A stretch of 64,000 bases of DNA from Effrenium voratum (taxonomy: Eukaryota; Sar; Dinophyceae; Suessiales; Symbiodiniaceae). The stretch is from the NCBI GenBank assembly GCA_963377175.1, contig CAUJNA010003503.1, positions 1 through 64,000 of the forward strand. The letters are read 5' to 3'. The notes beneath the pieces are model-generated. The model had not been told where the DNA came from, did no database searches, and saw only the letters and a program-made list of their open reading frames with translations. Position 1 is the first letter of the stretch, and every line of letters begins with the position of its first letter. The translations under genes were made by a program, and so were the position numbers. Of the stretch, positions 1 to 64,000 are shown in pieces.

Positions 1-2
1 GG

Positions 3-270
3 CTTGCCTTGTGAGATATAGCACATATAGCACATATAGCAAGGAACCCGGGGAGAGTGGATGTTCAGTGGCTTGCCTTGTGAGATATAGCACATATAGC
101 ACATATAGCAAGGAACCCGGGGAGAGTGGATGTTCAGTGGGTTGCCTTGTGAGATATAGCACATATAGTACATATAGCAAGGAGCCGGGGGAGAGTGGAG
201 GTTCAGTGATTTGCCTTGTGAGATATAGCACATATAGTACATATAGCATGGACCCGGGGGAGCGGGTTGG
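3..270 (+). repeat. Satellite array, about 69-bp unit, left end
   Basis: Nearly four head-to-tail units start at about 3, 72, 141 and 210, a period of 69 bp. Each holds a TATAGCACATATAG run, then CAAGGA(A/G)CC, a run of G, GAGAGTGGA, GTTCAGTG and (C/G)TTGCCTTGTGAG. The array is an open reading frame giving repeated Arg-Tyr-Ser-Thr-Tyr-Ser-Thr, but only because the unit length is a multiple of three, so I do not call it a gene. The same family returns inverted at 5775-5955 and direct at 6040-6360, bracketing the left flank. Confidence 0.9.
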
Positions 271-422
271 GGGTCAGCGCGTCGCCCAGTGCGTCTTTGG
301 GCAAGGCGGCCTCACGTGCGGCAAGGGTGCAGCAAGCCGAGCGGCCCGCGTGATCTGTATGCGTTCGGTCGGGCTTCTGCCTGGTCTGTGCCCTTAAAAG
401 GCAGGCCCGGCTGTGTCGCGAA

Positions 423-760
423 TTACTGGCCGTTGTACAAGGCCCTCAAACTCTCCGCCATGGAGATCGCCTTGTCGGACCCGAACTTTCGCCTCTCGCG
501 CACAGAGTCCTTGACACACTGCGCCGTCACTTCCACGAGGATGCAGCGCTTCAGCACCGCGCGCGTGTCCGCGTCAAAGACCTTGTCAAGCGGGCGAGCG
601 CGCCACTCAAACCCTTCGAGCATGAGGTCCGGAGGGCGAATCTTCGCCATGTCGTCCAAGTTGTGGTGGAGTTTCGCCAGGTCCTGCACCGTGATGATCC
701 TGAACGTCTCCGCAGGCACCTTCACGTCGTTGTAGCGACATTCCACCAATGGTGGAGGCA
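423..760 (-). pseudogene. GC-rich coding remnant of unknown function, cut at its 5' end
   Basis: An open frame on the minus strand ends with a TAA at 423-425 and reads about 105 residues of ordinary, non-repetitive protein with mixed charged and hydrophobic residues (for example RIITVQDLAKLHHNLDD). It is much richer in GC than the reverse-transcriptase sequence that starts at about 770. At that border there is a short palindrome (CCACCAATGGTGG, near 745) and the frame loses its protein-like character. I read it as a gene whose 5' part was replaced by a 5'-truncated retroelement. No family is recognised. Its base composition and strand match the fibre-like remnant at 2776-4730, so the two may once have been neighbours. 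Confidence 0.4.
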
Positions 761-769
761 TGTTAGGGA

Positions 770-1979
770 AGTGCTTTGACTTGTGTGCAGCGTATAGACA
801 AATGGGGGTGCACCCGTCGTCCCTTTGGGCGTCCTTTGTTGTTGTGTTCAACCCCCATCTTCGCTGTCCCCAGGTTTTGGCTCTCCGAGCCCTTCCGTTC
901 GGGGCTACAAGATCCGTGCATAGCTTCTTGCGGGTTGCGCGCAGTCTCTATTGGATTGGCGCCTCTTCGTTAGCTTTGTGCTGGACTGTTTTCTTCGACG
1001 ATTTTGTCACCCTGACACCGCCATGCCTGGCAAGCTCATCAGAGATGCGGTAGATGCACTGTTCAGGCTGACGGGGTGGAAGTACGCCACCGATGGTGAC
1101 AAATGCCTCCCTTTCTCCACATGCTTCAGTGCTCTTGGAATCACAGCTAATTTGGAGCACATTCGGGACGGATGGGCCGAATTCGGCAACACTGCCAAGC
1201 GCAGAGCTGAGTTGGGTGACACTCTTGAAGCTGTTTGCAACAGGAAAAGGCTCACAGTTAGTGAAGCACTCAGGTTGCGCGGCCGCATGCAATTTGCGGA
1301 TGGACAAATTTTCGGGAGAGCCAGCCGCCTTTGCTTAAGGGAGGTTGACAAGCATGTTTTCGAAACTAGCGGTTCAGCTTTGTCAGATGATTCCATAGCA
1401 GCCATCTCGAGGTTCGCTTGTTTGTTGCGTGAAGGAGCTCCAAGGAAGATCTCCATAGATGCGGGTTCGCCGTGGTTACTCTTCACAGATGCTTGCTATG
1501 AGAAAGGGGCAGCTTGGGCATGTGGGCTTGGAGGAGTGCTGTTTGGTCCCACGGGAGAACTACACTCCTTCTTTTCACATTGCCTTAATGATGAGCAAAG
1601 GGAGGCTTTGGGTGAACTCCGCAAAAAGACAATCATCTTCGAAGCAGAGCTGCTCAGTGTTTGCATCGCGTTCGCACTATGGGGCCGGCTTTTTGCGGGC
1701 CACCCGATTGTGTGTTTTGTAGACAACAATGCGGTCCGTGACGTTCTCATTTCTGGCCGTGGAAGGTCCAACATCGCCAAGCATCTTGTGGAGGTTTTGC
1801 TGAATCTTGAAGACAGCCATTCGGTCTTGACTTGGATTGCGCGTGTGCCTTCGCCATCCAACGTGAGTGATGGACCTTCAAGAGGATTCGCGTCCGAGCT
1901 CGAGGCCCAAAATGCCACGTGTTGCAATGTGGAAAATTTACTTGACATTCTACTAAAAGGAAAATCGCTTGACGGTTAA
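770..1979 (+). pseudogene. Retroelement reverse transcriptase/RNase H remnant, frameshifted
   Basis: The first part (from about 770, frame of position 760) shows reverse-transcriptase signatures: DLCAAYRQMGV, then ALPFGATRSVHSF, then FFDDF at about 991-1005, where the two Asp fit the catalytic (Y/F)xDD box. Near 1030-1045 the protein moves to another frame, which continues open to a TAA at 1977-1979. This second part has RNase H-like acidic residues in order: FTDACYE (about 1480), FEAELLSV (about 1640), VDNNAV (about 1720) and SNVSDGPSR (about 1860). The frame change and missing 5' part make it a 5'-truncated, inactive copy. A programmed frameshift is possible but less likely. The family is the type common in dinoflagellate genomes; whether it is LTR, DIRS or LINE I cannot tell. 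Confidence 0.75.
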
Positions 1980-1987
1980 GATGGGGT

Positions 1988-2236
1988 GATGATAATGCAA
2001 ACTGTGCTGCATGCGCCCGTGCATAAGTGTATCAGACTTGTGTGTTCAGTGACCATTTCGATTCAGATGCAATCTTGGACATCCCATTGTCACCACGAGA
2101 AAAGGAGCGTCGACTTTCAATCTTTCGAGATGTGATTTGTATATATTTATATGTGCGCTTGCCCTTTCTTAGGGATTTACTCCTAGGTTCATAATACTAG
2201 TTCACAGGTTGGCGTCTTTGGTTTGGCTCAAGAAAT
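1988..2236 (+). repeat. 249-bp direct repeat, copy 1 (retroelement 3' end?)
   Basis: This begins TGATAATGCAAACTG right after the stop codon of the reverse-transcriptase remnant and ends TTTGGCTCAAGAAATAA. It is almost identical to 2528-2775. Its position suggests the 3' untranslated end, or an LTR, of that retroelement. The last part before AAATAA shares 11 bases (TTTGGCTCAAG) with the 3' end of the conserved dinoflagellate spliced leader. That may be chance. Confidence 0.8.
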
Positions 2237-2527
2237 AAGTAAGCGGTCACTTGTGATAGCACGTTATTTTGTGAGCCAACCAAAGTGAAAAACAGTGGTT
2301 TTTCAAGCCAGCCTGTGAGTGTGTGTCATGCCGCAGCATGGGCTGAGGAGGGTGGGTGTCTCCGTTCATTCGGTGCACCTTTTTGTCCCGCCCAGCCCGC
2401 CCTAGATTACTTGCAGTGGCCTTGCATCTCACTTGTGCGCAAACTATGCGGCAGTGGCACCAATGATGCAAACTATGCAACAGTGCACCATGCACAAGTG
2501 CCTCAGACTTGAGTGCTCAGCCGGGTG
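2237..2527. other. Spacer between the 249-bp repeats
   Basis: No gene is visible. The last 60 bases (about 2461-2520, ATGCAAACTATG to GAGTGCTCAG) look like a decayed third copy of the beginning of the 249-bp repeat, suggesting several nested or tandem insertions. Confidence 0.5.
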
Positions 2528-2775
2528 TGATAATGCAAACTGTGCTGCACGCGCCCGTGCATAAGTGTATCAGACTTGTGTGTTCAGTGACCATTTCGAT
2601 TCAGATGCAATCTTGGACATCCCATTGTCACCACGAGAAAAGGAGCGTCGACTTTCAATCTTTCGAGATGTGATTTGTATATATTTATATGCGCGCTTGC
2701 CCTTTCTTAGGGATTTACTCCTAGGTTCATAATACTAGTTCACAGGTTGGCGTCTTTGGTTTGGCTCAAGAAATA
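2528..2775 (+). repeat. 249-bp direct repeat, copy 2
   Basis: This is the second copy of the repeat at 1988-2236, with a few base changes (for example CATGCGCCC to CACGCGCCC). Its last bases supply the stop codon (TGA on the minus strand, 2764-2766) that ends the fibre-like frame, so the repeat is inserted into or against the 3' end of that gene. Confidence 0.8.
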
Positions 2776-4730
2776 AAGACGTTGTCGGCCTCGGACATGT
2801 GCGCCACGAAGTTGGAGGCCGTGCCGAGCCGGTACCGGCAGGCGAAGAGGAGCTCTCGGCCGGGGGTCAAGTTGTAGGTGCGCACGATGTTCCACGGGTT
2901 CACTGCCAGGGTCAGGGTGTAGCCGTCCACGCTCACTGCGCCCGCGGTGTGGGTGGCCAGGACCACGCTGCAGCCGCTGCTGGGGCAAACCGTCCAGTTT
3001 GACAGGGAGACGTCCGTGGGGGCCAGGATCTGCTCTTCTATGGCGGCCACCACCTCGTCGGCCCCCCAAAGCGCACGGCTATTTGCAGGGCCGAGGCCGC
3101 CTGTGCGATGGTGTAGTAGCTGAGCAGCGCGGCTGCGATGCTCGAGGCCGTTGCCGTGTCCTGGTCGGCGGCCGAGCGGTACGCCACCAGCGCCGAGGTG
3201 ATTTGGTTGGTTGTGAACACGTCCTGGTCCGGGCCCGTCCGGTAGGCCAGCAGCGCGCCTGCGATGGCGGCCTGCGTCTGCGTGTCCTGCGCGCTTGCCG
3301 TGCGGTAATCTCCCAACAGCGCGTCTACCTGCGCCGAGGTGTAGTACGCCAGCAGCGCGGCCGAGATGGCGCTGGTCGTCTCCGCGTCCTGCGCCGCGCC
3401 CGTTCGGTAGTCGTCCAACAACGCGTCCACTTGTGAGGAGGTGTAGTAGGCCAGCAGCGCAGCCGCGAGGGCCGCGTCCGCCGCCGCGATGGAGTAGCAG
3501 TCGGCCGTGATGCTCAGCGTGTCGTCGCCGTTGGCCAGCGCAGCAGAGAGAGGAGCCTCCAGATGCAGGTTGCGAACGAACGACGTTGCTTCCGCGAACG
3601 AGCTCCCAAGTTGTGAAGCCCGCCCAGACCGGCGCGTTAACAACTCCGCCGCTGCCGGAAAGCTGCAGGGCGGCGAGCTCCGCGAGGATTGCGTCGAGGG
3701 CGCTCTGGAGCGTGGTCTCGCTGGCTGAGAGCGCGGCGTTCGTGGCGTACGAGGCCAGCAGCGTCGCGTCGGCCTTGGCCCCCTGGAGCGCCGTGATGCT
3801 GGCGTCGCGGCTAGCAAGCTGCGCTGCGACGAGGGCCTCGGTGGCGAGACCCAGCAGGGCATTTGCTATCTTGGTGTCCACCTCCAGCGTCCAGCCCGTC
3901 CACCGTGGAGAGCAGGGAGGTCAGCGCGCTTGCGTCCGCCTTGCCGAGGAGGGCGGCGTCCAGGGCTGCCGTGGTGACTGCGCCCAGGAGGGCCGCCGCT
4001 ATCTTAGAGCCCACCTCCGAGGAAGTGTCGACGGCCGACAGCGGGGCGTACGCGGTCAGCGCGCTGGCGTCCGCCTTGGAGGCCTGCAGCCCCGAGATGG
4101 AGGCGTCTCGGCTCGCGAGCTCGGAGGCCAGCGCAGCGGCGGTGACGACGCCCAGGAGAGCGTTGGCCACCTTGGTGTCGACCTCCAGCGGCGTGATCCT
4201 CGCCGCTATGTCTAGGGAGTGCTGGTCCACCACCGTCTTGAGGCCGTACTTAACGGCCGCCGTGGCCAGCGTGGCGTTGTTGGCCAAGGCGATGGAGCCG
4301 TTCATGGCCGCCGTGGTGCTGTAGTTGGACAGCTTCAGGTCCACGCCGTCCGGGGTGCTCTTCGTAGCCACCACGCCATCCTGCGCGTCTCAGGCCGACT
4401 GGTCTGCCTTGTTGGAGAGACCCGTGGTCAGCGAGCGCTGCGATGCTGCTTCCGTGCGCGGCCACCTGTCCGTCCGTGGTGGCCAGGGCTGCTGCCGTGG
4501 CCAGACGCGCAATCGCCGGCGCCAGCGCGCTGCTGTCCAGCTTTGAGGCCCTCGGTTGTCCAGGGGCCGCGTTGTTGCCGGAGGCTGCCGTGTTCGCCAG
4601 GTCTGTTACTTGTGCGTAGGGCGTCAGAGCCAGGGCCAGCTAGCTGCCCTGCGGTGACGTGCGTGCCGTCAGTTACCTCTCCGTTGTCCAGGACCTCCGG
4701 GATGTTGCCGGTGACAGGTCCTTCAAACAT
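2764..4730 (-). pseudogene. Broken repetitive fibre-like protein (virus-like)
   Basis: On the minus strand a GC-rich, Ala/Leu/Thr/Asp-rich protein can be followed through at least four frame changes from MFEGPVTGN (4730) down to VAHMSEADN (about 2790). It is built of loose repeats of the type AALLAYYTSAQVDALL and ASRDASISGLQASKAD. Such heptad-like Ala/Leu/Tyr-Thr repeats are typical of trimeric fibre or stalk proteins of phages and large algal viruses, and of some algal surface proteins. The final roughly 80 residues (two Cys near SSGCSVV, then aromatic residues) look like a small globular tip domain. Because of the frame changes I take it as a dead gene, perhaps an endogenous viral fragment. 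Viral origin is inference from repeat style and high GC only. Confidence 0.5.
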
Positions 4731-4749
4731 GTTTACATATGTTTTCGCC

Positions 4750-4783
4750 GACGCCTTAGTCCAGTGGCTAAGGCGTCGGCTCG
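4750..4783. repeat. 13-bp-arm hairpin with tRNA-like box motifs
   Basis: GCCGACGCCTTAG and CTAAGGCGTCGGC are perfect inverted arms around an 8-base loop (TCCAGTGG). TAGTCCAGTGG resembles a pol III A box, and GGCTCGATTCC (4776-4786) resembles a B box, but they lie too close together for a tRNA and no anticodon arm fits. It may be a collapsed tRNA or tRNA-derived SINE fragment. Confidence 0.5.
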
Positions 4784-4855
4784 ATTCCTGCCGCGAGCGC
4801 AGTTGAGTACCATTCAGTCCGAACTCCGGCCGTTAGAAGTTTCCGCAAGTATGTG

Positions 4856-4880
4856 AAGTGACCGGTGGCGCCGGTCACTT
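4856..4880. repeat. Perfect hairpin, 10-bp arms, TGGCG loop
   Basis: AAGTGACCGG and CCGGTCACTT flank the pentanucleotide TGGCG. This is one of three hairpins in 4.8-5.3 kb that share this loop but have different stems. Confidence 0.85.
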
Positions 4881-4937
4881 CGTGGGTCACTTCGTGAGAC
4901 GACCCCGTGGGTGACCTGAAAGCGAGACAGCACCAGG

Positions 4938-4990
4938 CCCGCACCAGGCCACCAGGCCCGCACCAGGCCCGCACCAGGCCCGCACCAGCA
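4938..4990 (+). repeat. Short tandem repeat, CACCAGGCCCG units
   Basis: At least five units of (G)CACCAGGCCCG, some truncated, lie head to tail. This is simple GC-rich tandem sequence with no gene. Confidence 0.8.
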
Positions 4991-5034
4991 GGGTTTTTTC
5001 GGAAGTAGTGGGGCTACAATGTGACTCAATTGAT

Positions 5035-5055
5035 TTGACCGGTGGCGCCGGTCAA
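5035..5055. repeat. Perfect hairpin, 8-bp arms, TGGCG loop
   Basis: TTGACCGG and CCGGTCAA surround TGGCG. The inner stem is identical to that of the hairpin at 4856-4880, while the outer stem bases differ on both sides in a compensating way. Confidence 0.85.
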
Positions 5056-5185
5056 TCGTGATGAGTCACCTGCGCACGACGCTCGAAAATTTCGGGACAA
5101 ATCGCCGAAAATTTCGCCTCGAGGCTCCTCGGGTGGCGCGGGCTCGGCAGGCTGGCGCGCGTGCCGCTACATAGCACGTGCTCGG

Positions 5186-5227
5186 CTACCAGGACACGAA
5201 ACTATCCTTCACTTCGTGTCCTGGTAG
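5186..5227. repeat. Perfect hairpin, 15-bp arms
   Basis: CTACCAGGACACGAA at 5186-5200 is exactly complementary to the last 15 bases (TTCGTGTCCTGGTAG), with a 12-base loop. Confidence 0.85.
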
Positions 5228-5248
5228 TGAGACCTATAGCCTAATGCA

Positions 5249-5275
5249 GAAACTATGCATGGCGTGCATAGTTTC
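5249..5275. repeat. Perfect hairpin, 11-bp arms, TGGCG loop
   Basis: GAAACTATGCA and TGCATAGTTTC flank TGGCG. The stem is unrelated to the other two TGGCG-loop hairpins. Confidence 0.85.
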
Positions 5276-5298
5276 ATCGGACAAATAAAAGCGTGGTA

Positions 5299-5335
5299 CA
5301 GTCCTCCCCCCACGGGAGGACGCAGGGGAGGACTG
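5299..5335. repeat. Hairpin with 11-bp arms
   Basis: CAGTCCTCCCC (5299-5309) pairs with GGGGAGGACTG (5325-5335). An internal GGGAGGAC copy offers an alternative shorter hairpin. Confidence 0.8.
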
Positions 5336-5366
5336 GAATTTTTTTCCTGGGAAGAGTTCCGACTTA

Positions 5367-5453
5367 GACCGAAGCCGCGGAGCCGGCCTCGCTCAGACCG
5401 AAGCCGCGGAGCCGGCCTCGCTCAGACCGAAGCCGCGGAGCCGGCCTCGGCTT
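5367..5453 (+). repeat. 29-bp tandem repeat, three units
   Basis: Three consecutive near-identical units begin GACCGAAGCCGCGGAG, at about 5367, 5396 and 5425. They are very GC-rich and contain the palindrome CCGCGG. Confidence 0.85.
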
Positions 5454-5459
5454 GGCACT

Positions 5460-5770
5460 GGCTCCGATGCCGGGCAGGTGGCGCGGCAGCGGGGGCTTCT
5501 ATGCCGGGCAGGTGGCGCGCCAGGGTGAGGCTTCTATGCCAGGCAGGTGGCGCGGCCGGGCGGCGCGCCCGGAGTGCCAAGCCTCAACATGTCAATCCGA
5601 CATGTTGAAGCAATTAGGCTCCGATGCCGGGCAGGTGGCGCGGCCGGAGGCTTCTATGCCGGGCAGGTGGCGCGGCAGGGTGGCGCAGTGCCAAGCCGCC
5701 ACCGTATGACCGTATGATTCGTATGACTCGGCGGGCTGGCGTGGCTCCGATGCCGGGCAGGTGGCGCAGT
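5460..5770 (+). repeat. GC-rich repeat cluster around GCCGGGCAGGTGGCGCGGC
   Basis: At least seven copies of ATGCC(G/A)GGCAGGTGGCGC, spaced 20-100 bp apart, are mixed with a hairpin at 5585-5607 (CAACATGTC and GACATGTTG arms) and a run of CGTATGA repeats near 5703-5726. The TGGCG pentamer of the hairpin loops upstream recurs in every unit. No gene is supported. Confidence 0.7.
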
Positions 5771-5774
5771 GCCA

Positions 5775-6360
5775 AGCCGCCGAACCCTCACAGTCCCCCG
5801 GGTCCTTGCTATACGTCCTATATGTGCTATATGGGTCTCACAAGGCAAGCCGCAGAACCTCCACTCTCCCCCGGCTCCTTGCTATACGTCCTATATGTGC
5901 TAGATGGGTCTCACAAGGCAAGCCGCTATGGGTCTCACAAGGCAAGCCGCAGAGCTGTATACTATACACATAGCATCTCAACATGTACCAAATATGCATT
6001 GTGTAGCACATATAGTGTATTTTAACGCGCGTCTCGATAACATATAGTACTTATAGGACATATAGCAAGGAGCCCGGAGAGTGTGGGGGTTCAGTGGGTT
6101 GGCGTGTAAGAGCCATATAGCACATATAGGACATATAGCAAGGAGCCCGGAGAGTGTGGGGGTTCAGCGGCTTGGCGTGTAAGAGCCATATAGCACATAT
6201 AGGACATATAGCAAGGAGCCCGGAGAGTGTGGGGGTTCAGCGGCTTGGCGTGGCCTCAATGCCGGGCAGAAGGCTCCGATACCGGGCTTCTATACCATAT
6301 AGCACATATAGCACATATAGCAAGGAGCCGGGGGACTGTGGGGGTTCAGCGAGCGGCTTG
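5775..6360. repeat. Satellite of about 70 bp, inverted then direct copies
   Basis: From about 5775 to 5955 the satellite seen at position 3 appears in reverse orientation (CCTTGCTATACGTCCTATAT...). From about 6040 to 6360 it is in forward orientation with a period of about 72-73 bp (GAGAGTGTGGGGGTTCAG near 6077, 6150 and 6223), with a variant ending TTGGCGTGTAAGAGCC. The head-to-head arrangement makes a loose inverted repeat about 80 bp apart. Confidence 0.85.
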
Positions 6361-6384
6361 GCGTACACGCGTTTTTGGTTCAAT

Positions 6385-6476
6385 TTTGTTGCAATATTGC
6401 GGCAACGAGAGTCAACCATGGAGCAATTTTGATGCAATATTGCGGCAACAAGAGTCAACCATGGATCAATATTGCC
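6385..6476 (+). repeat. Two 45-bp tandem units just outside the left arm
   Basis: Two copies of TTGCAATATTGCGGCAAC(G/A)AGAGTCAACCATGGA lie directly before the point where the large inverted repeat begins. They are absent from the corresponding place beyond the right arm, so they belong to the flank. Confidence 0.75.
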
Positions 6477-6599
6477 AACCTCTCTCTTTAGAGGGGGTTT
6501 CCCAAATGGATTCTATTCTACCTGACAGGCTCCTAGCACTCGTCCGTCCAGGAAACGACCTCAAGCCAGTGTCAAGGTATTTGGTGTTTTCAAACCTAT

Positions 6600-7400
6600 T
6601 TGGTGTTTTCAACCATTCGTAAAGTAGAGGCAATGGTTAAGCACTCAAGCTGGCAAAGAGATATCATTGACAACTTGAGTTTGGTTTTATGCATTTTCTC
6701 AATTGCTGCAGTTTTCACTCAGCTACAATCCAAGGCGCTAGAGGGCCAATGCAGGGGAGGGCAGGGGAAGGGGAGGGGGAGGAGGTTTGGGGGGGGGGGG
6801 TGCACGCTTGATGTTCTTACTCAACAGACACAATCATTTGTTCACTGCAAGGCAAACTGTGGATTCAAGAACACCCAAAGCAACACACAGAGCAACAACA
6901 TCAACCTGGAGACACGCGTCATGTGTCAGACAATTGACAAAAGCACACGTGCTGAATCAAAGAAAACTGCGCTTCCAGCCTGGGTAGTCGCCTTGTTCTC
7001 TTTCAGACTTGTGGGGTTGGGAGGATCAGCCAATGTCTTTTTCTACCAATTGCCACATCCTATCCCATGTGTGCCCACATAAATGCACAAGTTCATATAT
7101 GAGTTTCCCATCAACTTGCCTCTTGCAACAACTTACACCTTCCCTCATCCTCAAGGTAAATGGCTCACGTGGCAGTCATGTTTGTTGTTTGGTCGGGTTG
7201 TGTCGCATGTGTGTGTGCAGGATGTCTTACTAAGGAGTACTCAGGCACTGACTAAGGACTACTCAGGCACTGCCACAGGAAGACCCTCTTTTGCAAACTA
7301 AATTAGGACCCCACCGAAAGGTGGTAAGCGCCGAAAGGTGCAGGGCCGCTTTGTTTGTGCGTGGTGGACATGCTCTATCAGGCCGTTGGGTTGGGATGTG
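6600..7400. other. Non-coding part of left arm before the TATG array
   Basis: I see no supported gene. Notable are a run of G at 6790-6800, a duplicated (GGA)(C/G)TACTCAGGCACTGAC segment near 7235-7275, and CCGAAAGGTGGTAAGCG/CCGAAAGGTG near 7313-7340. In the right arm the last item is tandemly duplicated (52020-52120). Confidence 0.5.
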
Positions 7401-7429
7401 GGCAGTGGCTTCAAGGGAGCCTCATTATG

Positions 7430-7555
7430 TAAATGTGTATGTATGCATGAATGTAAGTATGTAGGTGTGTATGTGTGTATGCATGTACGTATGCGTGTAG
7501 TGTAATGTAATGTAATGTAGTGTGGTGTGGTGTAGTGAAATATTCTGTATGCATG

Positions 7556-7586
<31 letters not shown>

Positions 7587-7709
7587 TGTATGTATTGTAC
7601 GTATGCATGTATGTATGTATGTATGTATGTATGTATGTATGTATGCATGTGTGTGTGTGTGTATGTATTTATGTATGTATGTATGTATGTATGTATGTAT
7701 GTATGTATG

Positions 7710-7740
<31 letters not shown>

Positions 7741-7851
7741 TGTATGTATGCATGCATGCATGTATGTTTGTATGTATGTAATGTATGTAATGTATGTATG
7801 TATGTGTGTATGTATGTATGTTTGTTTGTATGTATGTATGTATACTGTATG

Positions 7852-7882
<31 letters not shown>

Positions 7883-9560
7883 GTATGTATGTGTGTATGC
7901 ATACACACATACATACTTACATACATACATACAGTATACATACATACAAACACACATACATACATACACACATACATACATACATACATACATTACATAC
8001 ATTTCATACATACATACATGCATGCATACATACTTACATTACATACAATCATACAAACAAACATACATACATACATTACATACATTACATACATAGAGAC
8101 ATACATACATACATACATGACAGACACACATACATACATTACATAGATACATTACATATATGTAATGTATGTATGTAATGTATGTATGTATGTATGCATG
8201 CATGTATATGTATGTGTGTAATGTATATAATGTATGTAATGGAAAATACAGTATGTAATGTATTTAATGTAGGTCTGTATGTGTGTCTGTCATGTACGTA
8301 TGTATGTATTTATGTATGTATGTATGTATGTATGTAATGTATGGAATGTATGGAATGTATGTATGTATGTATGTATGTATCTAATGTATGTGTGTTTGTC
8401 TGTAATGTAATGTATGTATGTATGTATGTAGGTATGTGTGAAATGTATGTATGTATGTATGTATATTTGCTATGTATGTATGTAGGTAGGTGTGTATGTA
8501 TGTACGTTACATGTATGTATGTGTGTATCCATGTCATGTAGACACGTATGCATGTATGTGTGTATGTACGTCATGTTATGTATGTTTGATGCATGTTCTG
8601 TAAGCATGCATGTTATGTATGCGTGTATGTATGTATGTAGGCATGTATGTAATGTATGTACGTATGTAGGTATGTAGGCATGTAGGTATGTAGGTATGTA
8701 TGTATACAGGTATAGAGGTATGAATGTATGTATGCAAATATGTATGCAATGTATGTATGTATGTAGTGTAATGTAATGCAATGCAATGTAATGTATGTAT
8801 GTATGTATGTAAGTAATGTATGTAATGATGTGTGTATGTATGTACGTATGGAAACACATGCTCGTATGTATGTTTGCGTGTATGCACGCAGTGGTATGAA
8901 ATGTATGTATTTATGCATGTGTGAGCAAGCAAGTAAGTATGTATGTATGGAGATGTGTATGTCTGCAATGAATGTTTGTATGTGTGTGTACTGGAATCTA
9001 AGTATCATGTATGTGTGCATGTAGGTATCAATGTACTGCAATGTACCTATGTTAGCATGTATGTATGCATTGATGTATGCATGCATGTATGTAATTTATC
9101 ATGGATGTAATGTGTGTGCGTCTGTGTGTACCCATGCATGCATGTCCACATGTGCTGATGTACTGTAATGTACCTATGTGAGCATGTATGCATGAATGTA
9201 TGTACCTATGCACGTATGTATGTATGCTCTGTAATGCAATTTGATGTAAGAGTAATGTAACGCAATGTATGTATGTGTGTATTGTATGAGTGTAATATGG
9301 ATACATAGACTATTTATCTTTGTGCGGATGTATGCATGTAGTATGTATGTAGGTCTGTATGTCTGTATGTAATGTATGTAATGTATGTATGTAATGTATG
9401 TATGTAATGTAATGTAATGTGATGTAATGTAGTGTAATGTAATGTAATGTAGTGTAAGTATGTATGTAATCTAATGTAATGTGATGTAATGTAATGTAGC
9501 GTAGTGATGTGTAATGTAATGTATGTATGTATGTATGTATGTATGTATGTATGTATATAC
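7430..9560 (+). repeat. TATG/CATA tetranucleotide array (left arm)
   Basis: About 2.1 kb of degenerate (TATG)n with AATG, TGTG and GCATG interruptions. The strand of the motif flips to CATA at 7900 and back at about 8160, so the array contains a long palindrome centred at 7899/7900. All open frames here (poly Tyr-Val-Cys-Met or Ile-His-Thr) come from the 4-bp period and are not genes. The mirror copy is at 49805-51930. Confidence 0.95.
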
Positions 9561-11841
9561 GGTATATATGCACGTATTGTGTGTGGTCAGTGGGTGTGGT
9601 TCGTGTTTTGGCTTATTACCAGGGCTGGAACACAGCCCTGGCTGAAGCTTCTGACATTGTTCGTTATGTGGCATCTTTGTTGTATGTTGACTGAGCCAAA
9701 CAGCCCAAGGCGCAGTTGGGCATTGTCTTCCTGTGGTTTGGCATGAAGCGGGGTCCGGCTGGAACTAAGGCTTCATGCTTGAACTAAGGACATCTTCATG
9801 AAGAACTGAGGCTTCAGCTTGAACTAAGGACTCCAAGGCGCCAGCAGGAATTGAGGCTCCAAAACAAATTTACGCTCCAGCTCGCATAAGCCCCAAGCTG
9901 GCCCGCGCAAACCCCTTGATGGTCCCCCTGAGTGCCGGCTGATGTTTGAGCTGCTGGGTTGCAGCAAAAACATGATTGGAAACTCCTCGATGCTGGGAAA
10001 CTGACGAGCGACCCCAATCTCGTGAGCTGCAAAAACAACTCTTGGTTTTGCATTGAAGTTGGCAAGCTGCGCATGCGCGTAAGGTATGACAACTGTCCAC
10101 CATTGCAATAGATGACGAACATGCGTCCAATGTAGTAGAGATAGCAAGGGCTGTTTGGGATGGTGAGCTTCCAAGTTGGCCTGGCCCACACGAAGACCTG
10201 ACCTGCAGATCTACATGTTCAACTTGCAGACCAGCTGCCATCGCAGAACACGGGTCCGAGGGGAGGGGGGGAAGGCCAGGGCAAACGCAACAATATATTG
10301 TCACTGCACCTCCAACATCCACAACTTCAGATCAGGGGCTTCACAAAGCTCATTTGCCAGTAAAGCTCAACTGGTCATCATTGAGGGGCTGAAGATTCAA
10401 GGGAGGCATTTTGCTGGCCATTGCAACTACCCCTTCATCCCACACTGTAAACACAAACAGCTGGCTCTCCAAGTCCTGCTAATGCTCAGGCATCATCCTG
10501 CATACTGATTGCAAATCAGTGAAACAACCAACAACCTCAAGGCCATCACAGAACTAAGTTGAAGGGCAGACCCTCATTTGTTCATTCATGATTTTCAGAA
10601 AGAGCCAAACTGCTGTTTCAAGAAACACCAGCATGCATGGCAAAACGCACCAAGCCAACCAAGACATCCACAGGCTGGCAAAGCACACCAAGCCAACTTA
10701 GATATCCACAACCTTTCATCATAATACAAGTTTGACGTGGTGAGGTTCCAATGCAAAGTTGACGTGTTAGGGAGTAATGCCTCTGCGTGCAGGTGAAATA
10801 GAAGTGGCAAAGCCTGTGCTCACACCCGCCGATGACAACAGTCATGTCTTAGTGTGTGCATGCGTTGTTGTGTGATTGTATCTACACCTATATTGTGTGA
10901 ACATGCACAACAACATGGCAGCATTTCTCATTGACCGTAGCTTCGGTGTAGTGAGCCTGAGGCACTGCGGGGTCTGGCGCAGGGCAGGGGAGGGAGGATT
11001 GCAGTGTGCTTACAGACACACTCATCAAGTGTAGTTGCTTCTTTATGGGCTAGTCAATAACAAACCTTTTGACACATGTTCTCACATTTGCTTGCAGCAG
11101 GAAAAGGCTCAGCAACCTCCAGGCCTTGCATCAATTTGAGATGTTCTTCCAGTGCTTCTTTGCAGCACTGCATCATCAACCATTCCTGGCGGCTATGACA
11201 TGATCCCCTGTGGCAGGGATCATGCCCCCACCCACAGGCTCCCAAAGAAGCTTGTTGGTGGTAAGGAACAATTGCAGGTCTCTCATTGGAAGGGCTCTGT
11301 TTCAGCCAAAGTATATCAGATGCACACCTGGCATTCATCACATAATCATTGATGAGGCACGTTTGCTGTTCAAGACATCCAGAAAGTAGCCCACATCATG
11401 TGCCAGACGATTGCAAAAGATGGGTGGCAAGACCTGAAAAAATCGCATAAGCTCTGCAAACTTAGGTGTTCAAATATTCATGTTGCAGGGTTACCTTTGT
11501 TTCTCTTTTTGGCATCAGCCACAGGGGGAGCTGGCTAAGGCTTGAACACCTGATGGCCCCTAAGGCCCCCTAAGCCCTAAGCCAAAACTGCCACGCAAGC
11601 CCAGACAGGTTACAGCCACTATGGGAAGACAACACGTGTGGTCACTGGCTTTGGGTCCTTCACATGCAGCCCTACAGGCAGTGATTCTCCAGATGCTTGG
11701 AGCCCAGAGCAGCCAGGCACACTTGCAGGGGAGCTAGTGCAGCATTATACCTAGCACACATGTTCGCAGCTTGTGTTCCAAGACCACTGGTATATCCTGG
11801 CACCCTTTTTTTTCTCACAGCACCCTTGCCAGGTTGAAACG
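9561..11841. other. Left arm segment without a recognised gene
   Basis: Open frames exist on both strands (for example minus-strand 10189-9824, 121 residues, identical in the right arm), but the arms are so alike that conservation says little. No domain is recognised. From 10692 on, this is the block absent from the right arm and present in inverted orientation at 29276-30926. Confidence 0.4.
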
Positions 11842-12610
11842 TCACTGGTGCTTTTGGCCTTTCAGCTGCTTCTTCAGAGCTCGGACCTGCTGCTCTGCTT
11901 CTTGCAACTTTTTCTTAAGTGCTGCTTTGTCGTCTTCAAGCACCTTCTTTGCCTCACACGGCAAGAGATCAGACAGCGCAAACAGACAGAGACAACATCA
12001 ATCAGAAATGCTCAGCACACACATGCACACAGCATCATCACCTTCTCTTCTTCTTCCAGCTTTTTCTTCCAGATCTGCAATCAAACAGCGTGCGCAGAGA
12101 CAACGCAAGAACACATGTTCAGCACACACATGCAAACATCATCGCCTGCTCCTCGCTCTCCAGTTTTTTCTTCCACACTATAAGGTGGCGCTCAAGAGTC
12201 TTATCAGTCGCACATTCGAGAGCTGTAGCACGTTTCTCTGCGTCCTGCTTCTCCTTCTTCAGCAGCCCTTGCGCTGAAATGCTGTTGTTTCTCTCCGCCC
12301 ACAACTTGTTTTTCAGCGATGCCACCTCCTTCTCGCAAGCTTCAATCTGCTTCTGGAAGCCCTCAGTGAGCTTCTTCTTCTCCTCCTGAAAATCCTCCTT
12401 CACCTTCTTCATCTCCTCCTTAAACTCCTGCTCTCTCTTACGCTTTTCGCGACGCCTCTCGTCCGCCATCTCTTTGGCCAAAGGAGTGCCAAACGCAAGA
12501 ATGAGCCAAGCTTCGAGCAACACGAGCGACAAGCCGACGACCAAGCATGCCAATAGCAAACTGGCCCAGCATCTTGTGAGCCGCACATCATGAGGCCAGC
12601 CCCAGGCCAA
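11842..12610 (-). CDS. Membrane-anchored coiled-coil protein, three exons (complete copy)
   Basis: Exon 1 runs to 12146, exon 2 is 12074-12042 (33 bp, 11 codons) and exon 3 is 11952-11842, ending in TGA. All junctions are phase 0. Intron 1 has GC-AG ends and intron 2 GT-AG ends. The protein starts with a hydrophobic segment (WASLLLACLVVGLSLVLL), a likely signal anchor, followed by a long Lys/Glu/Arg-rich coiled coil (KEMADERRREKRKREQEF onwards) to GQKHQ. No ATG precedes the membrane segment: the frame opens after a stop and reaches a TTG at 12610. The first ATG in frame is 12469 (MADERRR), so either the anchor is read from an upstream exon or the real protein begins at 12469. Exon 2 (IWKKKLEEEEK) duplicates the end of exon 1 (VWKKKLESEEQ). 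The function is unknown; a structural or scaffold role is only a guess. Confidence 0.6.
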
Positions 12611-15212
12611 GGTGTTCAGGCATCACATTGGCACATAGCACCCACGCTCCTCTTTTTTGTTGCTACAGCGCATTGAAAGTGAAGTCACGAATCCCGCCCG
12701 CAGCCAAGTTACCGCATGTAAATCCATGTTCCAGGGCCTGGCGTGGCGAGGTGTAAACCAACATGCCCCTCACAGCCAACGCCCCTCTTATTGTCTTTCT
12801 TGCACCAGGCCCTGGCAGAATTGGAGCCCGCTGCATCCCACTACGATAGGGGCTTCCGTGCAAAACCAAATAAAGACCCAACAGCTCATTCTTCTTCTTT
12901 GCATTTGATGCTGAGGCTGAACGACTGGTGATGCTCACCATCCTCATTGTCACCCTGGCAGGGCCCTCAACCAGCCTAGCCAGGATGTGGGAAAGGCCGA
13001 TTGACACGTCAACAGGGGCTATTTCCTTATTACAAAAGCCTATTTCCTCAGTACCAGGAGGACTCCCTTGTGTCACAAGATGTAAGGTGGAACAAGCAAA
13101 GCTGGCAAATCATGGGCTGTGCCTCATGGGCTTGCATTTGCAAACCCTGGCTCGAAACACAGCTGGTGATGTGCAAGTTGAACATGAAACCACCAGGGGA
13201 CCGCAGGATTCCACTTTCCAGGATTCCATGTTGGGTACACTTTTTTGACCGCAGCCAATCACAGCCATGTATCCGTGGCCGTGGCGTGGCGCCCTGGTCA
13301 ACTTTGGCACGATCAATGTGAACGTGGGCGGAGGCAAGACTCCATCAGACCGGCGGCGCGAACCCCGTCTGCAAAAAGTAGGCATGGAGGCGGGGTAACT
13401 TGTACATCTTCCAGGGCCTTGTGGGGGCTCTGCTTGTGGACATGACTATGCAGGGCCCATGCGCCATTCTCAAAATTCTTAGCCATGTTGGCTTCCCTTG
13501 CAAAAAAACGTGTCATACTTGACACCGCAGCAGAGCTCTCAGGATGAGCGGCGCCGCAAGAACATGGTTGTCCATGGCCACTTCGGGCAGCCTGGCATAC
13601 GTGTTGGGCTTCACATGCGACTCTCCTAAAAACTGGGGCATGTTCCATATAGAAATGATTAATGCCAAAACCAAGAACTGGATGTTCACTCTTACTCGAC
13701 TGTTTGGTGGGAAATTGAGAGGAGGCATGTGAAGGGATCTTATCTGAGGGCCACTGCCTGATGAGCCTCAGCCTCCCAACGAGCCGGGGCAGTCGCATCT
13801 TGGCTCTTTGTTCTTGACTCAAACAACCTTACAGTTGTTGGGGAAACGTGCCTTGTTCCACATGGCCTTGAGCGCCTCAGATCACGGCCTCCTGGTGCTG
13901 CTGAACAGCATCTTGGCAGCTTCAGCCACCCAACACACAGTCTCCAAAGTTGCGCTGAAATCCCATGATCTTTCCACAACTTGAAGTAGCTGGTCTTTGA
14001 AAGGTTCAGTCAGGCAGCCAGGCATATTGCATGGCATCTCAGGCGAGGCTCAAAGCGATCCTGGAGCGATGGGCCTTTTGAGGCTGTGGAGCCTGCAGAG
14101 CCTGCAGAGGCGAGGAGGCTGAGGAGCCTGAGCATCTTGGCATGGGTCGCCCCTCAACACACCTTGGCTAACACCTTATCTGATCACACCACCGTGGCAT
14201 CACTCACGACCTTGATCTTTTGCCTGCTGAAACCCTCTGTTCTGCCAGGACCTTGGTAGACTCAGGCATAGTGTGTGTGTGTCCTCTCAGGCATGTGGAA
14301 GAACACCTGGAGATCATCAGCGATGGGGAGCAGCATCTGGGCAGCAGTTTTAGCCCCCCAACATGCCTAGGCTAACAAATATTTTGTTCCTGAACTAGAT
14401 CAAGCGATGTCATGTGGCTCTTAGCTCCAAACTGAATCTATGCTTGAACTTCAATCCCTTGGAACATCTGGTCTTGTCAGGCATGAGCCTGTGGAAGAAG
14501 AGGAGCAGGAGGAGGAGGACGAGTGTCTTGACAGAGAGGGCGGGAGTTTTTGTGATGCTGGGCTCAGGGGTGTGCCAAGTGTTTGTCAGTTTTCCTGGCT
14601 CCATCTGAGGCAGCTGTTTCAGCAGCAGCTTGAGCGGCACCGCATCTCGGAGCTGGTGGTCGCGCAGTGCCCCTTCTTTGTGGGGCCATTCTTGGAGGTC
14701 ACCAGTCTGCATTCATCAGTGTGCTCCTGATTCAATTCAGATTTCTGTGTGCTCACGCTTGACTCACTGAATTTAGTCTGCTGATGCTAAGATGGAGCCA
14801 CTCCGGCACCTCATGCAGATCCTCCCGAAGATTGTGAACTGTCAGAAGAAAGAGCACCTTGGAGAGAAAGTGTAGCAAATAGGTCGAACCCCCAAAGTTT
14901 GGCCCGTGAAACGGACCCAGAGCGAGGGGCCATTTGGAACCCCTCAAGTTTGGCCCGCGAAACGGCCCCCTGCAGAAGTTGACCCAGTTTGGCCCCAAAC
15001 CCTTCTTTGCAGCATTGGTTAAAAGAGGAGCCGCTGATTCTTAAAGGCTCATCAGCCAACCGTTTCTATCAATTCGCAAGAGCTCACCCCCCTCAGCTCC
15101 CCCCCCCCCGCTTCGCCGAGTTGGCCGAAGTGTAGGAAGCTTGGCACCTTCGTAGATGGCTGCTTAGCGTTTTGCATTGCACCACCCAAGGGCAGCAGCG
15201 GCGGAGCGGGAG
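12611..15212. other. Left arm segment with CCAGG-palindrome elements, no firm gene
   Basis: Two palindromes (CCAGGGCCTGG at 12731-12741 and CCAGGCCCTGG at 12805-12815) bracket a short unit whose relatives recur in introns nearby. Open frames at 13313-13822 (minus) and 14410-14712 (minus) read like protein in places (for example RDHQLRDAVPLKLLLKQL), but the first is shifted by small indels in the other arm, so I do not call genes. Near 14880-14970 the phrase TTTGGCCCG(T/C)GAAACGG(A/C)CC is repeated twice. Confidence 0.4.
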
Positions 15213-16607
15213 ATGGCGGCGGTTTGGGGGGCCAAATTCACGGCGGCCAACCCGAACCACCTGAAAAAGGACCTGCAGGGGCAACTTGGTTTCAACGCGA
15301 CGCGATGTTTGTTTATTGGCTGGACGTATGGCTGTTGAACCAAAGTTTTGTTCTCATGCAAGAAGAAAAGAACTATCAAAGGACACCTCGTCCCCCCGCC
15401 CCCCCGCAGTCAAGCCTGACACTATGCGTGCTAATGTTTTTTTTAGTCATTCAAGTTTTGCATTAGTTCTTCTTCTTTGCCCAATTTTTGATACGTTGGG
15501 TCCTGGCTGCGTTGATTCCAACTGAAGCGTGCATTGGCTTCCCTCTTCTTTTAAAGGCAACAGTCCATGTTCCAGGGCCTGGCATGGTAATGTGCCTGTT
15601 TGCATTCCCCTGACCACCAAGGACTCCCCTTTTTAAAATCCAGGCCCTGGCAGAAACAAGATCCACGACAATATGTTTTGAACTTTGGGGTGTGCATGAG
15701 TTAAGCCTACACAGGTTTTGATTTGTGCCACACACCATATCATAGCCTCTCTCGATGCTTCACTTCTGCCAGTTGCCTAATGGTCACGGCAGTTCTTCAC
15801 CTAGTGGGGGGCACCACCTTCTGCGTCAGCAGCTTCTGAAACATAAGTTTGCGCGACAGGCGCTATCCTTCGTCAGGGTGGTGGCAAAGGTAGGGGCCGA
15901 ACTCCGCATATCTTTTACGAAATTGATGTGCGCCCTGCCCGGAACTTGTTTTTCCAGGCCCTGGCCAAAATCAGGACCCACTATTTTATGTGGAGTGTCA
16001 TTACCTGCCCTTGGCTTTGCTGTGTTCCAAATCCCGGTTGCGTTGTTTCCAAACATTGAAGTGTGCATTGGCTTCACTCCTCCTTTGTTGATGAGTCAAT
16101 CAACATTCCCCTCAGCACCAATAAATACCAAGTCCAGTAGTGGAATTTCTCTGCAGAATCCACCAGAACCCACCCCTAAAGCTCAATGCATCCTTAGGTG
16201 GCGCAGCGCTCTGGCGCCAGTTCAGGTGTGGGTTGAGCAACGAGATGGGCCGATCTACTGCCACTGCAACGCGGGCCAGGTTCGCTCGGTGATGGTCACG
16301 ATCCTTCTCGTTTCCCTGGGCTGCAACATCCAGCATCGCTATGGGAAGGTTCGGGAGGTCATGGAGACCTTCGGCGAGCTGCCCGCCAGCAAGTTCATGC
16401 AAGTCTGCGTGTCTGTTTGCTCATGTGACACGTCGCAAGCTCAAGTCAGCATGCTTCCTCAGGACGCTTCGCTTCTTGAAGGAGAACGAGGCGGTGATCT
16501 GGCCAAGGCCAAGGCCGAAGAAGCGAGGCTTGGCTGCAGCAATCGAAGTCTTTCATCGAAGTCAGCTCCAAACTTGGACTCGTCCATTGTCTTGTGTCTG
16601 CAACTGA
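15213..16607 (+). CDS. Small protein with a phosphatase-type HCX5RS loop, three exons (uninterrupted copy)
   Basis: Exon 1 is 15213-15325 (ATG inside GAGATGG), exon 2 is 16198-16402 and exon 3 is 16440-16607, ending in TGA. The introns are 872 bp (GT-AG, phase 2) and 37 bp (GT-AG, phase 0), and the frame is kept throughout, giving 161 residues. Residues 59-68 read YCHCNAGQVRS: His60, Cys61 and Arg67 fit the HCX5R loop of cysteine-based phosphatases, followed by Ser68 and a hydrophobic helix (VTILLVSLGC) as in dual-specificity phosphatases. The rest is too short for a full catalytic domain, and the general-acid Asp is not evident, so it could be a truncated phosphatase, a rhodanese-like protein or a chance match. 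Exon 3 is basic (RPRPKKRG). Intron 1 is packed with CCAGG-palindrome elements. The right-arm copy has its exon 2 interrupted. Confidence 0.5.
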
Positions 16608-17438
16608 GGACCGCGGCCTGCCGCCAACTGAGCGCGGACTGCCTGGCCTGGCGAATGAAAACAGGGGCCTGCGCAGCATGACTTGCAGCGGGTGATTTGG
16701 GTTGATGGGCCTTGCTTGTCTGCAGCTTCTTGCCCGCCCGAGGCCTGAACATCACAGCGCTGGCCCAAGAGTGCAGTCTCTGGGTCTGGGTCTTTTTGCA
16801 AGGATGTGAGATGTTGCCACCTGCAGTGTGCGAGTCATGAAGCAACACGTGTCGTCAAGCATCCTGCTCTTCGCTGTTTGAAAACCGACTTCCCCCCCTG
16901 CCATGACCAAAAGCCCTTCTTTTTCATGGGAAGCATCTTCTTGGCGAAGCAGCTGGCGTCTCCCCCACTCCCCCTGCCTCACTGTCTGCTACTCCCCTGC
17001 CTGCTGCCCAGGCACCAAGCTCCGTCGCTTGGCAGGGCAGCCTCGCCCCTCCCAGCGCACCCGCCGAGCCGAAAACAACAGAACAGCAGTCGGTTGGGCG
17101 TGCGGGTCGGGAGTGGCGGAGATGGAAGTAATGAAAGGAAGCCCCCCAAGCAGCCAACAAGTAAACTAATGGCCCTAAAGTTTACTTAAAGCTTACTTGC
17201 CAAAATCCACGTCTGGGGATACACTTGAACAAACGCTTGCACTGCCAGGCCACTGGAACATGCATCTTGTTTTTCACACGCCGTCTGAAAAATCACATGC
17301 TTCACACTTGATTGACTGGAACCAACAAGTAAGGTTTATTCAAAATGTTGACATTGGCGTCTCTTTGCATCCTCTTGTTGTATAGCTCAGCGCACATCCT
17401 GCTCCAATGTGTGAAATGAAAAATCAGGCGCTGGGTTG
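16608..17438. other. Inner end of left arm, no supported gene
   Basis: A minus-strand frame (16848-16459, with MDESKFGADFDERLRL) overlaps the phosphatase-like exon 3 in antisense; both cannot be fully coding and I prefer the spliced plus-strand model. The arm homology ends at about 17195. Position 17324-17352 matches 43007-43035, beside the other arm, in direct orientation at 25 of 29 bases. Confidence 0.4.
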
Positions 17439-18362
17439 CTATTGCCTGCGCCGCTTCAGCTCTTGACCAATGTCTCTTTGCACTTCCTTGAGATCCTTTG
17501 TCGACATCTGGGCCCAGTTGAGCTTGGACTTACCCTTTGCAAGATCAACCTCATCACAGGCTGCCTTGACATCTTTCAAGGTCAGCTGGCCATATTTGAG
17601 GTGCACCTTGACAGACCCTGGGGCATGCCTCCTTAGTGCACTTGTAGCGCATGGCTGGGAAGGGTGCGCAGCTTTTGTATAAACAGGGAATGTTAAGCCA
17701 AGATAGCCAAGCTGCGCAAATTTCATGCTCATGGCAGTGCTGAGGCCCTCTCCCATCAACTCTGTGATGAGGGTAGCTCGCCCACTGTGAGGTCGGAGCC
17801 TGGCGTACTCCTGCTCCCAGTTCTTGTTGCTGTCTTTCAGGTGCTGGAGAAACAATGGCGCCTGTTTTTTGACATGGCTGTAGATGGCATGGTAATGGAG
17901 ATGGCCATTCTTGGCCTTCTTGCGGCTGGTGAAGAGGAAGCCACTCTCTGGCAAAATATATGTGTCCTCAAGTTCAATCACTTTCTTCTTCTTCTTCTTC
18001 TCATTGCCAGCCTTGCCATGCTTATGCCCCTTTTCCCTCTTCACAGTGTAGCCAGTCTTGATAAGTGATTGCAGCCATTGAATATGCCTCTTGCGCACGT
18101 ACACATCACCTGGAAACTTCTTCCCACCAGGCGTGTCCCCTGTCACCCTGATCTTCGGTACGTCTCCCTTAATGGATATGTCCTCACGCTTCAATGTCAA
18201 GGCCTCACTGCAGCGAAGGCCAAAATTCCCAGTGAAGCTCAGGATGACAGCAATTCGTGCGCCGCAATTGGCACCCACAAACTTGATCCAATCCTCCCAC
18301 ACTGGCCTAGTCAAAGCAGGAGCTTGCCCAAGCTTCTGTTTGGTCTTCTTTCCTTTGGCCAT
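17439..18362 (-). CDS. Tyrosine recombinase (phage-integrase fold), one intron
   Basis: The frame starts at ATG 18362 (MAKGKKTKQK) and ends in TAG at 17441-17439. Removing an 84-bp GC-AG intron (17715-17632, phase kept) gives 279 residues and restores a standard tyrosine-recombinase ending: ARHAPGSVKVHLKYG. Catalytic residues are then Arg50 (GLRCSEALTL), His192 and Arg195 (PHSGRATL), His218 (ARHA) and the candidate nucleophile Tyr229 (KYG). Because 84 is a multiple of three, the unspliced frame is also open but separates the active-site parts. A Lys-rich stretch (EKKKKKKV, residues 121-128) is an insertion or nuclear signal. This family cuts and rejoins DNA through a phosphotyrosine and mobilises Cryptons, DIRS elements and fungal Starships. 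It is the first gene inside the left arm, where an element's own recombinase would sit. The gene looks intact; its activity is inferred. Confidence 0.8.
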   Translation of the reverse strand: MAKGKKTKQKLGQAPALTRPVWEDWIKFVGANCGARIAVILSFTGNFGLRCSEALTLKREDISIKGDVPKIRVTGDTPGGKKFPGDVYVRKRHIQWLQSLIKTGYTVKREKGHKHGKAGNEKKKKKKVIELEDTYILPESGFLFTSRKKAKNGHLHYHAIYSHVKKQAPLFLQHLKDSNKNWEQEYARLRPHSGRATLITELMGEGLSTAMSMKFAQLGYLGLTFPVYTKAAHPSQPCATSALRRHAPGSVKVHLKYGQLTLKDVKAACDEVDLAKGKSKLNWAQMSTKDLKEVQRDIGQELKRRRQ

Positions 18363-21300
18363 CGCGAATCGAGATCACTTGTTCAATCCGTCACTTCGCG
18401 GCCAGATGCATCTTGAGCCAAGAAGCCTGCAAATACAACATGGTGATCTTCATGCTTGCACAATATTCAGACACATTTTCCATCCGAATTGGACTGTTTT
18501 GCCTCTGAAACATGTGATGGAGGGCCCTCTCAAGTTTGAGACAAGTGCAGGCCCGGGCAACGCACTTCCCTTTGCACCCCCACCCTCGCCAGGCCTGCGC
18601 AGGCACAGGGAGGAAGGGCTTGTTGTCTTGGGTCAGACATACTTGATTTGGCTACATTTGAATTCAGTTTCACTCTGCTTCCATGCCTAGCCTCAGAAAA
18701 CATATTTGTTTTTTGGTTGGGGTTGAGCGGTGAGAGGTTCGCAGGCTGGGGACTGGAAACTTCCTGGGCATGAAAACCACTTGATTTGGCTGGTCATTTG
18801 CGTTTGCAACGGGAGTGGCTTCATGCCTTCTCCCTCAGTCTTCCACACCAACAGTCACTATTTTTTGAAGTTGGAAGGGCAGGGCTGACTGGGTTACTTT
18901 GAGTTGCAGCTATTCGTACAGTCTTAGGGGTTGGCTCAGGGTTTTCCATTCTCAGGGTCAGGCACTTTTGGATTGTCAGTGGGGGCATGCCTTCATCCTC
19001 AGACTCAGTCTTCGACACGAACCTTGATTTGCTGAACGTGCCAAGTCTGAATCTGGAATGAGGACCTTCTCACTTGAACAAATGGATGTCAGTGAAGGTC
19101 AGGGTGGAACACAACGGCGTGCAACAAGCTTTTACTGACCAAAAAAAAACAGCAATCGGCCACACAAAAAAACCCTTTATTTGATGGATTTGGCTTGTGG
19201 AACGGAAAAAAGTCCATCCCTGCAAAAACACCCCTCCCGAACCAATTCATCCATCCTCTGAGACTATGCTGTTCTGGCAACTGCAATGCCTGCTGAAGCG
19301 TGACCAGAGGTTTACACCAGCGACCAATTGATGCAGCTATTTTTGGGAAGAAGGCATTTGAAACAAGCTTGGCCTTGCAGTTGGCTGCAATTCTCCTCCC
19401 CTTGCCTTGTATGGAATGTTCTTCAGGAAACATTGCTCAGGAGAAGAATTGGGAGGACAAGGGCATAGATATCATTTCTGGGCAAGGTGTGCAAGGAATG
19501 TGTGAAGACCAGCCAGCCCTACATAAGGTCTGGCATGAGATGGTTGAATTCCAATTTTCTTACAGCAGCCACACCCCCTCCCACCCTGGAAACATCCCGC
19601 CAGTGCTCGTGCTGCTAGGCTGCAGGGGGCAGCAGGCGGCAGGAGGGATGGAGCAAGCAAAAAGATTGGTGTGACTTGCAAAACCTTAAAACCTAGAATC
19701 CTATTTGGTGAGGTGAGTTATGTTTATCATTGTGTGGACGTGGCTTACATTTTGCTTGCAGCTTCCACTATGGCCTCGACTCAACAGCTTGTTTCTGGGT
19801 TCGCCTGCATGATTGCTTCAGAGCTTGACTTTGATAGTTGTGAAGTTACAAGCCACGGCCAGTGAGGGCTTGTGTGGAAGCAGCTTCATGCCTTTTCCAT
19901 CAGTCTTCCACACTAACCCTCGCTGACATCTACTGTTTCAAGTTGGAAGGCCAGGGCTGCGCCTAGGGACTCACTGGCCATACAAAACATGCTGAGGGCA
20001 ATGGATACACAGTGTCAGCAAGCAAACTGGCTGACCAAATATTTTGATTGCCTGACAGGATGTGATTTCAAACTTCATGTCAAGAAAACCAAATTCAATC
20101 GTTTGTTGGCCCTGCAGGGCCCTGAGGCTCCTAGCCAAGCACAGGGAAGTGATCGCAGTGATTTTCAGCTGGCCTCAGGTGATTGCAATTAATTGCTAGG
20201 CCTTTTTTTGTGGATGGCCAAAATCTACAGACAGGAATGAGTTAGGTTGCAGGGAAACCATCTTATGCTACCTTGGGCATATCCATGCTCATCATGGTCA
20301 TTAGCTTCAAAGGATGCAGGATGCATGTCAACATGTGGCAGCGAAACCCACACACTTTTGTTAGGGAACTCCTTCGTCTGTGCTTTGACAGCGTGAGGGC
20401 CAGGCATCAAGAGAGATCTCAGTCACTCCAGACCAGGCAGGTTACGCTGCATTTGCTCTCCGTTGCCCCGCAGCCAGAGGAAGACCCCACGCCCTCATTG
20501 GCAACTCAAAACTCGATGTCCCTGGCACAGAAACAAGTATCAGTTCAGCAAACCAAGATAGACCAACCAACCGCACCCCTCAGCAAAAACAAGCCAGATG
20601 TGGGCACCCTCATGCCGAGGCTGAGAGTGAAGCAAGTGTCAACCTTTCTGTGTATTCATTGCGATTTCCATTAACAATTGAGTGCTGGGCCCTTGCCAGG
20701 CTGACTCGTCATCAGGGTCACAGCAGAGAACGTCATGGACAGAGTCACCAGCTGCAGCCTCAACGCAGCGTCCGCAAGCTGATGGCAAAGTTGCTCATGG
20801 CTGAGGTTCTCCAAGTCTGCTGCCTCAGCCTACTGCATCATGCATCAGTCTCTCATGCTCACTGAATCTCGCCACAATCACATGCTTGGGTGGGGTGACA
20901 ATGTGCTGGCTGAGAAGGTTGGTGGCTGCAAAGGCCAGCGCTGCCAGCAGTCATTTCATTGTTTCCGGGCGTGAAGAATAGAGGTGCATCGTTGGGGTGA
21001 CTTGACCTTGAGCCCAAGTTGCAGCTGTTAGTGCAAGCAGTCGCATGTCTTCAACTTTCATCACACATTTCCCCATGCTGGAGTCTGACAGGCGCAATCC
21101 ACTTGGCAAAGTTGAGTGCCTGGCACTCATTCGTGCCGCAACCAGTGTCCAGCAGCAGCAGTGACATTTGGCCGTGGCAAAGCTCAGTCTCTGACCCTGA
21201 ACTTTGACCCTCACAATGATAGCAACAAAGTTCAGCGGCATCGGGTTCGTCTTCTCTGCATTTCTCATACTGTTACAAAACAATCCCCAGAGGTGTTGAA

Positions 21301-22598
21301 AGAAAGGGCGACAAAAAGGATGTGTTTACCCTGCGAAATGCAGGGAGCTCTGTGATGAACAAGTTCCAGAACCTTCCACGCCTAAGGCCTGATGCGGAGA
21401 GGCTGGTCCGGCCCCGTTGTACATCTCATCCCTGAGTGATAAGATCAAGGCAGCAGTTCAGGGCCTGTGAATGACATGCATGCTTCAAGGGCATGTTATG
21501 TCTTCAGGGGCAACATGTCTAGTCATATGCTTCTCCCCCCCTTCCCTCCAGCAGAGCAAGTCACAAATTTGAGAGCGTCCCAATCCTGTTTGTTTGGTTT
21601 CCACCACAAAACTGTGGCTCCCTGGAACATAAAAGCTTCCAGGGCGGGACGACCAGACCTGGCAAGTAATAATCCGATTTTAGCTTTCAATTCCACAAAC
21701 AATCGTAGGGAGGGAGCCTATGTGTGGTGCCATCCAGCCAACAACTCAGACCCACAGCATGAGGCAAGACCCACTTGCAGAGGAGTTTGCCCTCCTCCTC
21801 AAGGGCAAAACAAGAGAGACAGCTTGTCACATGATGTGTTTGCATTTTCTGTCTGGGGGGTTGGAGTGCAATAGGCAGGCAAGCTTGGAATTGGCTCCAC
21901 ACTGGTGACCAGTTCAGATCAAGACTCTGATAGGTGAGGTTGACAGGTGTTGCTCGTAGTGAAACCTGGTTTGACATCATGGCACGCAACCTCTTGCTTT
22001 CAAACTCTACATTCTCAAGCTCAAGTGCTCTTAATCAAATGGTTCTGGTCAGTTGGCAAGCCTCTGATGCAATCTGCGAGGGTCAGTCGCATGTGGCACT
22101 TTTAGTGGCAAAGTAATTATTTCTACACAGCATCATTTGAGTTTAAGATTTATGCTACACACAGGAAAAGTTTGTCATCTGGTCAGTCAGGAAGCGTTGT
22201 GGTTTCACTTTGTGCCTGCCTTGCCACAACCTGCAACAGTACTGGCTTTGGTTGTGGGCATGCATGATGGCGCTCCACGCAAGCATGCATCTTGTCACAA
22301 TACGTCTGCCTTTGCCTTGGTTCATTCGCATTGCCAGGAACATGCAGCCACGGTCTGAGGTCTCAGAAGTTGCGTTTGCCCCAAGCTTGTGGGTGGCATG
22401 CTCGGGCAATAGCATCAGTTTCCAATTTCTCTGCAGGCAGTGGCATTAGGTTCAAGCCCAGGATTTGCCAGGGATCATGCAGTGCTCAATCCATGATGCA
22501 GTCATGGAAGCAGTGATGGGGCCTAGCCAGCATGTGATTTCAGCAAGCGGTGTTGCCAGCCATGTCCCAAACAAAAGGCCACTCGGCATTATTCAGCC
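18363..22598. other. Core segment without a recognised gene
   Basis: No convincing coding exon was found in 4.2 kb. There are three related copies of a segment containing CATGCCTT(C/T)TCC(C/A)TCAGTCTTCCACAC (near 18828, 18990 in diverged form, and 19890). The rest is ordinary mixed sequence with short open frames in several phases. Decayed gene pieces may be present but I cannot support any. Confidence 0.4.
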
Positions 22599-23825
22599 TT
22601 GCCGTGTAGGGGAGTCAGCCACATTAAGAGCTACTTCGCCCCTGCCAATTTGAGGCTCCGCTTGTCATTCTCGGGTTCGAAGAAGTACTTCACCCCTGCC
22701 ACTCCAGACGAAGCTGACACAGACGTTGCAGCAGGTGCCATGATGGTTGAGCCAGTTGCTGTGTCTGCACTTGCGATGCCAACTAGCTCAACATTTGCTG
22801 AGCCAGCCGCAACTGACTCAACATCTGCTTCTCCAAAGGAACACACTGACCCAGAGACAAAGCCAGTTGCTCCAGAAGCCATTGTGGCACACTGAGTCAA
22901 CTTTGCCTGAATCAGTGGCAGCTGCTGGCTCAACAATCGCAGCACCCACAGCCTCTGCACCCGCGCCAGCAACTGACTCAACACCTGCTTCTCCAACGGA
23001 ACACACTGACCCAGAGACAAAGCCAGTTGCGCCAGAGACCATTGTGGCAGCCACTGAGGCAACTTTGCCTGAATCATGGCAACGTTGCCAGCAGCTGGCT
23101 CAACAATCGCAGCACCCACAGCCTCTGCACCCGCGCCAGCAACTGACTCAACACCTGCTTCTCCAACAGAACACACTGACCCAGAGACAAAGCCAGAATC
23201 AGTGGCAACGTTGCCAGCAGCTGGCTCCTTCGTTGCAGCACCCACAGCCTCTGCACCCACGCCAGCAACTGACTCAACACCTGCTTCTCCAACGGAACAC
23301 ACTGACCCAGAGACAAAGCCAGTTGCTCCAGAGGCCATTGTGGCAGCCACTGAGGCAACTTTGCCTGAATCAGTGGCAACGTTGCCAGCAGCTGGCTCCT
23401 CCATTGCAGCACCCGCAGCCTTTGCACCCGCGCCAGCAACTGACTCAACAAAGGCTTCTCCAAAGACACACGCTGACCCAGAGACAAAGCCCGTTGCTCC
23501 AGAAGCGGATCCAGCTGATCCAAGGAAAGCGCGTGAGAAGCTTGGCCGGGAGCTTCTGGAAAAGATTGGCATTCCCGAGCTCAAAAGGCTTGCCGCAAGT
23601 GCAGGTAGCTCAGAGTTCACAGACTTAGCAGCAGTACACTCCCAAGTCGCTCAGCGCCTCAGGTCCTTCACCGCGTACCCCAAGAAGCCTGACAGCAAGG
23701 TCAAGCCGATGACAGTGGGGCTGCACGGCTACTTCTACGTGCAGAAGGTGGTCAACAAGAACAAACATATCAATGTGGAGTGCTCAGTAAGGGTGAAGCG
23801 TCAGACTGCTGCTACTTGCATATGA
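22599..23825 (+). pseudogene. Pro/Thr/Ala-rich repeat protein with frameshifts between repeats
   Basis: The plus strand reads a repeat of about 39 residues (PATDSTPASPTEHTDPETKP, then an APE..VAATEATLPESVATLPAAGS variant), about 4.5 copies from 22800 to 23500. It is followed by a non-repetitive basic tail (REKLGRELLEKIGIPELKRL ... YFYVQKVVNKNKHINVE) ending in TGA at about 23823. The frame changes twice: near 22890 two bases are lost (GTGGCACACTGAG against GTGGCAGCCACTGAG), and near 23077 one base is lost (GAATCATGG against GAATCAGTGG). Together they restore the original frame. The antisense strand is also largely open through the repeats, but only the plus strand continues into normal protein. 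A surface, linker or disordered protein is possible; the function is unknown. Confidence 0.5.
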
Positions 23826-25499
23826 GTGCCCTGAGGTAGACAGGAAGGGAGGATCAACTGTGTCATGGAACCGGTTTTCATCAGTGGAAGTTGCGCTAGC
23901 GCCTAAGCGGGTCTATGTTATTGCTGCATGTGTGTGTGTGCCACAGTGTCACACCGACTTCCAGGTTTGAAGCTGCAACGTTCTTGGCAGGGTGGAATGA
24001 CTGAGGGGCTTGGCCACTCCGTAGGCAGGGCAGGCTCGTTTAAATCATTTATTAAGCGACTTACAAGCTTGGTGAACCGCTGTGTTGCACATCGGTGCAT
24101 AGGCCTTTGTCCAGCCTGAGCTTTCTAACTAAGCCTGCAGCAGGCAACTTGTCATAGCACGCTGTTGCCGTGGCATGGGCAACCGGGGGCATGACATGGC
24201 CAGCAGTGGCCATGTGCAGCAGATAGGGGGGTTGCGCCCACGCTGGCTCAGATCGCTGGGGAGATGAAAAAGGCCTCATCGCAGCACTCATTCCAGCTTC
24301 TAGCTCTGAATTTAGGCACATATCCCACAGTCAGCAGAACCACATTGAGGATGCTCATGTGGCAATAAGTTGCAGCGCTGCTTTCTTGCTGCCTGACTCG
24401 CGTGCTTTCTTGCTGCCAGTTCCTTCCTCTGCACACCTGTCTGTTGAGGCATCTGCGGGGGCCCTAGAGTAGCCAGTGCCTCAGCAAGCAGTTGTGCTGT
24501 GCTCTTCAGCTCCTTCCATGATCATGCCTCAACCCTGCAGTTGCCATCGCAACGCAAGCACCAGGCACTCAAAGTGCTTCACGCTGCATTGCCTGGAATA
24601 GAAGTATTTGGCAACACGTTGCAGCATCACCTCGCTTCAACTTGATGGCAGCCCTGGATGCCATGTGCTAGAACACTTCGCAAGTAACATACAACAGGCA
24701 TGCTCATGCCTCAGCAGTTGCCATGGTGACAAGCATGCCAGACACTCAGAGTGCTTGACACTGCATGGCCTGGACTAGAAGTGTTTGGCAACACGTTGCA
24801 GCATCACCTGGCTCGCACATGTCGTTGAATATGCTTTTCAGTTCCTTTCTCACCAAGCCTGAAAACCATCTTCAGAGGCATTTGAGCCTCAACTTGGTTG
24901 GAGCCCTGGATGCCATGTGGTTGCATCAGTGCACACACTGCCTGAGCAGGCAGTTGCCACGGTGAAGCAGGCAGTTGCCACGGTGACGCAAGCATATGCC
25001 AGGCACTCAGAGTGCTTCACACTGCAGTGAACATGCTTTCAGTTCCTTCTTCATCAGTCATGTGTAAACCTGTCTCCAAGCCGTGCAGCATTGCTTGGAG
25101 TTAGATGACATTCAACAGGCATGATCATGCCTCAACCCTTTTTTGCAGGCAGTTGCCATAGGCAAGCATGCCAGGCACTCAGAGTGCTTTGTTTGGGGTA
25201 GAAGAATGTCGCAACACGTTGCAGCATTGCCTGACTCTCACATGTAGTGAGCATGTTTTTCAGTTAGCCTGAACTTGGTGGGATAGCAGTACCAGGAGCG
25301 CTGCGATGTGGCTGCGTCAGTTGGAGCGCGGTGACAGTTTTGGCTCAACCCTTCTGTAGCAGCAAATGCCACTAGTCAGTTGCCACGAGATTGCTTTACA
25401 CAGCACTTCATTCCACAACCATTTGTGCAGAGTACTGCTTTGCGCAACAAAGGTGGGTTTAATTGAGAGTCAGTTTCAGCTTTGACAAGCTGCTGCAGA
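23826..25499. other. Core segment with degenerate tandem repeats
   Basis: No gene was seen. From about 24540 to 25260 four diverged units of roughly 190-250 bp share CAGGCACTCA(G/A)AGTGCTT, then (G/C)ACACTGCA, then GGCAACACGTTGCAGCAT(C/T)(A/G)CCT, and TTGCCA(T/C)GGTGAC/CAGTTGCCA. Each unit contains the short palindrome GCACTCAGAGTGC. Confidence 0.6.
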
Positions 25500-27293
25500 A
25501 ATGGAGGGGCAGTCCTGTTCTACAAGCAGTGTGTCAGATGATGATGAGGGTCCAGTTGCTCCACCTACCCAGATTCAGACCTTCAGCCTACATCTGTAAC
25601 ATTTTGAACTAATGTTCATCCAACTGTTCACTACACCCTCTCACTCACATCGAAGTTTTCAGAATGGCCGTGGTCAAGGTAAGGGGCGCAGTCGAGGGCG
25701 AGGAAAGGGACTTCCAACACAGGTCCCGCAGAACATCGAAGATGAGGGCACAGAAAGCACATCATGTGTGTCAGACCTGGAATCTGCTGAAACCGTGAGG
25801 GTTCGCAAGGCTGAGCAAGCATGGGCATGCCAGCAGGCTACCAAGAAAGCAAAGGTGGCCACCAAGGTCCACGACGAGTCAGAGCATCTCACCCCAGCGA
25901 AGAAGCCTTCAGTCAAGAGCAGAAGACAATGAACAATCTGCAGATCACGTACTCTGAGCTTATGGCCGGCATGGGGGCAGGCACCATTGCCATGGAGACT
26001 GGGCTTTGCTTCTAGATTCCACTTGTTTCCAGGGTTCAAGAACCAACCAGCAAACTCTATCAGAGCCTTTCACTGCATATCATGCAAAACAGCTTATCTC
26101 AGGAATGCATCGTGAAGACCTTGGCGGTTGAGGACATTCACCTGAGAGCCCAGCCTATGTTCTACACAGAGCAGTGTCTATGGAAGAGAAATCACTTGCT
26201 GCAAACTTTGTCTTCTCTCAAGCTGACAGCGTATGAGATGTTCGGGCAGACTTCTGAACTCATGTCTCAGACGTGCGACCTGACCTTTGTTAGCATCGAA
26301 TGCGACGACATATCCCTGTCCTCAACATCTCAGAAGTCAGTCATGGATGCTTCCGGCAGGTCGGGGAAATCACTGCTGCAGTTCTTGGGGTGGTTGACAG
26401 CACTTCAACATACGAAGCGGCCACGAGTTGTGGTTTTCGAATGTGTGGCAGCCTTGAAGTACAACAAACAATTCGAGAGGGGGACAGACAGAGTGTCTGA
26501 ACAAATGACTGAACTCGGCTACTTCACCTCCTTCACTTTGCCGGACAGTGCAGACTTTGGATTGCCGCAAAGCCGCCGCAGGTGCTATGGCATCGCCTTA
26601 CGCCTCCAAGGTTTCGGCTCACAAGGCCGCAGCGAGGCCCAGCAAGCTGTTCAGGCAGCATGGAATACAGTCACAAGGTTGCGCCTGACAGAAGTTGAGG
26701 CACTTGATCATTTGTGGAAGCGATGCCAGGAAGAGAACCCTGTCCTGGATGGTATGAAGTGTCAGAAGAAGGCGAGGCCTGCTGCTGCAAAATGCAAATG
26801 GCCAGCTGCACATGACAACTTTATCAAGGTGAAGCAGTTGTTGGAGTCAGACCTAGCCCAACCACAGGTTGCATGGGCTTACAGTCAGTTCAAGAACCTC
26901 AGTGTGCCAGCACGTGAGTCGGAAGCCAACCGGCTGTGTTTTGCCATGTTGCGCAAGAACTTGGGGAAGGACATCCCATTGGACAAGGTGATGGTCGTCA
27001 ACTCCGGTGACAGCATTGACAGGATGCGGTTCTCTGCCAACCTTCACCACTGCTTACTACCCTGCAAGAGCTACACATACATTTGCTCTTCAGGGGCAAG
27101 CATCAACAGAAGCGCAGCCTTCTGGTTCGGTCTGCAAGGCTTGTCTCACCGTGAGATGGCAGTGGCTGGGTTGCCAGGAACCTTGTCACTGAGTCAGGTG
27201 CAAGACCTGGCAGGAAACGGATTTGCAGCAAACATTGTTGCGTCAATGATTCTTTCTGTTCTGGCATCTGGCCTTTTGAGCGGGGGGCAGTGA
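25500..27293 (+). pseudogene. C5-cytosine DNA methyltransferase-like gene, interrupted or multi-exon
   Basis: A small reading segment begins at 25500 (MEGQSCSTSSVSDDDEGP), then a basic, Gly/Arg-rich stretch follows (GRGQGKGRSRGRGKG, about 25660-25710). Next comes a motif-I-like piece (TYSELMAGMGAGTIAMETGL, 25947-26006) that meets a TAG at 26013. A 403-codon frame at 26082-27293 carries the rest: SIECDDISLSS (Cys74, catalytic-Cys position of motif IV, with Pro replaced by Glu), VVVFECVA (Glu120, motif VI, with Asn replaced by Cys), FGLPQSRRR (motif VIII QxRxR, residues 163-167) and GNGFAANIV near the end (motif X). The family transfers methyl groups from S-adenosylmethionine to cytosine C5. 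Frame breaks between motif I and IV mean unrecognised introns or a dead gene. Retrotransposon-borne methyltransferases are known in Symbiodinium, so a mobile-element origin is plausible. Confidence 0.6.
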
Positions 27294-27548
27294 GCTGCAA
27301 ATATGAAGCTACCTCCATCCACAGGCCAATGTGGAAAAAGGTGTGGGATAAGCGGAAGCGGCCGAGAATCTCATTGCAGTTTCCATTTGCTTTCAAAGAC
27401 CAGGTGGCCATGCATTTCACTGATGAGTGCCCTTATGTCACCAAGGCTCCGTGTGATGACAGCTCGATCCTCAGTCATGGCTCACAGCTCACAGGTCCAG
27501 CAAATTGCAAAGTGGATGTGATGAGAGTTGCGGCTTCACTTTCAGCAG

Positions 27549-27735
27549 TTTCAGAGCAATTCATACGAGGCATGACATGCCAGGAGTTAATTATGTGCTT
27601 TGGCAATGCGGACCCTCAGCGCATCTGTGCTCAAGCCTTGCGTCAGCAGTTTCAGAGCAATTCACACGAGGCATGACATGCCAGGAATTAATTAGCTTTG
27701 GCAATGCGGCCATTCAGCGCATTTGTGCTCAAGGC
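27549..27735 (+). repeat. Tandem duplication, about 103-bp unit
   Basis: CAGTTTCAGAGCAATTCA(T/C)ACGAGGCATGACATGCCAGGA at about 27546 is repeated at about 27649. Both copies continue through TTTGGCAATGCGG(A/C)CC(C/A)TCAGCGCAT. The segment contains the palindrome GGCATGACATGCC. Confidence 0.8.
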
Positions 27736-27969
27736 TTGAGGAAGGAGCCAGAGCCATGGACGGCTGGCAGCAAGCCTTGCATGGCGAGATCACCAGCCTT
27801 GTCAGCGACACTTGGCAGAGACTTGGTGTCATGCCAAAGAACTGAATGCTGCCAGAGCCCTGTCATGCAATGCTTGAGGACCTGCACGCAGCAGGCAGAA
27901 GCCTGCAGGAGTACATATGCGCACTCCCTGTGCCTGCTTGCCCAGCCAACGAGATCACAGCTATGGGGT

Positions 27970-28133
27970 GGCGCAGCTGTCCCAAGCTTTACAATTTCAG
28001 TTTTTCTTGGTTCACAGTCGCCAGTTCAACCAGTTTGGAGAGTTTTTTTTCGCAGCTGTCCCAAGCTTTACAATTTCAGTTTTTCTTGGTTCACAGTCGC
28101 CAGTTCAACCAGTTTGGAGAGTTTTTTTATCAC
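27970..28133 (+). repeat. Tandem duplication, about 79-bp unit ending in a T tract
   Basis: CGCAGCTGTCCCAAGCTTTACAATTTCAG and the following CAGTTTGGAGAG plus a run of seven or eight T occur twice in a row (starting at about 27972 and 28051). The arrangement is pyrimidine-rich and intron-like. Confidence 0.8.
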
Positions 28134-28633
28134 AAGCTGTGAGGACACTCATTGGTGATGAGACCATCGATGGCAACGCCATCATGGCAGACCAGACCAT
28201 GGGCCACAAGGATGTGGGCGCCACATGCCCTTTTCACTGGCGATATGGCCGAGACTCACTTTGGTCTGGGGAATCAGAGGCTTGGAAGCTGGCTTCATTG
28301 GCAAAGTCGATGGTGACCAAAGGCTGCTTTCCTGCACGAAGGCTCTTTGACTCTAGAACTTGGGGCCAGGATCGCCCTGACAACCCAGGCTTTGCGAAGG
28401 AGGAGATGCTGCGTGCCAGAGACTTGAGCAAGTCTCCATCCAGCTTGAGATTTGGCGACGGCCAAAAGCGGGGCCTGAGCAGCAGACTGGTGCCCCTCAG
28501 CAGCATGAGACACTTCGACCTTCAGCTTCAATCCATCCAGTCAGCAGAGAGCACGCCGTCCAGTCAGCAGAGAGCAGTTGTCATGCCACGCTTAGCAGTC
28601 CCCCAAACACCATTGAGCAAAGGGCCAGATTGA
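28134..28633 (+). other. Possible coding exon, unknown product
   Basis: A plus-strand frame ending at a TGA at about 28633 reads plausible protein (DSLWSGESEAWKLASLAKSM, then PARRLFDSRTWGQDRPDNPG, then a Ser/Arg-rich tail). It may be a late exon of the methyltransferase-like gene upstream or a separate fragment. No family is recognised. Confidence 0.3.
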
Positions 28634-28656
28634 TGCACAGCAGTTTCACAGGTGGT

Positions 28657-28810
28657 GTTCAGCAGATCTGCAGGTGTCGTTCGATAAATGCCCAACACTT
28701 TTTCGGCAGATCTCCAGGCGTCGTTCGGCAACTATCCAACAGTCGTTCGGCAGATCTCCAGGTGTCATCCGGCAAATCTCCAACAGTCGTTCGGCAGATC
28801 TGTAGGGGTG
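28657..28810 (+). repeat. 22-bp repeats, seven units in alternating A/B order
   Basis: Units start at 28657, 28679, 28701, 28723, 28745, 28767 and 28789, each exactly 22 bp. Odd units are of type GTTCGGCAGATCTCCAGGTG and even units of type GTTCGGCAAATCTCCAACAG, giving a 44-bp higher-order period. Related single copies (GTTCGGCAAATTTG) occur near 28970. There is no spacer variation, so this is not a CRISPR. Confidence 0.85.
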
Positions 28811-29180
28811 CCAACAAATAGAACTCTGCCAGTTTTGCTGCTCACCAGTTTTCAGCCCCGTCAGGGCTTGCTGCAGATAGCCAGACACTGCCAGTCAGAC
28901 ACTGCATGCAGATTCAGTGAGAGGCCCCCACATCCAGGGCCTGTCTGTACCACACAGTCTCAGGCCCCGTTCGGCAAATTTGTATCGGCCGCTCCGAGTT
29001 GCCAAACAATTTCAGTCTAAAATGCATGTGCCTTTCACTCACTACCGCACCCCAGTGCTCGGCTTCCAGGGGTGCCCAGCAAGCAGGTAGCCCTTTTCTT
29101 TCCAGCCAGGTGTAGGAGCAGGCTTCCCAAGAAGGTGACCCAGCCAAACTCTTAAAGGTATTTGGGCTCAAGGTCCTCAG

Positions 29181-29207
29181 CTGCTTGGCAACTCAGGGTT
29201 GCCAAAC
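29181..29207 (+). repeat. 27-bp inverted repeat, left copy
   Basis: An exact 27-bp match, in inverted orientation, to 30928-30954. Its centre is itself a hairpin (TTGGCAAC and GTTGCCAA arms, 5-base loop). Together the two copies frame the relocated 1.65-kb block like terminal inverted repeats. Confidence 0.9.
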
Positions 29208-29275
29208 AGTTGAGGGGGGCTGAGGGGAAAGAACTGGGCATTGAGACCCGCCGCATCCCCTGAACCCCGCTCAAC

Positions 29276-29796
29276 GGGCTTCCAGAAGCAGATCGAAGCT
29301 TGCGAGAAGGAGGTGGCATCGCTGAAAAACAAGTTGTGGGCGGAGAGAAACAACAGCATTTCAGTGCAAGGGCTGCTGAAGAAGGAGAAGCAGGACGCAG
29401 AGAAACGTGCTACAGCTCTCGAATGTGCGACTGATAAGACTCTTGAGCGCCACCTTATAGCGTGGAAGAAAAAACTGGAGAGCGAGGAGCAGGCGATGAT
29501 GTTTGCATGTGTGTGCTGAACATGTGTTCTTGCGTTGTCTCTGCGCACGCTGTTTGATTGCAGATCTGGAAGAAAAAGCTGGAAGAAGAAGAGAAGGTGA
29601 TGATGCTGTGTGCATGTGTGTGCTGAGCATTTCTGATTGATGTTGTCTCTGTCTGTTTGCGCTGTCTGATCTCTTGCCGTGTGAGGCAAAGAAGGTGCTT
29701 GAAGACGACAAAGCAGCACTTAAGAAAAAGTTGCAAGAAGCAGAGCAGCAGGTCCGAGCTCTGAAGAAGCAGCTGAAAGGCCAAAAGCACCAGTGA
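29276..29796 (+). pseudogene. 3' part of the coiled-coil gene (5'-truncated copy)
   Basis: Reading starts inside the gene (FQKQIEACEKEVASLKNKLW) and shows the same exon pattern as the left-arm gene: exon 1 to 29492, exon 2 at 29564-29596 (33 bp) and exon 3 at 29686-29796 ending in TGA, with GC-AG and GT-AG introns. The membrane anchor and first coil are missing; they remain in the right arm at 48494-48719. Substitutions against the left copy are few (for example ISVQG for ISAQG, HLIAW for HLIVW), and no stop is introduced. Confidence 0.7.
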
Positions 29797-30926
29797 CGTT
29801 TCAACCTGGCAAGGGTGCTGTGAGAAAAAAAGAGTGCCAGGATATACCAGTGGTCTTGGAACACAAGCTGCGAACATGTGTGCTAGGTATAATGCTGCAC
29901 TAGCTCCCCTGCAAGTATGCCTGGCTGCTCTGGGCTCCAAGCATCTGGAGAATCACTGCCTGTAGGGCTGCATGTGAAGGACCCAAAGCCAGTGACCACA
30001 CGTGTTGTCTTCCCATAGTGGCTGTAACCTGTCTGGGCTTGCGTGGCAGTTTTGGCTTAGGGCTTAGGGGGCCTTAGGGGCCATCAGGTGTTCAAGCCTT
30101 AGCCAGCTCCCCCTGTGGCTGATGCCAAAAAGAGAAACAAAGGTAACCCTGCAACATGAATATTTGAACACCTAAGTTTGCAGAGCTTATGCGATTTTTT
30201 CAGGTCTTGCCACCCATCTTTTGCAATCGTCTGGCACATGATGTGGGCTACTTTCTGGATGTCTTGAACAGCAAACGTGCCTCATCAATGATTATGTGAT
30301 GAATGCCAGGTGTGCATCTGATATACTTTGGCTGAAACAGAGCCCTTCCAATGAGAGACCTGCAATTGTTCCTTACCACCAACAAGCTTCTTTGGGAGCC
30401 TGTGGGTGGGGGCATGATCCCTGCCACAGGGGATCATGTCATAGCCGCCAGGAATGGTTGATGACGCAGTGCTGCAAAGAGGCACTGGAAGAACATCTCA
30501 AATTGATGCAAGGCCTGGAGGTTGCTGAGCCTTTTCCTGCTGCAAGCAAATGTGAGAACATGTGTCAAAAGGTTTGTTATTGACTAGCCCATAAAGAAGC
30601 AACTACACTTGATGAGTGTGTCTGTAAGCACACTGCAATCCTCCCTCCCCTGCCCTGCGCCAGACCCCGCAGTGCCTCAGGCTCACTACACCGAAGCTAC
30701 GGTCAATGAGAAATGCTGCCATGTTGTTGTGCATGTTCACACAATATAGGTGTAGATACAATCACACAACAACGCATGCACACACTAAGACATGACTGTT
30801 GTCATCGGCGGGTGTGAGCACAGGCTGTGCCACTTCTATTTCACCTGCACGCAGAGGCATTACTCCCTAACACGTCAACTTTGCATTGGAACCTCACCAC
30901 GTCAAACTTGTATTGTGGTGAAAGGT
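29276..30926 (+). mobile_element. Relocated third copy of the arm segment absent from the right arm
   Basis: This block is the reverse complement of left-arm 10711-12363 with few base differences, and has the same orientation as the right arm. The right arm lacks left-arm 10692-12388, so this block covers nearly all of what is missing there (19 and 25 bp short at the two ends). It lies inside 27-bp inverted repeats (29181-29207 and 30928-30954). Between the left repeat and the block, 29208-29275 forms an imperfect hairpin (GTTGAGGGG against CCCCGCTCAAC). Either the block moved from the right arm, or it was copied from an arm and the right arm later lost it. Confidence 0.75.
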
Positions 30927-30927
30927 G

Positions 30928-30954
30928 GTTTGGCAACCCTGAGTTGCCAAGCAG
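30928..30954 (-). repeat. 27-bp inverted repeat, right copy
   Basis: Exact reverse complement of 29181-29207, placed 2 bp after the end of the relocated block. Confidence 0.9.
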
Positions 30955-31457
30955 TTGAAGGCACTTGTTCCTGAGTCATTCAACTGTGCGGGTGGCCCTC
31001 TCATCAAGTGCTAGGAGTTGGGAAGCATGCATGGAGACAGAAAACAGCCACGACAATACGGTTTTGCAGATCTGAGGTGGCATTTGCTGTCAGAGCTGGT
31101 GCAGAAGGAGCGGAGCCTGAGTGGCAATAGCACTCTGGTCTCCATTGTGAAGTCGCTGCTTGCAATGCCAACCTGCCCTTTGGCTGCATGCAAATGATGC
31201 AAATGAGTTAGACACACTACGTTACGTGCGCCTGCCACTCATGCCCAGGCTTAGGCTGCTGTGAGGCAAAACACGCGCGGGGTGATGGTACAGCCGCTCA
31301 CGACGATGCAGTGGTGCTCTCTGACCCTGCTCTCGGTCTACCCACTCGGCAAGGTCAGCATGCAAGGGGTTTCATGCCAGGCTGGACACAGGTACAGAAG
31401 CTTACAGGTCATTAAATTTGGCCACTTCACGTTGCCAAGGGTGGAGCGGATCCCGCG

Positions 31458-34400
31458 ATGGCCTTTGAGTATGATAGCAATGAGTTGCGGAATCGCAGAG
31501 GGGAAGACCTCGTGGTGGCCTTTGAGAGGCTGGTCGCGGGATACCACAGCATCCTGGAGAAGGAGGGCATTTCAACGGATGCACCTGCTGCTTGGCATAA
31601 GATTAAAGTGAAGCCTTGTGCGTGTGCGCTGATTTCAGAGCACCCTTGAACTGCCCAGGCAAAGAAGAAGCAAAGGCGGAGCCGGGTCGCTACAAGCAAG
31701 AAGAGCGCTGAGGACACGACGGAGGACCAGGACGGGATCCGCATGGGCACGCAGCGATGCACGGCGATCTGCAACATTCTTCGGCGAATGACGCCCCGCT
31801 CCTGGCAGAGGCTGCAGTTGCACTGCTCCTACGTGCAGGGGCAACGCCAAAGCGCTGTGTCGGACGCAGTGTTTGCTTGGAAGTACTTCTGGCCAGGTAG
31901 CCCAGCTCCGCCCGGCGCAGTGCCCACTGAGCAGCAAGAGGTCTTTGCCCAAAGCGTGCCTCAACTAAATTCTTTGCTGACATGCGGGCTCAGGGATTGG
32001 ACAGACTCCATGTGCGCAGCATGGCAACACACACACACACTCAGGCTGCTGATTTGGCGATGAAGCTGATCCCCAAGGGCTCGACGGTCGTACCCACAGA
32101 CTACAAGGCGCCGCTCAGCACCAAGGAGTTCGACATGCTTGCGGAGAAGATGGTGAGCATCTTTGAGACGGAGGTGCAGTGCCTCAGGGAGGACACGCCG
32201 CGGACCTCGCTTTTCAGCTGCAAGCTTGGAATGCAGAGTGCTGGTAGTAGCCACAGTGCCACCAAGGTTGAAGCCAAATGTGGAGAAGGCGTTGCGGTAC
32301 CGGCAGGTCATCACATTCTGGAATCGCTCCATGTCGCAAACCATGGCGGACCTGGATCAAAGTTCAGCTGAAGAAGTTCGCCTGTGCATCCAGGAATGAG
32401 CAGGCCAGTGTCAGCATGTGAAGTGTGGAAAGTCTACAGGCAAACTTGGCTGCTTGTCTAATGATGTGCGTGTTGCAGGTCTTGAAAGCTATCGAGCAGT
32501 TTCCTGTGCACTTCCACGCGGGCATGATTGGAGATCTTCAGTCTCCTGGAGAAGGCGATGCTGCAGCCGCAGCTGAGGAGGCTTTGGAGAAGGTGGAGCT
32601 GGAGGCTTGGTCAGCACGCTTGAGGAGCCTACGAGTTCACCTGGAGAAAGATCTCCAGACATTGGCGCGCACAACCCAGGGATACCACTTGTTGCAAGAT
32701 CAGCCCCTCGACTTTGGTTGGTAGTGAGTACGGCATGGTCAAACCAAGCCCCCCCTATCCATGTACAAAAGAATATCACCTGCCAGCCTGCCTGAAAACA
32801 GCAATAAAGAAGAGTTCATTTGCTGGCAAGACAGCATGCCTTGCATTGCCAAGGCTGGACTGGCTGGCCCACCAGAAGAGGCTCGGCATGGTGAGCCAGG
32901 CCAAGGTGCTTGTCCAGAACTACATGAACTGGTTCTTGCGGGAAATCAACGCAAAGACGTTCACTGACCTCCCAGCGATGTTCATAGAAGCCGTCGCCTG
33001 GCAGGACTGCTTGAAGTTGCCAACAGCAAAACATGAAGCCAGCTCTTTACTTTCTTCCAAGGCAAAGCCTCCATCGCCAATTTTGCCACCTGGTCCTGGC
33101 AATGCCTTCGCGCCAAATGCCAATCCTGCACCGCAGAGCTACGTTGTGGTGCGCATTGACCTGAACTGCCCCAACGTACCTCAGAAGCACCGATTCTGTT
33201 GATGTGGAAGCAAAGGCATTTTGGCCTACTGTCTCAGGCAAGAAACGGCTTGGTCCTGGACAAGAAGCTTGTCAGCATTTCAGTCAGCTCACATTCTGCC
33301 AGCCGAAGAAACCTTGCTCGTGGCAACAAGCCTTGGACTGCCAAGGTATGCCCCTATGCTCTCAGCCATCAGCAAGATTGTCGGCCCCAACTTTTTTTTT
33401 GCATTTTGTGTGCTGCCCAGCCGGGCCAAGGAGGATTCTGGAGCCGATGCTGTTGAAGAGGAGTACCAGTTGTCCAAGAAGATGGCATCAGCAGGATTCC
33501 TTGCTCATGCCCGTGTCTATCAGGACTGCTTGCAAGACTCAGCTTTGTAGTGGCATGCATTTAGCCAGGGCCATGTCACACGAGTTGGCAGGAGCTGACC
33601 TCGGACGATGCTGGTACCATCCTGCAGCGAGATTCTTTTGTCGCCTACAAGTTCTGGTGTCAATCTGAGTCATTGCGGGCAGCCTTCAACGAGAACATGT
33701 GGATGAAGTGCAACATGGCCAAGCAGGGCAAGGTGCCAGCTGCACCCATGCCACCAGACAGTGAGCTTCTGGCTGTCCAGCCCAGCGCAGCCGATTCTGA
33801 AACAAGGGAGCGCCTCCGCATCATTGCTGCAACAAGGGCATGCCAACGAGGTGTGGAGAGCCACGAGCAACTGCTCATGGCACTGCTTACTGGGTTACCT
33901 GCGAAGGCGCAGGATTATGTCGACGTTCTTGATGTGCATGGGCACGCAGGAGATTTCGCCCTCGCCACAGTTCACCTTTGAACAGCTGGCAAATTGCCCT
34001 GCAGAGTTCGCCACTTCCTGGTCAACATCGAAGGCGTGCGAACTGGAGTTGACTCCACATTTGCCGTGAAGAGGCCAGACCTGATTTGGCAATTGATTGT
34101 GCATGCTGAGGACTGAGGGTTGAATGGGGGGGCTGTTGCGTGCAGGCTTGCTCAACACTGCGCTTCACGCTGGCTTTCAAAGCAGATGACACTCTTCGCG
34201 CACTGCGACGAGTCCGAGGGGGCCATCAAGGCGTCCATGCCCCAGGCAGAGAGTGAGCTGACCGAGGCTGAGGCGCAAAGCCTCAAAAGTATCCCAGGCG
34301 TATGGGAGGCGTATCGCGGAGTGGCTTCAGTCGAGCTCTGCACTTTGGCTTTTGCCTCAATTAGGCCTCAGCACATGTCACACGCCTCCAGATCACTGTT

Positions 34401-35568
34401 CATTTGCTCGCAGTTTTAGACCCAAGGCAGTGAAGGGCACCACTGTGCAGTTCGACCCACTGAAGGTGGCAGAGTTTCAGAGCAGCCCGCCGAGCGTCCG
34501 CAAGGCAAGGCGTCCCACACTATAATGATGCCCTGCAACTTTAGGGTCTCATGTAGAGCAGTGACACCTTCGCCAGGAACTGGCAGACCTTCAAACGCAG
34601 TGCGAGGAACAGTTCGCCAACTTCAGCAAGCTGCTGCAGAAGTCTTCCACTGGATCAACTCGAAATGACACCAATCAGGAAATCCACGTGGATCATCCCC
34701 CTGCACCCGCACTGACGCTCCCAGAAGAGAACCTGAAGTTGGCCAGCTCCTGCAAAATCGTGGACAGCAAGGCGCACCCTGCTGTCACAATCCACATTGA
34801 CACCGATGGCCACCTCTACCTGATGTGTGAGAATGACAGCTTGGTCCCTCGCGGGACCCGCTTGGCAAGTGTCGGGGCAGGCGCGACTAGCATGGAAGAT
34901 GCAGCGCAGGGTAGGTCAGCAGTTAAGAGTTTAGTCAACCTGCCCTGTTGCAGGCCGCATCATGGAGATGGGGAAGGGCGCGGTGAAGCTCAGTTTTGAC
35001 AAGGGAGACCGCTCGTGGATTGAGGTGGTTAACAATGCAGATGAGCAGAAGCAGCAGAGAGGAACGATCTACACGGTCATGAAATCACTTCAGAAGCTTA
35101 CCTGCAATGTGAATGCAAGCCAAAAGTTGTGATGCACACTTTTAAATTCTGGGTTTGAGCTGCTGAGGAAGTCCACAGCATCTCACGAGCTGCTCATGAC
35201 TGGCCACAAGCTGACAGCGAAGGGTAGCAACGGGTACGAGATTACACCGACTACAGCCATGTGGGCCTTCGAGTGCAAGGATAAGGATGAGACAAAGGCC
35301 AGCAGCCAGAACATAGTTGCTTGGCCTGCTTCACCCTGCATGTGTGATCAGGCATGTGCGCCACGCCACAATGAACTCAGCATTGCAAGCTCAGGCTCGG
35401 CCACTTGCTGCAGAGAATGGCAAAGCCTTGCTTCCGGGCTTTTGCTGGGCCTGGCGTTTCACCTGGGACAGTGTACATGTGAAGGCCACAGCCCGCAAGC
35501 CATTTCTAGTGGTAGACACAGACAAGCTCAAGTTGCCTGCGAAGAAGCATGTGAAGATCACGAAATAG
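31458..35568 (+). CDS. Multi-exon gene of unknown function (start and exon set incomplete)
   Basis: Many plus-strand frame pieces read like one acidic/basic soluble protein. The clearest junction is exon 31458-31607 (MAFEYDSNELRNRRGEDL ... AWHKIK), a 51-bp GT-AG intron (31608-31658), then KAKKKQRRSRVATSKKS in frame. A second GT-AG intron probably follows YFWP near 31896. Later pieces are KLIPKGSTVVPTDYKAPLST (about 32060), FVAYKFWCQSESLRAAFNEN (about 33640), VTIHIDTDGHLYLMCENDS (about 34790), GRIMEMGKGAVKLSFDKGDR (about 34955), LLMTGHKLTAKGSNGYEITP (about 35190) and a C-terminal ADTDKL-like piece VDTDKLKLPAKKHVKITK ending in TAG at about 35566. Frame changes between pieces fit short introns. 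I recognise no domain. It could be cargo of the inverted-repeat unit or a captured host gene. Confidence 0.45.
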
Positions 35569-37236
35569 GCCAGCCAGCCACCTTCATCCCGTGAAAAATG
35601 CAGTGCGCACAAAAGCTTCAAGAAAATCATGTGATGACGTTGCTTATGTTGAATGGCAGGAGGTGGAGTTCATGGCTTGGCACGTAAATGCTTCCACGCA
35701 CAGCTGCAAAGGGGATTCTCACTGACAGCTTCACAAAAGTAGAGCCTAAGGGGTTCCAGAGAAGCAGGCGTGATTACAGGAAAAGCATGATGTGCAAAGG
35801 GAGCCCTGTCATTGAGACATGCCTTATTTGCAGTCTTCAAGGGTAGCGTCCAAATTTTGCTCAAGCTGAGATTGCTGCACAGAGGCTACCAGACAGGCTG
35901 ACGTAGCAGTAGGGCGCCAGATGCAGGGGCTATGTTGGTTGAGCCAATTGCTGGCAAAGGTGTCACCACTGATCCAACACTGGTTCAAGAGCAGTTACTT
36001 CTCCAGATGCAGAAGTTGGAAGGCTCAGCCATTGCTCCAGGCAACACGCAGTTTCTAGGTTGGCGACGTTTTGGGCATTCAGCTGCGCAGAGCTCACTGA
36101 CAACCTCATCCGAAGTAGGGCCCAAAGGGTTCCAGAAAACCTGCGCAGTAAAGCATGATGAGCTTGCTGACAAGCTGACCAGACAGAAGGGCCCCAGAAC
36201 CACATAGTGAATGCAAAATGGCAGCCTGTTAGCGAGACATAGATAGTGCTGGCATCGTTTGGCGCACGGTCACAGGCATCACGGCTAAAAGGCAGTGGTC
36301 CGCAGTCTTGCTGCATCATTTGGTCTCATGCCTGCAACCACTGTGACACACCACATGGTCATTCACAGTTAGCATGCTTTGGCTGACTCAGGTGGCCTCA
36401 GCACCAAGGCAGGACATTGTGTTGACACACATGCCATGGCATTGTGTTTGTGGCAGGCTGGACCAGCAGCCGCAAGCTGGGAAGACTTACTCTTTTTTTT
36501 GCGACCTGCTTTCTGCGTGAAAGATGCCCATGGTTACTGCATTTGGCCATGCAGGATGTGATGTGATGAGCAGAATTGTATGGCTCAGGCATGTGGACAT
36601 GTTGCTATTTCCTTGCTGGCTGTCATGCCTCCCCCCCAAGACAACTAAGCGTGCCAATTCATGTCCCGGGGACAGCAAAACTTTGGCCATCACACAGGGC
36701 CTAAGAAGGCATCAAGCTTTTACACTCTGAAGGGTTCAATACTCACGCGCTGAAAGATGAATTCCCCAACACGCTGCCATGGCTGCGCGGGGAACATTCA
36801 AGGAGAGGTTTGCAGAAAAGCTGCAGAGATGCAAAACGCTTGGGAAAGGATGCTTGCACTGCAGCCACAGTCCTTTGTCTTGAAGTGGTTTGCCTGAAGC
36901 GACTCTTTGGCTGAAGCTGTCCATGCATTGCAGTAGCACATTGGCCCGGTTGAGGTTGCTTCGAGAAGGTTGCTCACTTCGTAAAGGAAGTTGACATCTA
37001 CCGGCAAGGCTTTGCAAAGCTGTCCACGCTGCAGCAGGACAGAGAAATCTTGTGGGCTGCTAACTTCAATTGGCAAAGGTTTACATGTAAGGAACTGGGA
37101 AAGCCTGATTATGTAGCCCAGCTTTGTTTGATTGAATGGTCCTAGGTGTTTGACGCTCGACTGCGCCCTGATTTCACAGCAGCTCACTCACCAAAGAGGG
37201 CACCAATGATTCCAAATCCTCAGGGGCAAGAGGAGA
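35569..37236. other. Core segment with a diverged duplicated segment
   Basis: Two related stretches, about 35697-35825 and 36070-36240, share CAGCTGC, CTCACTGACA, GTAG(A/G)GCC(T/C)AA(G/A)GGGTTCCAGA, AAGCATGATG and GAGACAT in order, so one is an old copy of the other. I could not define a coding exon. Confidence 0.45.
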
Positions 37237-40200
37237 GTGTCAGCACTTCGCAGTCAGAGGACGAAGCAGGCTGTTTGGCTGAATATTGCTAAGGTCCAAA
37301 TTTCGTTTTGTTCTACCATTGTTGATCAAATGGCTTATCGCAAGGCGTCAGCTCCTCAAGGCAGCATGATGAGCAGACAGAGGCGGAGGCAGTGGCCACC
37401 AGCAAGGTGCTTTCATCTGCGGACGAAGGCTACGTGACGACATCAAGCGAGTCTGGCTCAGGTCCTGAGAGCGCAGGCGCTCCACACCAGAGCAGGCAAT
37501 ACACTATCACGGCCCTGAGAAACAAGCCTTCAGTGAAGCTGGACGGGCTCATCGCTTCCACCAGCCTGAAAGTTTGCCAGCGTTCAGCTATGTTTTTTCT
37601 CGGTGCACCTTGCCTGCACAAAGGCTGACCAGCGAGTGCAAATCACGTTGTTCAAATCTTGTTGTGGCAGACTACACAGGCAAAGCAAGCTTTGGTAGAA
37701 GTTCGTTTTCACAAAAATGACCCAACAATGCCTGCTAGGCCCAGGCATCCTTAAAATGAAGCATCTGTAATGGTGCTGGGCGTCTTGACAGAGTGGCCCT
37801 GAGTGCATTAGCGAAGACTCTGTAACATTGCATGTGAAGAAGATGCCCTGCTTCAGGTTCTCAATGGACGTGAGGATCAGAGGTGTGAAGCTGCCAAAAT
37901 CAGGAAGCTAAATCCCAACCTCAAGCCTGCGAGGCAAGTCTGCACAATATTTCTCTGGCACCGATGCCAATATGACGCAGAGGGCCTTCCTGATCACTTC
38001 AGCTTTGAAGGTAGTGGTGATGGTCCTATGAGAATTTACAAGCATGGAGCAGAGAAGTGGCTGGCAGAAGCAATGCAAGTTTGTAGAGGCAGTTCATTTT
38101 TGTCAGGTAACAGCCCCCTTTTCTTCTTCCTGCATGGCCGGGTGCCCCCAGCCTTTCTTTCACTTCAGCCAAGGCCCCATGATTCAGATGACAGCGACGG
38201 AGAGTTTCAGCAAGACGCTGCTGACGAGGAAGCAAGAAACATCAGCGACTCATTGTATGAGCCTGGCGAGAAGGTCCTCACCGGCCCTGGGATGCAGGCC
38301 AGAGCTCCCCGCAGATACCTGGGGGTGACGCGCCCCAGTTTGCTTTATTTGTGGATGTGGCTTGGTGTGCATCCTCACGTTTAAGTGAAACTATATTATA
38401 TGTGGCATCACATGCAATTGCAACAATTGTGCCTGCAGTGAGGCCACCTTGAATGATGGAAGCTGGCATGTAAAACACATGACAGAAGCATACAGACACA
38501 CCTGTGCAAGTGACAGCACAGCGCCGCGGCTTACCAAGAGCATGCAAACCAACACCAGTCGTTTGGCCTCAGGCAGAGCTGGTGCAAGGAGATGGGCTAC
38601 AACATCCCTTCCTTTAGCACCTTTCTCCGATCTTTGCAGGAGTGTCGCGGCTGGCTCAGGTTTAGAAAGAACAAGGGGCAACACGCCACTTGTGACGAAT
38701 GCTGGAACCTGGCCTGATTGGCAGGTTTTTAGTTGCCAGCTTGCCCAGCATGATCCAGAAAAGAAAGGGCCCACACAAGTATTCACAGCAGCATGATTTC
38801 TGCCATCTTTCCAAGCTGAAGACTCGCCTGAGTCCACAGGATCGGACGGAGGTGCTGACAGCGTACATTACCCACTTGATGGGTCAATGGCAGGACCGTG
38901 AAGCTGATCTGCGATGGTCTGCATTGAGCGTGCAGCTTATGCAGAACATTCGCATCTTGCCAGCCTTCTTTGGGCACACTTGCAACTTCGCAGCAAAACA
39001 CAAGATGACTCTGATGCTTAGGCATGGGCCTGACAATGCAGCAGATGGAGAAGTCCCTCAGTGTCTGCTTACTTCGCGCTGACGGACTAGATCAGAGCAA
39101 ACACCGCTGCCCAAGATCACTCTCTGCCAAGAGCCACACGTATGAACGCCTGATCAGGCCTGCGTTACATATTCAAATGTCACACGCCGTTGGCCACGCG
39201 CTACAGTTTGCAGTTCTGGACCAGGACTGCTACAAGTCCACCAATACGAACTGGGCAGCTTGAGGTTAATGGCAACAGCTTTGATTCTGCACTGTGTTGC
39301 TGTCACACCCCAACCTGCCAACGCATGCCAACGCCAACCTTAACCATCAGGCTTTCACATTACCAAGGAGGTGGTGAGCAGACTCCTGAATGTGGTCTAC
39401 AGAAACTGCGGGTCCTCCCTTCCACACCACATCATCCTGGTGCAAGACAATTGCTCAAGGGAATGTGCCTTCAGCTTGATACTGATGTTTGTTCCACTGT
39501 TTCCCGGCAGCGTTACTCGGGCAGCGGTTAAGGCAAGAATGGCTTGATCCTTGCAGCGGTCGTTAAGCTCAAAATTATGGAGACGGGGTGGCATTCATTG
39601 GCATTTATTTTATGACTTTGCATGACTTGCACCTACTCAGCCAAACGATCAGAGCATATGAAATTGCCCCTACTAGGATGTGGTGGACACAATGACGCTG
39701 GCTTTCCCCGTCAAGGGGCACACTCACGGCCCCCTTGACGGGGTTGGAGGCCAATGCACCGTGAAGACATCGCTGCACTCATTCTCAACAGCAGATGATT
39801 TAGTGTCTTGCCATCATGTTAGCTTTTGGGAGTTAGTTCTTGAATTCCCGTCATTCAGTAATGACCACTCACTACGCACCCAAGGTGTCAATCTACGATC
39901 AGTTCCTTCGGCAGAGTGACACTGACCCTGGATCCGCTTACAAATGCAACTTGCCTGAGCTTTGCTGTCACTTGACACTGCCTTTTGTCACATCAGACAC
40001 TGAACATGATTTTGCAAGTCAGAAGGCGACGAGCAAGCAAATTGGCAGCAATGGTGGGAGGAAGTTGGCCTGCGATTTTCTGGGCTCACAGGCCCATTAG
40101 CTCCACATATGCCACTGGGCAGGCAACTCACTGTCTCACTTTCCAGCAGCTCCTGTTTCTTTTTTGACCAAGGCTAGAAGTGAAGAGTTTGAAGGACTGC

Positions 40201-40572
40201 GGCCACCTTCCTGTGGGAGTTACTGCCTGGCCTGGTGCACCACCCACACATCCCATGGACATTGTTTGCTGCGTCCGGCAAAGAATGTCCAGCAGATCAG
40301 TGCATCAGGTTCTTCTGTTGGTTCCAGGAAAGCAGGTGCCATTCTTGAGTCTTGCTAGGCAGTTAACACATTTGTCTTTGCAGAAGCTGCGCCATGTGAT
40401 TTGCATACACAAACAGGTGTGTCTTGCAGCAAGGAGAGCCAGAATGACAGCGCAGCCAGATGGAGTTGCCCCACGGCGAACCATATCTTTGAAAGATCAA
40501 CGTGAGATAGTGGCGCGAGCCAAGGAGGTGTTTGACAAAGGACACATCGACGAGCCTTTCCTGACAGTGTAA
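37237..40572 (+). CDS. DUF7869-type gene (transposase-like), multi-exon or decayed
   Basis: Plus-strand pieces in different frames line up with the order of motifs in dinoflagellate DUF7869 proteins. They are: a disordered Ser/Glu/Asp-rich start (SSADEGYVTTSSESGSGPES at 37410; HDSDDSDGEFQQDAADEE at 38175); LRFRKNKGQHATCDEC (about 38655, with a CxxC); RTEVLTAYITHLMGQWQDRE (about 38848); ADGLDQSKHRCPRS (about 39078), the family's (D)GxDQxK.xxPR block; HIILVQDNCSRE (about 39428); GHTHGPLDGVGG (about 39717), the GHTHxxxD block; and a C-terminal piece SLKDQREIVARAKEVFDKGH, with a TAA at 40570. Conserved Asp/Asn/His blocks suggest a nuclease or DDE-like fold, but the family has no proven function that I know of. 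The frame changes would need about eight short introns; decay is equally possible. Confidence 0.6.
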
Positions 40573-41389
40573 ATTCTTGTTAGTCGACAAGGAACCCTTC
40601 CTAGCTGTGCTGCTAATCCTGGCATGTCCTCAGCACCTCTCTGCGGCTTGTTGAAGCTTTGCAATGTAACTCTGGCCTTGGTTGTTGCATTCCAAACTGC
40701 TTTTCAAGATCTTGCAACTGCATTCTTGGCTAGGAAAGGGCATTTACATACTTGACGACTTGGGCAAAGAGCACTGCCAGACGGCATCCTCGGCCACAAG
40801 TCTACGAGTACCTTCAGCACAGGACAGGCTTGCAAGTGCTTGCTTGCTTTGACACACTGTGAAGCCAGTGGGTCAAGTCGGCAGGTTTGGTCCAGAGATC
40901 GCTGTGCCACTGGTCCCTCTGGTGGCAGCAGAGGCAGAGCCTCGACCCATTCAGGTCCACCGTGATTTCGGAGATGTGGCTCCTGAAGCACATGATGATG
41001 ACCAGGAAGCGCCTCATCTTAGCCACATAGTGTCGGCCATTGTGTGACATTCAGGCAGCTTGGAATGTTATGCCTTTCACTGTTGCTGTCAGCACCGCTC
41101 AGGCTGACACGCCAGAGCTACCCCTGCACAGCCTGTGAGGAGAGACTGCGAACAGCGAGTCAAAGAAGGGTTGGCTTGGCACATGGGCTTTTGCAGCACC
41201 TTGCCCTCTTGTGTGTCATTGGCCTGCGCACCCCCTCGCCTCTCCCAAGGTCTCATGCACGCGTATCAGCTCAGGACTCAGGAAGGAGAAGGTGCGTGTG
41301 TGTGTGTGTGCGGTTTACCAGAGCAGCTTGCACCCTCACTTTCGGGCTGGGCACCACGTCCTGGAGGTAAAGCAGGAGAGCCAAAACAT
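40573..41389. other. Core segment without a recognised gene
   Basis: No coding exon was supported. Near 41294 there is a short (GTGTGC)/GT-rich run. The CCAGG-palindrome array follows. Confidence 0.4.
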
Positions 41390-42720
41390 TAAAGCACTCA
41401 GGACATGGAAGCGTTACAACAGGCACATTACACAGGCACGTGTTCACGGTCTTGGTGGCTTTGAGTCTCCAAAGCTACCATCATTTTCAGGAAGTGCACC
41501 CCAACAATGCACCATACCAGGTCCTGGAAGTAAGGCAGCTGAACATCCACAAACCCAGGACCTGGAAACATTGATTACACAGGCATGTGGTTCTTGTTTG
41601 GGTCATTTTGAGTTTCTAAAGCTACCATCATTCTCAGGAAGGGCGCCCCAACAATGCACCACACCAGGTCCTGGAACTCAGGAAGCTGAACATCCAGAAG
41701 CCCAGGACCTGGAAACATTCATTACACAGGCGTGTGGTTCATGTTTTGGTCCAAAGCCACCATCATTTTCAGGAAGGGCACCCCAACAATGCACCATACC
41801 AGGTCCTGGAAGTAAGGCAGCTGAACATCCACCAACCCAGGACCCATCATTTTCAGGAAGGGCACCCCAACAATGCACCGTACCAGGTCCTGGAACTCAG
41901 GAAGCTGAACATCCAGAAGCCCAGGACCTGGAAACATTCAGCACACAGGCGCGTGGTTCATGTTTTGGTCATTTTGAGCCTCCAAAGCCACCATCATTTT
42001 CAGGAAGGGCGCCCCAACAATGCCCCATACCAGGTCCTGGAACTAAGGCAGCTGAACATCCGCAAGCCCAGGACCTGGAAACATTCATTACACAGGCATG
42101 TGGTTCATTTTTCTGGCCATTTTGAGTCTCCAATGCTACCATCATTTTTGGGAAGGGCACCCCAACAATGCCCCATACCAGGTCCTGGAAGTAAGGCAAA
42201 GTGACATCCACAAACCCAGGACCTGGAAACATTACACAGGCATGTTGTTTATGTCTTGGTGGTTTTGATTCTCCAAAGCTACCATCATTTTTGGGAAGGG
42301 CGCCCCAACAATGTCCCATACCAGGTCCTGGAAGTACGGCAAGTGAACATCCACAAACCCAGGACCTGGACACATTACGCAGGCGTGCTGTTCATGTCTT
42401 GGTGGTTTTGATTTTGCAAAGCTACCATCATTTTTGGGAAGGGCGCCCCAACAATGTCCCATACCAGGTCCTGGAAGTAAGGCGACTGAAAACCCACAAA
42501 GAGAGCCAAACCCCCAGGACCTGGACACATTACATAGGCACGTGTTCATGGTCTTGGCACTTCTGCATTGTTGGATCTGCCTCCAGAACTGGAGCCCGGT
42601 TTGTTTCCAGAACCCCTCACAACATGACCCAGACGATTCAACACACCAGGTCCTGGAAGATAAGAGGTCAAACATCAAGCGTGGGAACTTCCAGGACCTG
42701 GAAGCACATAATCATAGGAA
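41390..42720 (+). repeat. Tandem array of about 148-bp units built on CCAGG(T/A)CCTGG palindromes
   Basis: About eight units run head to tail. Each has CAC/CGCCCCAACAATG(C/T)(A/C)CC(A/G)(T/C)ACCAGGTCCTGGAA, about 40 bp, then CCCAGGACCTGGAAACATT, then about 90 bp ending TACCATCATTTT(C/T). Palindromes were located at about 41517, 41555, 41664, 41702, 41808, 41882, 41923, 42030, 42068, 42178, 42218, 42320, 42360, 42466, 42515, 42647 and 42690. One unit is shortened near 41830. The last units diverge. The long open frame through 41211-42125 is a by-product of repetition. Confidence 0.9.
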
Positions 42721-43880
42721 GCCAGCAGCGCAACCCAAGTTTGAAGGGCAGGTGTTTTCAGAGCAACGTGCAGGCTGAGTGCACATTGCACACATGTGCT
42801 TGCAAGTTCCCCGTCAGCACGCAGCCAACTGAGGAAGAACATGACGATTGCCTCCATTCTAAATCGTCAAAATTGCTATGACAAATTACCAGCGAGACCT
42901 TTTTTAGGAGGATCCCACTCCCACACAGTGCCAGTTGCTGATGGGAATTCATAACTTGTGTTTCTCCCAGCTGCTTGATAGCATTCCTTGCTTGAGAGGC
43001 ATTGTCAACAAGTAATGTTTGCACAAAATGTTGACGACCTTGGTAAGTAAGCTTTAGGGCCATTAGTTTACTTGTTGGCTGCTTGGGGGGCTTCCTTTCA
43101 TTACTTCCATCTCCGCCACTCCCGACCCGCACGCCCATTTTCGGCTCGGCGGGTGCCTGGGAGGGGCGAGGCTGCCCTGCCAAGTGACGGAGCTTGGTGC
43201 CTGGGCAGCAGGCAGGGGAGTAGCAGACAGTGAGGCAGGGGGAGTGGGGGAGACGCCAGCTGCTTCGCCAAGAAGATGCTTCCCATGAAAAAGAAGGGCT
43301 TTTGGTCATGGCAGGGGGGGAAGTCGGTTTTCAAACAGCGAAGAGCAGGATGCTTGACGACACGTGTTGCTTCATGACTCGCACACTGCAGGTGGCAACA
43401 TCTCACATCCTTGCAAAAAGACCCAGACCCAGAGACTGCACTCTTGGGCCAGCGCTGTGATGTTCAGGCCTCGGCGGGCAAGAAGCTGCAGACAAGCAAG
43501 GCCCATCAACCCAAATCACCCGCTGCAAGTCATGCTGCGCAGGCCCCTGTTTTCATTCGCCAGGCCAGGCAGTCCGCGCTCAGTTGGCGGCAGGCCGCGG
43601 TCCTCAGTTGCAGACACAAGACAATGGACGAGTCCAAGTTTGGAGCTGACTTCGATGAAAGACTTCGATTGCTGCAGCCAAGCCTCGCTTCTTCGGCCTT
43701 GGCCTTGGCCAGATCACCGCCTCGTTCTCCTTCAAGAAGCGAAGCGTCCTGAGGAAGCATGCTGACTTGAGCTTGCGACGTGTCACACGAGCAAACAGAC
43801 ACGCAGACTTGCATGAACTTGCTGGCGGGCAGCTCGCCGAAGGTCTCCATGACCTCCCGAACCTTCCCATAGCGATGCTG

Positions 43881-44709
43881 CTTTTTCACGAGCTTTGCCT
43901 GGGCAAGGAATCTGTCACGCCAGGCCCTGGAACATGAATTGTTGGCTTTAAAGAAAGTGGGAAGCCAGCCTACAGAAACCAGGACCTGGAACAGAACAAA
44001 GCCAGTGTACGGCTCAATCATGGACATCCCAAAGTTCAATCCATATTGTAGTGGTTTACTAAATCTACCAGGGCCTGGGTAAACAAAAACAAAAGGACGG
44101 CAAATTGGTGGTGAGGGGAATGTTCATTGACAGACACATCACATGCCAACATGTTCACTTCAATGTTTGGAAACACATCAAAAGCAAGCGCAGGCAGAAA
44201 TTAATGCTGACACTCCAATGTGTGAACACGAAATAGCAGGACACATCAAATTCGTCCAATATATGTGCCAGGGAGGAGTGGAGTGTGGGGTCTTATTTTG
44301 CCAGGGCCTGGTACAATAATGAAAAAGAAGGGAGGCGTTGGCGGTGAGGGGAATGTTTTTTTGACATGTCACCCTGCCAGGGAGCATGGATTTTTGATTT
44401 TGAAGGAGGAGGTGAAAGGCAATCTACACTTCAATGGTTGGACACAAAGTGTCCAGGACGTAGAAAAAAAGTAGCCGAGTGTATAGCTAGCTTATGCGCA
44501 TCCCGAAGTTCAAACCCATGTCGTAGTGGGCTCCAACCCAGCCAGGACCAGGCTAAGAAAGACAGCAAAAAACGCCAAAGAAAACACAAGAATAAAGCTT
44601 GGATTTTGCCAGGGCCTGGACAAAACAAGAAAGGCATTGGCAATAAGGAGAATAAGATGGAACAAATGCCAACACAATGGAATGGCAAGGAGCAGAGTCC
44701 GCAATGCTG
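43881..44709 (-). mobile_element. 829-bp arm-specific insertion with 9-bp flanking repeats (candidate introner)
   Basis: Absent from the left arm at the matching site (16333). GCGATGCTG at 43872-43880 and GCAATGCTG at 44701-44709 flank it as a near-perfect direct repeat, while the left arm has a single copy. Inside are four CCAGGNCCTGG palindromes (43920, 43979, 44068 and 44301, with another at 44609) and GGTGAGGGGAATGTT phrases like those in intron 1 of the same gene. Confidence 0.75.
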
Positions 44710-45076
44710 ATGTTGCAGCCCAGGGAAACGAGAAGGATCGTGACCATCACCGAGCGAACCTGGCCCGCGTTGCAGTGGCAGTAGATCGGCCCATCTCGTT
44801 GCTCAACCCACACCTGAACTGGCGCCAGAGCGCTGCGCCACCTAAGGATGCATTGAGCTTTAGGGGTGGGTTCTGGTGGATTCTGCAGAGAAATTCCACT
44901 ACTGGACTTGATATTTATTGGTGCTGAGGGGAATGTTGATTGACTCATCAACAAAGGAGGAGTGAAGCCAATGCACACTTCAATGTTTGGAAACAACGCA
45001 GCCGGGATTTGGAACACAGCAAAGCCAAGGGCAGGTAGAATGACACTCCACATAAAATAGTGGGTCCTGATTTTGG

Positions 45077-45469
45077 CCAGGGCCTGGAAAAACAAGTTCC
45101 GGGCAGGGCGCACATCAAATTCGTAAAAGATATGCAGAGTTCGGCCCCTACCTTTGCCACCACCCTGACGAAGGATGGCGCCTGTCGCGCAAACTTATGT
45201 TTCAGAAGCTGCTGACGCAGAAGGTGGTGCCCCCCACTAGGTGAAGAACTGCCGTGACCATTAGGCAACTGGCAGAAGTGAAGCATCGAGAGAGGCTATG
45301 ATATGGTGTGTGGCACAAATCAAAACCTGTGTAGGCTTAACTCATGCACATCCCAAAGTTCAAAACATATTGTCGTGGATCTTGTTTCTGCCAGGGCCTG
45401 GATTTTAAAAAGGGGAGTCCTTGGTGGTCAGGGGAATGCAAACAGGCACATTACCATGCCAGGCCCTGG
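45077..45469. repeat. CCAGG-palindrome elements within intron 1 (right arm)
   Basis: CCAGGGCCTGG at 45077-45087 and 45391-45401 and CCAGGCCCTGG at 45459-45469, with the intervening AAGGGGAGTCCTTGGTGGTCAGGGGAATG-type unit. The counterparts in the left arm are 15572-15582, 15640-15650 and 15954-15964. Confidence 0.8.
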
Positions 45470-48291
45470 AACATGGACTGTTGCCTTTAAAAGAAGAGGG
45501 AAGCCAATGCACGCTTCAGTTGGAATCAACGCAGCCAGGACCCAACGTATCAAAAATTGGGCAAAGAAGAAGAACTAATGCAAAACTTGGAAGGCAAAAA
45601 AAAACATTAGCACGCATAGTGTCAGGCTTGACTGCGGGGGGGCGGGGGGACGAGGTGTCCTTTGATAGTTCTTTTCTTCTTGCATGAGAACAAAACTTTG
45701 GTTCAACAGCCATACGTCCAGCCAATAAACAAACATCGCGTCGCATTGAAACCAAGTTGCCCCTGCAGGTCCTTTTTCAGGTGGTTCGGGTTGGCCGCCG
45801 TGAATTTGGCCCCCCAAACCGCCGCCATCTCCCGCTCCGCCGCTGCTGCCCTTGGGTGGTGCAACGCAAAACGCTAAGCAGCCATCTACGAAGGTGCCAA
45901 GCTTCCTACACTTCGGCCAACTCGGCGAAGCTGGGGGGGGGGAGCTGAGGGGGGTGAGCTCTTGCGAATTGATAGAAACGGTTGGCTGATGAGCCTTTAA
46001 GAATCAGCGGCTCCTCTTTTAAAGAATGCTGCAAAGAAGGGTTTGGGGCCAAACTGGGTCAACTTCTGCAGGGGGCCGTTTCGCGGGCCAAACTTGAGGG
46101 GTTCCAAATGGCCCCTCGCTCTGGGTCCGTTTCACGGGCCAAACTTTGGGGGTTCGACCTATTTGCTACACTTTCTCTCCAAGGTGCTCTTTCTTCTGAC
46201 AGTTCACAATCTTCGGGAGGATCTGCATGAGGTGCCGGAGTGGCTCCATCTTAGCATCAGCAGACTAAATTCAGTGAGTCAAGCGTGAGCACACAGAAAT
46301 CTGAATTGAATCAGGAGCACACTGATGAATGCAGACTGGTGACCTCCAAGAATGGCCCCACAAAGAAGGGGCACTGCGCGACCACCAGCTCCGAGATGCG
46401 GTGCCGCTCAAGCTGCTGCTGAAACAGCTGCCTCAGATGGAGCCAGGAAAAATGACAAACACTTGGCACACCCCTGAGCCCAGCATCACAAAAACTCCCG
46501 CCCTCTCTGTCAAGACACTCGTCCTCCTCCTCCTGCTCCTCTTCTTCCACAGGCTCATGCCTGACAAGACCAGATGTTCCAAGGGATTGAAGTTCAAGCA
46601 TAGATTCAGTTTGGGGCTAAGAGCCACATGACATCGCTTGATCTAGTTCTGTCTATCCGCATTCAAGGAGTGTTGCGCTGCCATGCTGGTGTGAGGAACA
46701 AAATATTTGTTAGCCTAGGCATGTTGGGGGGCTAAAACTGCTGCCCAGATGCTGCTCCCCATCGCTGATGATCTCCGGGTGTTCTTCCACATGCCTGAGA
46801 GGACACACACACACACTATGCCTGAGTCTACCAAGGTCCTGGCAGAGCAGAGGGTTTCAGCAGGCAAAAGATCAAGGTCGTGAGTGATGCCACGGTGGTG
46901 TGATCAGATAAGGTGTTAGCCAAGGTGTGTTGAGGGGCGACCCATGCCAAGATGCTCAGGCTCCTCAGCCTCCTCAGCCTCCTCAGCCTCCGCAGGCTCT
47001 GCAGGCTCCACAGCCTCAAAAGGCCCATCGCTCCAGGATCGCTTTGAGCCTCGCCTGAGATGCCATGCAATATGCCTGGCTGCCTGACTGAACCTTTCAA
47101 AGACCAGCTACTTCAAGTTGTGGAAAGATCATGGGATTTCAGCGCAACTTTGGAGACTGTGTGTTGGGTGGCTGAAGCTGCCAAGATGCTGTTCAGCAGC
47201 ACCAGGAGGCCGTGATCTGAGGCGCTCAAGGCCATGTGGAACAAGGCACGTTTCCCCAACAACTGTAAGGTTGTTTGAGTCAAGCCAAACAAAGAGCCAA
47301 GATGCGACTGCCCCGGCTCGTTGGGAGGCTGAGGCTCATCAGGCAGTGGCCCCCTCAGATAAGAACCCTTCACATGCCTCCTCTCAATTTCCCACCAAAC
47401 AGTCGAGTAAGAGTGAACATCCAGTTCTTGGCTTTGGCATTAATCATTTCTATATGGAACATGCCCCAGTTTTTAGGAGAGTCGCATGTGAAGCCCAACA
47501 CGTATGCCAGGCTGCCCGAAGTGGCCATGGACAACCATGTTCTTGCGGCGCCGCTCATCCTGAGAGCTCTGCTGCGGTGTCAAGTATGACACGTTTTTTT
47601 GCAAGGGAAGCCAACATGGCTAAGAATTTTGAGAATGGCGCATGGGCCCTGCATAGTCATGTCCACAAGCAGAGCCCCCACAAGGCCCTGGAAGATGTAC
47701 AAGTTACCCCGCCTCCATGCCTACTTTTTGCAGACGGGGTTCGCGCCGCCGGTCTGATGGAGTCTTGCCTCCGCCCACGTTCACATTGATCGTGCCAAAG
47801 TTGACCAGGGCGCCATGCCACGGCCACGGATACATGGCTGTGATTGGCTGTGGTCAAAAAAGTGTACCCAACATGGAATCCTGGAAAGTGGAATCCTGCG
47901 GTCCCCTGGTGGTTTCATGTTCAACTTGCACATCACCAGCTGTGTTTCGAGCCAGGGTTTGCAAATGCAAGCCCATGATCCCTGGCACAGCCCATGATTT
48001 GCCAGCTTTGCTTGTTCCACCTTACATCTTGTGACACAAGGGAGTCCTCCTGGTACTGAGGAAATAGGCTTTTGTAATAAGGAAATAGCCCCTGTTGACG
48101 TGTCAATCGGCCTTTCCCACATCCTGGCTAGGCTGGTTGAGGGCCCTGCCAGGGTGACAATGAGGATGGTGAGCATCACCAGTCGTTCAGCCTCAGCATC
48201 AAATGCAAAGAAGAAGAACCAGCTGTTGGGTCTTTATTTGGTTTTGCACGGAAGCCCCTATCGTAGTGGGATGCAGCGGGCTCCAATTCTG

Positions 48292-48376
48292 CCAGGGCCT
48301 GGTGCAAGAAAGACAATAAGAGGGGCGTTGGCTGTGAGGGGCATGTTGGTTTACACCTCGCCGCGCCAGGCCCTGG
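48292..48376. repeat. Minimal CCAGG-bounded unit (right arm)
   Basis: CCAGGGCCTGG (48292-48302) and CCAGGCCCTGG (48366-48376) bound an 85-bp unit containing GGCGTTGGCTGTGAGGGGCATGTT. The mirror copy is at 12731-12815. Confidence 0.85.
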
Positions 48377-48493
48377 AACATGGATTTACATGCGGTAACT
48401 TGGCTGCGGGCGGGATTCGTGACTTCACTTTCAATGCGCTGTAGCAACAAAAAAGAGGAGCGTGGGTGCTATGTGCCAATGTGATGCCTGAAC

Positions 48494-48790
48494 ACCTTGG
48501 CCTGGGGCTGGCCTCATGATGTGCGGCTCACAAGATGCTGGGCCAGTTTGCTATTGGCATGCTTGGTCGTCGGCTTGTCGCTCGTGTTGCTCGAAGCTTG
48601 GCTCATTCTTGCGTTTGGCACTCCTTTGGCCAAAGAGATGGCGGACGAGAGGCGTCGCGAAAAGCGTAAGAGAGAGCAGGAGTTTAAGGAGGAGATGAAG
48701 AAGGTGAAGGAGGATTTTGGTGTGCTTTGCCAGCCTGTGGATGTCTTGGTTGGCTTGGTGCGTTTTGCCATGCATGCTGGTGTTTCTTGA
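48494..48790 (+). pseudogene. 5' part of the coiled-coil gene, joined to foreign sequence
   Basis: This carries the membrane anchor and first coil (to EEMKKVKEDF) of the left-arm gene, then runs into sequence that lies 1.7 kb further on in the left arm (GVLCQPVDVLVGLV), with an in-frame stop at 48788. The junction is GGATTTT|GGTGTGC, sharing TT with the lost end, a typical end-joining deletion scar. The missing 3' part of the gene is at 29276-29796. Confidence 0.7.
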
Positions 48791-49804
48791 AACAGCAGTT
48801 TGGCTCTTTCTGAAAATCATGAATGAACAAATGAGGGTCTGCCCTTCAACTTAGTTCTGTGATGGCCTTGAGGTTGTTGGTTGTTTCACTGATTTGCAAT
48901 CAGTATGCAGGATGATGCCTGAGCATTAGCAGGACTTGGAGAGCCAGCTGTTTGTGTTTACAGTGTGGGATGAAGGGGTAGTTGCAATGGCCAGCAAAAT
49001 GCCTCCCTTGAATCTTCAGCCCCTCAATGATGACCAGTTGAGCTTTACTGGCAAATGAGCTTTGTGAAGCCCCTGATCTGAAGTTGTGGATGTTGGAGGT
49101 GCAGTGACAATATATTGTTGCGTTTGCCCTGGCCTTCCCCCCCTCCCCTCGGACCCGTGTTCTGCGATGGCAGCTGGTCTGCAAGTTGAACATGTAGATC
49201 TGCAGGTCAGGTCTTCGTGTGGGCCAGGCCAACTTGGAAGCTCACCATCCCAAACAGCCCTTGCTATCTCTACTACATTGGACGCATGTTCGTCATCTAT
49301 TGCAATGGTGGACAGTTGTCATACCTTACGCGCATGCGCAGCTTGCCAACTTCAATGCAAAACCAAGAGTTGTTTTTGCAGCTCACGAGATTGGGGTCGC
49401 TCGTCAGTTTCCCAGCATCGAGGAGTTTCCAATCATGTTTTTGCTGCAACCCAGCAGCTCAAACATCAGCCGGCACTCAGGGGGACCATCAAGGGGTTTG
49501 CGCGGGCCAGCTTGGGGCTTATGCGAGCTGGAGCGTAAATTTGTTTTGGAGCCTCAATTCCTGCTGGCGCCTTGGAGTCCTTAGTTCAAGCTGAAGCCTC
49601 AGTTCCAGCCGGACCCCGCTTCATGCCAAACCACAGGAAGACAATGCCCAACTGCGCCTTGGGCTTTTTGGCTCAGTCAACATACAACAAAGATGCCACA
49701 TAACGAACAATGTCAGAAGCTTCAGCCAGGGCTGTGTTCCAGCCCTGGTAATAAGCCAAAACACGAACCACACCCACTGACCACACACAATACGTGCATA
49801 TATA
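48791..49804. other. Right-arm mirror of 9561-10690, no firm gene
   Basis: The mirror open frames (for example 49219-49584, plus strand) are identical to the left arm, with no recognisable domain. Confidence 0.4.
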
Positions 49805-51501
49805 CCGTATATACATACATACATACATACATACATACATTACATTACACATCACTACGCTACATTACATTACATCACATTACATTAGATTACATACATA
49901 CTTACACTACATTACAGTACATTACACTACATTACATCACATTACATTACATTACATACATACATTACATACATACATTACATACATTACATACAGACAT
50001 ACAGACCTACATACATGCATACATCCGCACAAAGATAAATAGTCTATGTATCTATATTACACTCATACAATACACACATACATACATTGCATTACATTAC
50101 TCTTACATCAAATTGCATTACAGAGCATACATACATACGTGCATAGGTACATACATTCATGCATACATGCTCACATAGGTACATTACAGTACATCAGCAC
50201 ATGTGGACATGCATGCATGGGTACACACAGACGCACACACATTACATCCATGATAAATTACATACATGCATGCATACATCAATGCATACATACATGCTAA
50301 CATAGGTACATTGCAGTACATTGATACCTACATGCACACATACATGATACTTAGATTCCAGTACACACACATACAAACATTCATTGCAAACATACACATC
50401 TCCATACGTACATACTTACTTGCTTGCTCACACATGCATAAATACATACATTTCATACCACTGCGTGCATACACGCAAACATACATACGAGCATGTGTTT
50501 CCATACGTACATACATACACACATACATCATTACATACATTACTTACATACATACATACATACATTACATTCCATTGCATTACATTACACTACATACATA
50601 CATACATTGCATACATATATGCATACATACATTCATACATCTATACCTGTATACATACATACCTACATACCTACATGCCTACATACCTACATACGTACAT
50701 ACATTACATACATGCCTACATACATACATACACGCATACATAACATGCATGCTTACAGAACATGCGTCAAACATACATAACATGACGTACATACACACAT
50801 ACATGCATACGTGTCTACATGACATGGATACACACATACATACATGTAACGTACATACATACATACCTACCTACATACATACATAGCAAATATACATACA
50901 TACATACATACATTTCACACATACCTACATACATACATACATACATTACATTACAGACAAACACACATACATGAGATACATACATACATACATACATACA
51001 TTCCATACATTCCATACATTACATACATACATACATACATACATAAATACATACATACGTACATGACAGACACACATACAGACCTACATTAAATACATTA
51101 CATACTGTATTTTCCATTACATACATTACATACATTACACACATACATATACATGCATGCATACATACATACATACATACATTACATACTTACATTACAT
51201 ATATGTAATGTATCTATGTAATGTATGTATGTGTGTCTGTCATGTATGTATGTATGTATGTCTGTATGTATGTATGTATGTATGTCTCTATGTATGTAAT
51301 GTATGTAATGTATGTATGTATGTTTGTTTGTATGATTGTATGTAATGTATGTATGTATGCATGCATGTATGTATGTATGAAATGTATGTAATGTATGTAT
51401 GTATGTATGTATGTGTGTATGTATGTATGTATGTTTGTATGTATGTATACTGTATGTATGTATGTAAGTATGTATGTGGGTATGCATACACACATACATA
51501 C

Positions 51502-51532
<31 letters not shown>

Positions 51533-51651
51533 CATACATACATACAGTATACATACATACATACAAACAAACATACATACATACACACATACATACATAC
51601 ATTACATACATTACATACATACAAACATACATGCATGCATGCATACATACA

Positions 51652-51682
<31 letters not shown>

Positions 51683-51930
51683 CATACATACATACATACA
51701 TACATAAATACATACACACACACATGCATACATACATACATACATACATACGTACAATACATACATAAATACATACATACATACATACATACATACATGC
51801 ATACAGAATATTTCACTACACCACACCACACTACATTACATTACATTACACTACATGCATACGTACATGCATACACACATACACACCTACATACTTACAT
51901 TCATGCGTACATACACATTTACATAATGAG
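49805..51930 (-). repeat. TATG/CATA tetranucleotide array (right arm)
   Basis: Mirror of 7430-9560, with small length differences. The palindrome centre lies at about 51485, where one base change (GTGGGTATG against GTGTGTATG) makes it imperfect. Confidence 0.95.
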
Positions 51931-52865
51931 GCATACATAAACACACTCCCTTGAAGCCACTGCCCACATCCCAACCCAACGGCCTGATAGAGCATGTCCA
52001 CCACGCACAAACAAAGGGGCCCTGCGCCTTTCGGCGCTTACCACCTTTCGGCGGGGTCCTAATTTAGTTTGCAAAAGAGGGGTCCTGCACCTTTCGGCGC
52101 TTACCACCTTTCGGTGGGGCTAGTTTTTATGCCCTGCCTCTTCCTTCCTGTGGCAGTGCCTGAGTAGTCCTTAGTCAGTGCCTGAGTACTCCTTAGTAAG
52201 ACATCCTGCACACACACACATGCGACACAACCCGACCAAACAACAAACATGACTGCCACGTGAGCCATTTACCTTGAGGATGAGGGAAGGTGTAAGTTGT
52301 TGCAAGAGGCAAGTTGATGGGAAACTCATATATGAACTTGTGCATTTATGTGGGCACACATGGGATAGGATGTGGCAATTGGTAGAAAAAGACATTGGCT
52401 GATCCTCCCAACCCCACAAGTCTGAAAGGGAACAAGGCGACTACCCAGGCTGGAAGCGCAGTTTTCTTTGATTCAGCACGTGTGCTTTTGTCAATTGTCT
52501 GACACATGACGCGCGTCTCCAGGTTGATGTTGTTGCTCTGTGTGTTGCTTTGGGTGTTCTTGAATCCACAGTTTGCCTTGCAGTGAACAAATGATTGTGT
52601 CTGTTGAGTAAGAACATCAAGCGTGCACCCCCCCCCCCCAAACCTCCTCCCCCTCCCCTTCCCCTGCCCTCCCCTGCATTGGCCCTCTAGCGCCTTGGAT
52701 TGTAGCTGAGTGAAAACTGCAGCAATTGAGAAAATGCATAAAACCAAACTCAAGTTGTCAATGATATCTCTTTGCCAGCTTGAGTGCTTAACCATTGCCT
52801 CTACTTTACGAATGGTTGAAAACACCAAATAGGTTTGAAAACACCAAATACCTTGACACTGGCTT
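51931..52865. other. Right-arm mirror of 6565-7420
   Basis: It contains two tandem copies of GCGCTTACCACCTTTCGG(C/T)GGGG (about 52035 and 52098), where the left arm has one. No gene is supported. Confidence 0.5.
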
Positions 52866-53202
52866 CCTCGTCCTGCGAAGGATTCGAAACCTAAAACGCT
52901 GCGTGGAGGCGTGTGGCTGCAAAATAATGACCCCGAGATATGCGTCGCAATTTGGCTCCAGGTTGCATTTCAAGCGAGGTCAAGCTTTGCCAAAGGAAAA
53001 CCCTTTTCGCTTTCTTTTCGGGACCCCTTTTTTTTGGGACCCCTTGTTTTCTTTTTGTTTTGTTTTTTTCTTAGCCCTGCAAAGGTTGGCTCGCTTGAAA
53101 TGCAACCTGGAGCCAAATTGCGACGCATATCTCGGGGTCATTATTTTGCAGCCACACGCCTCCACGCAGCGTTTTAGGTTTCGAATCCTTCGCAGGACGA
53201 GG
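52866..53202. mobile_element. 337-bp fold-back/MITE-like element with 113-bp inverted ends
   Basis: 52866-52978 (CCTCGTCCTGCGAAGGATTC...) and 53090-53202 are almost perfect reverse complements. The 110-bp centre is pyrimidine-rich (CTTTTCGGGACCCC, long T tracts). The left arm has only GAGGTCGTTTC at the matching site (about 6555), so it is present in one arm only. No transposase is encoded. Confidence 0.85.
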
Positions 53203-53281
53203 TCAAATGCTGGACGGACGAGTGCTAGGAGCCTGTCAGGTAGAATAGAATCCATTTGGGAAACCCCCTCTAAAGAGAGAG

Positions 53282-54670
53282 CTTTGATCTTGACGCCACG
53301 CAGAGCACGACATCCTTGACGACGCATGCTTTGAACTACTGACGCGCATTTCCTGGTCAGGCATCGTCAGCATGCTCCGCCCTGCAAGGAGTGCAGTAGA
53401 CTTAAACTCCGGCGGTCCAAGAGCACTTCCGCATGCATGCAAGCCGTGCCTAACTTGTCTTCCGAGGAAAAATCACGCGCAGCACAAAGCCGGGAAATTC
53501 ACAGAAGAAGGAGAACTCTTCAAAGCGGTGGCCACTTAGGGCGGAGTGGCGGTCTTTGAACTTGGCCTGGTTGGACGCATGCCAGCACAGTCTGCCATTC
53601 GCAAAATCTTGGAACCGCTGCGTTTACGGCTTGAAGCAGTGATCAAGATTCTAACTAGTGAAGAAACATTGCGGCAGCACAACTAACTTGTTGATGGTTT
53701 GTGCTTTGGGTCATTCAGAACAATACCCTCGTGTGAAGTTGAAGATGCGTCGAACTGTGCGATTGATTGCGTTTGCCTTAAAGTTTCGCCTTTGTTTTCA
53801 AGGTTGTCTGACGGGGAGCTGGTTAAAAAACGCAAAAACACATTCAATGACTGCGAAAACTGCTTTGGTCTTGAAGTTTTTTTGGGCCCTTTTGCCAAAG
53901 ACCTTCCTGCTCGAGTGCCGAGTGAAGCGACTCCGCACTTTCAGAGCAATCAATGAAACAAGATGACGTTTCATCTGAAAGACACTTGCAAGTCCAAGAA
54001 AACTTTCGCGTTCTAAAAAGTTTTTCTGTTGTTTGCGCAACCCAAAAAACGCGACTCGGCCTCTACAACTTCAGGAAGACTGCTGACAAACATGACCAAG
54101 CGACGCGCTGGAGTCGTTGCCTGGCAACTTTCGAACACGACTGTTGTCAGGTGGGAAGTTCCCTCTTTGTGGTTCAGTCCTCCAAAAAAGTGGTTTTTGA
54201 AGCGAAAAACAACGTGTCAAATTCTGCGCCCAGCGCATGAACCAAGCAAGACGTGGACAAACTTAGGCCTAGTTGCGTAAAGCCGCAAAAGGAGGGGGCT
54301 CAAAACGTTTTTATTTGGGTTTGTTCATGGTGAAGTTGGGCCCTCGGGAAATGAAATGGCATTGGTTTGCAGAGGATCCCTGGGATTTCATGGTTTTTAG
54401 TGTTTTGAATCAACATGATACGCTGCAGATCCGAACAGATGTGTGTTCCAGAATAGGTTGATTATGGCATGATGTCATTGTGTTCTCGTTTGTTCGAATT
54501 ACTAGGTAGATGCAATCTATTTCAGGATGATCACGACGGAAAACATGAAGTACCAACTCCTCTCTTGACGATTTTGATGACGTTTGTGCAGAAATGAGTC
54601 AACTTGACACTGCCAGAACTGATCAAATCGAGATTAGATGCTAATCTGATTGCCGTTGCAGGAAACCGCC
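53282..54670. other. Right flank, no recognised gene
   Basis: Unique-looking sequence. Short plus-strand frames at 53658-54280 have no recognised domain and their phases do not join obviously. Confidence 0.4.
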
Positions 54671-56421
54671 ATGGCGCTTGCAAGTGCAGTTTGGGTTTTC
54701 ACTTCATGGGCTTGGCTGGTGCAAGGAGTAGACTTGGAGGAATCCGTAGTTCCTCCAGATGACTGCCAGGACAGAAGTCAGCCCTCCGCAGTCCATCATT
54801 CCTTAGGCCTTGGACAAGCTTTGAATGTTGTTTCTTTGTGAGTCCTGAATTATGCTCTTTCTCTGTTTTTTCCTAAAATGGTGGTTGACCCTCCACAAAA
54901 TTTGGGCTGTACGTGTTAAGATACCCTGTTTGCCGTTGGATGACGATGTTTTGACCCTCGAGTAAGATCAGCGCTACATGGTTACATTCGGTACCTGCAT
55001 AGATCGATATTCCTTTGAAACAACAGCTGACCCGCCGAATTTCGCGTCGGCAGGAGTCGAGTTTGAAGCTCTTGCAGATGAAGGCCTCCAAAGAGGGGAA
55101 GAACCAATGGCAAGACGGCCATTGTGTTGGACCACATGGCGATCACTGGTGCTACACCTACTCTGAGCACGTGTGTCACCCAGCTCAAATCAGCTCAAAT
55201 AGGAAGATGGAGATGTGTAGCAGCCTTTCAGACAACCAGTCGGAACCAAACGGAGTTTCTTGAGGACTGAAGTGAGTGAAGTCATTGGGTCTTGTTTCAA
55301 TCTTGTCAGGGACATAATATGCCCTTCCGCAGGTCTTTAGATATTTTAGATACGTCTAAAGAGGCTAGTTCAAAACCAGGCTCCAAGAACGGCAAGGGTC
55401 AATGGAGAAGAACAAGGAAATGAATACCCGGTGATAAGAAAAGCCACCTCCCCTGCATCTCTCTCTCTCTCCTTCTCTCTGGCATCATGATCGATGGTGC
55501 AAGTCCCGTGCAAATTTCGTTTGCAATATGTCGCTGCTTAGTCTTTTGGAGTCATAAGTAAACAAGAACCGGTTGAATAAAGAACAGGCCCGCTCTTCGC
55601 CTTCTCAAGCTCCGGTTGCAGACATACTGCAGATTGCCAGATTGCATAGATCCCTGCCATCCCAAGGGCTCATTTTGGGAATGACCATAGGCAATTGTTC
55701 ACGGGTAGATGCAACCCAGCACCGCACAGCTTTTCCGATACAATGTCGACTGCCACAAGAGGAATATACAGTTATTCTTAGCACTTAAATCGTTTGTCTT
55801 TTTGCCTGGTGTTCCAAATGGATGGCACGTGTCTTCCTTCCTGAATTGGTGCAAATTGGCAAATTGTGTTTTCTATCTCATCCACTTGAAAGGCTGTCGA
55901 TGTTGGTTGATGCAATAGAAACATACATCATTTGTAAGTTCAATGCTTATGGCTCGAGTTGATGACTCGTGAGAAGCAAAGGCCACGACCGCCGAGACAA
56001 GGGCTGCGAGTGGAGGCGTGAAGAACGACCCGAGCCACCCAGCAACACAGGATCCATCAATGCAGGACAGATCTTGGCTGTTTCGTTCAATTTCACGAAT
56101 GTGATTAGTAACCATTGACTAGCATTTGTTTTGGACAGATTGATGCCGCCACCCAGAGGATCGTGCTTTACGATGGTTGTGCCCCCCGCTCAAGCTTGTT
56201 CTGGAGACCAAGGGTCCTGCGAATCAGTCCCTGGATGCTCTTGGATCTCCACGGGTGGGGGTGGCGGCATTGGCGGCGACGATATCGGCGGCATCAACAC
56301 TGGGATTGGTGGCATGAGCGGTTTGTGTACTGGCATGCCAGACTTCGCCATGCAGCGGTCTTGCTTTGGCCTGCCAGAGGGTGCGTGCCGAAGTCGAATG
56401 GACTGCATGTGGGGGGGCTAA
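54671..56421 (+). CDS. Probable secreted Cys-rich protein, exons incompletely resolved
   Basis: A first exon begins at ATG 54671 in a good context (GCCATGG) with a signal-peptide-like start (MALASAVWVFTSWAWLVQG), followed by an acidic segment (VDLEESVVPPDDCQDRSQ). A last exon at about 56131-56421 reads CSGDQGSCESVPGCSW, a Gly/Ile-rich linker (GGGGGIGGDDIGGINTG) and CFGLPEGACRSRMDCMWGG before TAA/TAG. The two Cys modules (C..SC...PGCSW and C...GAC...DCMW) look like repeated small extracellular domains. A middle exon may lie at 54978-55070 (MVTFGTCIDRYSFETTADPP). Joining these exons is inference, since the splice sites in between were not settled. It lies outside the inverted-repeat unit, so it is a likely host gene. 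Confidence 0.35.
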
Positions 56422-57611
56422 AGCTCTGTCCCGTCCCTTGGAAAAGACAAGGGGGGCCAAAGTGTCTGAAACAGTGCGCAACAACAGCAGCGGCAGCAGC
56501 TGCAGACTCTCCGGAATCATCTGCTTCCATGTATTAGAACATCAATATTCTGTACTTCGTAGTGTTTAGTTTGAGGTGGCTCTAAGCATAGGAGCAACAA
56601 GCTAGGCCGCTTAGAAATGCAACTTTGGGATCTGTCGGGTTGTGTTTGTGCTCAGGAATTCGAAACACATCACCATCCAGGATGCTCAAATGGAATGTTT
56701 GGAGTAACACCTTTCGGAAAAGCCACGGATTTTGACCACATTTACATGTTGGCATCAATTGCCGTGCACAGCTTGTTTCATGTCGGTACCTGATGTTGAC
56801 CAATGCCCATCATGTCTCCGGCTTATGGGCAACTTTCTCCAACTGAGTCAGTGCCAAAGTTGGGAGGCGAAATGTGTCCTGAAAGATGTCCCCAATTGTT
56901 GATCGACCTGGAAATAGTCTGTCACCCGCGAAAGCATCACAAACCGACCACACACTGCTGGATGGATATCACGGTCCAATGTTGAGGTGCTAAGCATACT
57001 TTCTGTAAGACATGAGAGGCTGGGGCTTGTAATAGGCCCACGCCGCCACCTACAGCAATGCCCCACTGCACGAACAAGGAAGTTATTCCACTCCGGGATG
57101 TATGCGGTGTGCGGCTGAAACGGAGCGCACCTGTACTCAATCGTTCAAGTCAGTAGGCAGCCATGCTGCCTTGCTGAAGCATAGCCCGCAATTTGTCGGT
57201 GGAATGTTGACAACGTCTTGATTGGCGTGGTGTTTCTCTTGGGTCACATGTGAATGGCACAATCCGTTTTTGCTTCGGTACAATGCGTGTGGGTGCCTTT
57301 GCGCTTCACTGGGGCCGTTGATGTGTTGTGAACCCAAAAGGTGAATTGAACGGATTTTAGCGAGGGTTGTGCTGCACGCCGTGGACTGATACTGCGCAAT
57401 TTTTGCTGAATTTTCCGTTGTGGCACCTGCTTGATGCAATTGTTGAATCAACTTGATGAACGCATGCTAGCTGCGATTCTCATGCAGCTCGGCCCCAAGA
57501 TGTGTGACTGCAATACCTTTTGCATGTGACATCTGCCAAACTATCCTTTTGCACATATCAATGAGACACTGTGAGTTGTCATTGCTTTGAGGCCATGGTC
57601 GCAATGGCCTC
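56422..57611. other. Right flank, no recognised gene
   Basis: Short frames only. An AACAACAGCAGCGGCAGCAGCTGCAG run at about 56480-56505 is a degenerate CAG-type repeat. Confidence 0.4.
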
Positions 57612-61560
<3,949 letters not shown>

Positions 61561-62355
61561 CTCTGAGGCGCTCTGTCAGAGTGATTACGACTTGGGAGCC
61601 ATTGGCGTGGGCAGGTTCAAGCTTGCAAGCCTTTGCTTTCCAGATGATGCCTGTGATGCAGGCTTGACACATGTCAATGTGGCTTGCCTGCCTTGTTCGC
61701 GCGCAACATGTGCCAATACGCAAGGACTTGCAAGGATTGTACATAGTAGGCACTTGGCCTTTATGCTTAACGGCGTTCGCTGTGGCATGGCCCATGTGAA
61801 TATATGCTTTGGCTCATGTTCCATGCAACGGACGCGGAAAAGAGTTGCAGCAAACTGGATGCAATGGGGTGCAATTCGGTGTGGTCCCTGGCAATGGAGT
61901 CTGATTGGGCAAACAGGGTGATAGGGTGCAACGCTGTTCAATTGGGGTTACAGCGAGATGTTTTTTTTTTAGTTAATTTATATTTACCTAGTATACATAT
62001 GTATATACATGTACATATGTTCGGGTGTTACTTTGCTTGCACGTTGTGCGCCCAGCATGTTTGGTAGGGACACATGTTTCAAGAGCATCAGCAGCTTTTG
62101 CCAGCTCAAGCCTGTTATGTTGCCTTGGTTGCCCATTATCAAGGCAGTGTTTGCTGTTTTTGAAAGTTAAGAAAGAAGGCTCCTAAACACTGTTGTAGAT
62201 GTGGCATTGTGTACTTGCTAGCTGTCTTGTTAAGCCCAGACCTTTTTGTCAAGTACGCAAACTTATCTTCATCTGTAACTTACAACGAAAGAGCAGCGCC
62301 ATATTCTTCGTTCAGCGAGGTGCCGAGCGCGCAGAGCTGCAGGAACGAGCATCGG
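61561..62355. other. Right flank, intergenic or intronic
   Basis: No gene seen. A T9 tract followed by AT-rich TATACATATGTATATACATG (about 61990-62010) is a local low-GC palindromic patch. Confidence 0.4.
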
Positions 62356-64000
62356 ATGCGGCAAGTTTTCGGGGACCTCACCAACACGGTGCATGAGCCA
62401 AGGGAATCGAAGGTGTTCAGCCACGAGTGCGCATTTGGAGCTCACAGCCCAGAGCTGCTGAACAGTTGCATGAAAAAGCTTCACGACATCTGGGCAGCTG
62501 CCACTGATGGAAATCGGCTGTACGCTTGGCACGCCCTTCCAAAGGCCCCAGTCTTTCAGGGCTTGGCTGAAGACCTGGACGTCAACTCGGACAACGAGGA
62601 AGACTTGTGCAAGAGCAGTCGTAGGCACCTTGTGGAAACCAAGAAGGGTGCTCCAAGAAGTACCATTGCATTGACTCCCGGAAACTCACCAGACTCGAGC
62701 AGGTCTCCACGCAACAGTGAGGATTTCTGCTTGGAGGGAGCTACGCCAACCAGGCTGACATCTATTTTGCAAGAGAAGGACACTGGGATATCTTATGCCT
62801 TTCGACAGAGAAAAAGTCTTGTTAGCTGATAGGATCGGGACGACTGTTGTGACCTGCAGGCCCGTGCTTTGTGTGTGATCATGCGTGTGTTACTCGAAGA
62901 TCTGTGAATCTGATTGCTGCCAGAGGGACGCAATTCGCTTTTTTCGTGCTTGACCTGTGGACACATAGGCACCAATCCCGACTTGATCAGGATTCGAGCC
63001 AATGGCTCGAGGCAGTCCACTTGACAACAGAGAGGCCGTGTTGAGCAGCTTACCATGGTTTGCCCTGCGCGCTACAAGGCCTTGGCCACTTGCCGGAGCC
63101 ATCCTGTCAAAGATGGTAGCAGCAGAGCGTGCCGCAATCTTGGTCTCATGTGTCTAGTAAATGTGCCACGGGCACTCTGCAGACTTGTCAGTGCTAGCTT
63201 GGCGGTCAGTGCTCGAGTGCTGCATTGCTTATGCTCTGGCATCTTGAGCAGTTTCCAGAAAACGATTGAGAGTGTGCATTTTGAGGTGCTGGCGGTAAAC
63301 TGGCTTCTTCAAGCATGCGAAGCGATGAACTTCTCGAAGGTGCCTGGGCAACAGTGTTTGTTTTTGCTGGAAAAGCCGTTGCAGGCAGTTGCCTTTTCAG
63401 CCGTCTCCTTGTTGGACCGGTACGCGGAGACGCTCCTCACTATGACGACCATGCAGGAAATGCAGGCGGTGTCCTCGCCAATGCTGGGCAACAAACCTCA
63501 GAGATGTACGGCTGGGAAGCCTGGGTTTTCAACGGTCCAGGTATACTGGCTGTGTGTTCTATTTTTGGGGGTTGGCCATGTAAGTTTTGGTTTGAAGGGT
63601 TCATAAGAGTGCTAAGTTTGGATTTCCAGGATTACGATTTACTGGATCATTGCCAGATAGCCAGTGCACACTGTTTAGGTTGAGCAGGGGATCTCGGATC
63701 CAAAGCAGACATGGAGAAGCGCAGTGAGCGCTGAGTGATTTGGAAGGTCTTGCTGCTGACGGTGATCTGCATTGCGCTGAAAGTGGACGGACTCAGCGAG
63801 GATGGCACTCAAGTTGGGCATGAAGTTATTGCTCAAGTGGCCTGGCGTTGACCCAACGTTTGGGAAGCAAGCAGGTGCGTGTTCCTCTCCGTCAGCTGCT
63901 GGCGCACTTGGGTGCGGCGCCTCGGACCCGATTTGATCGGGGTGCTCCGTTGCTCTGAGGTCAATACAGGGTGCCTGTCGACTTGGTGCTGAAGAAGGAG
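62356..64000 (+). CDS. Cyclin-like gene, runs off the window
   Basis: The first clear coding piece starts at ATG 62356 (MRQVFGDLTNTVHEPRESK) and runs to about 62820 with a Ser/Pro-rich disordered part (NSPDSSRSPRNSEDF), as in the N-terminal region of mitotic cyclins. A second piece at about 63250 reads ESVHFEVLAVNWLLQACEAM. After a 45-bp GT-AG intron (63340-63384), AVAFSAVSLLDRYAETLLTM follows, which fits the cyclin box (V(N/D)WL...LLDR(Y/F)). A third piece at about 63752 reads VLLLTVICIALKVDGLSED, matching the next cyclin-box helix (LLxVxxxxIAxKxE). VPLRQLLAHLG at about 63885 may be the next. Cyclins bind and activate cyclin-dependent kinases. The 45-bp intron is a multiple of three, so the unspliced frame is open too. 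Exon limits between 62820 and 63250 are not resolved, and the gene continues beyond the window. Confidence 0.6.

Follow-up and report, generated by a model that had tools for sequence, protein, structure and literature searches.

Tyrosine recombinases (YRs) include XerH and Cre, whose sites are of the dif and lox types. Starship elements of fungi carry a YR captain at one outer end together with short direct repeats, and inverted arms are not known as a feature of these elements; Cryptons are small elements with very short repeats at their ends. For human inverted duplications, the available extract of PMC3907307 gives unduplicated spacers that range from 766 to 70,466 bp and are edged by short inverted homology; of the 21 spacers sequenced, 20 are shorter than 15 kb. 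In this work we analyze a locus from the dinoflagellate Effrenium voratum (contig CAUJNA010003503.1, positions 1 to 64,000; hereafter, the window) in which two inverted arms of roughly 10 kb surround a core that encodes a YR and a cytosine methyltransferase. With a probability of about 60%, we consider the locus to be a recent inverted segmental duplication in the dinoflagellate nuclear genome, one that arose by fold-back or template switching, left a 26-kb spacer unduplicated and later underwent deletions.

Extent and divergence of the inverted arms

Self-BLAST confirms the claim of an earlier note that two inverted arms enclose approximately 26 kb, with outer ends at 6480 and 53281, and likewise detects no similarity between the flanks beyond those ends. 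The inner borders given there, 17195 and 43043, shift by a few bases to 17203 and 43040 on reading the sequence. The arms and the segments private to each of them are as follows:

6480..17203, + strand: arm A, the probable copy; matches arm B as its reverse complement
43040..53281, - strand: arm B, probably the donor; keeps 828 bp absent from arm A
10690..12388, no strand: 1699 bp private to arm A, apparently deleted from arm B
43881..44708, no strand: 828 bp private to arm B, probably deleted from arm A
52866..53209, no strand: element of ~344 bp with 125-bp terminal inverted repeats, in arm B only (self-BLAST and junctions)

The arms were compared over ten aligned blocks, omitting the microsatellite at 7431-9559, the large indels, positions 6552-6562 and the last 15 bases of each arm, and this comparison yields 41 mismatches in 6765 bp (99.4% identity). 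The outermost 72 bp are identical in both arms, and several bases differ at 6552-6562, beside the inverted-repeat element of arm B, whose repeats lie at 52866-52990 and 53079-53202 (self-BLAST). A whole-arm MAFFT alignment places the outer and inner ends wrongly, so its counts at those ends were not used; it also returns lesser indels of 61, 44, 41, 40 bp and below. One of the aligned blocks contains 0/887 differences and another 17/1938 (Fisher p 0.003, for blocks chosen after inspection), a contrast suggesting that gene conversion may have evened out parts of the arms. The excess of A/T in arm A (19 vs 8 transitions, counted by eye) is not significant (p 0.052). Rfam (gathering scores) and tRNA scans returned no match anywhere in the window.

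As an alternative, the earlier note had put forward a plain inverted duplication followed by insertions; duplication indeed fits best, but two of the large indels look like deletions. The 1699-bp indel resembles a loss from arm B rather than an insertion in arm A, given that it shows no target-site duplication, 2-bp microhomology and an adjoining 38-bp tandem repeat that runs on into arm A sequence. Most of this segment (10708-12362) has a second copy in the core. For the 828-bp indel, loss from arm A is probable, because the longer arm B form is found in P0130, a protein from another record.

The palindromic motif CCAGGNCCTGG has 32 exact copies in the window against 0.14 expected, with 17 in one tandem array (41.4-42.7 kb), 5 in arm A and 10 in arm B. 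Its reported restriction to the inside of the unit holds for exact copies, none of which lie in the flanks, but not once a single mismatch is allowed, when 43 copies are found, including two in the flanks and four in 17204-41400. We reject the motif as the mark of a mobile unit, since 17 of the 32 copies belong to one array, the rest lie in the arms and none sits at an arm end; it belongs to a tandem array and to an arm repeat family. Exact copies occur in arm B and the adjoining core end and are absent from 41.4 kb elsewhere, where some 40 would be expected at arm B density, so that arm B and the right core end look as if they had originally been neighbours. This local repeat family and the protein P0130 both point to arm B as the probable donor and to arm A as the copy. 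The arm-like P0130, which has the arm B form, stands for three sequences on two contigs (source 'ena'); further copies of arm-like sequence may therefore exist, and a one-off duplication does not predict them.

The core, its direct repeats and its genes

The core contains the following features:

17204..43039, no strand: unduplicated core of 25.8 kb
17323..17352, + strand: left copy of a 30-nt direct repeat, 119 bp inside the inner end of arm A and 86 bp past the YR stop
17439..18362, - strand: tyrosine recombinase gene
25678..27293, + strand: divergent C5-cytosine methyltransferase gene
29177..30958, no strand: segment with 31-nt inverted repeats at its bounds, carrying a 1655-bp copy of arm sequence (self-BLAST and repeat scan)
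41425..42701, + strand: 143-bp tandem array and its edge, with 17 of the 32 CCAGGNCCTGG motifs (repeat and motif scans)
43006..43035, + strand: right copy of the 30-nt direct repeat, 4 bp inside the inner end of arm B

Local tandem repeats aside, the core has a second copy in the window only for 29276-30929, and this 1655-bp copy differs from arm A by 11 mismatches and 1 gap column. The two 30-nt direct repeats are loosely lox-like and identical at 26 of 30 positions; allowing up to 9 mismatches, the window contains no third copy, and when 200-bp stretches were paired at random, 2 of 6000 pairs matched equally well. A 10-nt part of the repeat, CAACAAGTAA, has one further copy in each arm, close to the inner end, and no other exact copy. 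The lox-like pattern and the outer-end sequence each gave 0 matches in viral contigs.

Judging from tblastn with relatives, Pfam and an alignment of 15 relatives, a tyrosine recombinase gene is truly present in the core, some 11 kb from the outer end of the 47-kb unit. Its match to PF00589 (23.9 bits) falls under the cut-off of 27.1. The catalytic motifs R, HxxR, H and Y are present, split between both sides of an 84-bp GC-AG intron (17632-17715), and the residues R, H, R, H and Y are invariant across the 15 aligned relatives. No YR relative was confirmed on viral contigs or in prokaryotic genome contigs.

The methyltransferase gene is identified by its relatives and by a PF00145 match of 38.9 bits against a cut-off of 22, and it holds a 108-bp GA-AG intron at 25995-26102. 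The first part of the gene (25678-25857) is in a different frame from the remainder, which points to an additional intron, or else a frameshift, in the interval 25857-25914. Nine relatives were matched, of which seven are close (P0121-P0127) and one of these, P0121, is near-identical; the other two, P0128 and P0129 (E ~3e-06), have the usual PCQ and ENV and were kept out of the methyltransferase alignment (A1). No methyltransferase relative was confirmed on viral contigs.

Ten ORFs were scanned with Pfam first. A second round covered ORFs selected by length, with minima of 80 aa in the core (99 of 102, the other three, namely the YR, methyltransferase and array ORFs, being among the first ten), 70 aa in arm A (49 of 49) and 85 aa in the flanks (68 of 68); the selection passed over low-complexity and tandem-array ORFs, the segment 29176-30958 and arm B. 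No transposase family was found in the ORFs scanned, where short or split exons could escape. The scanned ORFs of arm A and the core contained no mobility-related match besides the YR. Neither reverse transcriptase nor RNase H was found in the 99 core ORFs, although the reverse transcriptases of Symbiodinium DIRS elements give poor alignments with Pfam, according to the available extract of PMC5890265. Weak matches in the flanks (Mso1_Sec1_bdg, 2.3e-05; Calici_PP_N, 4.5e-04) and in the core (zf-C2H2_2 and MccV, both ~0.005) were attributed to chance or low complexity, and the DSPc match of an arm ORF, at 18.6 bits (cut-off 33.5), was too weak for a gene name.

Competing explanations for the locus

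The inner junctions carry a 17-nt inverted match, TTGGYAAGTAAGCTTTA, which has one mismatch and is inseparable from the last bases of the arms; an 11-bp imperfect duplication lies beside it on the arm A side. At the outer ends, no target-site duplication was found in 20 bp of flank per side. The longest direct k-mers common to the two flanks are 4 bp (GATC, GCCA), at places that do not match, and both share the inverted 6-mer GATCAA. Under the duplication we favour, a broken end beyond the core would have folded back, or replication would have switched template, at the short inverted match TTGGYAAGTAAGCTTTA. DNA synthesis would then have copied arm B outwards and ended on joining the left flank, leaving the core as an unduplicated loop. 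Later, arm A would have lost 828 bp and arm B 1.7 kb, the small inverted-repeat element would have come to distinguish the arms, and gene conversion may have homogenised part of them. The YR and methyltransferase genes would be residents of the core, their participation not being required. So understood, the locus would be a recent dinoflagellate case of such a duplication and could help in asking how breaks are repaired in these unusual chromosomes. Against it, the 30-nt direct repeat at both core ends, beside a YR gene, is left unexplained, a spacer of 25.8 kb would exceed 20 of the 21 sequenced human spacers in the available extract of PMC3907307, and the further arm-like copies that P0130 may indicate are not what it predicts.

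Given the YR gene and the 30-nt direct repeat at both core ends, one copy of which lies just past the YR stop, the core on its own may be an element mobilised by the YR. It is doubtful, but conceivable, that the locus arose in two steps, first an inverted duplication with a spacer of ~150 bp, into which the core, bounded by its direct repeats, later inserted as a DNA element mobilised by the YR, with the methyltransferase as cargo. The repeat pair is consistent with such an insertion in its rarity and its closeness to the inner arm ends, as are the position of CAACAAGTAA and the catalytic motifs of the neighbouring YR. For YR relative P0077 and methyltransferase relative P0122, moreover, the longest contig listed has the same length, 392116 bp, although this agreement involves one of seven close methyltransferase matches against the best 120 of 185 YR relatives and does not prove one contig. 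Conversely, the repeat is a single instance, found by a repeat scan and tested afterwards; the middles of its two copies differ, a mismatch not expected from a recombinase with a strict need for homology; and the right core end, whose motif family is also in arm B, does not look foreign. The more specific proposal, that the 25.7-kb core (17323-43035) is a large dinoflagellate DNA element with an intron-bearing YR, lox-like 30-nt sites and a divergent DNMT5-like methyltransferase as cargo, inserted in the short spacer of a 10-kb palindrome, we hold to be unlikely. Were the core an element, it would represent a large YR-based dinoflagellate DNA element with methyltransferase cargo, and the YR gene family would gain a testable function.

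The suggestion of the earlier note that arms and core moved as one unit finds no support here, and we regard a giant element whose terminal inverted repeats are the 10-kb arms as highly improbable. Such an element would agree with the inverted arms, their identical outermost 72 bp, the presence of a YR gene and the further arm copies that P0130, with its three sequences on two contigs, may indicate. Yet no target-site duplication occurs in 20 bp of flank at either outer end, the arm A ORFs scanned contain no recognised recombinase or transposase, and the YR is inside the core. The longest contigs also differ (312629 bp for methyltransferase P0121, 417653 bp for P0130), a weak argument because P0130 lies on two contigs. 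An assembly artefact, from the head-to-head joining of two alleles or from a chimeric read, is quite unlikely. The near-identity of the arms would fit it, but the arms differ by private deletions, an inverted-repeat element and scattered substitutions, and a 26-kb loop between differing flanks is unlike a read folding back on itself. The Symbiodiniaceae assemblies used in PMC10522408 are called haploid in the available part of that source, which, if it applies to the present assembly, argues against alleles.

Comparison with known systems

The locus resembles a Starship in that a large piece of DNA, the core, has a YR gene near one of its ends. It differs from one in its dinoflagellate host, in its inverted arms, in a YR well inside the outer end, in the lack of a direct repeat at the outer ends and in showing no sign of mobility. 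With Cryptons it shares a YR gene without a recognised reverse transcriptase, but the core is large and has a 30-nt direct repeat at its ends. The best PDB folds for the modelled YR relative P0004 are XerH, the Tn1549 integrase and Cre, a likeness to be read with TM-scores of only 0.36-0.42 for the ten best and a model that is weak in the C-terminal catalytic part.

SymbioDIRS-Dnmt3 retrotransposons of Symbiodinium, as described in the available extract of PMC5890265, likewise bring a tyrosine recombinase and a C5 methyltransferase together in a Symbiodiniaceae genome. Unlike in those elements, no reverse transcriptase or RNase H was recognised here in the core ORFs scanned, and both genes have an intron. 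Their A-coding-B-A-B split repeats were not seen at this locus, which has one direct-repeat pair at the core ends, and their enzyme is of the Dnmt3 type; for the methyltransferase relative P0122 the best PDB fold is DNMT5.

Human fold-back duplications, as far as the extract of PMC3907307 describes them, differ from this locus in being megabase-sized and in lying beside terminal deletions, translocations or rings, as against 10-kb arms with flanks on both sides in a dinoflagellate. They share with it inverted copies and an unduplicated spacer within the range of 766-70,466 bp; the short inverted match at the spacer edge, inseparable here from the ends of the arms, may be a further likeness.

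Inverted arms and their separate histories

Self-comparison of the window and reading of its junctions identify 6480-17203 (arm A) and 43040-53281 (arm B) as inverted copies enclosing an unduplicated core (17204-43039), with 41 of 6765 bases mismatched over ten aligned blocks, a count that excludes the microsatellite at 7431-9559, the large indels, the final 15 bases of both arms and the stretch 6552-6562. The inverted arms described in an earlier note are thus upheld, as is its description of unrelated flanks, which do not match each other in the self-comparison. The window does hold an inverted duplication, most likely one of an ordinary kind; the proposal that the whole 47-kb unit is a mobile element is not supported.

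Substitutions, one deletion per arm and an inverted-repeat element confined to one arm show that the two arms changed independently after copying, a pattern that a read-through artefact would not give. Arm B appears to have lost 1699 bp: the ends of this difference show 2-bp microhomology, no target-site duplication was found there, and a 38-bp tandem repeat (10638-10710) extends into the stretch, which only arm A retains. Arm A likewise appears to have lost 828 bp, since P0130, a protein from another record matching arm sequence, spans the longer form. P0130 has 3 mismatches to arm B in 187 residues, with a frame change close to its start, and represents 3 sequences from 2 contigs; sequence resembling the arms may therefore be present elsewhere too. 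P0131 is a remoter relative (about 80% across 69 residues). Two further segments bear on these histories:

52866-53209, arm B only: inverted-repeat element with 125-bp inverted ends (self-comparison)
29177-30958, core: segment with 31-nt inverted repeats at its ends, holding 1655 bp of arm sequence

Several bases beside the former differ between the arms, so that insertion into arm B and excision from arm A leaving a footprint would both be possible. Inside the latter, 29276-30929 is a copy of arm A 10708-12362 (11 mismatches and 1 gap column in 1655) whose ends lie within 18 and 26 bp of those of the stretch apparently lost by arm B, and whose divergence from arm A (0.7%) is similar to that between the arms; our guess is that it is the lost stretch.

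Other repeats lie in the arms and flanks. Both arms contain 2 kb of TGTA-type microsatellite (7436-9556 and 49811-51915), the left flank (1-6474; GC up to 63%) carries tandem repeats of CATATAGCA type along with 43-bp repeats that reach the outer end of arm A, and the right flank has a long TTG and TGGT microsatellite (58137-58991). A left-flank ORF (924-1979) resembles by eye a retroelement's RNase H end and has no Pfam match.

Junctions, probable donor arm and possible origin of the core

Read from core to arm, both inner junctions carry TTGG followed by C or T and next AAGTAAGCTTTA, which on the arm A side is followed by an additional near-duplicate, AGTAAACTTTA. This arrangement suits fold-back priming with slippage, though it is not proof. 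For 21 sequenced human fold-back junctions, PMC3907307 gives unduplicated spacers of 766-70,466 bp (<15 kb in 20), with inverted microhomology of 2-8 bp at 13 junctions, longer homology at 3 and insertions at 5.

Arm B holds 10 exact copies of CCAGGNCCTGG, arm A holds 5 and an array at the right core end holds 17. The left core and flanks, 41.4 kb together, have none, against about 40 predicted from the density in arm B. When one mismatch is allowed, 17204-41400 gains 4 copies and the flanks gain 2; the earlier note's observation of the motif inside the unit only holds for exact copies. This distribution, together with the AACAT or AAACAT that follows some copies in both array and arms, suggests that arm B and the right end of the core form a single neighbourhood, favouring arm B as donor and arguing against a foreign right core end.

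This weighs against a reading in which the 26-kb core inserted on its own, as an element bounded by two direct repeats and mobilised by its tyrosine recombinase (YR):

17323-17352 and 43006-43035, direct orientation: core-end repeat, 26 of 30 bases identical

We keep this reading open because the repeat is the one thing that plain duplication leaves unexplained. On the minus strand both copies start GTCAACATTTTG and finish TTACTTGTTG, the right copy has mutually inverted ends (GTCAACA/TGTTGAC), and the left copy lies 86 bp beyond the YR stop; we read the repeat as possibly lox-like. Direct matches of at least 26 arose in 2 of 6000 random pairs of 200-bp window stretches, low-complexity regions being left out and the repeat pair having been found by scan before testing.

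Genes of the core

17439-18362, minus strand: YR gene, 84-bp GC-AG intron
25678-27293: methyltransferase gene, 108-bp GA-AG intron

Such intron ends fit dinoflagellates, and the window looks eukaryotic, dinoflagellate and Symbiodiniaceae-like. By motif count among the 120 YR relatives listed (of 185 matches), 13 break at the intron site (11 continue into other sequence, 2 just end), including 7 of the 9 best matches, 102 are continuous and 5 are not classifiable. One of the 120 is organism-named (Symbiodinium natans), and 2 more are labelled 'Skav', which we take to be Symbiodinium kawagutii. Catalytic residues are invariant across 15 aligned relatives, our selection from the matches listed, and are present in the window gene. 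The predicted model of one relative, P0004 (mean pLDDT 73, weak at 201-230), has a putative fold matching, in order, XerH, Tn1549 integrase and Cre.

The methyltransferase reading frame changes between 25857 and 25914, which would reflect either a second intron or a frameshift, so the gene may not be intact. Motifs IV and VI (26294-26470) read ECDDIS and ECV, the usual forms being PCQ and ENV; both are invariant in all 7 aligned relatives, three of them mutually close, and ECDDIS is missing from the two remotest of the nine matches. Only 2 of 393 residues differ from P0121, in another record, and the two named relatives of the nine are both Effrenium voratum. The predicted model of another relative, P0122 (mean pLDDT 68.9), best matches DNMT5 (E 3.9e-17). 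No reverse transcriptase was found among the core ORFs scanned, whereas the published Symbiodinium DNMT-retrotransposons carry one (PMC5890265).
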